A DNA stretch of 64,000 nt from positions 13,865,489 to 13,929,488 of the forward strand of contig CM037873.1 of NCBI GenBank assembly GCA_021292105.1, read 5' to 3'. The position numbers and the translations under genes are program-made. The notes below the pieces were generated by a model that worked only from the letters and a program-made list of their open reading frames with translations, was not told where the DNA came from and made no database searches. The DNA is from Anadara kagoshimensis (taxonomy: Eukaryota > Mollusca > Bivalvia > Arcoida > Arcidae). Below, piece after piece: positions 1 through 64,000 of the stretch (within the stretch, counting starts at the first letter, position 1; each line of letters opens with the position of its first letter).

Positions 1-116
1 ATTGACACCTTAAATTCCTAAATATCTTAAAAATTAATAAAATTATTAAGATTTAAAATTTTGCAAGATTTAAGTTCAGGAAAATTTCAGCTAAGGAATG
101 ATTGTGAAACCGGGGC
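1..116. repeat. Right half of an inverted-repeat element, cut by the window edge
   Basis: The stretch matches the right half of the element at 47100-47364: both run from a block beginning GACACCTTAAATTCCT to an end near GATTGT(G/T)AAACCGGG. The left half would lie outside the window. It is probably a MITE-type non-autonomous DNA element; no coding sequence is seen. Confidence 0.6.
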
Positions 117-838
117 AAGTTACTTCACCTATCTTAACGAGACTACGGTTATACCAAAACGAGACTTTTATTAAAAGTTGCAATAACAGCGCGTTTATAA
201 CGGTTCATCAAATCCATGATAAAACAGATTGTATAAAACATATTAAAATGTTTTGTTAATTCGTGTCAGATATTTTCAATAGTAACACAGGGAGTGTAGT
301 TCTTGCACTTTGTCTACTTGATCGGATCTATATAAAAGTGGAACATGGACACAAATGTTCATCTTATATTGGACTGGCCGAAACATGGAAGTCTACTTGA
401 ATATGTCGATACTTTGATGAAAAGATCTTTCATCTTATGCTTATTCAATGGTTGCAAAATAAATGTAGATATTAAGACTTTAATAGAAATCAAACTTTGC
501 CTTTACAATTATGTTCAGGTATTGATTAGCAGGGCACACATTTGTATAAACACAGCCATTCTCTGACATTGCTTAACATTCCATAATGTGAAATGTTAAC
601 CTGTTCAATTAAATGTAATAAAAATATAATGCTTGTTAACATGGTGGATTTTTCAAATCGGAAAAGATTGGTCAATACCAGTATTAACGTTTAACCAGTG
701 TAAAATAAATTTTCTTTGAACAAAAAGTTTAATTAATTCTATTGACTCGTTTAGTCGATATATCGATATATTGATAAAACCAACCCTTTTACCAGGACTA
801 ATGTATTAGTTTTACTTTCGCTGTCTGACGTCTGCGTT

Positions 839-863
839 TTGTCTCTCTGTCTTATTAACTGCC

Positions 864-911
<48 letters not shown>

Positions 912-2430
912 CATTGGGTGCTAATTGTTTATCCTTCTCATTGACTAACGATTGTCTCTGTTTTATTAACTTCCTATTGTCTCTTTCTGTCTCATTGACT
1001 GCTAATTGTCTATCTGTCTCATTAACTGCCTTTTCTCTCTCTCTCTTTCTCATTGACTGACAATTGTCTTTTGTCTTATTGACCGACAATTATCTCTCTG
1101 TCGCATTGACTAACAATTATCTCTCTGTCCCATTGACTGCTAATTATATTGACTAACAAATATCTCTCTGTCCCATTGACTTTCAATTATCTCTCTGTCC
1201 CATTGACTTTTAATTATCTCTCTGTCTCATTCACTGACAATTATCTCTATGTCCCATTGACAGACAATTATCTCTCTGTCTCATTGACTGACAATTATCT
1301 CTATGTCTCATTGACTGACAATTATCTCTCTGTCTCATTAACTTCCAATTATCTCTCTGTCTCATTAACTTCCTGTTATCTCTCTGTCTCACTGACTTCC
1401 AATTATCTCTATGTCTCATTGACTTTCAATATAATCTCTGTTTCATTGACTTTCAATTATCTCTATGTCTCATTAATTTCGAATTATCTCTCTGTCTCAT
1501 TGACTTCCTGTTCTCTCTCTGTCTCACTGACTTCCTATTATCTATGTTTATCATTGACTTCCAATTAACGCTCTGTCTTATTGACTTTCAATTATCTCTC
1601 TGTCTCATTGACTTCCAATAATCTTTATGTCTCATTGACTTTCAATTATCTCTCTGTCTCATTGACTTCCAATAATCTTTATGTCTCATTGACTTTCAAT
1701 TATCTCTCTGTCTCATTGACTTTCAGTTATTTCTTTGTCTCATTGACTTTCAATTATCTCTCTGTCTCATTTATTTCCAATTATCTCTCTGTCTCATTGA
1801 CGTCCAATTATCTCTCTGTCTCATTTACTTTCAAGTATCTCTCTGTCTCATTGACTTCCTGTTATCTCTCTGTCTCACTGACTTCTAATTATTTTCTATG
1901 TCTTATTGACTTTCAATATAATCTCTGTGTCATTGACTTTCAATATAATCTCTGTCTCATTGACTTTCAATTATCTCTGTCTCATTAACTTCGAATTATC
2001 TCTGTCTCATTGACTTCCAATTATCTCTCTGTCTCATTGACTTTCAATTATCTTTTTGTCTCATTGACTTCCGATTATCTCTCTGTCTCACTGACTTCCT
2101 ATTATCTTTGTGTATCATTGACTTCCAATCTTCCAATTAACCCTCTGTCTTATTGACTTTCAATTATCACCCTGTCTCATTGATTTCCAATTATCTCTCT
2201 GTCTCATTGATTTCCAATTATCTCTCTGTCTCATGATCATTGACTGACAATAATATATCTGTCTCATTGACTGCCAGTTGTTTCCCTGTCTCATTGACAT
2301 CAAATTGTCTTTGTCTTATTCACTGCCAGTTGTTTCTCTATCGTTGACTGTCCATTGTTTATTCGTCTATTGGCTGCCAATTGTCTCTCTGTTCCCTTGA
2401 CTACCAATTGTCAATTTGTCTTTTTGATGG
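839..2430. repeat. About 1.6-kb minisatellite with a unit of about 27 bp
   Basis: A TC dinucleotide run at about 866-907 leads into several dozen diverged copies of a unit like ATTGACTTCCAATTATCTCT followed by CTGTCTC (27 bp). Because the unit is a multiple of three, long open frames run through it on both strands. They translate to a monotonous nine-residue repeat and are by-products, not genes. The array lies upstream of the first exon recognised for gene A. Confidence 0.9.
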
Positions 2431-2663
2431 CAATAACAATTTCTTCCCCCAACCATTACCTCCAATTGTAATGTTAACAAACATATTTGTGTAGAGTAGT
2501 TGTTATATCACGCGGTTTTTATTTTAAGTTTATGTCTACCTTTTTACAGTTTTTCATAGTATGGCAGTTACCTATTTTTGACATTTACATTTTCAAAATC
2601 ACTATCTTTTTTCTTTGTTTTGTTTACTCATTGTCACTATTGTTTCTATGTGTATATTTTCAG

Positions 2664-2841
2664 ATTCAATATGTAACTTTCCGGCACAATGGAGTGGTAC
2701 TTGGTATGACAGTTCTAGATCTGCTACAATCTCTATAGCTACTGACCAAATCACGGGTTGGAGTGTGACGGCTTTTGTTGCCACAAGTACTGTGTGGGCG
2801 TGTAAATTTGAAGATCCTACAAATAATTATTATGTATTTGA
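2664..2841 (+). CDS. Gene A exon: first Cys-rich ectodomain module
   Basis: The acceptor is TATTTTCAG and the donor GTAAGT. The frame reads SICNFPAQWSGTWYDSS and ends at NYYVFE, entered with two bases of a split Asp codon. The C-x-FP-x2-W-x-G-x-W motif is the start of the module. The same frame stays open upstream through a hydrophobic stretch (TTG at 2615, ATG at 2648), but the strong acceptor and T-rich tract argue that this is intron. Confidence 0.85.
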
Positions 2842-5800
2842 GTAAGTATGAAAGTATTTTAAGCGTTAAAAGCTAATTTCTCATTTAAAGAGTCATGTAG
2901 GCTTTCTTTTCCCCATTATGATGGGTATCGTCAGTGGTGGGGCCACGAATTTTGGAAATGAATTTTATGAATTTTTCATAAAGTGTATCGTTTTAATTAA
3001 GATAAATCTAATTTGCTTTTTAATTTGTTAAATGTCATTTTTACACTTCCGGAACAGCTTGTTTTGGCGCCATAGGTGGAGCACCAATCAAGTTGTATAG
3101 GAACATGGCTGTCATTGTAGAATACTGATCGAACTCGAAAACTTTTCACAACCGTTTATAAAACAAGCAAGTTGTCTAGATACAATTTTTTTTCTGAATA
3201 TTTTACAGATAGGGGTGATAACCATAAAAATAGATTTTATCACTAAAAGTTCATTAGCATTAACCAGTTAAGATATGGGAACATTAATATTGCTAATGAA
3301 ATTTAAAATTAGAATTGATACAATGTATACATTTATGTTATTGTAGAGGTGATTGATACAATGTATACATTTATGTTATTGTAGAGGTGATTGATACAAT
3401 GTATACATTTATGTTATTGTAGAGGTGATTGATACAATGTATACATTTATGTTATTGTAGAGGTGACCAAACAACCACTCAAGGAGGGAATATTCTTTAT
3501 ACCTATATATGCATAAAGTGGACTGAAGTTACTGCTAATTCTTATTATTATTACCGAATGTCTAGTAAGTAGTTAAAAACATGGAACTGGCTAAATAATA
3601 GACACAATGAAACAAATACTATCTAACATTACAGCGTAACCATCGATTTAATATTTGCATCATATCCCAAGAATCTTTAACATGTAATCGACCGTCCTGG
3701 AATATCCGGATCCTTTGGAGAAAGACACCTAACTCCTATTAGCGCAGACATTCTCACACTAAGAACTGTCTAAAAGCCCATGGCATTCTGACCATTGAGA
3801 GACGCTTTGGTCTTTGATCACGTGATCCAAGAAGCTTCCCCTATTAAGGCGATACACTTGCTCTTATTACAATCGCAATGTGGGGGATAACCAAAGATAA
3901 AAGTGCGATACAATTATATGTAACAGTTACATCATAGTTTTTCGAGATTGGTTGATTTATCAGACAGTTGATGTCTGATTACATGATGGGCGTGTCCGAG
4001 AGCGATTTAGCGTGTTCTTACAAACATTACACAAAGCCAAAGCTGTACCGGAAACGATTCCGTTTGATTTACATGTATTTCTCAAATGTTGGATTTTTAG
4101 TATTTCGTTAGAAAATTTTGTGTTGTTTGTAATTTACTTTTGTTGGTAATGTGCGGAAAATCTTTTTTTCTAAACAGGAATATAATATATAATTAGTTTC
4201 TGTACAAATTTCGTTTGTTGATTTATTTTCATTTGGGGTCGTGGTTTTTGGGCGGGACAAATTTTACCGATAACTACAATCTTAGTTATCGCATATGCGA
4301 TAACCAACATTGTAACAATTGGTAGGATATATCATGGGCCGGGATCAAAGGAATGACGTCAGATCTATGAGACAAAATAGGCTTAATTCATCGAATTGAT
4401 TATTGAAGCATGATATATATTTATTCCTACTACAATTTATCAATGACCCTGGAGAGAATTCAATCTGAAAACACATGCTCTCAAACAGCATAAAAACCCA
4501 AAACGTGAAGGATCTAGTCAAACCTGTCTAAAAGCCACCCGGGGGGGGGGGGGGAGAGAAAAAGTTGCCTTCATGACCTGATGACCTTTATATCCAAGTT
4601 TCAATTGTTTGAATAAAGAACAAGTGGGGTACCATTCGAATAGCCTTTATAAGCAGGTGACCCTTATATAGAGGTTGCCGTTAGGGCAGGTTGGACTGTA
4701 CTTACAAAATAGTTATTGATTCGTTGTTAATGCACTTTTGGATAAGTAAAGTATGTCAGATATGGGACAAGTAATCTTAAATGTGCATACGAGAACATCT
4801 GGACAATAAATGAAAACTTATTATATAAAACATTCCTTCAACTTGTAATATTATTTATCATAGACATAAACGGAAACGCCGCCAATGCCAGAGTAGTGAC
4901 AGCACCTCAGATAACGTCCGGCTTTGCTGCGACTGTGTGCAATGGTTCGCCAACATCACCGGAGTTTTTCACTATGGTAAAAGACGGTACGTACGTCAAT
5001 CATTTATTTATTTTATAATATTTAACTAATGTGCCCTATTTAGAGTTTGTTTTGTAACGTTTTGTCAAATTTATGTCACCAAGACGAATAACTCTGACAC
5101 AGTTTAATTTTAATTCTAATACCATAAAATCATGTTATGTTCCTTACACGTTCAACAAATTCTTACAACTCTAGACTATTGTGTCTAATATCTCAATAAT
5201 AAAACATTTATGACATAAAATTGACCGAGAAGAGAACGGATACGCCATAAATGACATAGTTATGACGTAATGTTTGTCACGTGACTACTATCATACAGAA
5301 AAGTTTTAATAATCACCACTTTATAACAGATTTGAAAGTATACACTGGTTAAAAACTGTCAAGGTTTTTATTCAAGGCTTAAAGGTCATGGTTTTCATCT
5401 TTTTAGAGTCACAGACTGTTAATTAAAATTTCAGTAATTAAAAGGAATTGACAAATGTTTAAGTGCAAGTGAGCTAAGCATAAAAAAGAACACTTTTGTG
5501 AATGTCATGATCTAAGTATTTATGTTTGAAAAAACTCTATGTCAAAGAATACACTATTGTAAAACTCAAGATCTAAAAATTCACTTTTGAAAAAATCTAG
5601 AACACATATACGGGTTAGACTGTCAAAACATGGTGCATTAGAATATCAGTAAGTTACAGAAACTGCAAATGTTTAAATGCAAGTGAGCTACACATAAAAG
5701 AGAATATTTTGAAAATGTCTTAAACGTTTAATCTTGTAAAACAAAGTATCCACTTTCGTAAAATAAAATTGATCTAAGCATCTAATTTTGTAAAATTCTA

Positions 5801-6436
5801 GATTTTAATTTCAATTTTTTTAAACTCTGGCTTTAAGCATCAACTGTTGTTATACTCAGTAATTGTAATTATTACGGTAAGCACAACATCAAATTGTATC
5901 TGACCAAATAAATAACATAAGATGTATGTGATTTTTAGGACAACAAGCAGCTGTGAAACAGAATTGTCCAGAACCATTTCTTGGTACATTTTCTTATGTA
6001 TATAACGATGGATCATCTACAACTTGTGGAACACCTGAATGGGACGGATGTTCTGATAGACAAGCCATGACTTTTAATCTTGCTACATGTTCCACAAAGA
6101 TAGCATATTCAAGTAGGTTACGTTAAGTATTTAATCTAGAACATGAAGGTTAATTATAAGAAAAAACAAATAACATATAAAGTTTATATTCCCCTTTATT
6201 TTCAATTTTGATTACACACGTGGTGGGTTTAGTTAGCTCAAAAGGAGACGCTTACCCTTCCGAAGCACTTGGTCTCACTTTCCTTGGTGGAAGTTCTTTT
6301 GTATCATTTAATTTGCAAGTTTTCAAAGTTTTATTTTGTTTTTGGATTGTGATTTGGACATGGATTGGTATGTTTGTTTTTACTTTACTTTTGGATTGTT
6401 ATTTGGACATAGATTGGTATGTTTGTTTGTTACTTT

Positions 6437-6470
<34 letters not shown>

Positions 6471-8381
6471 TGTGATTTGGACATAGATTGGTATGTTTGT
6501 TTTTACTTTGTTGTTGGATTGTTATTTGGACATGGATTGGTATTCTTGTTTTTACTTTACTTTTGGATTGTTATTTGGACATAGATTGGTATTCTTGTTT
6601 TTACTTTACTTTTGGATTGTGATTTGGACATGGATTGGTATGTTTGTTTTTACATTGTAAAAACTAGAAGAACTAGGTCCTGTATAAATAAATTTCAATA
6701 AAAACTAAATAAACAAAACATTGAAAATGCATACCATTAATCATTAAATCATAAAACGTAACATTCAGTACAGGCCCATCAAAAGTTTAACACTAAGCTA
6801 TAGAATTGATTTCAAATCCGCGGCTCATTTAGGCTCCTCGTTAGCTTTATCTCAGATATCTACCATCCATCAGTAGCTTTAGTTTAATGCCACAAGCTAT
6901 CCAATATCGGCTACTCGATAGCCAGGCTTCGAGCTCAGTGTTAATTTTTCCGCCGGTCTGTCATAAATACATGTGGATTGAATTATGGTGATGTGTGTAT
7001 TCTTATGGTAGTGATTCAGTAATATATATTTGTAGTTTTTACATGTAAGTAAGCCATGTTATATAGCGAGTTTATGTATATTGCTATATTTGTCTTCTAG
7101 CTAGTGGTTTGGTATATTGTGCGGCTTCCATTGTGGACTCATCAGATAGTTCTATTTATTATGTATCTGTCGTTAACAGTGATAGCTCAGTGGACAATTC
7201 CGCTACATACAGATTCACCTGTTTTGTAAGTTGATTGTTTGTATAATATTAATTTGTTAACTTAGAGTAACTTCTGGCACATGTACGCCACACATCACCA
7301 TAAAAAAGCTTCACCGTAAAATCATTTTGTGCTCAAGGTAATTTGAATTTGTATAAAAATATATTTTTGCACTGGTCTAATAGAGTGACCACAGTACGTT
7401 TACGTGCGAGCGTATGGCACAACACGGCGTCTGTATGTGTGTGTTTGTTATTTTGCGTCGTTTAACATAATTACCAGTTCTCTTGGCATTCAACTAAACT
7501 TGGTCAGAAGTTTATATGGGTCGATGTAATACAGATTTGTTCTAGGAGCGTATATTAGGATTTTGACTTAGGGGTTTCAGTCTTTTAACAAACTGCCATA
7601 TACCTTTTTTAATTTTATAATTCATTAAAAATTTGTATTTGACATTGTCATTATTTATCAGATCCATTAGGCGTTTTGTTTAGCTTTGTATTCACAACGT
7701 AATAAATATAAATTGTTTGCTATATATTCAGTATTGTTTTGCATTCATGATAATTAATACATGTATGTTTTATTCTACCAGTTTTTGTATATTTTAACAG
7801 GCTGTTAAAACATCGGGATCGAATGTTGTAGCAAGTCAGAAAAAGGAAGCTTGTGAGTCCGGTCAAACACCGACCGCACAACCCACTGGTGGTGCTACTA
7901 TAACTCTTACAGCCTCAAGTATGTCTCTGTTATTATAATTGTCTATTATACTATGTACTATACTTATTATAAATTAACATTCTATTATATATATGTACTG
8001 TTGACAAAGCGTGCAATATGAAAAAATTGATTCGGGTAATCTCGGACTGCAACAAAGTTTGCGTGCAAATATCGATATATATTGCACGCTAACACCTCGG
8101 GATTTATCCTTTAATTTCTATGTGATGCATATATTGCTATATAATAAACATATGTACTGTTGAAGCTGTTGTCTTATAAGATATCAATTTGTAAATGTTA
8201 GGGTAACCATTCTAACCTGTTACCATGGCAACAGTGACCATAATTTATGTTTTTGATATCATTGTGTAAAAGTATTAATTATAAAATTATTTAAAACTAT
8301 GTTTAGAAATAGTTCAAATTGTATTGAAAAACGAAATTCTAATATCGAATTTATTTTAAAATTTCAGCTACGTGTCGTGAG

Positions 8382-8439
<58 letters not shown>

Positions 8440-11400
8440 ATAGTCTAGTACAATCACGAAAGCAGTATGAAGCCAGAATGTCAGTGCTGATCTGGTGACG
8501 TATATGGTTTTAAGTGGGTATTGGCTATTTCTGGTCAACATAATAATATTGATAACTTAAAATAAAAACAAGGCAAGTCACGGGTTTACTACAAACCTTT
8601 AAAAGTTAAAATTTTTAGCGTTATGTGTGAAACAAAAATTACGACACATTTCTGTGCACTAAATAAAAAATTTAAATGTCTGTATTAGCTGTAGTGTATA
8701 ACTTGGGATGTTTCGATATAACTTTAGTGATCCGACTGAAAGGTTATTAAAACCTCATTTTATTTCACTTAGACCGTAAAACATGGCAGTAGTCGAATAA
8801 TATACTCATACTTTGATGTATTATTTTGACAGCGTTTACTACCACATCTGCCACCACTACCACCACCACACAGTCTAGTGCCAGCAGTTCTGGAGATGCT
8901 GGTGGTTCTGCGGTTGCCGTTGCTGCCGGTGGTGCTATTGCCGCTGTGGTCATTATAGCAGTGGTCATCATTGTGATCATATTGGTCATTAAGTACAAAA
9001 AGTCTCCCAGAAAGGTCAATGGTTCAGACCATGTTGTATCTGAAAACGGAACTATTCCTCCAAAAGGTAAGTTGAAGTGGGTTTGCTTTCTTGTATCATT
9101 AAGCTTTAAGCTTGGCACATTTGTGCTCGACATTGAAAATATAATTATGGACTTTATAACCACTGTGTACGTATACCCATTGGAATTGAGTGGTTAAACA
9201 GATTTTGACCGATATTTTTAACTAAACTTTAGTTTAGTGTAGAAAATTGTTAGTTACATGTAGTTATTGACAAACCCGTTCCAAATGCTAACTGTATGTT
9301 CTCTCTAAACATTTCCCATTTCTTTACCCTTTTAGACGCCTTTCGAAAGTTTAACACTTAGCTAACGAAGTAGTGCAAACTCGACTGTTCAACTCAGCTC
9401 CTCGTTAAATATACATGTAATTTGGCAGGTTTTCTGAAGATCTATCTCTCAACACTTTGTCACAAGTTGTCCATATCTCGGCAGCTAGCTGAAGTTCGAC
9501 CCCCTTTGATTACCCAAGTGTTAAACTTTCGACAGTTCTGTACCGTAAGTAATGACGTACAGTGAACGTATGAAAGTATACCAGACCCTGTCAGTGTACA
9601 GATATATTGAATCAAAAAGTAAAGATTTAACAAAATTACACAAATTTTCGTATAAAATAATGATGACGCCCATGACGTAAATGATCAAAATGTTGATATT
9701 AGAAATAGTTTTCATTACTTGTAAATGTGTCTTATATATTTAATGATAGAAGACGAATAGTAGGTAAGTAAAGTTTAAATGTAGAGGTCTTCACTCTAAT
9801 CTTTTCTTGGTCCAGTGATATATTGTACTTAGTTCATCTATTCCAAGTATAAGAATGTTTTTTTGCATTTTATTACACTACATCCCAGTATTATAATTCT
9901 ATCAACTGTCATGTGCCGATTTTAATTTTTTTTAAATAATGCATTCAAAATTAGAACATGGCAACTTTGAATGCATTTTTTTAATAAAAATTCAAAATCA
10001 GCACATGACACAATTATTCATTAATTCTTGTACTTGAGTGATCACAGAAAGAACTCTCACTTGTCGTTTAATTTCTGTGATTCAGAGGTCCAAATGTCAT
10101 CTAAATCAACAGAAACATTCCAGCCCAGGTCCAAATCACTATCCCAAAAACAAAGTAATAGCTTTGGAAACTGGCAAATTTAGTTAAACACATGAACTTT
10201 ATATGCAGAAAGCGTGCTTACGCTGAATAGTCAGTGTAATCAAGATCGTGCCACAATTCGAATTTGTGTACACGTCACAAGAGATCTAGAAACGTATTGA
10301 TATAATTGATTATTTGTGTACACGTCACAAGAGATCTAGAAACGTATTGATATATCAGATTATGGTGGCACTGGGCTTCATGATAAACATATCTATAAAG
10401 TCTGGTTGTTTTAAGTGTTTTACAAAGCCACATACTTTAACAACAACCCAGAAACATCGGATACTACAATTAGCAACTACAAATGTCGAGCGTCACAATA
10501 TTTTAATAAAAAGCTGGTCCATGTTCAAATCATAATCTAAATAACAAAATAAAAGTTTAAAAACTGCCAAACTTGGTTAAGACCGACTGCTAAATTACAA
10601 GGGATACTGTGAAGGTATCTGGAGGGGTGAGATTATTACTGTCTAGGTCATAGAAGGATCAAACAAATGAGTTGTTATAGTTTGACCTGGCCGTTTGACC
10701 TTTAATTTGAATATTGAAACGCACATATCCATTGTGTAATGTAGGGGCTACATAGAGTTTATATATAAGGGTAGATAATAGTAATACTGGGTACCGACTG
10801 TTTATGGTATTGAAACAGGTGTGTTACCTATTAGCCCAATCTAATATCCAAATTATAAGTCATCTATATGATCTATTACCAAATATACTAATAACATCTA
10901 TTACATTGGTATATATTTATTTTTAAAAAAAACTATTGCATCCACTGCCAAACACAAATAACATTGGTGTTCTTTTTAAACTCTATCTTTCATGCATGCT
11001 TTTGATATATCAGATATGCAGTGGTCTGGTTTAGATGTTTGCGTGTTGTTTTATAGAACAGTCCTTTTCAGTGTTTAATATACGTTTTTTAAAGTCGACA
11101 GTAGTCTGTTACTTGGTGGATTTACTTTGCATGGATATATTATGGCATGTTTTAATGGAAATATTGTAATTAGAATTTCAAAAAATCAAATTACGGATTT
11201 TGACTTTATTAAAAGTTGATTAGAACAAAATTAAACATTAAAATTTAAGTATTCCAACAAGGATATAAGACTGGTCTCATTGGAAATATTCATCTAGTTG
11301 AGAACGATGGGATCTTCAATAAATATAAATAAAAGCTTACTATGAAGCTCTACCTATGCAAGATAAGTTTGGGGAAAATCATCCACTTGGATCCGAGAAA

Positions 11401-12688
11401 CAAAAGAATTTTCAGCCCAGGAACACAAGTTTTGGCTTATTCTATGCGTAATTCTTTATACGGTTATCAAAATTAGTTTCAAATATTTGCTTATTGTTAG
11501 AATATACAAGACCCATTGGTAAGCCACCTGTTTGTTATATCAGTTTTCTTCATAACAAGTGTTGTGGAGACAAGGAAAATTGTAATCTTCCATGTAATCT
11601 GAACTGAACAAATTCTAGGCATCATGCTACATTAATTTTTGTACAAATTGCCATAGGTAATATAAGTAATAAGAAACAAAGAATGTAGATATTCACAACA
11701 AAATAAACAATTAGAATTAAATTCACATACAGTAGATATAGAATGGTTATTTTTAGATGATCACTTAAAATCTAACGATGACGGTTGAAATGTTCACTTT
11801 AAAAAAAATTCAGACTGATCGAGACTGTTTATATAATTTCTAGTATTGTGCTGGTTGAAGGGAAAAGTAATGTACTCATTACGAAATGTAGTGAAAATAT
11901 TTGAAATATCATATTACAAAACTTTATATCATATACTGAGATGCGTTTGATGGACGAGAACCATAGGTTATAATATAAACCAAATACATGTATCTAACCA
12001 TCATAACGTGTATCTAGTCAGTCAATATGAAATCATCACTAGTACTTATACACACACTTAGTGTGCTTCATATCAAGCAACCGGACGGTTCAAGCCTTGC
12101 ATATTGAGCCGTTATTTTAGATAAATATACATTTACTTGCAGAATAAAGAAGTAACAGTACACTAACACTGGTTGTAGAGGGACAAAATAAAAAATATTC
12201 TGAAAAAATGTTTGATTAAACAAAATAGAACCATAGCTTATATTAAAAACCAAATTGCTTACCATCGATGTATATCTTGTCAGTTACTATGAAATACAGC
12301 TTTGTTGTGTTACATAGCAAGCATCCAGACGCCCCTAGCCAGACATGTTCAACAGTAAAGTTATAAAAATAACGGAGATAAAAATGAAAATAAATATATA
12401 TGTGTTGAATCTTTTTTGAACACCAGTGTTTAATAATCTGCCGACAAAGCCGAAAAAGCGGTCGCTAACATCAGTTGTATAGAGACAAGTGATATGCACA
12501 ATTGAATTGGACGTTTAGACCATTAACTTGTTTATTTTATAATTGTAGAAGACACCAATGCACAGCCTAATTCAGCACGTGACGCCATAGATGTTGAACC
12601 TCCGAATACCAATCGTCTTTCGCCAATCCCTAACTCCACAGCAACAGCGGACCCTCCTTTGCCGCCAATAAATCCAGCCAACCATTAA
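2664..12688 (+). CDS. Gene A: single-pass membrane protein with Cys-rich ectodomain (DUF7042-7045-like), 5' end not identified
   Basis: Nine exons with GT-AG borders join in one open frame of about 400 residues: 2664-2841, 3461-3564, 4864-4986, 5939-6112, 7101-7225, 7801-7918, 8368-8376, 8833-9066 and 12549-12688. The ectodomain starts with a C-x-FP-x2-W-x-G-x-W pattern, as I recall for the DUF7044 group, followed by a module with CPEPFLGTFSYVY and six further cysteines. Then come a Thr/Ser-rich stalk, a helix of about 25 hydrophobic residues, a basic stop-transfer KYKK and a 70-residue cytoplasmic tail ending PPLPPINPANH. Function is unknown; a surface receptor or adhesion role is only a guess. 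The opening half-codon (G+AT) requires an upstream exon, presumably the signal peptide, which I could not place. It is a paralogue of gene B. AATAAA at 12888-12893 is a possible poly(A) signal. Confidence 0.85.
3313..3464. repeat. Four tandem 38-bp repeats, each carrying a copy of the splice acceptor
   Basis: A 38-bp unit (core TTGATACAATGTATACATTT, ending TTATTGTAGAGGT) is present in four nearly identical copies ending at 3350, 3388, 3426 and 3464. The last one supplies the 3' splice site and first four bases of the exon at 3461. Each upstream copy therefore holds the same acceptor, at 3347, 3385 and 3423. The two left units of the pattern differ only at their first bases. Confidence 0.9.
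3461..3564 (+). CDS. Gene A exon: end of first ectodomain module
   Basis: The exon begins after TTATTGTAG and ends before GTAAGT. The frame is GDQTTTQGGNILYTYICIKW and continues to YYYYRMS. It starts by completing a Glu codon and ends with one leftover base. The acceptor sits inside the 38-bp tandem repeat. Confidence 0.85.
4478..4692. repeat. Dispersed element with AACCTGTCTAAAAG-type ends, carrying a G homopolymer
   Basis: The interval in the third intron of gene A resembles 32543-32722 in opposite orientation. Both contain ACCTTTATA, CTTATAAGCAGGTGACCC and ATATAGAGGT blocks and end in related sequences (CAAACCTGTCT here, GGTTTGTCTG there). A run of 14 or so G lies near 4541. It is probably a MITE; unclassified. 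Confidence 0.45.
4864..4986 (+). CDS. Gene A exon: linker and start of second ectodomain module
   Basis: The acceptor is TTATCATAG and the donor GTACGT. The frame reads INGNAANARVVTAPQITSGF and ends EFFTMVKD. It contains one N-glycosylation sequon (NGS) beside a cysteine. It enters in phase 1 and leaves one base that completes a Gly codon in the next exon. Confidence 0.85.
5939..6112 (+). CDS. Gene A exon: second Cys-rich module
   Basis: The acceptor is GATTTTTAG and the donor GTAGGT. The frame has NCPEPFLGTFSYVYNDGSS followed by cysteines in TTCGTPEWDGCSD and LATCSTKIAYS. The CP-x3-L-G-x-F-x-Y start and trailing C-x(7)-C spacing resemble my recollection of the DUF7042/7043 modules. That assignment is from memory and needs a profile search. 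Confidence 0.85.
6200..6382 (-). repeat. Dispersed repeat family 1, reverse copy
   Basis: The reverse complement matches the family defined at 35553-35790: the CAATCCATGTCCAAATCACA end, the GTTTAA block, GGAAGTGAGACCAAGTGCTT and TTACACACGT-type boxes are all present. It lies in the fifth intron of gene A. Its outer end runs straight into a tandem array of the same end sequence. Confidence 0.75.
6335..6655. repeat. Tandem array of one end of repeat family 1, with a poly(T) tract
   Basis: About six copies of a block like GGATTGTTATTTGGACATAG plus ATTGGTATGTTTGTTTTTAC are arranged head to tail and interrupted by about 31 T at 6438-6468. The block is the terminal part of family 1, so amplification probably followed insertion. 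Confidence 0.8.
6766..6962. repeat. MITE family 2 copy (CAGTACAG inverted ends)
   Basis: The left end CAGTACAGGCCCATCAAAAG and right end (GTTAATTTTTCCGCCGGTCTG) are diverged forms of the inverted ends seen clearly at 25655-25868. The interior boxes GCGGCTCATTT, CTCCTCGTTAGCTTTATCTC and TATCGGCTACTCGATAGCC are shared. It is an intronic, non-coding copy. Confidence 0.65.
7101..7225 (+). CDS. Gene A exon homologous to gene B exon 62069-62199
   Basis: The acceptor is TGTCTTCTAG and the donor GTAAGT. The frame starts SGLVYCAASIVDSS and ends SATYRFTCF. The paralogous exon of gene B starts NGSLSLIFSS and ends TYYTFICM, with the same entry phase (two bases) and exit phase (zero). Confidence 0.88.
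7801..7918 (+). CDS. Gene A exon homologous to gene B exon 61568-61712
   Basis: The acceptor is TTTTAACAG and the donor GTATGT. The frame AVKTSGSNVVASQKKEACES is followed by GGATITLTAS. The gene B counterpart ends with GANITLTNLGT, and both exons are phase 0 in and phase 1 out. This is the last ectodomain exon before the stalk. Confidence 0.88.
8368..8376 (+). CDS. Gene A 9-nt microexon (CTACGTGTC)
   Basis: Nine bases lie between AATTTCAG and GTGAGT. They complete one Thr codon, add Thr and Cys, and start a Pro codon, so the protein reads TASTTCPFTTT across the junction. Without it the flanking exons still join in frame (phase 1 to phase 1). Gene B has the same-sized exon at the same place. 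A long CT repeat (8384-8434) follows 8 bases downstream of the exon. Confidence 0.82.
8384..8434. repeat. CT dinucleotide microsatellite
   Basis: About 25 CT units sit immediately 3' of the microexon donor, within the intron. A pyrimidine tract this close could affect recognition of the microexon; that effect is inferred, not shown. Confidence 0.95.
8833..9066 (+). CDS. Gene A exon: Thr/Ser stalk, membrane helix and start of cytoplasmic tail
   Basis: The acceptor is ATTTTGACAG and the donor GTAAGT. The 78 codons encode a Thr-run stalk (TTTSATTTTTTQSS), a Gly/Ala lead-in, the hydrophobic helix AAVVIIAVVIIVIILVI and basic KYKKSPRK. Then follows NGSDHVVSENGTIPPK. The order outside-helix-basic predicts a type I protein. 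A stalk of this kind is likely O-glycosylated. Confidence 0.9.
9330..9546. repeat. MITE family 2 copy, diverged ends
   Basis: It begins TTAGACGCCTTTCGAAAGTT and ends TTAAACTTTCGACAGTTCTG plus TACCG, inverted relative to each other, with the family's internal CAGCTCCTCGTTAA box. It lies in the last intron of gene A. Confidence 0.65.
9909..10009. repeat. Short palindromic element with CATGTGC ends
   Basis: CATGTGCCGATTTTAATTTT near 9910 is mirrored by AAATTCAAAATCAGCACATG near 10006, with a second inner inversion around AATGCATTCAAA. Related sequences occur at about 17340-17440 and 53710-53850. Confidence 0.6.
10126..10200 (+). repeat. Dispersed repeat family 1, 5' part only
   Basis: GTCCAAATCACTATCCCAAA, AACTGGCAAATTTAGTTAAA and CACATGAACTTT match the first third of the family. 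The GGAAGTGAGG and GCTCCGG boxes are absent. A second, weaker fragment follows at about 10513-10585. Confidence 0.6.
10262..10354. repeat. Two-copy tandem repeat of about 50 bp
   Basis: TTTGTGTACACGTCACAAGA continuing through GATCTAGAAACGTATTGATAT occurs at 10262 and again at 10312 with no mismatch in the core, which suggests a recent duplication. It is intronic. Confidence 0.9.
12549..12688 (+). CDS. Gene A last exon: Pro/Asn-rich cytoplasmic terminus and stop
   Basis: The acceptor is ATAATTGTAG. The frame EDTNAQPNSARDAIDVEPPN ends DPPLPPINPANH and TAA at 12686-12688. The Pro-rich end could bind SH3 or WW domains, by analogy only. The 3.5-kb intron before it carries several repeats. Confidence 0.85.
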
Positions 12689-13048
12689 CGTTCAATAAGA
12701 TATAGGATGGTTCAATTGAAGGGTTTATTATAAAATACAATATAAATGTATACATCAAAGTGCTTGATCATTATAAAAAAGTTTGCACTTTTACATTTAG
12801 AAATATTTGGTATTTTGTAAATATAGTCGTGAAAAATACGGAAAATATGGAAATTTTGAATTGATTTAAAGCTTGAATTTATATGTTAATAAATAATTTC
12901 TCTTTGATGCAGAAGGGCGTATTACTAGCCGTGTGGTATTTACAAGAGAAATTCACAGCTGTTTTTAAATTCAATTAAAACGAAGAAATAATTATAAACA
13001 AGTATGGTGGGTATGTATACACTGAGCATTTGAATAAGATAAGCTTAA

Positions 13049-15160
13049 AGGTCACCGGTCACCAAATTTATCAATTTTGTATTTTGCATTCCTATGGATA
13101 GAGTTGTCAATATTGATGTGTCTGACGGTTTCCCGTGCCTTACATTTACCTGTAATACACTAAAATCTTACCTTAACGAACTGCTAATACTCGGTAGTTT
13201 CCGACACCGCTCGTAACTTTCCGGAGACCTACTTGATGACGTACATGGTGTTAAGCTGCTGAGGAAAGACACATTACCTATATATGTATCCATATATTAC
13301 ATGTGGGTTTGTGTGGAGTTTTGAAGGGTTTTAAAGTTTGATTTCAAGTCAAAATGATATATTTTGTGAAGTTTTGATATAATAAAATCACAATGACCGA
13401 TGAACATGTTTTTCCACAAATTTCAGAACAAATTAAAGCCAGATTTACACAAGTCCTTAATGCAGCTTTTTAATTCACTCAGATTAAACATTACGAGATA
13501 AGTCAGAGAAATAAGAGTAGTAAAACCATTTAAGACAATTTAAATTAATATGAATTAATTCAGTCAAATATATAGATTTTAAACAATTTTAATTTTCAAA
13601 ATTAATTTAATTCCGTTATTTAAACAGTTCACCAAATCACACGTTCAAACAGAGACGTATGTCTTGTTCTAATTAACTAATCTAATTTAAGTTTCAGAAT
13701 CCATCAAAAATGACAAATAACATTTACCGGGTATATCATAAAGATATACGCACGTGTCAATTAATGTTGCATATTGTAAGGTAAACTCTGTTAATTACAG
13801 GTGGTAGATGTCTACTTCTAAGCAGGATGTTTCCCAATGTAGCATATTGATAATCTCTTAATTACTAGAATGTGAGGGGGTGTAAATCACACTTTGAACG
13901 ATATTAATAAATGTATTGTGAATAAATAAAAGAAAATTTCACTCGAGTTTTGAGTCCTTTGTTAGTCGAGCGTAATCCCACTGGTATCACATTTTGATGA
14001 CGTTTTTTCATCCCATTAAAATTAAGCGTAATAAAGTTATTATATGATTTTTTTTATCATGGAAACAGTAAATTTTATCATGGAAACAGTAATGATGTTG
14101 GTGATATATTATTATTATTTTTATTATTATTATTAAACTTACTGCAAATAAGGAATAGGAATCTATTGAATTGAAATTGTTTTCATATTTAAGTAATACT
14201 GGGGTAAAATATTTTATTTTAGAGATAATAAGAAATTATTTTTAAACCTGTATTTTGATATTTTCGTTGTACAACAAACTAAAGATCTTGGACCCAGATT
14301 CTACCCGAAAACGTTTTTTTTATTATTAATTAGATGGGTAAATAATAATAATAATAATAATAAATCACCGATTTTAATCTAAAATGGAATTAAAAATTGG
14401 ACACTTTCTAAAACAAATATGAATTAAAATCAACTTGAGGTCATAATATAGCTGTACTAGAGAGAAGAAAAGAATTTTTGTTTAAATAAAAAACAAAAAT
14501 TGGGGTTCTTTATATTATTCCTAATGATAAAAAGATAAAAATAAAAATAAATAAATAAATGAATAACTAGAGGATATGTAAAGATAATTAAAATGATATT
14601 AAATATAAATGAAAATTAAATGAACAATATTTCTAATAAAAACGGAAATTTGGGTTCTCAGTTTATTGTTTGTTGTGATAAATAAATAAACAAACAAATA
14701 AATATATAAATAAATAAATAAAAAAATCAATGGTTAATCAATAAATCAATTTCTTTCTTTCTTTCTTTCTTTATAAATATATATAAATAAATAAATGAAT
14801 GAATGAATGAATGAATGATTAATAAATAAATAAATTAATTAATTAAATTATGTATGCTTAATAAATAAATATATAAAAACACTTATTTCTGATAAATTTG
14901 GGTAATAAATGAAGTTCACTATACAAGCCTCATTTACTAAATAGCTGGGATAACACCTTCTGCGTCACTTCCGGTTTTGTGCCCTTTTACTACCAAAGGG
15001 AAATAACACTGTTTTTCAACAGTTTTAGGACTTTAATTTACGCTGTAGAAAAGGACAGGAATAATTAAAAAATGTTATTTGTGGTTAAATCGACTTTTTA
15101 TTATGTAATCTTTCGGAAAATAGTACTAAAAAAATTTCGGTTTTTGGTGACCGGTGACCT
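13049..15160. mobile_element. 2.1-kb non-autonomous DNA element with TTAA target sites
   Basis: Both ends carry the 18-bp inverted repeat AGGTCACCGGTCACCAAA, and both are bordered by TTAA (13045-13048 and 15161-15164). TTAA duplication is the hallmark of piggyBac-like elements. The inverted repeat itself contains GGTCACC twice. The interior has A/T-rich simple repeats (TTA, AAT, AAAT, TTTC) and no open frame of transposase size, so it would depend on an enzyme supplied in trans. Ends differ from the CCC-type ends of classical piggyBac, so the family is uncertain. Confidence 0.8.
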
Positions 15161-15164
15161 TTAA

Positions 15165-16239
15165 ATGATCCCATGTGGTAAAACCATATCTGTAATATGT
15201 ATAATTTTTTTTATGAAATATGGTATAATTTAAAACCTGGACTGGACTTAGAACTGGGCTCTGGACTGGGCTCTAGACTTGGACTTGCTATACTATATTT
15301 AACATTTATACTTTGTTTGGCAATGGATACCTTCTAATTACCCCCAGGAAATAATTCAATAACAATCATCAATGGTAAATGACCAAGGTATACTGTGTAT
15401 ACTGTCCAAAGTCCATATCCAAAGCCAGTCTAGTCCAGGTTGTCCATTATGCCATGAATTATTAATGCAAAACTGTGATATGTATTATAATTATATTTAT
15501 TGTATTTATTTTATAACAATGAACAATGTTATTTTTTTGTAATTGTGTTTGTTTAAATATATTTTCACTTTTATTTTTTATGAGTGGCTGTGATAAAATG
15601 TATAATTGTATTTTGGAAACATTTCTTCAAAGCTCAACTCGCCTAATATTGTTGACACAGTTGTCAAACATGTGCAATGCTTTTTTTGGAGTGTTTTAAT
15701 GTCCTGATATAATATCTATTACATTTGTGAAATGCAACCCCATCTCCAAAATTTCATGAAGTAAAATTGAGCTGATGTTGAACATTGAAACAAAGACGCT
15801 TTCAAAATTTCTATGTTTATTTAATATATATTCTAGAGATTTCTTAACAATTACCGAGGCATTAAAAGTAGTATTGTATAATTACCAGCATGAGATTTTA
15901 TTTATGTTGATACATTGTGAATGCTACGTATGACTGAATACATGTTATAATATGTTATGGTTTTGATTTTAATAAATTGCGGTTATAATCAGTATTGGGT
16001 TTTTTCTGTTTTCCTTTTTTCTGCAATTATGGAAGGTAAAAAAGAAAAAAAAGAAGGTTTATGAGTCAGATGTTTATTTGCCATTTGTATACAAAGATCT
16101 AGCTCATTAGATTGATCTTAACGATAGTATGCGCTAACAAGAAGAAACACTATAATAGATGGGACAAACAACTTAAAACATCCAAACAAACCGATAAAAT
16201 TATAGTCGCATAGTTCCATGTTTCTTCATTTTAATTTTT
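15165..16239. other. Intergenic, no gene seen
   Basis: AT-rich sequence with short direct repeats of a CTGGACTGGGCT type at 15236-15295 and a loose inverted match near 15420. No exon-like open segment with usable splice sites was found. Confidence 0.5.
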
Positions 16240-16382
16240 TTTAGTTCACACGTAGTTCGTGGAGCTAAATAGACGAGAGGTGTTTACGCTTCCAGGGCAC
16301 CTTATTTCACTTCCCTAATGCAAGTTCAAGTGTTTAACCTATTTCAACAGTTTTCAAAGTTTTTACTTTGCTTTAGAGATTA
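16240..16382 (-). repeat. Dispersed repeat family 1, reverse copy
   Basis: The reverse complement contains CAAAGTAAAAACTTTGAAAA, GTTAAACACTTGAAC, GGAAGTGAAATAAGGTGCCC and GGAAGCGTAAACACC in family order. It lies between the two genes. Confidence 0.7.
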
Positions 16383-16631
16383 TTTATCTATATATGTTTT
16401 TTATTGATATGCAGTGCTTTGGCACTGTTATTCATTTTTTTATTTCCTTTTTTACAGAGATTGAAATATGATACAAAATACACTTAACTAATTAACTAAC
16501 ATTTAACAGTAACGCTTACATATTTACAAATTGATTTTATGTATAAAACAATTTCATTTGTTATATGCTCTTGCTGATACTTTTACATATGTAAAGCAAA
16601 TAAATAAGAAGTGTTTATGGTCAGATTGGTT

Positions 16632-16733
16632 GAGTGATGTTTGTGATTTTCTTCCAAATATCACCAAAAAACAGCAAGTTATGAGTGATGTTTGTGATTT
16701 TCTTCCAAATATCACCAAAAAACAGCAAGTTAT
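16632..16733. repeat. Exact two-copy tandem duplication of 51 bp
   Basis: GAGTGATGTTTGTGATTTTC through CAGCAAGTTAT is repeated head to tail. Since 51 is a multiple of three, small frames on both strands stay open through it. No gene context exists around it. Confidence 0.9.
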
Positions 16734-16759
16734 TAGTTCAAGGCACAATAGAGATTAAT

Positions 16760-19700
16760 TGATTTGATGTTACTGATTCATTTGCTAACGTTTTAGCTTA
16801 ATTTGGTAGTATTAAACGAAGAACATTTTAAACAAGCCGAGTGAAGTAAAATTCAGTTTATGAAAAAAATATACTAAATTAATTTAAAATATAAACAAGC
16901 AACACTGAGTATATAACATAATGGAAGAACGTTTAATTTGTAAACAGTTTATATGTTTAAAAAGAGGTAAACCTTTATCATAAAATACCATGATATATTT
17001 AAAATGCATTACGGGTTGCTATTAGCACAGATAGATATCTTTTAGTATCTGTATATGATCAACATACCATGTAATACCATTTTCATTTGATTTTTATGAG
17101 GTAATTTTCCATATACTTTATGAAAATGACACTTAAATTGAGTAATTAATAATTCAAAACATTTTTGACTTTTAAACAGAAAAAGAAAAATACATACTTA
17201 TTTAACTATAATTTGACACGCAGTTTTTACATAGTTTTTGTCAAACATGTATTAATATTTTTCCAGCAGAACGGTTTTATTTAATATATGTAATTAATCT
17301 TGAGTTTATTTAGATATATATGGTCAAAAATGTTGTGTCTACTTTTGACTTTTTATGAAAATAATACATTCAAAAGGAGTACATGACAATTACTTTTCAA
17401 TACATTATTTTATTAAAAATCAAAAGAAGTACATGCCAGTATCAGCAGATTTCAAAGATTATATGAATTAAATAATGGCAATGTCATATTATAAATTGTT
17501 GAATTTTTTAATGAATTATAGTTGTCATATCATAATTTTTTGAATATTTCATTCAGAAAATTCTAAAATTTATAATATGACAGAAACCTAGTAAAACCAT
17601 ACATTTCTAAATAAAATAAAATGTGATTTGAATTGCCATGAAAGTACCTATAGCATCACAAGGGTAAAAGCTGTGCGAGTGTCTTAGGGCGAGATGTTCT
17701 CTAGATGGAACTTCGCTCTAACATCAAAAGTATACACCTCGATATTGTTCGTAGAACAAAACCTCACACTATCGATCTAGCAGGGACGTGAAGAAAAAAA
17801 TTGTTGACGCAGTGACACGGGCAAATTAATGTGAAAAAACATTTGTGTGTATTCTGATATTTTTGTTAAAATATAACAGGCAAAGTAGCAATTGTGTATT
17901 TGTGCGTTAAATTATGCAGAGTTCTATTGTGTGTATGAAAATGTTATGTTTCGTATATATCTGTCCCCGTTTGGGTTTTATAATTCGTCATGTTTTCGAG
18001 ATTTTGTCCTGCTTTCCTATCAACCCATCAAACACAGAACTGAAATAATGTCTCTCTCCTCTACACAATTTTCACTAAGAAATAGGATATTGCGTTGTTT
18101 GCCTCCATGTTGGTTACTTTTGAAAATGTTTTCAGTGTTATGGGGATTTTTACAAGGCCACGTTTCTCGTCTAAAAGACGCTCCTTGACAACAAGCTTCA
18201 CTGAAGGTTAACTTTATTGGGTCTATGTAGTTTGTATTTGACAACAGCCAGCTGTACGAACGAACACTTGGTTTTATGTCCTGTAACCAGTGTTGTGGTT
18301 ATAGTAATATCAGAAAATCACCAAATGTCCCATTTATTGTACAACCATCGACCCATATTCCGGTATACATTGAATATATAAATTAAAAATTGAATTTTAA
18401 ACAACAAGCCGACAATCCCTTCTTGTGTATATGTTAATCGATAAAAATTTAAGAAAACATGTTTGATGGAAATTAGAAAAAACCTACATTAATATGATAT
18501 CAACTGTGAAATAGAAATTGCAAATGTTGTTACGATGTGCTACTCTCGCTTATCTAGTGAAAAGAATATGAAATATTAAATGAAATTTTTAAAACCTGTT
18601 TTTAATCAAATGTATGCCTATTTATCGTTTTTATTTAATTCATTTTCAAAAGAATCCATGACACTGTATAGTGATAACAACTATAAAAATATACAAGACT
18701 AGTGCAGTTGTGTCATATACGCATTCATTTTAATATGACATCCAGGTATTTTTGTTATTTTTTTATTATTCGGTAACCGGTTTGGATATACTAAATTCAT
18801 ATAAAACACAGTAAACTTTTCTAACAAAGGCCATATATCAAAAATAAGCACTATTTTAAAATCCCTTTGGTTCAAGATTACATTCAACCTGCTGCAGCGA
18901 CCGCCTCTAAAAAGACCACCAATCCATTAAGACCAGTGTTTTAAGGTCCTTTTCTTAAAAATTCAATTAATCAGTTTTTATATAAAAACCACCTGTCCAT
19001 AATTTTAAGCTTCCGAAACCAGCTCTTGATGATCTTTATATAGATATTTTATAGTTAACAAACCCTTGAAAATGGTGGCTGTGTCGCCGAATTGTCGGGG
19101 ATTTTATAGTATTTTTTAGTACTTTTTATATCTTATTTTGTCAAATAGACAATGCGAATGTAGCATTTACATATTTTACTATACATTAGCTAATCGTTGT
19201 AATAGATATGTTTCCTCCCTTTTTCCTTCAGTAAATGTATTGTCACAGGGTCATTGTGTAAGCAAAACTCGTCGGCTATTTATGTGTTGTCTATGATATG
19301 GCAAGAATGATATTACTAGTATTTGAAAGTCACAGTTTGTATCTAGATACTGCTACTATTTATTATTATTATTATTATTATTATTTTATTATTATTATTA
19401 TAAAGACCTAAATAAACAAAAAAAAGTGAACGTTTTGATTGAATACGTGTATGTTATTATTATTATTATTAAATACGACCCCAATGAATGTACAGAACTG
19501 ACACCAGAGAACTCTTGATGAATAGTGTTGCTTAGTCATTTTAATATATATACATAAAATATAATATACATGTGTATGTAGAAATACGTGTAAAATTATA
19601 ACTATAGTGAAATGGACAGATAATGGCAGAAAAAAGAACAAATGAAGTACATAATTATACGGGTATCAAATAATTCTATAATAGTAGATCATTCAGGTAT

Positions 19701-20477
19701 ACGTTATTACTAGATTTCTATCATAAACTTTCCTCTTAGCAACTAATGTCAAGTATTTTATAATAGTTTATTTATCAAACATAAGGCGGTATTTAATTTC
19801 ATTGAAATTTTATTTTATTCATACAGTTCATATTTGTATAGATTAAAGTCAGATTTTATAGAAATTTAAAGAATGGCTTAAATCAAATAACTGTAAAGAG
19901 AAATTTGTTTTGATATTTATAATATAAATGCTTTTATATTATTTACAAAAACATCTATTAAAACGGGAATTCAAATTTTCAAATTTTAATTTTCTACACG
20001 AGATTTATATGTCTTCTTATTCAAATATGTTGATGTATACATATGAATATATGGACTTGTATAATTCATTTAGCCCAGAGTTTTATGTGATAAAATAAAC
20101 CTTTCAACTTAAGAACCAATTATGATAATTTTGGTATCACAAACGTCAATTTGGATGGGAAACCAAAGTTGTCAAACCTGGCTCTTCTCGGTGTTTAGTT
20201 TTTATTGTTATTACAACTATTATTTTTATTCAACCTTTTATTGATATTTTGGTAATCATACACGTTTTTTCAAATATATATTATTAAAGTTTTTATCTCG
20301 ATAACCAGGCTATAGGTTATCAATCTATGTTCTAATTTCATAACAACTCATGTTTTAGAAAATGTTGGCTCAATTATTCCCTAAAGGTTTCCTGAACTTA
20401 ATCTTGCAAATTTTACATGCTCGGTTGTTGATGTCCATCGCATATGAGATAACATTCTAAAGGTCACTTTAAGCTTC
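16760..20477. other. Intergenic, no gene seen
   Basis: AT-rich sequence. A CATGTGC-type palindromic repeat relative lies at about 17340-17440 and ATT trinucleotide runs at 19358-19400 and 19453-19472. Small open frames here have no coding character or splice context. Confidence 0.5.
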
Positions 20478-21036
20478 TAGAATTTGTATTCTAAATATTG
20501 TATTTGAAGTACATCAAAATATTGATAAAATATGCCAGATTTAAGTTTAAAAATGATTGCGACACTTGGGCTAGAACTTAGGATGGCCGATATCAGCTGT
20601 CAGGTTTCATTTCTCGTACAAGAGTAGTGATCGTTGTTATTGTCAGATTTGTATTGTTAGTTTTCATATTTTTCCAACGTTATTCTTACTATTATAAAGT
20701 TGACAACATAAGCTTTCCCTTTTCTATTGTCACATTCCTTTCTGAAATGAAATTTTAAATAATTTGTAAAAGTTTTGTAAAAGAATGTAATTATAAGAAA
20801 GGTGACAATAATGCTGTTCTACAATGGTAAGAATTACGTTAAAGAAAAATGAAAACTGACAACAGAAACATGACAATGACAAAATTACTTTTCTTCCACA
20901 AGAAATGAATCTTGATAGGTGATTTGGCTATGCTAAGTTCTAGCCCAAGTGTCGCAATCATTTTTTAACTTAAATCTGGGACATTTTATCAATATTTTGT
21001 TGTACTTCAAATACAATATTTAGAATACAAATTCTA
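20478..21036. repeat. 559-bp near-perfect palindrome (foldback element)
   Basis: The left arm TAGAATTTGTATTCTAAATA through TGCGACACTTGGGCTAGAAC is matched in reverse complement at 20930-21036 with about one mismatch per 20 bases. Inner blocks (TTGTTATTGTCAG / CTGACAACAGAA; CTATTGTCAC / GTGACAATAA) keep pairing to a centre near 20757. Transcribed, it would fold into a hairpin of some 270 bp per arm. It holds no coding sequence. Confidence 0.85.
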
Positions 21037-22499
21037 TCGTTTTCATTTTAACCGTATCCATCAAAAGTAAGATGTTTTAATCCAATTGTCTAAAATACAT
21101 GATAACGGATGAAAATAGTTAATGTAGCTTTATATATTGGAAAAATACTGAGATCCCTAACAATAAATTATAGAGAATTATAGAGTTAATCGAGTGGAGA
21201 CAATAAAATTAGAACTAAGATGTCATAAATTTGTCATTTCAATAAATCACCTGCTCGTGATAAATGTAAAATCAATACACACAAAGGTATAAAATGCTTC
21301 ATAGAGTATGAATTCTTAAGCCCCATTAATCTCCGATAAAGGACTGATCTTATAATACACTGTGTCAACTTTTAAACTTTTGTCTTGTTGAATCCCCTTC
21401 GTCTTACCAATACATAAGGTCATCGTTATCACGAAATTAAAGCATTACACTTGGACCTTAGAATTACGTAACATTTAATTTCAATTGATTGCATTCAATT
21501 TAAAAGTACAAAATATTTAAAGGAGGAGATTTTAATACAATGCACCATTTGAAAATAAATTAACATTGACAAAAGAAATATTATAACTTTTACGTTTGAA
21601 ATAGGTTTTCTATTATACCGGGTGATATTAAAGGTGTCTAAAAGTCCTACATTGTGCACCAAAGACATTAAGACCTTACTGTTACAGCACTGTATTTTTC
21701 TGTAAAGGAAATATAAAAAATAAGGAATATAGATTAGCTGGATTTTTTTAATTTCAGATATTTAAACAGAGTCATTTCAGTTCATATTTTACAACGCTAA
21801 TAAATTTTAATTAACTCTTTAATGTTTCTAAACAATGTAAACAGTAATTTAAATAGTAGAAAGAAATGAAAAACATATACTAGTGCATAGCAACAACTAG
21901 CTCATCCAAGAACACGACAATATACATGTAAATGATTAAACTGACGAAAAAGACATACAACAAGAAAGGACAACCATTTATTAAAGAGTTTGTTACCTTT
22001 ACCTTGATTTCAATAAAGCTATATTCTTAAACATAAACAATACATAACATGATTGATAATTTGTTAACCTCTTCTGAACTTTTATCATTATTTTATAAAT
22101 AGTCTTATATTTGTCTATGAATAATGTATCAAACCAAAAATATAACGAAATTTATATAAGTTATACAATGGAGATTTTTATACATATAATATACATTGGT
22201 GATTAAACTTTCCAAGCGATTTGATATTTTACTTTTCAACAAACAAACTTATTTTCTAATCTTTTCATCTTTTCCGCCCGCCAAAGATTGCATCATTCAC
22301 GCATGGAAGTGAAGCATACATTATCCGTCATTAAAATAAAATAAAATGCTCCATTTACTTCTACTTTTTTTAAATTGTGGATTGCATTTACAATTTCTTG
22401 AATAATTCATTCGAATGTATTCCTTTTTTTCCTTCAGGAAATTAAGTTCACATGTAGAACACTTTTTCATTTATGAAGCATGATGAAAATGTAATATGT
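21037..22499. other. Intergenic, nothing recognised
   Basis: AT-rich sequence without exon-like segments, repeats of known family or RNA genes that I can support. Confidence 0.45.
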
Positions 22500-22762
22500 C
22501 AAACACAAACGTACTGCTTCAGTTCAATTCACAATCCCAAAATAAAAAAAAAAACTTTGAAAACTCGCAAATTAAGTAAAACACGTGGACTTCCACCAAG
22601 TCAGTGGGGACGGATGCTCCGGAAGGTAAGCACCTCCTTTTTAGCTAGATACAACCGCTAATGTGGAATAAAAAATCGGGGATGAAGACTGAAAATGGAA
22701 CTATGCTACTTCAAATATTTAAGCCGGACAACCATGGTACCAAGACATCATGCTTATAGACA
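22500..22762 (+). repeat. Dispersed repeat family 1, long copy
   Basis: It contains AATTCACAATCCCAAAA, AAACACGTGGACTTCCACCA, GGATGCTCCGGAAGGTAAGC, ACCTCC, TTAGCTAGATACAACCGC and, beyond the usual end, TGGAACTATG and ACCAAGACATCAT, which also end the 35553 copy. The full family unit is therefore about 240-260 bp. Confidence 0.75.
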
Positions 22763-24395
22763 ATATGGTGACGATACTCGTAGCCATAAAAGTTTTTTAG
22801 CGCCTTGATGAGCCTAGGCTTGCAAATTCACAGAGACAAGCTAAACTATTTTTTGAGGGATCCTATACAACCTTCAATCTTAGTAGTTTGTTTTCTTGCC
22901 TTGCAGATCGACTGATTATGCTTTAAGATATCGTTATGGGGCATTGGTTGTAAAATATATGTGGTAGTTCGGACGCTCCAATATTACCATGTCACATTGC
23001 TTTGACTCTATTGCTCGTCCCTTTCCGTGAGTTTATTATAAGAGGTTGAAATATTTTTCTTTTTATCACACGTTCTGCTTAGCTGATTTTTCAGAATTTT
23101 TTCTTGCTCTTTCATTTTATAACAAATGGTATAATTATTTTTTCTTTGTTTTTCTTGTTTGGACGTTTCTGTCTTTGTTTAATATTGCGTTATATTCTTG
23201 GTTGTGTTGACTACAGAAACTGTCGTTTGTTTATATTACGTTTATTCTTAGTAGCGTTAGTGTGTGTCGTGTCTTGGTTTCATTTCTTTGTTACAGTCGT
23301 TTGTTGTCTCGTCATCTTGGTTGTCATCAGTGTATTCTACATACATGTAAATTCATTTTGAAATGAAATATATGCAAAAAATGTTTTCTTATTAGAAATA
23401 GATTTTAAAAGGAAAATAAAAGAAAAAACGTATACAATTACAGCTAAAATTAAAACTGACTGGTTTTTGAATAGTATTTTAATTACACTTCTTCCTAATT
23501 ATAAAATTTTAATATTTCCATTTATCTTTTTCGCCTTTTGTCTGCTTGTATTCTTCTTTTTCTCAGGCATTGCACTAAAATTTGAACCGTTTTTATGAAA
23601 TATCTTCCAATTAATACAAAATTAATTTCACTTCAGAAAATCATGAAAAGATTTAATAATGACTGACTGAAATGTTCAGATAATAGTGTCATTTTTCAAA
23701 TCTATCATTTATTAAATAAGCGAGTGTGATATGGATAAGTGCGACCTCTTCTCTTAATCCATATTAAGGCATACCTCGTGACAATACACATAAAAGCAGT
23801 AATACCCTGACTAATCTAGTGAAAAGAAAATATATTAAAATGAGATTTTTAAATCTGTTTTTAATATGTGTATTTTATTTAAACAAAATTTAAAAAGGAT
23901 ATATTACGTTGCATATAACAACAACTCTGAAAGAAATGCTAGTTAGATTTTTTTAAATGATCACCAGACCTTTTTGCATTTTGTATTGCCACCCGCTTTG
24001 AACTTATGGAATACATATAATATATTAATTTCATGATTACAATATAGCTTTTCATTTTCTTTGGATAGTTTTGCAGATATAACTTTTCAAAATGAAAATA
24101 AATCGCATTATCTTATTATAAACGACATTAAATTTCAAATCATTAAATATTTATACAAGAAAACAACAGTTAACGATCATGAAATGTCTCCCAGATTGTT
24201 ATCACGCATGTGGCATGAAATACACGGGGATATTATTGAACTTATACCATATAGAACCGGATTTCAATAGGTCTTTAATGTGTCATGGAGTTTTTGACAT
24301 CGTTTTAATATCACGTCAAATTATAAAAAAATGGAGAAAAAAATTAAACGCGTGATATTTTAAGAACATTTGAATTGGGGTTTCTATAGGTTTCT

Positions 24396-24612
24396 TATAG
24401 GCAAACAACATTGACCTGTCTGCTTGAACTTTCATTAGGAATATCCATACAGGAGGACCTGAAGTTGGGATTCGCATTTCATACTCAAACAATGCCTGTT
24501 TCCGCTTGATGTAAACAAATAAAACACCTATGATACTGATATATAAATGTCTTGGTCAATAATAAAAATTGAATTAAAGGTCAAGCCGACGGGTCAATGT
24601 TGCTCGCCTATA
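24396..24612. repeat. MITE family 3: 217 bp with about 38-bp inverted ends
   Basis: The left end TATAGGCAAACAACATTGAC (then CTGTCTGCTTGAACTTT) mirrors the right end, whose reverse complement is TATAGGCGAGCAACATTGAC (then CCGTCGGCTTGACCTTT). No coding content. Related copies are at 33114-33452 and 46541-47091. Confidence 0.8.
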
Positions 24613-24719
24613 CATAGACATTCACCTTAATGTTTAATAAATATCATAACAGAATGTCAAATATCTCATCAGAAATAAAAACGCAATTTCATTTATATAA
24701 ATATTAAACGCATTAATCC

Positions 24720-24847
24720 ATGTGCAAACCAAAACCCCAAAGCAAAATTGAACGTAGCAAGATGAACTTCCACCGGGGAAGTGAGGCAGGGTGCTTCGGA
24801 AGCGTAATCACCTCCTGTTAAGCTAGCTACACCCGTAATGTGTGTAA
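24720..24847 (+). repeat. Dispersed repeat family 1, copy lacking part of the 5' end
   Basis: AACTTCCACCGGGGAAGTGA, GGGTGCTTCGGAAGCGTAAT, CACCTCC and TAGCTAGCTACACCCGTAAT are in family order. It directly precedes the trinucleotide array. Confidence 0.75.
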
Positions 24848-24879
24848 TAATTCTTTTATTTTGTAATTATGTATGGTTG

Positions 24880-25258
24880 CTATATTTGTTGCTGTTGTTG
24901 TTTTGTTACTGCTGCTGTTGCTGTTGATGTTGCTGCTGTTTTTGTCGCTGTTGCTGTTGTTATTGCAGCTGTTGTTTTGTTGTTGTTGTTATTATTCTTG
25001 GTGTTATCATTGCTGCTGATGATGTTATTGATGTTGCTGTTTTTGTCGCTGTTTCTGTTGTTATTGCTGTTGCTGCTAATTTTGCTGTTAGTTTTGGTGT
25101 TATTGTTGCTGTTGCCATTGTTTAAGTTGTTGTTGTTGTTGTTGCTGATGTTGTTGCTGCTGCTGTTGTTGTTGCTATTATTGTTGCTGCTATTGATGCT
25201 GTTCTTGTTATTGTTGTTGTTACTGCTGTCGCTGCTGCTGCTGATGATGATGATGATT
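24880..25258. repeat. About 380-bp GTT/GCT trinucleotide array
   Basis: The stretch is made of interspersed GTT, GCT, ATT and GAT triplets, mostly TTGTTGCTG-like. It keeps frames open on both strands, giving poly-Leu on one and poly-Asn/Ser on the other. There is no exon structure or neighbour supporting expression. Confidence 0.9.
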
Positions 25259-25654
25259 TCAGTGCTTGGATTTTTTTTACGTTTTTTTAATTTCAAGCCA
25301 TATTTGAAAAACTAAAATGCTTTGTGTCGCATTTGTTTATAAAACTGTAACTATACAAAGAATACATATTTTTTTTATTCGTGTATTGTGTTAAATTACA
25401 ACCCAATGTTTATTATTTACGTGTCAATAGAAACGACGTAATTTATATTTTTGAAAGATGCACGATAAAAACTGATGCCGATGGATTACAATTCATGTGT
25501 GTGCATGAGAAAACACATGACTTTACAGTTTTACCAAACAATACATGTTAACCGTGTCAAGGTTATTTTTAGTGTTTCAATCTATTAATAATCAGATTTC
25601 AGTCTAAGTGTACTGATTTCAATTTTAAGACTAAGATCAATATTTGATTTTATT

Positions 25655-25868
25655 CAGTACAGACCTGTCGAAAATTTAACACCAAACCAACGAATAAGTG
25701 CCAAATCGGCAACTAATCTAGGTTCCTACTTTGTTATAACTTGGAAGTTGATAGATATTTCTCGGCAACGTTTAGACTGCCACTAGCAATCCTTATACAG
25801 CCACTAGGCAACCTAGTTTTGACCTCTTTTTGTTAGCTCCGAGTTAAACTTTCGACAGGTCTGTACTG
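25655..25868. repeat. MITE family 2, best-preserved copy: 214 bp with 27-bp inverted ends
   Basis: CAGTACAGACCTGTCGAAAA (then TTTAACAC) at the left is mirrored by GAGTTAAACTTTCGACAGGT (then CTGTACTG) at the right. The interior has CGGCAACTAATCTAGGTTCC and TCTCGGCAACG boxes common to the other copies (6766, 9330, 29039, 55386). It is a non-autonomous DNA transposon of unknown superfamily. Confidence 0.85.
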
Positions 25869-27790
25869 TATGTATGCAGTATCGCCCTACATAAAGTATT
25901 ACATTAGGCATCCCTCGTTGCCTTCAGAAACTAGAGTTTACCTATACATAAAAACATGCTGTAAGCAATACAAATCATGATAAAAATTGGAAACTTTTAC
26001 TTGAGATCTGATAAAATTCTAAAATAGATCTAGACCGTTCGACGCCGATCACAGCAACAATAACGTATATTGTAACAATACTTATCCTACATGACCCCTG
26101 TTTTACAATCATTTCTCAACTTAGATTTCCTTTAACTTTAATTAGGCAAAATTGAAATCTGAATAACTTTCTTATTTTTGAGCTATTTATTAATCTAGTG
26201 TCATTTTGAAGATCTCTCTAAGCTTATTGTATCTATATTCTTATTGTGTTTGCAATACGTAAAAGATGGTCAAAATTAAAATTGCCAAATTTGAGTTAAG
26301 GAAAATCTTAATTAAGTAACTATGCCTGTTGTTGTTTTAATTGTCCTTTAGACTTTGAAACAGACACTAGTACATGTACATATCTGTCTAAAGTTAAGCG
26401 AAAAGGATAGCAGGTGGTCGAAAACCTGCCGAGAGATAGGTGACTCTCACACGACAATTTCACAAAATTTTAAAAAATATAGTTACTCGCGGAGAAACAC
26501 AGTACATGAACGCGAACCCAGCATCTCTCATTTCTGCGACTCTCAAAACTATGTTTCCCGTGCGAGAAACTATTAGGTTTCACTCATTTGAACGGGAAAC
26601 ATATATGTTTCCGCCGGGAAGCATAGTTTCCAGATCGTGATTTGATTCTCGCCTAACTTGACAAAGTGAATCTCTTTCGAGTTACTGTGTGTTCCGGCGA
26701 GAAACTAGGTTTTTTCCATTAAGTTGGAGTGTCATAGGTTACAGCTACGGAATCGTTTCCGCGGTATAGTTAATAATGGACCATAATGAGTTGCATATTC
26801 AAAACCATTCATTAGCTTAATGCATTGTACTGTACTTAGAAGTAATAATAAGAACACACTGAATTAAAATATACAAGGTCGGGACTCTATTCTAAGTTAT
26901 TTAATCAATGAAAAGGTTAGTTACATACAAAAATTATACCACTGGAATGTCATTTGTTTTAAGTGGTCATATTTCTGTCAGGTGCCCGTCAAAAACCAGC
27001 AGTCATCAAATGATTGATTTCGATGTTTGCCTTGTTGGTTTTATCTTTCGTGTTTAGACAGCAATGGTTGTGTAAGCTCCAAACAACAAGATATTCAGCG
27101 AAAACTGTTATAAATTAATTTAAATTGAAAATCCGAAGTTTTCGTTGGCTAAGTGTTACACATTCGACAGGTCAGTACTGGATTTCAATTTTTTTCGTTT
27201 AGAAAAATAATGAGTAGCCATATTTGACATTCAGAGAGATGTCAGGAATTTTAAACTCTCGTGATACCGACATCGCTGTAATAACTTGATTTAGCACCAG
27301 TACACATATATAGATTTTTTAAAAAGTTTTTGTCAAAGTTTTATTTCCCAAACAGCTATCGAGTACTTCACTTACCGATCTGAGTAGATAATTGATTTTA
27401 AAATATCGATTAATTTAAAGTGCTAAGTAGCTAGGTAATCTTAAAATTCCCACTGACTGTGTCAAAATTTAAGATTAAATATCAAAACTAAAATTTTAAT
27501 ATTTTTGATAACACCGAGGATAAAATTTTATTGAGTGCTTCTAATTACCAGGTAAATAGACTTATTATTTCATATAAGTGTTAACATTAAACGCTGCACG
27601 TTAAAATATGAATCAAATATTTACCATTTATCTCAAAATGCTTGCTGAGTGTTTAAAAAGGTAACAGGTACAAGTGTCTATATCAACACACGATTTCAAT
27701 TAAAAGACGCGACAGAATCCTACTTTTAAACATTTGGTATGGTGAATAACATTTTTAAAATTTGCATTTTGACCAAACTTGTTGAAACAA
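25869..27790. other. Intergenic, repeat fragments only
   Basis: Position 26094-26325 looks like an old copy of the element at 47100 (start GACCCCTGTTTTACAATCAT, later GAGTTAAGGAAAATCTTA). Near 27150-27180 is a lone right end of MITE family 2 (ATTCGACAGGTCAGTACTG). Open frames at 26355-26640 show no coding signature. Confidence 0.45.
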
Positions 27791-28145
27791 ACTTTAGCTA
27801 TATAAATTTTTATATTCATATTGATTTGTTGAATGGCGTAGTTTTTTTGTCCAAGTCAATAACATTTCGCTTCTATCAAGACAACGCCAGCTAAAGGTGA
27901 AGTGGCAAAAAATTTGACTTTTACGGTATGCTCCGGCAATGTGTATGGAGGGTACTTTAACGTGGTACGTCTGTCGTGGTATCGATTTTTTAGAGTCTCT
28001 GCCAAAGAAATCTTTGATTTTTATTTCTAAATGCCGAGTGGTTGGCGAAGAAACAGTCACTATGTATGTCTTGGTCATACCCGGCCGGAGTTCAAACCCA
28101 CGACCTCTCACATTAGAATACACCACTCTACCAACTGTTTTATAT
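27790..28145 (-). repeat. tRNA-derived SINE, minus strand
   Basis: The reverse complement starts with AGTTGGTAGAGTGGTGTATT and continues to GTCGTGGGTTTGAACTCCGG, which are good A-box and B-box-like sequences spaced as in a tRNA. About 250 bp of non-tRNA body follows towards 27790. The 3' border is not defined. Small open frames on both strands here are incidental. Confidence 0.7.
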
Positions 28146-28304
28146 CTAGAAGTTATCTATAAACAGAGATAGTTTGACTTGTTTTTTGTGCAAATTATGA
28201 TATAAAGTACAGTACTCTAACGCTATGGCCAATCCTAAAGAGCTGCGGCGTTGGGTTGGTAAAGATAATTATATTTCCGACATATGAAAAAATATTGCCA
28301 ATGA

Positions 28305-28390
28305 ATATGCATGTGTAGCTCCGTTGGTAAAGTACTCGCCTATAAAGTTCCCGGGTTTATTCCACTGTCCGATTCTAGAAATTCTTCTTT
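28305..28390 (+). repeat. tRNA-like fragment, probably a SINE head
   Basis: TGTAGCTCCGTTGGTAAAGT resembles an A box and CCCGGGTTTATTCCACTGTC a degraded B box at tRNA-like spacing. There is no foldable cloverleaf that I could confirm, so it is not called a tRNA gene. Confidence 0.5.
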
Positions 28391-28784
28391 CTGTTACAGA
28401 CGTACGTGTTTAAATAGATGACAAATGAAAGGCGGCTAGTTTTGTTCACTTTTTCATGAAGGCAGTTTTAAGAGCCCTTTGTACTGATTGTGCTAAAAAT
28501 CCTATTTATAAGTAGCGTATGGTCAAGGTAGAGTGTTATTATCAGGTTTTTTTTTTTTAAATTTAAAATGTATTAAAAATAAGATATGCTATTGTCTGAA
28601 ATTTAACTAAAGCATTATTTATCCGCGGATGGTCTTCGTTTTAATACATTCTTTAATAAGATCTACAATCCAAAAAATCATTCCGGTTGGTTTCTTTTCG
28701 ATGCACATTTTATCGTATCTTTTGAAGAGGGTTCGGGCTATGTGCTCCATATAGTATACATATTATTATATAAAAAAGTAACAT

Positions 28785-28996
28785 ACCGGTCAATGTTCAA
28801 ATCACAATCCAAAAAGGAAAGTAAAAGCTTCTAAAAACTGACAAATTTAGTTAAACATGAGAATCTACACCAGTATCTATACCAGGGACGTGACATCGGC
28901 TGCTCCAGGTGGATAAGCACCTCGATATCCTGTCTAGCTAACTACACCCACCATGTGTGATATCAAAATTGGCAATGAAAGGAACATGGAACTATG
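28785..28996 (+). repeat. Dispersed repeat family 1 copy
   Basis: GTCAATGTTCAAATCACAAT, CTGACAAATTTAGTTAAACA, GGCTGCTCCAGGTGGATAAG, CACCTCG and TAGCTAACTACACCCACCAT are present in order, ending near AACATGGAACTATGGGAT. A family 2 MITE starts just downstream. Confidence 0.75.
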
Positions 28997-29038
28997 GGAT
29001 GTATTTCCTGATTAGAAACTTTAATAAACACATTGGTA

Positions 29039-29252
29039 CAGTGCAGGCCTATCGAAAGTTTAACACTAAGCTTACTCATTGGTGCCGATTCCGCAGCTCA
29101 TTTCGACCCCCATTTAGCTTTATCTCGACAGTATCTTCCTATATAATTCGGCAGCTTTTCGGCAACTAACAAGTCATATCTCAGTCACTCTATAGCAGAG
29201 CTTTGACTCCTATTTGTTAGCTCAATGTTAAACTTTCGGCAGGTCAGTATTG
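29039..29252. repeat. MITE family 2 copy
   Basis: CAGTGCAGGCCTATCGAAAG at the left and TTAAACTTTCGGCAGGTCAG (then TATTG) at the right form the inverted ends. Length 214 bp equals that of the 25655 copy. Confidence 0.8.
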
Positions 29253-31542
29253 TATTTACATATGATAAATAATGATTTTTCAGATGCGCAAAGAATTGAT
29301 GGCCACATAATGAATTATTTATGCTTCTCATTAAGATTTGCGCAACAGTATACACCCTTTGCGCAAATTGCATATATAGGGGTTATGAAAATTTTGCGCA
29401 AATGCAATGCGCCCCAAATACCCAGTAGTCTTTTATAAGTATGTTAATCTTTGATTAAACAAGACTGATTCGTGTCATCTTAAGATAATATGTTTTCGCT
29501 GCTGTCTAAACATACTGACCATCGACTTCTAGATTCTACATTATATATACTTAATCAAAAGTGTATGTTCTCAGCTGACACCTATCAGTCTCAACCTTTT
29601 ATCAGTTAAAGCACTAGTTTTGCCATCTTGTTTTAGACAGTATAACATATTGACAGATTATACGTTTTAAAATGGTATAAACAACCAATCAGAGAGCTTC
29701 TGTAGTACCTTATTTAATATATACGTGTTAGTCTCATACCAAAGGTCGAAATAGCGAGACGATGTTTATTTAAAATTTATTGACATTTTGACATTAAGTT
29801 GTATGTATATAGGTTTCTAAAGAGTTGTATTGGTTATATAAACAGTAACAGTAACAATACACTACGTTATCTTTTATTGGTCGCGAGGTCCTGATATTGG
29901 CAATTACACAAATGGGGCTTTTTGAGAAGCTTGTGAAAATCGTTATTTTACTCTATAATAACTGTGACAGGTTAAAAAAGCTCTGACATTACTTATAACA
30001 TGTTTTCACGGGTTAAAAGGTCTAGTATATGCATATAATTATTAGATATAACATTGGTTTGTTATATTTGTCGATAAGCAATACGGCTACACGTGGGTGT
30101 AATGTCGCGCCACACACATCTATTGTCGTATCTTGTATCCTTCCTACTGTAAATAATCATTAATTGTTTCTTTAAACAGAACTTGTACTTGTAAAATTTT
30201 TGAAAACGTTCTATTTTACGAGAACATGTTTTAAAAGCACTACGAAGAGCGTCAAGATTCAATAATCAAATGTTTTGAACAAAGTCTTGAACGGTTTTGA
30301 CCGAAAAAAAAACGCCATCCTGTTGTCGTTTTGACTTTGATCCAAACGTTTATATAGTGTAAACCTATCATAAAAAACTGTTGAACTGTTACTATCATAA
30401 TAAAAACACATATGATTAATTTTTAGTAAATTTTATTGTAAAACAAAATAGATGTAATACCGGTAGGTATCAAAGCTGTACACATATATACATTATTTAC
30501 ACTCATATAATTTAAGTTAAAACCTTTTTACATTGAGCATTTGTTTCATACACCAAGACTGAAAGTAAACTTCAACCAATCACAGACTTGAACAAACAAT
30601 AAATACTTAAATAAGAACTTTTCTCAATTTTTTCTACAAAATAGTAGACATATCACAGAAAACATGAAATTGCACTGTTTGTTGTTAAACCTTAGGAAAC
30701 AATTGGCTTAGCTTATAGTATCACAATAGTATTTTGAACCATGCAAGTAAAAGTATTTTTGTTAGTTTCTATTTTATTGATTTAACATTGTTATAAATTC
30801 TGTAAATTTAATTAATATAAGCGGAGAAGAGTCCAATTTAAGACGTGAATACTGAGACAGTATCATAACAAAATCATATATTTACTATATGGAAATGCTT
30901 GGATTCTGTAAAAAAAAAACATGAGGCAACAGAGCACAACAATTTTTCTTACACAATCATACTGAAGTCCATTAAAATCTGTCTAAATGCCCTTATTTTA
31001 AATTTCTCGAATTGAATAAACTAGTTATATTAACCTAATCTCTATAAGTATAAGAAGTTCAATGTGTGCCAAAATTGTATATAAAATACACGATTGTATT
31101 TATAAAGTGAGGAATATACAAATCCTTGATACTGCATTTTAATATTACAATAAAATTAAATACAACAGCAGTAACAGTAAGTTCACATGTCCTTAGTTTA
31201 AATATCACGTATCCATACTTCATAAAGCCCAAGTTTGTATGAATCACCTATTCACTTACACCATAAATGCCTAAGCTTGGATCTACCACACATACACCCA
31301 ACTCTCAGTTTGGCTTTAATAATGCATGCCAAATCAGAATTCACACCTTTTGTTTGATAAAAATTGTTCCCAACTCCATTGTGTCATTAATCAGTTTTAA
31401 CTGTACAACATTTGAACCCACTCTGTCATCTTTTAAACATCAATTCCTCTTTAAAGTTTATTAAAGGTTACAAAACACAAGAAACCATCACCATATCTTA
31501 ACAATAAAACTGTGACTATAAACTACAACCTTTTATTGTAGG
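29253..31542. other. Downstream flank of gene B, no gene seen
   Basis: No exon-like segment on either strand. On the minus strand AATAAA hexamers occur at 31532-31537 and 31457-31462, so part of this stretch is probably the 3' UTR and end of gene B. Confidence 0.5.
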
Positions 31543-31939
31543 TCACGTGTTATTATCGTCTGTCACAATGTCCGTTTCTTTTTTATTTTCACTAGTGATA
31601 TTTTCTTTATTTTCATCGTTAATGTTTGAAGTTGAATTATTGTTAGAGTTATCGTTTGAGCTTTGCTCGTTTTCGGTAGCGTTTTCTGAATTTCCTACTT
31701 GTCCCGGTATGTTTGTATTACCATTTTGTGGTATTTGAGATGACGTATTTGACGTCATAGACATCCTTCCGGAGTCTAAGTTAGTTTGTAGTCTAGATAA
31801 ACGTAATCCTAGTGCAGTGCTGGAGGGCGATGTGGTGGCAGTGGTTGTCGGCCTTCCCAAAACTCAGCACGGTCTAAAAGGTAATCTCGTCCATGTTCTG
31901 CTAGAAAACGTTCATCAATTTCTGTTTTTTCTTCATTAT
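31543..31939 (-). CDS. Gene B last exon, with an apparent one-base frame break
   Basis: The acceptor is TTATATTGTAG. The only frame consistent with the previous exon reads NEEKTEIDERFLAEHGRDYL then LDRAEFWEG and stops at TAG 31809-31811. From about 31860 a second frame is open to TGA 31543-31545, and reads like the same kind of protein (GRPTTTATTSPSSTALGLR, then Asn/Ser/Glu-rich, ending DIVTDDNNT). The switch lies at a GTTTTGGGAA run (plus-strand 31856-31862), and one extra T or G would join the frames. AATAAA follows the distal stop by a few bases. Confidence 0.7.
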
Positions 31940-34900
31940 CTACAATATAAACAGCAGACGTATTTAAAAATTATCAGTTCTGACAATAATATTTGATCAT
32001 TGACATTTCGAGTAACTAACCCTAGGAGGATCAATTCCAGCCCACTTTACCAAAAAATTGGTATGCTATTTGTAGAATATATGCAAAATTAACACCGCAA
32101 TAGTTATATTTTCAGTATGATATAACCTACCGAAACGCTGCATATAAAAAGTACAAATGCTTTAACGATATATGTATATGTTTAATATATTGTTTCCATG
32201 TGGGAAATTTACAAACATTTTGTAAACATGTAATCATCAATGACGGTGTTCAATTGCAATTTCAATCAAAGCACTTAATTGTAAAGTCATACTGCAGAAT
32301 CAAAAATACCACATTCGAATCGAAAATAACAAGTCATGCATTATCCTTGGGAAAACTGGTATGAATGAGTGTCTTTCTATTTCCAAAATTACTTTAAATT
32401 TCTTTTTATTATTAACAGTAGTATAGTGTTCTTGTTTCGCTGGTTGTTGCAGAGGTATATGTTTTTTTTAATTACAGTCTATTTCTTTTCAAGATATATA
32501 GGAGTATGTTTAAGCTTTAGCTGCATCTTCTAACCTTACCTATACAGTCGAACTTGCCTTAAAGGTCACCTCTATATAAGGGTCACCTGCTTATAAAGTA
32601 TAAATTGTATTCCAATTGATCTTTTTCATATTATTTGACCCTGTATATAAAGGTTACTTGCCCATAAAGGCCATTTTACTGGTTTTCTTGGGTGGTCTTT
32701 ATACACAGGTTTGTCTGTACTCACTATCGTAAACAGATTACTTACGTGTAGTTTCTACAACATGGTCAAAATATTTCTTGTCTCGATACAATTCCTCAAG
32801 AAGTTCTCTGAGTCTTCTGTCATCAATCTTTTCTCTACTAGCACCGGCTGATTTCGAAACGCCTATGTTTTGACTTCTTATCAGATCCGTACCAGTCAGC
32901 TCCCTATTAGAGCCATGGTGATGTATTAACGACCATGGAATAGTATGCCGTTTTTCGTGGTCATGTCGTAGAGAACTAATATCAAATGATTTTTGAGTTT
33001 CAAGACCTATACCTCCATTATTGAACCTAGGATGTTTTACTTTGGTGAAGAAAGCCTAAAAAGAAATGAAAAAATCATAATTAAATACTGTGCTGTCAAT
33101 CCTTTTTTATAAGTATAGGGAAACACCTTTCACCTGTCCGCTTGTCCTTTGATTTGATTAAAACATTAACATTTATTATGGTACATTTATCCAAATGGAA
33201 AACAAGCGTTTATTTCGTCTACATTAGGAAGGAAAGCAGTAATTTCAAACATGTATCTGTATTTAAAAAAGATATCCAAATATTAAGGAATAACAAGGTT
33301 AAGGAAAATACCAATTTAAAAGTAGGTGCTATAGGTGGAACTCAATGCATTGTGCATGATTTATCTGAATCCTAACACTACCAATGTATTAGTTGGATTC
33401 TCCTATATGAATATTTCTAATTAAAGGTCAAGCAGACATACCAATGCTTATAGAAATCCTTTATTTAGAAGCTTAGTTGCACAAAAATGTAAAAGGTAAT
33501 GCAAGGTAATATTTATAGAACTTAAGCCAACGGCAATAAATGAATGAGAGATGAACAAAAAAGATGATAAATTTCAAACGAAAAGAATGGGCGATATAAA
33601 ATTATGTTACTTAAATAGCTTAATATAAAACCCTCCAGCTAAATGGTTCTGGTTCTTAACAATGAAGCACATTGATTTTATTATGTCATTATGCAAGTTC
33701 TGACAACATAAAAAATGTACCACTTGTAAAGTGATTACAAAAAAATATAGCCTGATTGAACATACAGTTTTAAAATTACAAAGAAATAGTTATAAAGTTA
33801 TTAAAAGTTTATATAAACTGTCTTGTTGCTGATAATTCCGTCGAAATACAATTAACATTTAATTAAATCTTTATAATCAGTTTATTACTCACCATTTTTC
33901 AAGAATTATTCTTCTAGATAATATACTTCTGATTTATTTGACCTACCTCTTGTTGTTGACCTCCTTTACCAACCCAGAAAAACTCGTCTTCATCACCAAT
34001 ATCAACACTATCTCTCCTGCCACCATCCGGCTGCAAAAGAAGAATAGCTCATCAATTACTTTGGTTGTTTAATGACATTCCATGAGAGAAAATTGCCACT
34101 TAGACCACTCCAATCATAATGCAGAAAAACAACAAATAAAGCAAAATGTAAAGTCTATTATGAACACATGGCATTGCGAGTGTTTATTCATTTTTTTTTT
34201 ACATTTTCTTGAACACAAAGCGGTTGGTTTCACCGTTATCATTATTTTTGCATAAACCAATGTTGGGCTTCAAACCTATAGCAAAAAGCGATTTTTTACC
34301 TCAGGGTCCTTTTGTATATGGACGGTCAAATGTAGTGAAAATATGAACAGCATTAAGTTGATATATCTAAATTAAAATTATTGAAAATTTATATATAAAT
34401 TCATCAAAAAACACTAAAACCACGTAATTATTTAGATTTTTGTCTTATGCAAAGATTTTTTAAATACAAACATACTGATCAATGTCCAAATCACTATCCA
34501 AAAGCAAAGTAAAAACTTGCAAACTTGTAACTTGCAAATTAGTTTAAACACGTGACCTTTGACAGGGAGTGGTGTCAGGCGCAAGTATATAATAATCAAC
34601 ATTTACTGTGGTTATTCTTACCCCTATACTTTCATTTTCAAGCGAAATTTCCTCTATGATATTATCACTTTGACCCATGAATGCTTCTCTTGGAACAAAA
34701 GGTGCTTTTCCTCCTACAATAAAAATATCAAAACAAACATACCATTTTAAGTCCAATTCACAATTCCAAAACTAAAACATTTAAAACCAGCAAACTAAAT
34801 TTATCACGTGAACTTCTAGAAAGGAAGTGAGGTCAGGTGCTCCGGAAAGGCAAGTAAATCTTGTTAGCTAGTTCCATTATAATGAGACCATTATCGGCCT

Positions 34901-37900
34901 CATTAAATACATATCCTTAAACCCTGTTGCTAACAAACGACCAACAGAAAAAATACATATTTGCTCTCATTGTGTTCTGTTATAAGATGTCATCATAGTT
35001 AACCAAATATCCATTTGTTAAATGAAATATTTATTTATTTATATGATATGCTAGTTCTATGAAATTTAAAAATCTATATTTAAGAGCATTATTATTAAAA
35101 TTCTATTTATTAAGTTGAAAGGTATTCAGACATATTAATGTAAACTATTTATTATTATTAATAATACTATCTATTATAACAATAGAGTTGATGCATAAAT
35201 TTCTTTATAGTAAATGTGGTTGAATTGGTTTTCTCCTTTATGTTAAAAGAACTCACTTGTATCCGTTGTTTGAAGCTTTTCAAGTATATGTTTATCTCTG
35301 GCCAACCCCTCTCTATTTCTGGCTATCTGGTCTTGGTCCATTAGTTTGACTTGTTTGGAATAATTTGAAGTTGGTTGACCAGGTATTTGTTGGCCATCAA
35401 ATGCACTTGGTCTTCCATATACTTTAACTAAATCATTCAATTCTCTTGGATTGTCATTTGCTGATCCAACCTGTATTATGTGACCCTTTATAAATAGAAA
35501 GACATACAATATGCAATAAGCTGATGTTTTGGGAAATCTAGAGATCAAAAGCAAACATACTAATCCATGTCCGAATCATAATCCAGAAGCAAAGTAAAAA
35601 CTTTGGAACTGACAAGTTAGGTTATACACGTGAACTTCCACCAGGGAAGTGAGGCCGGGTGCTCCGGAAGGGTAAGCAGCTTCTGTTTAGCTAGCTACAT
35701 CCGCCATGTGTGTAATCAAAATTGTGTAAAAGGAACATAGAACTATAAGACGTCAAAATATCCAGAGCAATCCTGGACACAGAGACATCACACTTAGAGA
35801 CCAATTGCAGATTTCTAGCCTATTGAACAGAAGGCAACTTTTTTATTTAAAAACATTTTTATTTTAACTGACGAATTAGAAAAAACATCAATCAATCATC
35901 CAATCATATGGAAGATGACATCTTTTTCTTAAAATAAAGTGATTACAATCTAGAATGGCCGTATTTATATCATTCTCTTCAAACTGCTATTAAAGAACGT
36001 TCTGTGTAAACCAAAAACAAGCATACCAATAATGTCCATACCACAACCCAAAAGCAAAGTGCAAACTGTTATATTAGGTTAAACACGTGAACTTCCACCA
36101 GGAAAGTGAGATCCGGTGCTCCGGAAAAGCAAGTTTCTCGTGTTTAGCTAGTTTCATCCGTAAATCGATTATATTTCTCTGCATCTATTATATTGTCTAT
36201 ATTGTCAAGTTCATCTATTATTTGATATAAAAACAAACATTTAATAAAACTATACTCACCCCTTTTCCTTGTTTTCGTTTTTGCTTAAATAATCTTTTCT
36301 TTAATAGTTTTCTACATGCTGAAGAAACTGATCTTCGGTCCTACAAAATACACATATTAATTATCAATCCGTAATTATCACTCGAATTTCTTACATAAAT
36401 AAAAAACAAACATACCAATTTATGTTAAAAGCTCAACCCCAACGCTAAGTAAAAACTTTAAAACTGGCAAATTACGCTATGCACACTAGGGAAGTGAGGC
36501 CAGGTGCTCCGAAGGGTTAAGCACCAAAGAATATAATATAACATTAAGGTTTTATACTACAATGTTATTTTACATGAAAAGCAAGTAGCAGAAGTGATGA
36601 ACTATATTTAGTTCCTCAACTAACATCGTGTTTTTAAGACAACTGTTTCATCTTTCATAAATGTCATAAATCAAACACAAACAAACTGTAAAGTTAATTG
36701 TACTTTATGTCAAAGAAACAAAAATCGAAATTTAAAGATAATATTTAAAACCCCATGACAAACGGGTTGTAATCATCAAAAAGCAAACATACTAATCCCT
36801 GTCCAAATCACATTCTAAACCAATAGTACAAGACGTAAAATTCCACCACAGAAGGGAGACTGTGTGCTCTGAAAGAGTAAGTCATGATATTACCTTTGTG
36901 CCATTATCTTTAATGTCAACTCCAGGTAGAGGTAGCTCGTTATCGTCCATATCAAACATTACGCTTTTGCCCGATTTCCCACCACTATTTGTTGTCTGAA
37001 ATTAGATTGCAAAAATGATATTTCATTTTTAAATGGACTAGATTTAAATGTCTTTTTGAGAAGGTATTTTTATGAGTGGAATAACCATGTGATTCAACAT
37101 TTTTAAAGTTTGACTAAATATCTTGTATAAAACATAGAAAAATGAATTTAGAAAAATGTGATGTTTATCTGAAGGTTTACATGTTTTAAGTAAAAACATA
37201 TCATTCAATTCTGTATTTCTTGAAACAAAATAAACATACTAATCCAAGTCACAATCCCAAAAGAAGATAAAAACTGACAAATTATTTTAAACGCGCGGAC
37301 TTCTACAAGGGAAGTTAGGCCGGGTGTTCCGGAAGGGTAAACAAATTATGTTTAGGGTTACCATAAATATAGACAATGCTTTCATTTTCATATGAATACA
37401 GTGCCAATTGTGCGGAAATCGTCCTTGTATCACATTTCTTATGTTACATACATATTTAAAATTAATTATCTATCATCTATTTACCGCCAAATCAGTCATT
37501 ACGGGCAGACCATTTGAGTGTCTTCGATGCTTTAACACTGGACCGTCTTCATTTTCACCTAGTTTTTCGTCCACTTTTGGACCGTAATTGTCTTGAATAT
37601 ATCCCTTTATAAAGATGGTAAGAGAAATATAGTGTTATAAAAAGAGAAAATCCCGAAAGCCTTAGTGATTAAAATATGAAGCAGTTATATTAGATAACAG
37701 TACTAAGGTTACTTGTACTACGTATTAGTGAGATAATAATGTTCTAAGTAAAATTAATTTTGTTATACAGGTCTTTTTTCCATACATCCTGATCTATAAG
37801 TAAGTCCTTATTAAAAGTTTGCCCCTTATCTATTTTTTAGATTCTTCCTGGTGATTATTGTTCAGACATATATTTGAATCATTTTATGCAACGTCAGTTT

Positions 37901-40900
37901 AATTAAAATGATTATCAAGGTTTGTTTATTTTGCTAATATAATATAAAAAAGTTTTGTTTATCTTACAGAGAATTGTTTGTCTAAGAGACCAAAGATGCT
38001 TGAAAAACAGAAAAAAGAAAATAGGGGAGCAATATTAAATAATTGAGTTTTTACATTCAATTTTAGATTTATTAAATGCTGATACATTAGAATTCGTTAC
38101 AGATGCCATATGTTTTTTAATTATTAATTTAAAGCCTCGTTATATTGTTTTAAAAACAATATATGACAAAAGAAATCTAGATTAAATGTTAAAAAGTAGA
38201 AAGCATTTCAAGAAAATATAAATAGCCTTACCCCGACTGGACGACCTTTTTTACTTCTCTTTAATCTTGGTATATTAAACAATCTACCTAGACGAGCTTT
38301 CTTATATTCTCGTTCTGTTATATGGTCAGACACAACATGGCCATCAGATTCCCGCTGAAACGAATATTAAAGCAATAATAATAAAATTGAAAAATATAAA
38401 CTATGTAGATAATAATGTCAACTTTCCTTTTTTATGCAGCAATATACCTGCTTCTCCTGCTTATGATGTATTTGTTTCCCAATTGATACGCTATGGTAGA
38501 GCTTGTACCCACTACGGGAAACTTTGTACAAAGAAGTAGGCTGCTTGCAAATCAATTGTTGACTCATGGATATTGCAAGCCTAGGCTTATGAAAACCCTC
38601 AAAAAGTTTTATGGCCGTCATCACAGTATTTTTGACAAGTTTCATGTCTCTGTGTCCAGGATTGCCCTGGATATTTTTGACGTCTTATAGTAGTTCCATG
38701 TTCCTTTCACACAATTTTGATTACACACGTGGCGAGTGTAGCTAGCTAAACAGGAAGTGCTTACTTTTCCGGAGCACCCAGCCTCACTTCCCTGGTGGAA
38801 GTTCACGTGTATAACCTAACTTGTCAGTTCCAAAGTTTTTAGTTTGCTTCTGGATTGTGATTCGGATATGGATTTGTTTTTGATTTTGATACATAAAAAT
38901 ATATATTAAAATCACAGTAGCACACATAATAATCATGTCCAAATGACAGTCCAACACTTACAAATTTATGACCAAATCAAGGCCCTACACATATCAATTC
39001 ATTTCCAAACACGGTCTCAAAAACACCAATCCATGTCCAAATCACAGTCCAAAAGATACCAATCCAAAATAAAAACATACATGTAATCCCAAAAGTCAAA
39101 CACAAACACACATATCCATGTCAAAAACCAAAGTCAAACACTAACATACCTGGGAATGTCCAAATCACAATCCCAAAAGCAAAGTCAAAACGTTGAAGCT
39201 GGCAAATTACGTTAAACAAATGAACTTTCACAATTTTAGTCCAAGCACTACCGATGAGGAATTTTATTCGGGAACTATTGTTGCAAACCTAAAGCAGGTT
39301 TGGTAATATTTACTTACAATAATTCTTCCTTCCGAGTCTCTTATCAGGCCTGGTGGTAATTCAAACATGTCATCATCACTGTCACTGTACATGTTCTCAA
39401 GATCGTCTGTAGAGACGTCTTCATCGTCAGTTACTCCTACAATTCCCTTATTAGCGTTTTGTTTAGGGTCCTTTTTAGGATCCGGACTTTCTCCACCTGT
39501 TTCCATCCCACTATCTTTTCCATTCTCTCGTTTTTTATCATCCTCGGGCAAGTCGGGGATATCGCTTAAACCTGTCTTTTCTTTCTGATCTAAAGTAAGC
39601 CCTTGTTTAGCAGTTGCATCTTTACCATCTTTAAGATCTTTTTCACCATCTCCTGCTTTTCCATCAGTTTTACCTTTTTGTTCTTTCTGTTTGTCGTCTG
39701 TTTGTTCCTTCCCTTTAGTTTGATCATCAACGGTATCAGCTGGAGGAACATTGTTTTCCGTGTGTTGCTCATCATTAAAATCCTATCGAGACAAATTCAA
39801 GATAAAAATATTACATAAATAACACTGTCAACTCATTTATTTAAGAAAAAAAAACATTGAAACAGAGATCAACCTAAAGAATTTTCACAAAAGTATTCAA
39901 TTTCAACTATATCGAGATTTTGTTCTTAAATCCCAAACAATTGCAATGTTTCTACCATATATTCATCACATAAACACATCAACCCGACACGTTGACATTT
40001 CATATACCTGGCTGGAAGTGTTCAGTTAGGAATATATTTCACCATTATTGTTCTAAAGTTTCCTTTATGCAAATGTCCTCTTAAGAATTACATTCGTTGT
40101 TTATCTACCAACTTCTTGTTTTGAAAAATAAAAATATATAATTTAATTTGCAATTCTGAACAATTACTTTAAGATTTTACTACCTTATAACAATACTAGT
40201 AATAAACCAGTATAACACCTGAACAATACAGAACTATTTGTTTTATCACAAATCAATCTCTTTTAAATAATTGCATGTCGTATGTGAAATACATTTCAAT
40301 TAAACATGAATCTGTGAGACATGTGCTTTTGAAAAAAAAAACTTACAAAATCGTCGTCATATTTGAAATCCTCTTTTCGTCTGACCAATAATGTTGTTCA
40401 TCTAATTTCTTTTCTATGTTCTTCTTGTGTTCATACTGAATCATAAATTCTGCTCTTATACCACCTTCACGTCTTCGTTTTTCCTCATCCTGACTGTCAG
40501 CACTAGAGTCCCTTTTTTCTCCGAATTTCTTTGATTTTCCTTTTGCAAAGAGTTTCATAATGCCTCCTTTTTCTTTTTAGACCGTGATTTGTTTCTGTTT
40601 TTCTCTTCCATGTCTCTTGTTACTAAGACATTAGTCAGTTGTCCTTTAGGCTGTAAGATATCATGAAATGGATGTTGGAGAAAAACATTTTATTGATTGA
40701 CAATCAGTACGGCCATACCGTGTTACATTGGAATCGACGGGACAACAGCTTTATTTTTAAATTAACCAAACTTTATTATAAAACACCAAACTTGAAGTCC
40801 ATCATACATTTGTCTGCAAATCTTAGTTTATGTTTATATAGAATTTTAACTTCTAATGTATTAATTTCACCGGGTAAAAAATGTATGGCGGCAAGAACAG

Positions 40901-43900
40901 ATTAAAAGGTTTTGAAGGACATAATATGCACTGTTATTCTAATTTTTGTTATATTTTACAAAAATAAATTTGTCGAATGGCATCGTGCCATTTACTAGTA
41001 GAAATAAAAATATATTAATAGCAACTGCAAATTGTAAGAACTTACTTCAAACTTTTTACGTTTCTTCATGCCAATTCTAATCGGATTGCCATCTTCGTCA
41101 ACTTCATCATCATCTGACTCACCATTTTCTCGTTGTTTCTATAAATATTTATTAAGAGGCTTCATTTTAGTTCAATATAAATTTTTAAAATTTGAATCAT
41201 AAATGAATCTAAACCGGCAAAAATCAATTACACTATTGACGCCATAATCAAAGACCGACCATTAGCTGTACTAAAATTTATCTTTGCAATTATGATTGAA
41301 AGTTATTTAAAATGGATTAGTATGTTTGTTTTTGATTAAAACCTTTATGTTATTTGAAGAGTTTTGAATATGTTGGTGTTTGTATGATAACATAGTTAGG
41401 AAGTGGATAAATAAGGCTTAATCTTGACAAAAAGGGACAAATATAGATTTTTGCTGTTACAAAGGAGTAACTATATCCATATGTATGGTCGACACTACAC
41501 TATAGTTATCGATTCAACAGTCCATAATTTAAAATATAAGGCATGTTATTTAAGTGTACCTTTTTCTCGTTTTCTTCCTCTTCGTCGTCTTCTGTTTTAT
41601 CTTTTTCTTCTTCTTTTTCTTCCTCTTTCTGCAGAAATGATTCAGATAACAAAATGTAATTAGATTATCCTCTATAAAGCTATTACATAAAAGTCCTCCC
41701 TAAAATTAATATTGTTTCGGCTACAAATATGTTAAGAATATTTATTATACAATGCTGTATACAGAATTTAAGATATAACATATCATTTTATATAATCGGA
41801 CAAGTGCAAGGAATATGGCAGAACAGACAATAACCTGGTACATTTAGATTACAAAATATCTAATTGAGATTGGTTTTGGAATTGTTCACATTCTTTAAAT
41901 TTACTTTAAGCAATTTCTGTTGTAATGGCAATGAATATATATATTCACAGGCATTACTTTATTGCATTGCCAAAGCTGGAATCAGGATGTTGCATTCTTA
42001 ATGTACAAGGTTATTTGTTCACAATTAATGCAAATGCATGCAGATTAGACAAAGTATACTCACTACTGTACTTACTGTGTTTAGTCTATGAGATAATCTA
42101 CTATCTAATAAAAATCTAAAACTACAAATAACTTTATTCCCTTCTAGATAAAGCCGTTAATCTATACGATTAATTCACGGTAAGAAATGCGTACAACGAT
42201 GTCATTGCAAAACATGCGGTTAATCGCATCAAATATCAAATTTAAGGTGGTAAATTTAAATGTATTTTTTAAAATTATGTAAATAAATTTTTCAATTGCT
42301 TTTGGTCATCTAAAAAGCAGGTCTGAAAACTGAAGGTGTCCCTAAAATAAGAAGTTTATATAAAACATGCACAATAATATTTTTTTTCTTGGAATAAATT
42401 TTTAGTCATCTAAAAAGAGGGTCGGTCTTAGAACTGTGTAACCTTAAGATAAGATGATTATATTAAAAACCATGCAAAATAAAGACATTTAAACACCAAG
42501 AAAACAATATCAGCATAATAAATAGATATAACCATATATAAAGATAAAATTACATGGTATAACAAATGGGACACCTTGTGTGTCTACAAGCTAGTTTGAT
42601 TCAAGTTGGCATACAAAATCAAGCATGCAGCATTACATTTATCTTTTGGAAGGGGCATGGATGCAGGTTAAGGACTAAGAATGACATTTAATCTGGTGAT
42701 TTTACCCGCGACTGCTTTTCATCCACTGGTATACAAGATGGTTGTTGTTCCTGCTAAAATAAAAATTAATTTACAAGTTATCAATTGCAACATTTGAATT
42801 TTTAAATACATTGATACAAATGATAGCTTTATCATACGAAATGTTTTTCTACATACCTTGACCTCTTCGTCCGTTTTTTCTTCTTCCTTTTCTTCTTTAG
42901 GTGGTTCTTCTTTCTTCTCCTTGATAATGTACAAAATGAAACAGAATCAAGAATCTTGAACATAAAACATAAACTACATTTGTTAAAATTTAACAATCGT
43001 TGAAAACTAGGTGAAATATTTTATCTTAAACAAACATTCTAATGATGTATTATGTCTTTCCATTTATTTCATCCCTGAAGGCATGGTACCCTTTGTCACT
43101 GTGATCATATATTAGCAAAGGATTAAAAAAAACAATTTTATTCACAATTTTGTAACTATTGTCAATAGCAATTCGTTGCCATTTATATTCTGTGCAAGTA
43201 CCCAATAACTACCTCCGTATTGTCAATAGTTTCCTCTGCTTCTTTTGTTAAGATGACAACAGACTTAGTGTCTTCTTCAGTATTTTCTTGTTCATTTTGT
43301 TCATTCTCGTCCTAATGAAAACAAAACAAAAACACTAATTATGGCAACTGTCAATTATGGTTTGTTCGAACCTTGCATCATTTTGTTTATTTTATATGTG
43401 GTGTTTTCTTGGTTGATAAAGTAACGACTATCAAGAATGTACTATTCAAATCTATGTTTCTATATTTCATTAATCAAATAATCAAACAATTTACAAGAAG
43501 CATGTCAGCAATTTGTAACACTTATTCTCAAACAGATTTATATGAAAACAAGATCATATTCTCTTTATCGACAGTTAAAACATGTACCTTTTCTTCTTTC
43601 TCCTCTTCATCTTCAGTGTCGCTCTTCTGAAATACAAACAGTTGTACAATTATTAAAATCAGAATCAAGTTTTTCTCGAATATAATGAACAGAAAGAGAT
43701 ACTTGTTTTGTCTAAAACAGCGTCATTTGTATCGAAAGCTTGAACTCCCAGAAAGTTCAAAATCAAAGTTCCCTATGCATATATATACGTTGTGAATGTC
43801 AGTCAAATATCAAAATCAAAATTAAATACAAAAATTATAATAATTAGTTTATTTATTGTTATTTTGTTTCCTTGTTGCCTTAGTTACACAATCATCTGCT

Positions 43901-46053
43901 GTCCATTATATTGTATAAAAAACATCTTAAAGTAATATTTACCTCGTCATCAGCATCATCATGTTTCTCTTCTGTTTGTTCCTCTTCTTCTACATGAGAC
44001 TAATAAATATAAAATGTGTACAATATCCATTAAAAGAGAGTAACGAAGTATGTCATTTGTGGAAGCAATGTACTGTTAATTGTATAATCATAGAGGTTAC
44101 ATATTGATTGAAATATTTTGGAGGCGGTTATCTGCTTATCCAGTAAGGCATGTGGAATCTTGAATATTTTTTTTTATTTTTTAAAAAAAATCACCATCGA
44201 TTTATTAAATGCCATAAAATACAAAAGTCCCTGTTGGTATTTAATTGTCACGTAGTGTTACAACATACATTGGAAGAATTTCAGTCACAAATCAATATTT
44301 TTAAAGATCATAATGAAATATTATGTATTTATGTTCTGTATTACTTTTTGGAAAGTCAGTATGCAACAAGACCCCCTACTCAATCTCTATCATTACAACA
44401 GTTTTGCCATTAAAACGTAATGTAATTATGCATGACTGTTAAATGTCTTATTGAATACTTTCATCACCTTGTCTTCCTTTTCTTCGTCTTCTTCTTCATT
44501 TTCTTCTTCTTCGTCCGTTGATTCGCCACCTTTCTCTATTGCTATTACTTTTGGCTCCTCCTATTGTAAAATATAATGTATATAGTGACTAATTAAACTC
44601 ATATTCATTTATTGTCTGGAGTGAAAATACACAAATGTGGTTAATAAAATTTAATGAGACTCATTAGTATATTGTTTTGAAAATCAATAAACACATCTGT
44701 ATTGCAAAAACCAGAATAATATAAGGTGTAGACTCTTCTATGATCGACTTGTCAAAATCTGTATAAAATGGTTCATATAAATCATACAAATAGTTGAAAA
44801 CACATAAACGGATATGCACAGACTAATGGAAAACAAGAATCTTTTGAATACGAGACAAAGCAAATGACAACGCTTTGATATTACATTGAAAATAACGTGT
44901 GTGAGTTTTTACTACGGTGTTTTGAAAACCTTTGAAACTTAGCTTGTTTTAATTTATTCTTGTTTAAATTGATGTATGAAAATGAATACAACTTGAGTGC
45001 CTTATGGATTGACACGGTTTTTTAAATTTCTAGCCAAGAAAGTTCTTTCTCTTTAGACATTTCTTACAGTTAAAAACAGTGAAGAAAACGTACCTCTTCA
45101 TCATCAGTGACAACTGTTTCATTCCCATCCTTATCATCTTCATTCAATATCTGTAAATATTAAAGTAACATATAGCTTGCATTATCCTATGCAAAACCAT
45201 TACTCACACAAAAAGACATTGTCAGAACATGAATACATATAAAAGTATTGTGGATTACATCATGTGGCTGCAAAACAGCCAATAATAAATGAAAATAACC
45301 ATTGACAAAGCTTCAAATAACTGTATCGATTATAAAAACAAATTTCCTTGTCATTTACTAAAATGTTTTGCAACAGCATATGCTTAGCATATTATATTTT
45401 ATAAAGGTATTGGCTCTATGATAATGGATCTTTTTTTAAATATGATCCATAAACGAAAAATGTGTAGACATTTGATGATGTCACAAATAGATGAATAATG
45501 GATTGAGACTTGATTGTGTTTGTGATTCGAACATGGATCGATATGTTTGTTTTTTCATTACTATTGCTACTAAGAAAGACGCATTGCAAAATACAAAATA
45601 CATGAAAATGCAAGGTAAACTTTGGAACTGACAAATTAAGTTAAACATGTGAACTTCTACAAGGGAAGTGAGGTAGGGTGCTCCGGAAGGTTAAGCAGCA
45701 TTCGTTTAATTAACTACACTCGCCACGTATGTAACTAAAATTGAGGAACATGGAACTATCGGATGTGAAATATATCAAGGGGAATTTTGGATAGAGAGAC
45801 ATCACAGTTCTTAATACATAGTGACTGATTAGATTGGTTTAGGAGGGATGTTTGTTAAAATTATCGATAGCAGTTCTAGTCTATCACACTGTTATCAAAG
45901 ACATTTTATTCAAGTTTTGATATACATACTTCTTCTTCTTCTTTAACAACTGGTTCTTCTTCGTCGTTTTCATCCTTATTCAAAGTCTGTAAATATTTTG
46001 ATGGAATGTGAAAAATACATTGATTTGCAATAAAGCTAAATGTAATACACAGA

Positions 46054-46123
<70 letters not shown>

Positions 46124-49100
46124 TTTATGTATTAAGATCAATAAACATGATAAACATGTGGCTAAAATTCATTTCATGTTCTACTTTTGAATGTAATATT
46201 TAATAAAAATTCATAAATAGCATATTGCAGTAATAAGTTGAAGAAACGATACCAGGCATTAAAAAAGATGTAAAGAAAAATCCATCTGAAAAATAATAAT
46301 TTGACCCAACACTTATTGCAATATTAGGCGCCAAGTATATACATGCGTATAACTTTTTGCACAAATGTTTGCCATTTGTTAAATAATGGACTTCTGAATA
46401 TCTGAGGTTCACAAAGACAAAAAAAAAAAACCATTATGTAGCAAATTGCTAAATACAAAATTTAAAAATAAAAATTAAAAAAACAAAAATTGGTAAATGT
46501 GCATAGTCTGATATTTGATAGCGATTATACACAAAAAAATTATAGGCAAACAACATTGACCTGTCCGATTGACCTTCAAGTTTAAAATATTTATGATAGA
46601 CCAATACATTTATGTACATGCACAGGCAACGCAGGTATTTATTTTTCTACTTCTAGGACAGCATGCGTAATGGATGCATTAACTTGGACGAGTCACGTTA
46701 CGGTTCAAAATGACAGGCAAAACAATACCAATTCTGTGTGCCTCGATAAAAACGGTCTCGTACAAGTGTCAGAGAGCACATATGGGTTAAATTTTAACTT
46801 TGAAGAAAACATATTTTAGTTTCAAGAGCTGAAAGTTAGTTGATCACAATGAGGATATTTATTTGCTGTGAGAGTAGAATCGATCACATCCACTTAGTGG
46901 CGACGAATTTCCGCATTTTGATAAGAGAGCAGATCCTGTCGTCCCACGGTCCCCTATTATCAATAAAAAAAATGCCATTAACGGCAAAAAAATCCGCCAA
47001 ATATTAACTACGAATCCTTATACCATTTATGTTCTAGGTGAATCGCCATATATGAAAAGTCAAACGAATGGATCAATGTTACTGCCGATAAATATAATTG
47101 GCCCCAGTTTCACAATTACATGTATTATTTAGCTAAGATTTTCCTTAACTTAAATTAAACAAACTTTTGTTATCTCTTTTTTGAATTACTGGTTACTATT
47201 TTTGGCAAAACTAAATGCAAATGTTTTAATCTAAAAGTGATCTTAAAAATGACACCTTAAATTCCTCAATATCTTGAAAATTAACAAATTATAAAGATTT
47301 GAAAATTCGTAAAAATTTAAGTTATTGGAAATCTTAGCTAAAGAATGATTGTTAAACCGGGACCTGTGTGTGTAATACCTCATCTTCTCTTTCTGGTTCT
47401 TCCGCTATGAACTTGGTTATTTCCTGCAGAGATAATAAACATAATAATATTTTGTCTGCCCTATGGCTGACTCTAGTATATACAGGAGTGCCGTGGAATA
47501 AACATCTGCAAAGCTGTATTGGCACAATGCCATTTTATCAACTATGTATTGTTAATAATTGTATCACCGGCCACGCCTTTTACGTTCCGATACAGGCCGC
47601 CATCGCGGTACCAAAACAGCGTCACACGGCAACTAATGACGTTCTGGTGTCAGTGACGTCATTAAATGGCACACTTCAGGCCGAGTTTTCATTCTTTTTG
47701 TGTGTAATTCAAGCATGCTGAGCCGTATTCGGAACATAGTGGGCGTGGTCGGCGATCCGTCAATTGCTAGTGAACTAAGCATGTTATACAAGTCTTGTTG
47801 TGACCAAATAGTTTAAAACATACAAAGACAGTTAATGTTCGTGTTTAAACAGACAGGGGTTGTATGGGGTAGTATGGACGCACAATTACTACTAAAAAGC
47901 ATGTTGAATCAGAATACACATGCTTTCATGGCGCACACATGACAAAAACTGTTAATGTCGCACACATACAACTATAGTATACCATATAGCGGGGTATTTT
48001 TGGGTCACAAATTTTCTAGATTCATACATAAAAGTCCGACGACTTATTGCTTCCGATGGTCACTTTGTCAAAACTTAAAATTATATTTTCAATAAATTAT
48101 ATTAGAAACGCAAATTGTATTGAACATGTTTTAAATTACTTCAACAGTACATATATAAATTGAAGAGTGTGTATAGTTCTTGCTGATTGTGATCCAGCAT
48201 TTTAACCATTCTAATGATTTGTTCCAAAGCCACGTGGATTCCGTGGATTTGGAACCCGTGATTTTTTGAAAATCTGTTATCTTATCCAGTGACGTTTGTT
48301 ATAAAGTAACATTCGCGAGACAGATTTTTTGTATATGTTTTCTGTTTATATGAGCAATGTGCCACAATTATTATGACCAATAATGCATGTAATCTTTCAA
48401 TTGCTGATTAAGGGATTGATCAGCGCTTAACAGATTCCAATAGATCCACGTTGTATAAAAATTTGCATTGGGATTGTGATTTGGGCATGGATTGGTATGT
48501 TTAGAACATTGCCATCATGGTTCAAACTGAATTTGCAGTATTTTGTTCAAAATTTCTTATAATATGCATATATGTTTTTATGCTGTTACATAGATGATAT
48601 ATAAAACAAAGTAAAATTTGCCAAAATAAAATAATTGTGTTTTTGTCACTTTATCGATAAAATGTATATCTGACCTGTTTATGTCAAAATCGCAAAAATT
48701 CAGATCCGCCATAACACACCATATGGTAATTATAGTAATAGTTTTTCAAGGAGGATTTGGATATTACTATCAATTAATTGTATTTTATGTCATAGCTGTA
48801 GGAAAAATAGAACATAAATGAACTGTTTATAATAAAATGGGTACATTCAGAACACGCACAATAATGCATTTGTATGCAACGGAAATAGACGGTTATTGAC
48901 GAACAAAAACAGCCCCAATTCTTGTGTTCACAAGCCAACGTCCGGTGTTGACACACGCTTGTGTCCGTACCTGTTCATGAAAATGACTAAGACATGCATT
49001 GACAAACGAATAGAGCTAAAGGGGATTGTTTTAAGGACAAGCACGTTTGTTAGTTCACAGGTCAAAGATTGCTAACGTTAACATGTTCAAGACAAAAACG

Positions 49101-52100
49101 GGAAATGATACAATGACTTAAAAAACAGGTTCTAAAGAGCATGCGTGGTGCTTGTACATTAACATGACACAAAATTCTTGTATTAATACTCAAATACAAC
49201 TAAAACACGATATATCAGAAAATACGTGCTTGTACGTGTATATTAACATAACTGTTTATTAGCGATTTCTGGTCACGTTCTTTCTAAATGCTTTAATCGG
49301 TTAATGGTTGGTATATTAACAGGAATTAGATATATATTCGATTTTATATTTGATAATCATTAACTGTAAGTAAATTGTCGTCTTTAATCTATATTAAGTT
49401 AATACAGATACAAGAAGTCTCCATTCTCACATTTGGGAATAGTAAGCTTGTGGTTATAGATCAACAATCATTGCATGCTGTGAAGATCAATAAATCAATA
49501 CAATTCTCTTATTTTCTAGTAAAAGAAATATTTTATATTGATATTCGTATATAAAAATGTTTGACAGTTTTACACCAAGTCAAAGCTTGTATTGAAACAC
49601 CCCTGTATATTAGTCTTGTCTTTCTATTTCATTGCGGGTGGGGTCGTTGGGGGCCGGTCCAAGGTGAGTTATATCCGCTCAAACTGCTTAAATTTACATT
49701 CAACTCTAGTATATCTTAGTCGGAAGGTTTAACAATTCGCTTGTCTAAAGTAGGTTGTTTTCTCTTAGCACTCCGGTTCTCTCCGCTATCCCTGAACTAA
49801 CAGTTTAGATATAAGTGAACGAATCTTTACTGTGTTGTGGCGTATTGCACTGTTACGCCACGTATAATGCTAGTAAAGTCAACACATTAATTCATTTGAG
49901 TTGTGTTTAACTAATGCCAATGTAAAACAAACGAAAAACCTGATTGTTTTTCGTACAGAAAAAGCATAATCAGTTGTTCAACCAATTTCTATAGATAAAT
50001 AAAGAAGTTACACGACCTTATTCAGTCCATAATACTGAATCATTTAAGCATATTTTATGAAGTAATTCTTTGACTTGGAGACAACAGAGCATTCCAATGG
50101 GCCAAGCCAATAATGGAACAACTTATTAAATCGCAATTAATATCCACAATAAAGAGTGGAGTGATGGTTTTCTAAGCCCCAGAGAAAATTCTTTCATTTA
50201 TATCGATACGGTCATATCTCGGTTGGTGGAGGAAACCGGAGTGCCTGGAGAAAACTATCGTCCTTCGGCAAGCGAAAACTTCCCCGAGTGTGATTGGAAT
50301 CTTGGTGGTTAGAGGCACAAAAACAAATAAAATAATTTATATATCATCTAACTTTTAACCAGAAACAAATGATTTTAACTGTTCCTAAATGTAGTATTTA
50401 ATGGTTGTGTACACAAGGAATAACCTGGCCTTAACCTTAACATTTGCCTTTGGTATTGAAGTTAAAATTAACTCATTTACGTTTACTCATCACTTTACTG
50501 TTATAATATACAAAATGAAAAATGGGATAAACTTAAAAGTTAATTGATAGACAATTTCTTTTGATCTTGTAAAATTAATTATAGTTTAATAAAGAAGTTT
50601 AATGTTGAATATTTAATTATGTATTGAGAAGGCGTGTCAGTTAACTTTAAAAATATCGGCGTTTTCACGAGTAAATGAAATTATAATAAGAACAATATTT
50701 CCAAATCGATACGTATCTATCAAATAACTATCTATTGCTTGACAACCACGTACAACTCCTAAGTTAACATATGTGAGTAAAGGCTAAATATCTTTGTTGT
50801 TTTACCATCTTTTCTTTTCTGTTCCTTCTTAGTATGTATTTTTTTTTTACAAGATTTTGATTTTTTTTCCAAAGTTAAGTAACATTACACACGAAATGTC
50901 ATGTTATATTAATTATTGCCGTTTACTCAGTATGCGTTTCTGTTAATCTTAATCCCACCCCTACCTTCAAAGTTTTCTGGTCCCCTATTATGAATAGAAC
51001 GATAGAATAAAACGTACATATTAAAATTATATAATTGCCAAGCACTCGGCATTACGAATTGAAAGTCACGGTTCTTTCGGATGGGAACATAAAATAAACG
51101 AGGTCCCGTCTCACGGTAGGCGTAGCACGATAAAGAACCCTGTTGCTTATGGCTTCAGCACCAGGGGCGGATCCAGAGTCTTGGTAAATGAAGGGGCACA
51201 AGTATTCGCGAAAGGTGGGACCTGCTAGGGGGGTCTGGGGGCATGCTCCCCCTTAAAAATTTCGCTTTTTTCAGTACAAATGGTGCAATTTCCTGCAACT
51301 TGAACACTGTCCGAGAGCGTCCTTGTTACCTCGCATTCAAAGTGGATCTAAACCAGTAAAAGAACCTATCAGTCTAGTTTTTAAAAAAAAATTGTATTAT
51401 TGACGCAGGTGGCTATGAGTATCGGTGAGTTCATAATATCGATATATGTATCAACTGTACTGTCGAAATTTGTCGCCGTCGGTAACTTGTATTGTCGGTC
51501 TTTTTATCTGTCGAGGTGTAGTTGTGCACCGCAGATCCAGACCGACTCTTTTTTTGCGTTATATTAAAGGAGTTCGTTCAACCGTTGTAAGTTGTAGATC
51601 GATACGTCGGTCCATCGGAGGGATACCAGTGCTTTGATTTAATTTGATCGATAAATGGATGAACGTGGTCTGGGTGATCCAGTTGGGTTGATAAATCAAG
51701 CTCATCAGTGGAAAGTCTTTCTATTTAAAACCCGGTTCTAAGTTTGATTGATTATTGATTAATGGGGTTTAACTACTAAGTCAAAAATGTTTCACTTATA
51801 TCGAGACGTCACCAGCTATAGGTGCAGATGCAGAAATATTTACCTGTGCTTTGCGGTGATGGCATTATGCAGTGTGGGTTCTTTATAGTGCCACGCCTAC
51901 CGTGACAAGGAGCCTTGGTTTTTAAGGTTTGCCCGAAAGACCCGCACTCATTTTTTAATGCCGAGCGAACAGTCATTACATTTTTTTTCAATTCTTGGGT
52001 CAGACCTGACTAGAGACCAAACCCTCAACCTCCTTGACTTACGGAGCAAGCACTTCGCTACCAACTGACATGCCTGCTACATATACCGAAGGAGTAGGTC

Positions 52101-52279
52101 TCCCACTACCACCACCCCTTTTCCACACTTGTTTTAAATGATTAAATGAACTGTATGACATCCATCTGAACTTTCAAGTTAATTTTTATATTATTAGTTT
52201 TAAAATGAATAGTTAGTCAGTTTCATCATTGTGTAATGCGCATTAAAGGTGCAACCGAACACAAGAATCTTGTCACTAG

Positions 52280-52311
<32 letters not shown>

Positions 52312-55300
52312 GATTATTTTAGACGGATTTGTTCCGTAAAGCCGATAAACGGACGAATAGAATAAAAAGTCAAATGAGACAAAAAAATTTCCCATTAAAA
52401 CCAATTTAAAATAAAAATGTACTGAACATCATGCTATAAAAATATACAAAAAAGATAATCTTGTGTGTCAAAAATTAGTTCTCTCTCTCTCCCTCTGTCT
52501 CTCTCTCTTGGCCATGTCCCTTGGTTTAAAAAGGTAAATTAGATGAATTCACGTATGATTAATGAAATCACTCTTCATGGAAGTCTCTTAATTAGTATTA
52601 CTAATTAACGTTTCTTTCACGCCTCGGCGATCAGGTATATAACATTATCACCTAAGACTGGTCAGTACTACCTGGATTCTTTCATGCTTCAGCGAACTGG
52701 TAAATTACATCATCACCTGATTGCAATTTCCTACCTGTGTACAGGGATTAATTAATCAGTATCACTAATCAGCTAATTAACTGGTCATTACGGTGGTTGA
52801 TTGACAATTAGCTGTGAGAGAGAGGGGGAAAAGTCGGGGCAACTGGGGGGGGGGGGGGGGGACGGGCCCCCTGTGCCCCCCCCCCGCTGGATCCGCCACT
52901 GAGCACAACGCATAGGCAAAATTCCTGTACTATCGCCTATAGCTGGCGATGTCTGGATATAAGTGAAATATTCTTGACTGGGGTGTTAAACACTATTACT
53001 CAATTAATTACTCACCCAATCAAAATTATATAACATCTACAGACAGAATTAACATTCTAATTGTAAAATAAGACAATAAAGATTTATTATCTATCTTACT
53101 TTTATTTTACCGACAGTGAAAAAAACTTTTTGCGGAATCAATGTAGCGTCTGATTACGAATATTGGATAATTGAAACATTTTAATTATGATTTGCGACCA
53201 TATCATCCGTGTTTGAAGTATTTAAACACAACTTTGTAATAACGTCATGTTACGTCAGCACATAACGTCACTCTAACGAAGCCGGATATTTTGCATTTAA
53301 CAAGAAGTAGAAAACTACTGACATATACAGTCTGGGTACTCAGCTATCCTCTATAACTCTAGAAATGGCTGTTTCTATATAAGTATGTGTAAGAATATTG
53401 ACAATGGTGTAAAACACCACGAGTCCACTTGGCTTTAAGTTTTTATTTACTTTTGTCTGAATCATAAAATATATCATTTTGATCTTAGATCCGAAAGACT
53501 TTTTACCATTGCTTCAATCTTATGATCAATATGACTTTAATTTACCGGGTAATGAAACAAAAGGTCCGGGATGAAAGAATTCTCAGACATGTTTTAAAAT
53601 TTGAACTGACATAAGCATAGTTATTGAACTTGATTTAATTTCGCGAAAACTGCGTCTTGACATACATGTACTTAAAAGACAGCAATCATTTTTTCAAAGA
53701 GTAATATAGTTGTCATGTGCTTTTGACTTTTTTATGAAAAAAAATGCTTCATAAAAAATTCAAAAGTAGAACATGAAAATTGCAAGAACATTTAGATTGC
53801 TTTATGTCATAAAAATTCAAAAGTAGCACACGGCATATTGCAAAAACATTAAGATTGCTTGTGAGCAGCACATGGTGCAATGTGTTTTATATGTTTAAAT
53901 TTTATTTCAAAACGGCATTAAATAGAACTTCCTTGCTAATGCAAGGGTAAAATTGCTTGTTGTTGTTATGCAACGGGATAAACATTATGACAGAAGTTGA
54001 CATTCGACAAGCTATTTCAATATCTACAAAACGTTGTTTAAGTAGGATATTTTCACCAAGCCTACTATTGAAATCATAAGAATTTGGAATGAAAGACTTT
54101 TAGAATTCACGTTTATTCAGTTTGAGCGTACATTTTGTATACATACTTTCTGAGGGCAGTATTGAAAATCAATAACGGACTTTTAAATATATATAGATTT
54201 AATGTATTTCAATGGAATATCTATGTCACATAAAATAAAACACGTATGTGTATATGTGTAGAAAGTAGTTGTTTGTCCACGTGTGTTCGTATGTGTGTAT
54301 GTACACAGTACATATTGTAATCAATGGTCACTGAAACAGCAAATATTGTTATAGCATCAAAGAACTGGCTACAAGAACTCTGCCGGGGGGGGGGGGTATT
54401 TGTCATAGTTCTCATGACTTCAGGACCTTTCCCTTTTTTTCATTTTGTTGTTTTCATGTTTGAAGTAATATAATCAAAATGTCCTTCTTCTTGACATTAA
54501 AATTAAAATAAAAGATTTTGAAACACAATGGATATTCATAGCTTATGGTCTTTGGTTGTTGTTGCTTAAGCAACAAAGAACCTTAGCTAAGCTTTTGTTC
54601 AAAACAAAAAGTACTACATAGCTACTTTAGCAATAATATTGCAAAGCAGTGTTTTTCAAAAATTTCAGAGGTTTAAAGTTGTTAACTAGCCTCACCCCCT
54701 CCCCAACAGCCCCCCCCCCTCCCCGTGTTCTTGGAGCCTGTATCAGCTGAAATAAAATCAACAAGAAATCTTGATCTGAAATGAAAAAGAAAGGGGGGAA
54801 ATATTAAATGAATCAGATATACATGTATGTATATTGAATCTCAATTGTTAATAGTCCTATATGAACAATATATATTAATCCACCATGTTGCTAACCAAAA
54901 TCATACAATACCTCTTTCCGTGTATCAGTCCGCGTTGTATCCTCTCCTGTTTTACTTTTAATTTCCGGATCACTCTCTTCGTTGGACATCCTAAATCATC
55001 ATAATTGACCATTTTTTATTTTACACAATTATTGTTTTCTTAATGTCCATAAATCTGGCCATTGTCGATCGACCTTTTTAAGTTCCAGTTATCAATATAT
55101 ACATACTTGTGACGTAGACATAACCATAAGAAAATCAAGTCTGTTATATTCAAATATATCCTTTATTATCATAACTGCTTACTGAGATTCAATTACTTGT
55201 GAAAAGCTCGCCTTAGTAATACACAGGTACATCGTTGTATATAACGGGGTAGTGTATTGGTTTTAATTACTTTTCCTTTATTTGAACTGTAAATAGGTTT

Positions 55301-58300
55301 TCTATCTTTTGATAGAGTAACAAAAGACGTCCTTAAGGATTTTATAGATATTCCAGCTCTAATACTTCTCTACGCGCATAGTGTATAATACGGACCTGTC
55401 GAAAATTTAATACAGAGCCAAAACATAAATACGGCACAACTCGGCCCATCGTCAGCCAATATCTTGTCAAAATTTCGGCATATGCTAACAATTTATCATC
55501 AGCTCTCAAGCCACTTGCTAGCCATATCTCAACCACTCGGTAGCCGAGCTTAGAATCCTTTTCGATAGCTTAGTGTTAAATTTTCGACAGGTTTGTACTG
55601 TATAGAAATATCGACAAAATTCAGTTTGTTTAAATCCACAGAATAAATATAGCGCTGTATTCTCGCTTTTATGTAAAATAAAACATTAAAATTAAATGAA
55701 TAGATTATTTAAATTTTTATTGATGTACTGTGTTTTATGTTATTGTTTACTTTGTATCGAAGACTTACATAACTCGGTATGTTAGAGACTCGCGGCTGGT
55801 ACCCTTGGAGCTAACATTACAGAATACACAACAAAATAAAGCTTCTCATTTCATAGATATGTAAATATCAAATATAAATAGCACACCTTGCAGACCTTAT
55901 GTTAATTTACTACATTGCCCATTGATTTCAGGAAATATTGATTGCTTGATTTGTTTATAATTTAAAGTAAATAACGTAAATACATGTATACTCAAGATTG
56001 CGATCAAATTGTAACACAGTTTTATTTCATTCATAAAGTAGTGTAAATCAGGAATTTTTCGCGAAAGCGAATTTTCGCAAAAATAGCCGTTTTAAGATAT
56101 TCGCTTAATTTTATTTTAGCGTCTTGGATGATTGTCAATGCAAATTAAAGTAATTATAAATTATGTCAAAATGAAAAAATCACGACAGTTATATTTTCGC
56201 GTCATGTTAGTCACGGTTGCGAATTCACGCAAAAAAGAAGGCGAAAATTTTGTGTTTTGAAATAATTTTCGTTCGATCAATAAAACAGGTGTCAAGAATA
56301 ATTAATTATAAAATTTCATTCTGTGATAATGATTTTAAGAGTCTTGCAACATCGAACAATTTTGTAATTTCCATTAGTATGTTTGTTTTTGATACTATAT
56401 CTATCGATCGACAACCTATTGCCTTAACTGCCAAAACAAAATCGTTAACAACAAGTCGTTATTTCTCAAAATTTGTTGGAAACTTTGTTGGACATTGTTC
56501 TGTTACTTCTCACATTTCTTACATTTCATATTTATAGGAGTATATGTTAAACGTGAATAAAACTTTTGATTTTAAATAAAAACAAAATAAAAATTACCTA
56601 AACTTAATGCCTTTCGGGTTTCTAGATTAGGAACAAATATAATTTAAGCATCAGTAAAGACTCACAGACAGTACAAGACCTACATCTGAATGTAAATGGG
56701 TAACTGGGTAACCCAAATAAAGAATCCAACTTTATGTCAAAACCCTAAATGTAAAATATATCAAAAGTGTCAATTAATTTGTACAACGTATTCTCGTATC
56801 CACGTTTGTCCCAAATCGATCTGTTTTACGTAGGTGATTATCGATGTGAATGCAGGAGGGCTTCAATTAATAACAATACAAAATAGTATTTTGTTCAATA
56901 CACATAGTACACACAAAACGCACCCTGTATTCCTTTAATGACATTTTAAGTAAAATCAATTTTAAAGATTTATGTCCTGTTCCCGACTGATGAAAGAACT
57001 TTTGCGGATACAAATGAATGCCAAAGTGAAGTTAATTTGAAAACATTATGAACAAAGCAATTATTAGTTCTATGTAAATGATCAGGTTACCACACATGGC
57101 TGGTGTAACTAGCTATAGCTAAACAAGAGGTAGCCTTCCGTAGCACCCGGGTTCACTTTCCTGATGGAAGCTCAGGCGTTTAACTTAATTTGCCTGATTT
57201 CAAAGTTATACATTTCTTTTGAATTGTGATCTAAATTTGGTTAGGTATGCACGTTGTAAGGTTATAGAACATATGACAATGTTAAAGACTCAGCTGATTT
57301 CAAATGCCCTCCAAAATGGCCAAGGACCTTTTTCGTATATGACACTGATCATAAGCATTTGTATGTTTATAATACGCCCACATCCCATTGTTTTATTCTT
57401 TATATGTGAATTACATGTATGTTACATACTATCACGTACTGACATGTCACATTCAATCGGGTAAAGAGACTTCTTCCAAACTTGATGTTCAACTTGCTTG
57501 CATGGAGTTAACATAAGTAAATAACTTTTAATTTTTTACACAAGATTTGACTTTATGTATGAATATGTATTACAAATTCTAAATCATCATTCATAATGTA
57601 TGTTATTGTAACGATTTCAACTGCAAGATGTCCCGTGATGTTTATTGGGTTCTTGATTTTTTATTTTTTATACCAATTACGTGTTCTTAAAGTCATTCAT
57701 AATTTAATAGAATTATTTTATTGTAGAAACTTAAAGTTTCAGATGGCGCTGTAATAAAAAGGCATTACTATATAGTTTTAAAATCCTATTACAAATATAT
57801 GTTGGTTAAATACATACAATACTTAATTAAATATCATCACTTTATAAAAATGATTTTATCAACTGACATCAAAACGTAACTGATTCAGAAGCTGAAAGAA
57901 AAAACATTTGTCACCAAATATATGATAAGATTAAATATTGACTGGTATATATCTTTAAAATAAAAAAGTTTTAGGGTTTCGCTGAAAGAAAAACATGTTT
58001 AAACATTTGTCATCAAATTTAAAATGAAATGAAATTAATAACTAAAAATAAAAAATCAAGAGTTTTGCTGAAAGATATATGTCATCAAATTTAAAATTAA
58101 ATTAATGACATAAATTAATAACTTGTTTATTATTTTTAAAAAGTAGCTGAAAAAATACGGTTTAAAACATTTGCAATTAAATATAAAATTAAATTGATTA
58201 AATAAAGTTTACAATTAAAGATTTTCGGAGTCTTTGTATCGATTCAACGAACAACTCTTTTTTACGCAATGACACCATAAGTACGCATGTAAGTTGAGAG

Positions 58301-61300
58301 TTATAGAACAGACCACCACCGGAGTATGTCTAACCACCAGGTGGAAAGCTGCAAAGTTTATATTTCTCTGATTAATGTATTTACTTGTAATACCAATGTA
58401 AAGAATAATATTGATAATATTGCCGTGTGATCCATACATGCAATATGTGGAAAATGGGAAATTTATCTTAAATTGTCAGTTGTCCGGCTACAATGTTTTC
58501 TGACATGTCAGCATAACTTTTTTAAACAGCTAAGTTTTTGAATAATGGGATTATTCCATTTTCGTTGTTTTTGTTGAAATTCTGTCCACGAGTTTACATG
58601 TCAATGAAATATATATTACAAATTCAACTTAAACAGAAACAACAACCCACTAATTCACCACCCAACAAAAAGAACCACGAAAATTGAACACCACGAAAAT
58701 AAATCATTTCACAGTATGTCTGTTTTTTTATCGGCACAGAATTCCACATACACAAAACGTGTGGTTAAACAATAAGATATATGAAATAAATACATGTTGT
58801 ACATCAAAGCACCAAACTTACAAAAAAATCATGTCATCAGCGGCACCCGGAACAACCGACTTCGAAATTAATTGTGAATTACATAAATGTATTAAACAGT
58901 TGCACAGAGACAAAAATCAGTTAGACCTACTACATTTAGTTATTTTTAGACATATTAGATGTTTTATATTCTACAGTTTTATTTACATATAATATAGTAT
59001 CTGGTTAATATTCTATATGAATATAAATCTGGTGCACATTACATTACAAAGAGACTGTGGTTCTATATGTTACGGCACTTAAAAAATAATAAGTGAATGT
59101 GAATTATATTACAGTATGAACATGTTTACGATAAAACATATATAAGATGACCGTGATAAGATTTTAAAAAAGGTTTAACCGGTTTCTCAATAAATATAAA
59201 AAGATAAATATTAAAATCTTTAGATAAGGAAATTATTATTAAATTTAAATGCATTAATTCGAGAATATTATAAGCCATGTATTGATATTTTCTAGCATTT
59301 ATATACTACAAAAGCAGTCATATTTTATCTATCAGTATTCTAGCACACACAGAATCAAGCTTAGCGACAATCCAAACTTTACTTGTCTAAGAATACTCTA
59401 ATGACTAATTCTATGTTTTCTTGAAAATTAACATTTTTTTAAAAAAAGTATTCATACAAAATTCAAAATATAAATTGCGTATTACTTATATCGTTATTTG
59501 TTCGACTAAAATATTTGACCTCATCTTAAAAATTAAAATATTTGGATTTCAACAATTTTGGTTCGACCATTACTGATGAGGGATTTCATATCGAAACGAC
59601 CGAAATCATTACAGGTTTAGAAATAACTTTAAAGTAATAATTTCCTTGTAATAAGTAAAATAACACAAAAACTCACGTTTTCTTCATCATCTTTGTCATT
59701 ATTCTCCTCCTCATCACCTGCTAACACACCTGCCGGTACAGGTGATACATCCTCCGTACCGCCGTTAAAACCCGAATCTATGGACTTTTTATCTTCTTCT
59801 TGTTCTATATACTTCTTTGATGTAGATGGTCTTGATTTTCCTTTTTCCTCATCCTCCTCGTTTTCCTTGTCACTACCTTTTCCCTCGTCCTCTTCGTCAT
59901 CTTTTTCATCAGCTATTGGGGCTTCCTCGTCACTGACTTTACGTTTTCTTCTTATACAACAACAGATAATTATGATTATTAGGATTATTAGTAAGATTAC
60001 GATGAGCACTATAACGATATAGATCCACTCTACACTTGCGGCAGCCACAGCGGCGGTGGTTGTTACGGCGGCGGTGGTAGATGTAGATACAGTGGTTGTT
60101 GAGGTGGTGGTTGTGGCACAAATTGGATCCGCTAGATAAAAATAAAATAAGTACAAATGTATATATAGGTTTTGGTTTTTCTTTAATGTCCTAAATAAAA
60201 CCCCTTCTTTAAACGTGCATTGGGATGTATGCCCAGTCGTGTGGTTATATAACACTGCTGGAGAATTCGAACTCTCAACCACCCCGCTTTTTAAAGTCAT
60301 TTTTTAAATTCTGGTGTTTCTTGGATATCAGTGTTTCCCAACAGATGGTATACATAACTTGTATAAATATATGATACACAGCGCATTTTCCGGTATACTG
60401 TCTTTCTATTATCTAGGTCGAGTGTGGCTGCTATTCAGAAAGCACCACGTGTATATGTTATACTGTAAACGATAAACCACCTCACAACTATATTTTGGCA
60501 TTTTAACAAAGAATTTTACTAAATGGACTACAGACCACATTGTGTTTCACCCATGGTTTTGTGATGTTGCAATAGTGCGAGTGATATGATATTTTTAATA
60601 TGTTCAATTTATAAATAATTAAAAGAACAACAAAAACAACATTAAGAATGGTACCCATTAAAAGTTCCATTGGCCCCAAATTGTCGATTATAATTGTGGA
60701 AAGATGTAAATATTTAGTTTTAAATATACATGAAAACCAGACATTAAACGGCAATAACAATAATAGTCCAGTTTTACATTTAGGTAGTCTTTGGTCTATG
60801 TTGGTAAGTTTATAAAGGGGACTTAGTGGTCTAAAACGTCGACTTCCGGATCACATACAGCGCCACTTAACCCCTAGTGGACAAATCCTAGGGTGATGCA
60901 ATTTGTCAAAGGTCTAGGCAATCTAATCTAAAGTAATGTTTCTTTTGTTTCAGCAAATATGTACATATAAAAGTTTTAATTGCATATCATGGAAGTTTTA
61001 GTTGCTATATTCCTTCTTTTTTAATCTCATAATCATAGTCTAATGCTAAATTGCAAGTGGAACTATTTCCGACACAAATGTATATAGAATTAAATAAAAC
61101 ACTTACCACATGTAGCTACAACAGAAAAACATAATATTGATTAGACATTTTATTAAACAATACATTTGTCCAAAAAGTAATTGTAAAACTTATCAAACAC
61201 GAACATACCGGTCAATGTCTAAACAAAAATCCCCAAAGGCAGCAAAAACTTTGAAAACTGGCAATTAAGTTAAACACGTTACCTCCCACCAGGAAAGTGA

Positions 61301-61440
61301 GACCAGGTATCCTGGAAGTCTAAGCACCAACTCACGGTTTAGCTAGCTACATCCAACAACACAAATAAAAATTGAGGAGGATAGAAACGTGGAATTCAAT
61401 CTCAAGAAAAAACATTTTATTTCAAACCAACATAACATGT

Positions 61441-61488
<48 letters not shown>

Positions 61489-62199
61489 GCACGACAAAAC
61501 CGTTAAGCGGTTTTGATCACCAAATACCAATGGTATGTATAACTCATATAAATTACTGAATACTTACACGTTCCTAGATTTGTCAATGTTATATTAGCTC
61601 CAGATGATCCAGTGACGTAGGTGCTTGTTTGTGCCGACGTACTCAGACATACTGTAGGGTTAACACTCAGAGCTATCTGAGTTCCTGCTAAATTCGTAGT
61701 TACAGCAAACAACTACAAAGGAAACAAAAGCAACAAAGTGTTCAATGAAAATTTAAAATGGTATCAAAACTAAAGTATTTAAATCGTATAAGAATAATGT
61801 TGTGACTTAAATTGTTTATTCCGACAATAACAGAAATTTAAACGATATTGCCCAATACACAAGAAGCAAATTTTCTCTAAGAAGCTAACACGCTGGTTAG
61901 GGTTGATTTTGTTTTTTATCTTCAAACCTTTCTAATAAATATTAACTTATAGTTCACAAAAAATTGATTGTTCAAAGCAGCGACATTTAGTATTAAATGT
62001 CGCTGTTCAAAGTTATTCTAATTATTTATTTAATTTAACAAGGAGAAGTAGCTTGATTTATTATTTACCATGCAGATGAATGTATAATACGTAGTCCCGT
62101 CCGGTGTCACGGAGTCGTTGTTGTATAAGAATGTCGTGTAGGTGGTTGTATTTCCGCTTACACTGGAACTGGAGAAGATCAGAGATAGTGATCCATTCA
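31543..62199 (-). CDS. Gene B: membrane protein paralogous to gene A with a giant charged cytoplasmic tail; 5' end off window
   Basis: Four exons (62069-62199, 61568-61712, 61107-61115, 59677-60131) encode the last ectodomain part, a 9-nt microexon, stalk, helix and acidic juxtamembrane tail. They are followed by 22 exons from 47423 down to 31543. All have GT-AG borders and compatible phases when the exon at 54912-54989 is skipped. The tail is about 1,000 residues: first about 240 residues of Glu/Asp/Lys-rich modules on phase-0 exons, then mixed-charge sequence with basic clusters (PRLKRSKKGRP, KKRLFKQKRKQGKG) and a Ser/Asn-rich end. I recognise no known domain in the tail. Joining the membrane half to the tail is inferred from phase and composition. 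They could instead be two genes, the second starting at 54989. Three homopolymer frame breaks are noted in the exon entries. Confidence 0.65.
32543..32722. repeat. Dispersed element, relative of 4478-4692
   Basis: TCGAACTTGCCTTAAAGGTC, ACCTCTATATAAGGGTCACC and TGCTTATAAAG match the other copy in inverse. The right end GGTGGTCTTTATACACAGGT mirrors its left end. It lies in a gene B intron. Confidence 0.45.
32746..33055 (-). CDS. Gene B tail exon (103 codons)
   Basis: The acceptor is TTCTTTTTTAG and the donor GTAAGT. The frame starts AFFTKVKHPRFNNGGIGLET and includes HHHGSNRELTGTDLIRSQN and a likely helix EKIDDRRLRELLEELYRDKK. It is phase 0 in and phase 1 out; the leftover C plus AT of the next exon makes a His codon. 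No family recognised. Confidence 0.85.
33114..33452. repeat. MITE family 3 copy, about 340 bp, diverged ends
   Basis: The left end TATAGGGAAACACCTTTCAC (CTGTCCGCTTGTCCTTT) and the reverse complement of the right end (TATAAGCATTGGTATGTCTG, CTTGACCTTTAATT) correspond to the ends of the 24396 copy. Confidence 0.6.
33947..34030 (-). CDS. Gene B tail exon (28 codons)
   Basis: The acceptor is CTTTTGCAG and the donor GTAGGT. The frame is PDGGRRDSVDIGDEDEFFWV followed by GKGGQQQE, phase 0 at both ends. Confidence 0.85.
34468..34585 (+). repeat. Dispersed repeat family 1 copy, 3' truncated
   Basis: ATCAATGTCCAAATCACTAT, CAAAAGCAAAGTAAAAACTT and TTTAAACACGTGACCTTTGA match the family. The GGGAGTGGTGTCAGGC end replaces GGGAAGTGAGGCCGGG, and the remainder is lost next to the exon at 34622. 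Confidence 0.7.
34622..34713 (-). CDS. Gene B tail exon (about 31 codons)
   Basis: The acceptor is TTTATTGTAG and the donor GTAAGA. Two bases complete an Arg codon, then GKAPFVPREAFMGQSDNIIE and EISLENESIG, leaving phase 0. Confidence 0.8.
34733..34882 (+). repeat. Dispersed repeat family 1 copy
   Basis: AGTCCAATTCACAATTCCAA, CACGTGAACTTCTAGAAAGG, AAGTGAGGTCAGGTGCTCCG and GTTAGCTAG are in family order. It abuts the 5' border of the exon at 34622-34713, about 20 bases from it. Confidence 0.75.
35257..35470 (-). CDS. Gene B tail exon (71 codons)
   Basis: The acceptor is TAATACAG and the donor GTGAGT. The frame starts VGSANDNPRELNDLVKVYGR and ends ILEKLQTTDT with one base left over. It contains polar helix-forming sequence but no recognised domain. 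Confidence 0.85.
35553..35790 (+). repeat. Dispersed repeat family 1, reference copy
   Basis: Ordered boxes: CTAATCCATGTCCGAATCAT, AGCAAAGTAAAAACTTTGGA, ACTGACAAGTTAGGTTATAC, ACGTGAACTTCCACCAGGGA, AGTGAGGCCGGGTGCTCCGG, AAGGGTAAGCAGCTTCTGTT, TAGCTAGCTACATCCGCCAT, GTGTGTAATCAAAATTG and GGACACAGAGACATCAC. Neither tRNA-like promoter boxes nor inverted ends are obvious, so SINE versus MITE is undecided. At least 16 copies or fragments occur in the window, most in gene B introns. Confidence 0.85.
36018..36160 (+). repeat. Dispersed repeat family 1 copy
   Basis: AATGTCCATACCACAACCCA, AACACGTGAACTTCCACCAG, GAAAGTGAGATCCGGTGCTC and GTTTAGCTAG are shared with the reference copy. The middle AACTTTG box is shortened. 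Confidence 0.75.
36260..36340 (-). CDS. Gene B tail exon (27 codons), strongly basic
   Basis: The acceptor is ATTTTGTAG and the donor GTGAGT. The frame DRRSVSSACRKLLKKRLFKQ ends KRKQGKG, phase 0 both ends. Twelve of 27 residues are Lys or Arg, and the cluster would satisfy simple nuclear-localisation patterns, which is suggestive only. Confidence 0.85.
36408..36525 (+). repeat. Dispersed repeat family 1 copy, internal deletion
   Basis: CATACCAATTTATGTTAAAA, AACTGGCAAATTACG and GGGAAGTGAGGCCAGGTGCT with TCCGAAGGGTTAAGCACC are present. The ACGTGAACTTCCACC box is missing. Confidence 0.7.
36783..36885 (+). repeat. Dispersed repeat family 1 copy, shortened
   Basis: CATACTAATCCCTGTCCAAA, TCACATTCTAAACC, TTCCACCACAGAAGGGAGAC and TGTGCTCTGAAAGAGTAAG follow family order. 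It stops about 10 bases short of the donor of the exon at 36894. Confidence 0.65.
36894..36995 (-). CDS. Gene B tail exon (34 codons)
   Basis: The acceptor is AATTTCAG and the donor GTAATA. The frame TTNSGGKSGKSVMFDMDDNE continues LPLPGVDIKDNGTK, phase 0 both ends. Confidence 0.85.
37230..37345 (+). repeat. Dispersed repeat family 1 copy
   Basis: CATACTAATCCAAGTCACAA, AACTGACAAATTATTTTAAA, GCGGACTTCTACAAGGGAAG and TTAGGCCGGGTGTTCCGGAA with GGGTAA are recognisable. Confidence 0.75.
37485..37604 (-). CDS. Gene B tail exon (40 codons)
   Basis: The acceptor is CTTTATAAAG, weaker than its neighbours, and the donor GTAAAT. The frame GYIQDNYGPKVDEKLGENED continues GPVLKHRRHSNGLPVMTDLA, phase 0 both ends. 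Confidence 0.82.
38232..38354 (-). CDS. Gene B tail exon (41 codons), basic C-terminal half
   Basis: The acceptor is TTCGTTTCAG and the donor GTAAGG. The frame RESDGHVVSDHITEREYKKA continues RLGRLFNIPRLKRSKKGRPV and G, phase 0 both ends. PRLKRSKKGRP is a compact basic cluster. Confidence 0.85.
38640..38890 (-). repeat. Dispersed repeat family 1, long reverse copy
   Basis: The plus strand reads TGTGTCCAGGATTGCCCTGG, GATTACACACGTGGCGAGTG, GCACCCAGCCTCACTTCCCT, GGTGGAAGTTCACGTGTATA and GATTGTGATTCGGATATGGA, the exact reverse order of the reference copy. Fragments of its end sequence are repeated to about 39150. Confidence 0.85.
39146..39240 (+). repeat. Dispersed repeat family 1, 5' fragment
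   Basis: CCTGGGAATGTCCAAATCAC, AATCCCAAAAGCAAAGTCAA and GCTGGCAAATTACGTTAAAC match; the rest is absent. The exon at 39318 starts shortly after. Confidence 0.7.
39318..39782 (-). CDS. Gene B tail exon (155 codons), the largest
   Basis: The acceptor is GTCTCGATAG and the donor GTAAGT. The frame opens DFNDEQHTENNVPPADTVDD, has a Lys/Asp/Gly-rich centre (GKTDGKAGDGEKDLKDGKDA), and ends with an acidic run DDLENMYSDSDDDMFELPPG then LIRDSEGRII. It is phase 0 at both ends. It is predicted to be disordered by composition, with several SD and TD casein-kinase-2-like sites. Confidence 0.9.
40347..40650 (-). CDS. Gene B tail exon carrying two apparent one-base deletions
   Basis: The acceptor is ATCTTACAG and the donor GTAAGT. 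The exon is 304 nt, one short of 305 and two short of 306, where phase 0 to phase 0 needs a multiple of three. Frame 1 reads PKGQLTNVLVTRDMEEKNRN then KSRSKKKK and stops. A second frame from the A5GA5 run (40568-40578) reads MKLFAKGKSKKFGEKRDSSA through EHKKNIEKKLDEQHYWSDE. At an A4 run (40374-40377) a third frame gives EDFKYDDDF, in phase with the next exon. One extra A at each run restores a single frame. Confidence 0.75.
41046..41138 (-). CDS. Gene B tail exon (31 codons)
   Basis: The acceptor is ATATTTATAG and the donor GTAAGT. The frame KQRENGESDDDEVDEDGNPI ends RIGMKKRKKFE, phase 0 both ends. It marks the change from the purely acidic modules to mixed-charge sequence. Confidence 0.85.
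41560..41628 (-). CDS. Gene B acidic mini-exon (23 codons)
   Basis: The acceptor is TTTCTGCAG and the donor GTACAC. The frame KEEEKEEEKDKTEDDEEEEN ends EKK, phase 0 both ends; 14 of 23 residues are Glu or Asp. Confidence 0.82.
42706..42750 (-). CDS. Gene B mini-exon (15 or 16 codons) with tandem acceptor
   Basis: The frame is EQQPSCIPVDEKQSR, phase 0 both ends, donor GTAAAA. The 3' splice site reads TTTTAGCAG, a NAGNAG acceptor. Use of the upstream AG would add CAG, one Gln, at 42751-42753. This exon is the least charged of the series. Confidence 0.75.
42857..42919 (-). CDS. Gene B acidic mini-exon (21 codons)
   Basis: The acceptor is TTATCAAG and the donor GTATGT. The frame EKKEEPPKEEKEEEKTDEEV ends K, phase 0 both ends. 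Pro-Pro amid Glu/Lys recalls titin PEVK-type modules in composition only. Confidence 0.82.
43213..43311 (-). CDS. Gene B acidic exon (33 codons)
   Basis: The acceptor is TTTCATTAG and the donor GTAGTT. The frame DENEQNEQENTEEDTKSVVI continues LTKEAEETIDNTE, phase 0 both ends. Confidence 0.85.
43588..43626 (-). CDS. Gene B acidic mini-exon (13 codons)
   Basis: The acceptor is GTATTTCAG and the donor GTACAT. The frame is KSDTEDEEEKEEK, phase 0 both ends. At 39 nt it is the shortest module of the tail. Confidence 0.8.
43943..43999 (-). CDS. Gene B acidic mini-exon (19 codons)
   Basis: The acceptor is ATTTATTAG and the donor GTAAAT. The frame is SHVEEEEQTEEKHDDADDE, phase 0 both ends. Confidence 0.82.
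44468..44560 (-). CDS. Gene B acidic exon (31 codons)
   Basis: The acceptor is TTACAATAG and the donor GTGATG. The frame EEPKVIAIEKGGESTDEEEE continues NEEEDEEKEDK, phase 0 both ends. Confidence 0.83.
45094..45150 (-). CDS. Gene B acidic mini-exon, duplicate of 45930-45986
   Basis: The acceptor is ATATTTACAG and the donor GTACGT. The frame ILNEDDKDGNETVVTDDEE aligns without gaps to TLNKDENDEEEPVVKEEEE of the next exon upstream. Both are 57 nt and phase 0, and even the acceptor sequences are identical. A local exon duplication is the likely origin. Confidence 0.85.
45590..45812 (+). repeat. Dispersed repeat family 1, long copy
   Basis: AACTGACAAATTAAGTTAAA, GTGAACTTCTACAAGGGAAG, TGAGGTAGGGTGCTCCGGAA, CACTCGCCACGTATGTAACT, GGAACATGGAACTATCGGAT and GAGAGACATCACAG cover nearly the full family. 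It lies between the duplicated exons. A reverse terminal fragment precedes it at about 45515-45560. Confidence 0.8.
45930..45986 (-). CDS. Gene B acidic mini-exon (19 codons), duplicate of 45094-45150
   Basis: The acceptor is ATATTTACAG and the donor GTATGT. The frame is TLNKDENDEEEPVVKEEEE, phase 0 both ends. Confidence 0.85.
46058..46121. repeat. TA dinucleotide microsatellite
   Basis: About 30 uninterrupted TA units in a gene B intron. Likely polymorphic in length. Confidence 0.95.
46541..47091. repeat. MITE family 3, longer copy (about 550 bp)
   Basis: The left end TATAGGCAAACAACATTGAC (CTGTCCGATTGACCTT) is nearly identical to the 24396 copy. The right end is a diverged inverse (GGATCAATGTTACTGCCGAT). 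The interior is longer than in other copies and unrelated by eye. It directly abuts the next element. Confidence 0.65.
47100..47364. repeat. MITE family 4: about 265 bp with inverted ends of about 55 bp
   Basis: The left end GGCCCCAGTTTCACAATTAC with CTAAGATTTTCCTTAACTTA is mirrored by TTTAAGTTATTGGAAATCTT with GATTGTTAAACCGGGACC at the right. The right end stops about 15 bases from the donor of the exon at 47379. Partial copies are at 1-116 and about 26094. Confidence 0.75.
47379..47423 (-). CDS. Gene B acidic mini-exon (15 codons), junction of the two possible 5' parts
   Basis: The acceptor is TCTCTGCAG and the donor GTATTA. The frame is EITKFIAEEPEREDE, phase 0 both ends. It can be entered in frame from the membrane exon (ends at 59677 in phase 0) or from the ATG exon (ends at 54912 in phase 0). 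Confidence 0.82.
47560..47770. promoter_or_regulatory. CpG-containing island with a CRE palindrome, possible internal promoter
   Basis: In otherwise AT-rich intron, this stretch has many CpGs, a perfect TGACGTCA (47654-47661), a second TGACGTTC nearby, GCCGCCATCGCGG and GTGGGCGTGG. It lies 140-350 bp upstream, in gene B's direction, of the exon at 47379-47423. Promoter activity is inference; no TATA box or initiator can be assigned. A plus-strand open frame (to 47721) runs through it but lacks coding character. Confidence 0.35.
47771..51039. other. Gene B intron, little recognised
   Basis: No exon found on either strand. Around 50220-50330 is GGAGGAAACCGGAGTGCCTG with flanking sequence, a motif I associate with invertebrate repeats. 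A family 1 terminal fragment (GATTGTGATTTGGGCATGGA) is at about 48474-48500. Confidence 0.45.
51040..51161 (+). repeat. SINE, left part, interrupted by a DNA transposon
   Basis: CTCGGCATTACGAATTGAAA, TCACGGTAGGCGTAGCACGA and TAAAGAACCCTGTTGCTTAT match the body of the complete SINE at 51795-52080 in opposite orientation. The right part resumes at 52902. The tRNA-like head is not visible, so the copy is 5' truncated. Confidence 0.75.
51162..52901. mobile_element. 1.74-kb non-autonomous DNA transposon inserted in a SINE
   Basis: The ends CAGGGGCGGATCCAGAGTC and, inverted, CAGTGGCGGATCCAGCGGGG form short terminal inverted repeats of the CAG-GGCGGATCCAG type, known to me from hAT-like elements. 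AGCAC directly flanks both ends (51157-51161, 52902-52906), a 5-bp direct repeat rather than the 8 bp typical of hAT. G/C homopolymers lie inside both ends. No transposase frame is present. It carries a second SINE and a run of A (52279-52308). Confidence 0.75.
51795..52080 (-). repeat. tRNA-derived SINE, complete-looking, inside the transposon
   Basis: The reverse complement starts with a tRNA-like head (GTCAGTTGGTAGCGAAGTGC, then GAGGGTTTGGTCTC) and passes through CACGGTAGGCGTGGCACTAT and AAAGAACCCACACTGCATAA. It ends with GTGACGTCTCGATATAAGTG and AAACATTTTTGAC. The short minus-strand frame within it is not a gene. Confidence 0.8.
52902..52990 (+). repeat. SINE, right part after the transposon
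   Basis: CGCCTATAGCTGGCGATGTC and TGGATATAAGTGAAATATTC continue the SINE begun at 51040, matching CACCTATAGCTGGTGACGTC of the intact copy. It ends near GGGGTGTTAAAC. A similar tail occurs alone at about 53320-53430. Confidence 0.75.
53431..54911. other. Gene B intron, no exon seen
   Basis: Contains a CATGTGC/TTCAAAAGTAGCACA inverted-repeat relative at 53710-53850 and G and C homopolymers at about 54384 and 54711. No coding segment was found. Confidence 0.5.
54912..54989 (-). CDS. Candidate alternative first coding exon of gene B (26 codons, starts ATG)
   Basis: After a potential acceptor ATGATTTAG|G the frame begins ATG and reads MSNEESDPEIKSKTGEDTTR, then TDTRKE, with donor GTATTG in phase 0. 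Spliced from the membrane exon (phase 0) it would be read one base off and stop after DVQRRE. It therefore fits best as a first coding exon of a soluble form, or of a separate gene, joining the exon at 47423. Its 5' UTR and promoter were not located. An unseen linking exon cannot be excluded. Confidence 0.65.
55386..55600. repeat. MITE family 2 copy
   Basis: The left end TAATACGGACCTGTCGAAAA and right end TTAAATTTTCGACAGGTTTG (TACTG) are inverted. The interior shares the CAGCTCTCAAGCCACTTGCT-like and CTCGGTAGCCGAGCTT boxes. Confidence 0.75.
55601..57084. other. Gene B intron or 5' flank of the soluble form, nothing recognised
   Basis: Short inverted motifs GCGAAAGCGAATTTTCGCAA occur near 56060. 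No exon-like segment is supported; the plus-strand frame at 56217-56537 has no splice or homology support. Confidence 0.4.
57085..57250 (-). repeat. Dispersed repeat family 1, reverse copy
   Basis: The plus strand reads GTTACCACACATGGCTGGTG, TAGCTAAACAAGAGGTAGCC, TTCCGTAGCACCCGGGTTCA and CTTTCCTGATGGAAGCTCAG, the reverse of the family order. Confidence 0.75.
57251..59676. other. Gene B intron, nothing recognised
   Basis: Around 57870-58170, four loosely similar blocks of GCTGAAAGAAAAACAT / CATTTGTCATCAAATTTAAA form a degenerate tandem repeat. No exon-like segment was found that could link the membrane exon to the ATG exon. Confidence 0.45.
59677..60131 (-). CDS. Gene B exon: Thr-rich stalk, membrane helix, acidic juxtamembrane tail
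   Basis: The acceptor is TTTTATCTAG and the donor GTGAGT. After DPICATTTTSTTTVSTSTT come an Ala-rich lead, the helix WIYIVIVLIVILLIILIIII, cysteines CCC (possible palmitoylation) and basic IRRKRK. Then about 80 residues rich in Asp, Glu and Lys run to DKDDEEN. It is the counterpart of gene A's exon 8833-9066 but with a far longer and more acidic cytoplasmic part. Exit phase is 0. If the donor is not used, the frame ends at a stop at 59629-59631. Confidence 0.9.
61107..61115 (-). CDS. Gene B 9-nt microexon (CTACATGTG)
   Basis: Nine bases lie between GTTGTAG and GTAAGT on the minus strand. They complete a Ser codon, encode Thr and Cys, and begin an Ala codon, giving NLGTSTCADPIC. Position, length, phase and seven of nine bases match the gene A microexon. 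Skipping it keeps the frame. Confidence 0.82.
61197..61400 (+). repeat. Dispersed repeat family 1 copy
   Basis: AACTGGCAATTAAGTTAAAC, ACCAGGAAAGTGAGACCAGG, TTAGCTAGCTACATCCAACA and AATTGAGGAGGATAG are in family order. It lies in the intron just upstream of the gene B microexon. Confidence 0.75.
61446..61488. repeat. TC dinucleotide microsatellite
   Basis: About 21 TC units, GA on gene B's sense strand, between the microexon and the preceding exon. Confidence 0.95.
61568..61712 (-). CDS. Gene B ectodomain exon, homologous to gene A 7801-7918
   Basis: The acceptor is CCTTTGTAG and the donor GTAAGT. The frame LFAVTTNLAGTQIALSVNPT ends GSSGANITLTNLGT with one leftover base. It has an NIT glycosylation sequon. 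Phase 0 in and 1 out equals gene A. Confidence 0.88.
62069..62199 (-). CDS. Gene B ectodomain exon, homologous to gene A 7101-7225
   Basis: The acceptor is TTATCCTTACAG and the donor GTAAAT. After two bases the frame reads NGSLSLIFSSSSVSGNTTTY and ends DGTTYYTFICM, with three or more N-glycosylation sequons. Earlier ectodomain exons should lie upstream, beyond 64000 or unrecognised in 62200-64000. Confidence 0.87.
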
Positions 62200-62311
62200 C
62201 TGTAAGGATAAAAGATACACGAAAATTACAATGATTAAAAACTATTTAATATCCCCAAGACAATTAACATAGATATCCTCAATGTTTGACATCCGCTCTA
62301 AAGGTCATAGT

Positions 62312-62692
62312 CATAGGCGGAGGAGCAAGGGGCCGGGGTGGGGCGCCCCCCCCCCCCATGTCAGAGAAGGGTAGCCAGGCCCCCGCAATATTTTTTGTGA
62401 AAATTTGTATCATAGTTTATGTTTATAGTGTAAGTGCTAAAAAAAGGAAGAAAAAAAACCAAAAGCTTTAACAGGAAATGTCCATCTGGTAACCGATCAA
62501 TTATCAATTTCATCATTATACTTGTAAAAGGGCGTCTTGAAATTCACCTTTAGAAACGGCTCACAGCATCTCCAATGGCAGGGGCGGATCCGGGATTTTT
62601 TGAAAGGAGGGGTTTAAGAATTATATCAATGCTAGGTGCGAGCGCCGAAGGCGCGAGCTCCCAGAGACGACGGTTCAAAAATGGGTCAATAG

Positions 62693-62727
<35 letters not shown>

Positions 62728-63330
62728 GCAATACACGTGGCGGATTCAGCGGGAGGCGTATGCCCCCTTTATGTCGCTAATATTGCACCAGAATGCAGGA
62801 TTTTTGCGCCATTTTTTCAAAATTTTCCGGGGAGCATGCCCCGAACCCCCTACATGGTTCGAGCCTTCGTCTCTCACATTGTACGCCACCATTCCGAAAA
62901 TTCTGGATCCGCCTCTTTCTGTCTCTCTCTTTTTTTTCATTGGACTTAATTATGTCATGCAGTTATTTGTACAAATTTGTCTTAATATTTCACTACTTTT
63001 CAGTCTCTCACTCAGAACGCTGCAAAATTTTCCGGGGTACCCCCATATCCATCTCCAATGAGAGGGTTGATTATGGAACTTGTGTCATACGGTTATTTTA
63101 TATAATCTTGCCTTGATATCACAGTATTTTAACCTATCAAAACGCTGCAAAATACATTAAAATGCGTCTAGACAGGACTTAGTTTTGAACCGAACCCCCA
63201 CCTTTAGCACCCCTCTCATACTCTCCCCGCCTCGTGCCTTAGCCACAAGGTCGTGCCTGCGGCACGACATAGACATAGCTTCGGTTTGCCCCCCCCCCCC
63301 CACAATATTAAAAACCCTCCTACGCCTATG
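62312..63330. mobile_element. About 1.0-kb DNA element with CATAGGCG-AGGAG inverted ends
   Basis: The left end CATAGGCGGAGGAGCAAGG is mirrored by CCTCCTACGCCTATG at the right. C homopolymers sit inside both ends (62344-62357 and about 63288-63301). It lies in the intron upstream of the gene B exon at 62069. No transposase frame is present; open frames within are incidental. Confidence 0.65.
62579..62915. mobile_element. Second CAGGGGCGGATCC element, nested
   Basis: It starts CAGGGGCGGATCCGGGATT and ends near CTGGATCCGCCTCTTTCTG, related to the ends of 51162-52901, and lies within the 62312-63330 element. An inner GTGGCGGATTCAGCGGGAGG suggests two copies joined or rearranged. A TC run is at 62694-62728. 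Confidence 0.55.
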
Positions 63331-64000
63331 ATATTTTCTTAACGGCCAATATTTCAGTGCATGTTCTTATCTGAGTCGTGTAACAATCCAAATATTCAGT
63401 ACTTTAATATCATCTTCTTTGATAAGATATATAATAAAAAAAACAAAAATATGTTCTTTGAAAAATCCAGTGTTACTGTATCCAAGCCAATAACAGAGAC
63501 AGTCAAACAAGACAACGCAGAAAGACGTATATATACTGAGACCACTCACTGATTTAAAACTCCCAACTTTGCACAGGCAATGGGGTTTATTCCCAGTGAT
63601 TATAGTATTATAAGGGCCTATATATAGGGGTCCCACAGCCCTTAACACCCAACTTTTCAACCAAACAGTTCTTTTTTCGATTATTAAAATAACTGATACC
63701 CAAATTTTCATTTCTATTGTTACAATTTCAAATTGAACGTACAAGTAAACCAGTTTATCAAATACAATTTTTGTAAAAATCAATTACATGTATATTTTTA
63801 AAAAGTTTACATACATCAATATTACGACTGTTTTCATGACTGCAATTTTAATTATAACAATAACCGTATTGTTTTGAATGTTTTACGTTAAAAGATGAAA
63901 CAATCCTTTTTTAATATCGTAAAAAAGCAACGTTAAAGTTGCCATGACGTGAAACTGTTAAATGTTTAATGAATTGTAGCACACGGAACAGTTACAAAAG
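63331..64000. other. Right edge, nothing recognised
   Basis: Probably intron of gene B. A 138-codon minus-strand frame (63783 to 63367) has Ile/Val/Leu-rich low-quality composition and no splice or homology support. Confidence 0.4.

Follow-up and report, generated by a model that had tools for sequence, protein, structure and literature searches.

Acidic phase-0 mini-exons beside a receptor-like gene of Anadara kagoshimensis most likely form a separate neighboring gene

A receptor-like gene on the minus strand of contig C17 of Anadara kagoshimensis is followed by a run of very small exons that encode mostly acidic sequence. The question raised by this locus is whether these exons form the cytoplasmic tail of the receptor, as a sequence-only reading had proposed, or a gene of their own. 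We analyzed the whole 64,000-nucleotide stretch that contains them (C17:13865489-13929488, hereafter the window) and searched an assembly of 1.115 Gb in 36 contigs. The most likely model, which the sequence leads us to prefer with modest confidence, comprises two neighboring minus-strand genes, the receptor-like gene (gene B) and then a separate gene for an acidic protein. The alternative, an array that serves as the tail of the receptor itself, has not been established, and for the main product it is probably incorrect.

Two further copies of the locus on the same contig provided the basis for comparison. Copy 2 (L009-L012 and L029-L034) is inverted and lies about 0.5 Mb away at C17:13322414-13406740; its match to the window spans at least positions -3924 to 83997, that is, at least 88 kb. 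The identity is mostly 94-96% in long blocks and lower at repeats, and it reaches 97-99% at the end that carries gene A, a relative of the receptor, except for two blocks near 91%. Copy 2 would be either a large segmental duplication or the second haplotype, assembled in inverted orientation. It has counterparts of all 11 mini-exons and of the 11 exons that follow them. Copy 3 (L013-L015, C17:13176-13201 kb) is partial and has the same orientation as the window. It holds the end of the receptor, the candidate first exon described below (START), and the first mini-exon, and its similarity ends at window position 46071; its transmembrane exon is damaged, with the stretch carrying the donor missing. 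No match to the mini-exons m2-m11 or to the downstream exons was found in 30 kb of the copy 3 region, and a filter that finds eight acidic stretches in the array found none in the next 24.3 kb, which contain a weak m1-like tblastn match (E 0.018). Zero-mismatch 100-base intervals between the window and copy 2 were discarded as an exon detector, as too many arise by chance at 2.6% divergence.

The array itself lies on the minus strand between 47423 and 41046 and consists of 11 mini-exons of 13-33 codons, most of them rich in glutamate, aspartate, and lysine:

47379-47423, minus strand: m1, identical in copies 2 and 3
45930-45986, minus strand: m2, tandem duplicate of m3
45094-45150, minus strand: m3, tandem duplicate of m2
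44468-44560, minus strand: m4, with a counterpart in copy 2
43943-43999, minus strand: m5, with a counterpart in copy 2
43588-43626, minus strand: m6, with a counterpart in copy 2
43213-43311, minus strand: m7, found at two places in the genome
42857-42919, minus strand: m8, with an additional in-frame donor lying 6 bases further upstream (42862-42857)
42706-42750, minus strand: m9, with a tandem TAG/CAG acceptor (42753-42750) that gives one codon more or less
41560-41628, minus strand: m10, with a counterpart in copy 2
41046-41138, minus strand: m11, with the basic cluster KKRKKFE at its end

From m1 to m11, the exons have 15, 19, 19, 31, 19, 13, 33, 21, 15, 23, and 31 codons (717 bases in total), and the introns between them measure 106-1392 bases. 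All 11 have lengths divisible by three, read open, begin and end in phase 0, and are flanked by AG and GT, so the borders bear out the earlier claim of 11 consecutive phase-0 exons of 13-33 codons. We scanned the whole minus strand of the window for phase-0 units of the form AG-[open, at least 45% Glu/Asp/Lys]-GT and obtained 10 clusters, all in the array region, and none on the plus strand; the splice-site weights were crude ones taken from general animal splice-site knowledge. The less charged ninth mini-exon (42750-42706) is absent from these 10. In 200 dinucleotide shuffles of the region, the mean was 0.025 clusters and the maximum was one. Comparison with copy 2 showed 8 differing sites among 717 in the mini-exons, with one indel of three bases, as against 252 of 5381 sites and 42 indels in the introns between them, about 20 bases on the acceptor side and about 10 on the donor side being left out (Fisher p = 6e-7 for the substitutions). 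Thus, the array has been maintained as protein-coding sequence; it is real and under constraint. With a scan far above chance and exons less diverged than introns, the modular, in-frame, charged design that had been read from the letters also stood.

Over a stretch of 74 bases that includes both splice sites, m2 and m3 agree at 74%, and by this likeness they are a tandem exon duplication. The array would have grown at least partly by such duplication, as seen for this pair. Because each mini-exon is a multiple of three, skipping would change only the length and charge of the polyanion. The double donor of m8 and the tandem acceptor of m9 could each alter the protein by one or two residues, and they may be taken as a hint of differential exon inclusion. 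We saw no retrocopy that would reveal the splice pattern, because m7 and one downstream exon (GHII...) each matched only two places in the genome. Purine-rich exons can also act as splicing enhancers. The (GAR)n stretches of the array would thus provide Glu/Lys codons and a purine-rich splicing enhancer at once, by which such small exons could be recognized.

The mini-exon gene is unusual yet close in kind to known genes. The PEVK exons of titin are many, small, and in phase, in an array far larger than 11. The present array resembles them in its consecutive small phase-0 exons (11 of 11) and in its charged and disordered product, but it is built of Glu/Asp/Lys instead of Pro-Glu-Val-Lys and has 11 exons. 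In titin, the exons of this region are reported to encode a charged, disordered spring (PMC7274174). The likeness is one of design and homology is not claimed; titin was not among the Pfam families matched at E up to 1. Searches of open PubMed Central papers returned nothing on topic for phase-0 mini-exons with Mytilus and none for glutamic-acid-rich small exons in bivalves.

The array is followed by 11 further exons:

40347-40650, minus strand: exon interrupted in the window by two frame breaks of a single base each; 309 bases and open in copy 2
39318-39782, minus strand: 155-codon charged exon, 15 of 465 sites differing from copy 2
38232-38354, minus strand: exon RESD..., from the sequence and the comparison with copy 2
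37485-37604, minus strand: exon GYIQ..., from reading of the sequence
36894-36995, minus strand: exon TTNS..., from the sequence and the comparison with copy 2
36260-36340, minus strand: exon DRRS..., basic, from the sequence and the comparison with copy 2
35257-35485, minus strand: exon GHII..., ending in phase 1, from the sequence, with two genomic matches
34622-34713, minus strand: exon with GKAPFVPR..., from the sequence and the comparison with copy 2
33947-34030, minus strand: exon PDGG..., from the sequence and the comparison with copy 2
32746-33055, minus strand: exon AFFT..., ending in phase 1, from the sequence and the comparison with copy 2
31543-31939, minus strand: last exon, broken once in frame in the window copy; copy 2 reads through in a single frame to ...DDNNT

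It had been claimed that phase-0 exons of 38-155 codons follow the array. Exons do follow and are mostly in phase 0, but with the broken exon (40650-40347) and the last one left out they range over 27-155 codons, and the introns after 35257 and 32746 are in phase 1. For the proposed acidic gene as a whole, 20 of 22 introns are in phase 0, as counted by reading, with copy 2 standing in for the broken exon. That exon has 304 bases and two frame breaks in the window and in this form cannot both begin and end in phase 0, whereas its counterpart in copy 2 is open and in phase at both ends. The 155-codon exon is conserved more loosely against copy 2 than the mini-exons are.

Three frame breaks thus affect the window copy, two in exon 40650-40347 and one in the last exon, and by itself this copy does not show an intact gene. 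Such breaks would be expected if the window copy were a pseudogene in a decaying locus, as would the truncation of copy 3 and the damage to its transmembrane exon. Against decay, copy 2 is open at all three points, and each of the three breaks amounts to a length difference of one base. Copy 2 for its part has a one-base difference in an exon of gene B whose window version reads open. Patterns of this kind are typical of errors in long-read assembly or of allelic noise. We consider decay very improbable; the breaks look like assembly or allelic noise.

If the array is to be the tail of the receptor, gene B has to be joined to it. The visible 3' part of gene B comprises the following exons:

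62069-62199, minus strand: ectodomain exon, from reading of the sequence
61568-61712, minus strand: ectodomain exon, from reading of the sequence
61107-61115, minus strand: 9-base micro-exon, identified by eye
59677-60131, minus strand: exon with the transmembrane segment and about 92 acidic cytoplasmic residues, its phase-0 donor kept in copy 2

Gene B would thus encode a single-pass membrane protein whose tail, under the two-gene model, would end in or soon after the acidic segment of about 92 residues. In the comparison with copy 2, the acidic part of the tail has synonymous differences only; a 9-base insertion and several changes lie directly behind the membrane segment. An acidic, conserved tail that ends at a conserved phase-0 donor is what a fusion needs, and this speaks against the two-gene model. 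In the interval from 59.6 to 55.2 kb, we found neither a terminal exon nor a 3' end of gene B that is convincing. Behind the strong acceptors at 57891 and 57748, the frame runs for just 10 and 5 residues before a stop, and AATAAA follows, a signal that is cheap in AT-rich DNA; reading past the donor gives 15 further residues and then a stop. The lack of a clear terminal exon is the best remaining argument for a fusion. The Pfam matches of the transmembrane exon (RIFIN, TMEM154, SID-1, DAG1, and others), all below the curated cut-offs among the best 25 of 37 and the best 25 of 54, look like transmembrane plus low-complexity matches and were rejected.

The relatives of the receptor offer a further comparison. 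Gene A lies on the plus strand, with exons read from 2663 to 12685, and ends in its own short last exon (12548-12685, EDTNAQ...NPANH); our reading agrees with the tail of about 70 residues given for it before. A second relative, L005 (C17:13442719), has a membrane exon that ends in a short basic phase-1 tail, and the tails of both are short and not strongly acidic. In the 40 kb around L005, the mini-exon peptides gave no tblastn match at E up to 0.1, and the one 20-residue charged stretch that passes the filter on that strand is apparently its basic tail. A brief look at L006 on C7 covered 20 kb without a mini-exon match. The absence of an array near gene A and L005 counts in favor of separate genes for the receptor and the acidic exons.

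The sequence-only reading had also called the receptor a DUF704x-type membrane protein. This holds for gene A, whose DUF7042 match scores 42.2 bits with a cut-off of 27, but gene B stays below every DUF704x cut-off: in our tentative, partial model of it, the best match is DUF7043 with 13.6 bits against a cut-off of 27 in one of two queries, and the other query gave none. Gene B seems to be laid out as gene A is. By eye, the two seem to share the exon order and a 9-base micro-exon before the transmembrane exon (61115-61107 on the minus strand in gene B, 8368-8376 on the plus strand in gene A), although tblastn between their exons gave weak matches, the best with E 1.5 when the window was extended. 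Gene B may thus resemble the DUF7042/7043/7044 proteins in layout, but it reaches none of their cut-offs, and neither gene A nor L005 shows an acidic array. A search of open PubMed Central papers gave none that names DUF7042-7045.

The gap that separates the array from the last visible receptor exon contains a candidate first exon that fits a separate gene:

54912-54989, minus strand: candidate START exon, MSNEESDPEIKSKTGEDTTRTDTRKE, ending in phase 0; the only acidic ATG-initial candidate in the 47.5-59.6 kb gap
54990-55220, minus strand: putative promoter or 5' leader block, proposed from its low divergence from copy 3

In the two-gene model, the acidic gene would begin near 55.1 kb, with 54989-54912 as its first coding exon. 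START has 26 codons, of which 42% are Glu, Asp, or Lys, and its end phase fits m1. The START filter applied to the shuffled gap gave a mean of 0.04 candidates, with at least one in 2 of 100 shuffles, figures that are only a guide because the filter was set after START had been seen; elsewhere in the window the filter picked out one more place, inside exon 36995-36894. START is open in all three copies compared, with a 3-base in-frame insertion and two substitutions (one replacement) in copy 2 and a single, synonymous substitution in copy 3. An array above chance and under constraint, preceded by an open, in-phase START, suggests a gene with its own beginning. What stands against this is that the differences in START are few, that its filter was post hoc, and that an ATG in good context lies upstream near 55011 in another frame. 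The transcript must therefore begin below this ATG or bypass it; by our reading of the alignment, the rival frame that it opens meets a stop in copy 2.

The region around START is also set apart by its low divergence. The block 54905-55220 differs from copy 3 by four substitutions and no indels, and among 532 intervals of 300 bases compared with copy 3, the 12 lowest all lie in 54807-55226, the lowest having 4 events per 300 bases against a median of 14. Against copy 2, the block has three substitutions and one indel in 316 bases, which is below the median of 10 events per 300 bases and not among the lowest intervals listed; those fall in 61842-62241, a region that includes an ectodomain exon of gene B, with one at 53742-54041. 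Because copy 3 has START and m1 but no further array was found there, the low divergence does not come from the whole acidic protein. Mosaic divergence or gene conversion may account for it in copy 3. A scan for bacterial promoters and terminators was set aside as not meaningful for an animal genome.

These observations bear on the possibility of a single gene, in which the receptor exon would be spliced over 12.25 kb (59677 to 47423) to m1, giving a cytoplasmic tail of about 1,000 residues and leaving START unused. The strong, in-phase acceptor of m1 fits this, as do the synonymous-only acidic part of the receptor exon, its conserved phase-0 donor, and the missing terminal exon. The existence and conservation of START, the two relatives without an array, and C-terminal Lys/Arg clusters that look more like those of a soluble nuclear or nucleic-acid-binding protein argue against it. 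So does the length of the join compared with the 0.1-1.4 kb introns of the array. As proof of separate genes, intron length is weakened because the first intron of the two-gene model, from START to m1, would itself measure 7.5 kb; the upstream introns of gene B are roughly 3 kb in our tentative model. We regard a single gene as quite improbable. The earlier proposal that the array is the receptor's tail draws indirect support from the acidic receptor exon with its conserved phase-0 donor, while the in-phase START, the 12.25-kb join, and the array-less relatives count against it.

A locus with two promoters would combine both arrangements: an upstream promoter would give the receptor with or without the long tail, and a promoter at 55.1 kb would yield this tail by itself, in soluble form. 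As such a locus would require, both START and the receptor donor are conserved and present phase 0 to m1. The AbetaH-J-J proteins (aspartyl beta-hydroxylase, junctin, junctate, and humbug) and triadin have highly charged low-complexity arms, located in the lumen. A precedent exists in the mammalian AbetaH-J-J locus, where two promoters and alternative splicing are described as yielding functionally distinct proteins (PMC2625362). The charged arms, and the two-promoter design if it applied here, would be the likeness, again one of design and not claimed as homology, but the arm would be cytoplasmic or soluble here instead of lumenal. Pfam, searched at E up to 1, gave no match that would indicate homology to triadin or ASPH, although for sequence of low complexity this test is weak. 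Two promoters would still need the 12.25-kb splice that skips START, and we judge this arrangement rather unlikely. A further form of it, in which the receptor can take up through splicing a cytoplasmic polyelectrolyte tail of about 1,000 residues, with a length set exon by exon, and an internal promoter frees the same tail as a soluble protein that could compete with it, is in our view unlikely.

In the favored two-gene model, the acidic gene would encode about 1,030 residues, the sum over exons as read in copy 2, and its product is best modeled as soluble and for the most part disordered. The array peptide (239 residues), which would form a strongly acidic N-terminal block, has 48% Asp+Glu, a net charge of -77, and a pI of about 4.1. 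The C-terminal part, with 535 residues counted after leaving out the broken exon and the last exon, is 19% acidic and 17% basic, with acidic stretches interspersed with several Lys/Arg clusters. By the Uversky charge-hydropathy criterion, the receptor tail, START, the array, and this C-terminal part, with the same two exons left out, all plot as disordered (4 of 4). Pfam at E up to 1 gave no family for the array query (270 amino acids) or the C-terminal piece (649 amino acids), a weak test for low-complexity sequence; the C-terminal piece had no match among PDB sequences at E up to 10, and relatives of the C-terminal part sought in viral contigs gave two pattern matches, none of them confirmed. 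In our reading, the predicted protein combines a flexible polyanion with an arm of mixed charge and would act electrostatically. Its role would likely be to bind basic partners or cations, or to provide spacing, and the Lys/Arg clusters would permit nuclear or polyanion binding.

Exons that are small, symmetric, and rich in purines offer a means of building a disordered charged protein and of tuning it. With a compact constrained locus, the m2/m3 duplication, and two diverged full copies in one genome, the growth of such an array can therefore be studied directly. If the receptor fusion were true, it would mean a receptor with a splice-tuned tether; if false, the locus cautions against joining neighboring acidic genes on composition alone.

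A tandem array with a 27-base unit occupies window positions 901-2409 (46.5 copies in 1148-2409), directly before the first exon read in gene A. Further tandem repeat arrays lie among the upstream exons of gene B, at 64392-66940 in window numbering (past the window end, L026) and at C17:13338069-13341465, and these give many internal matches between the two copies.
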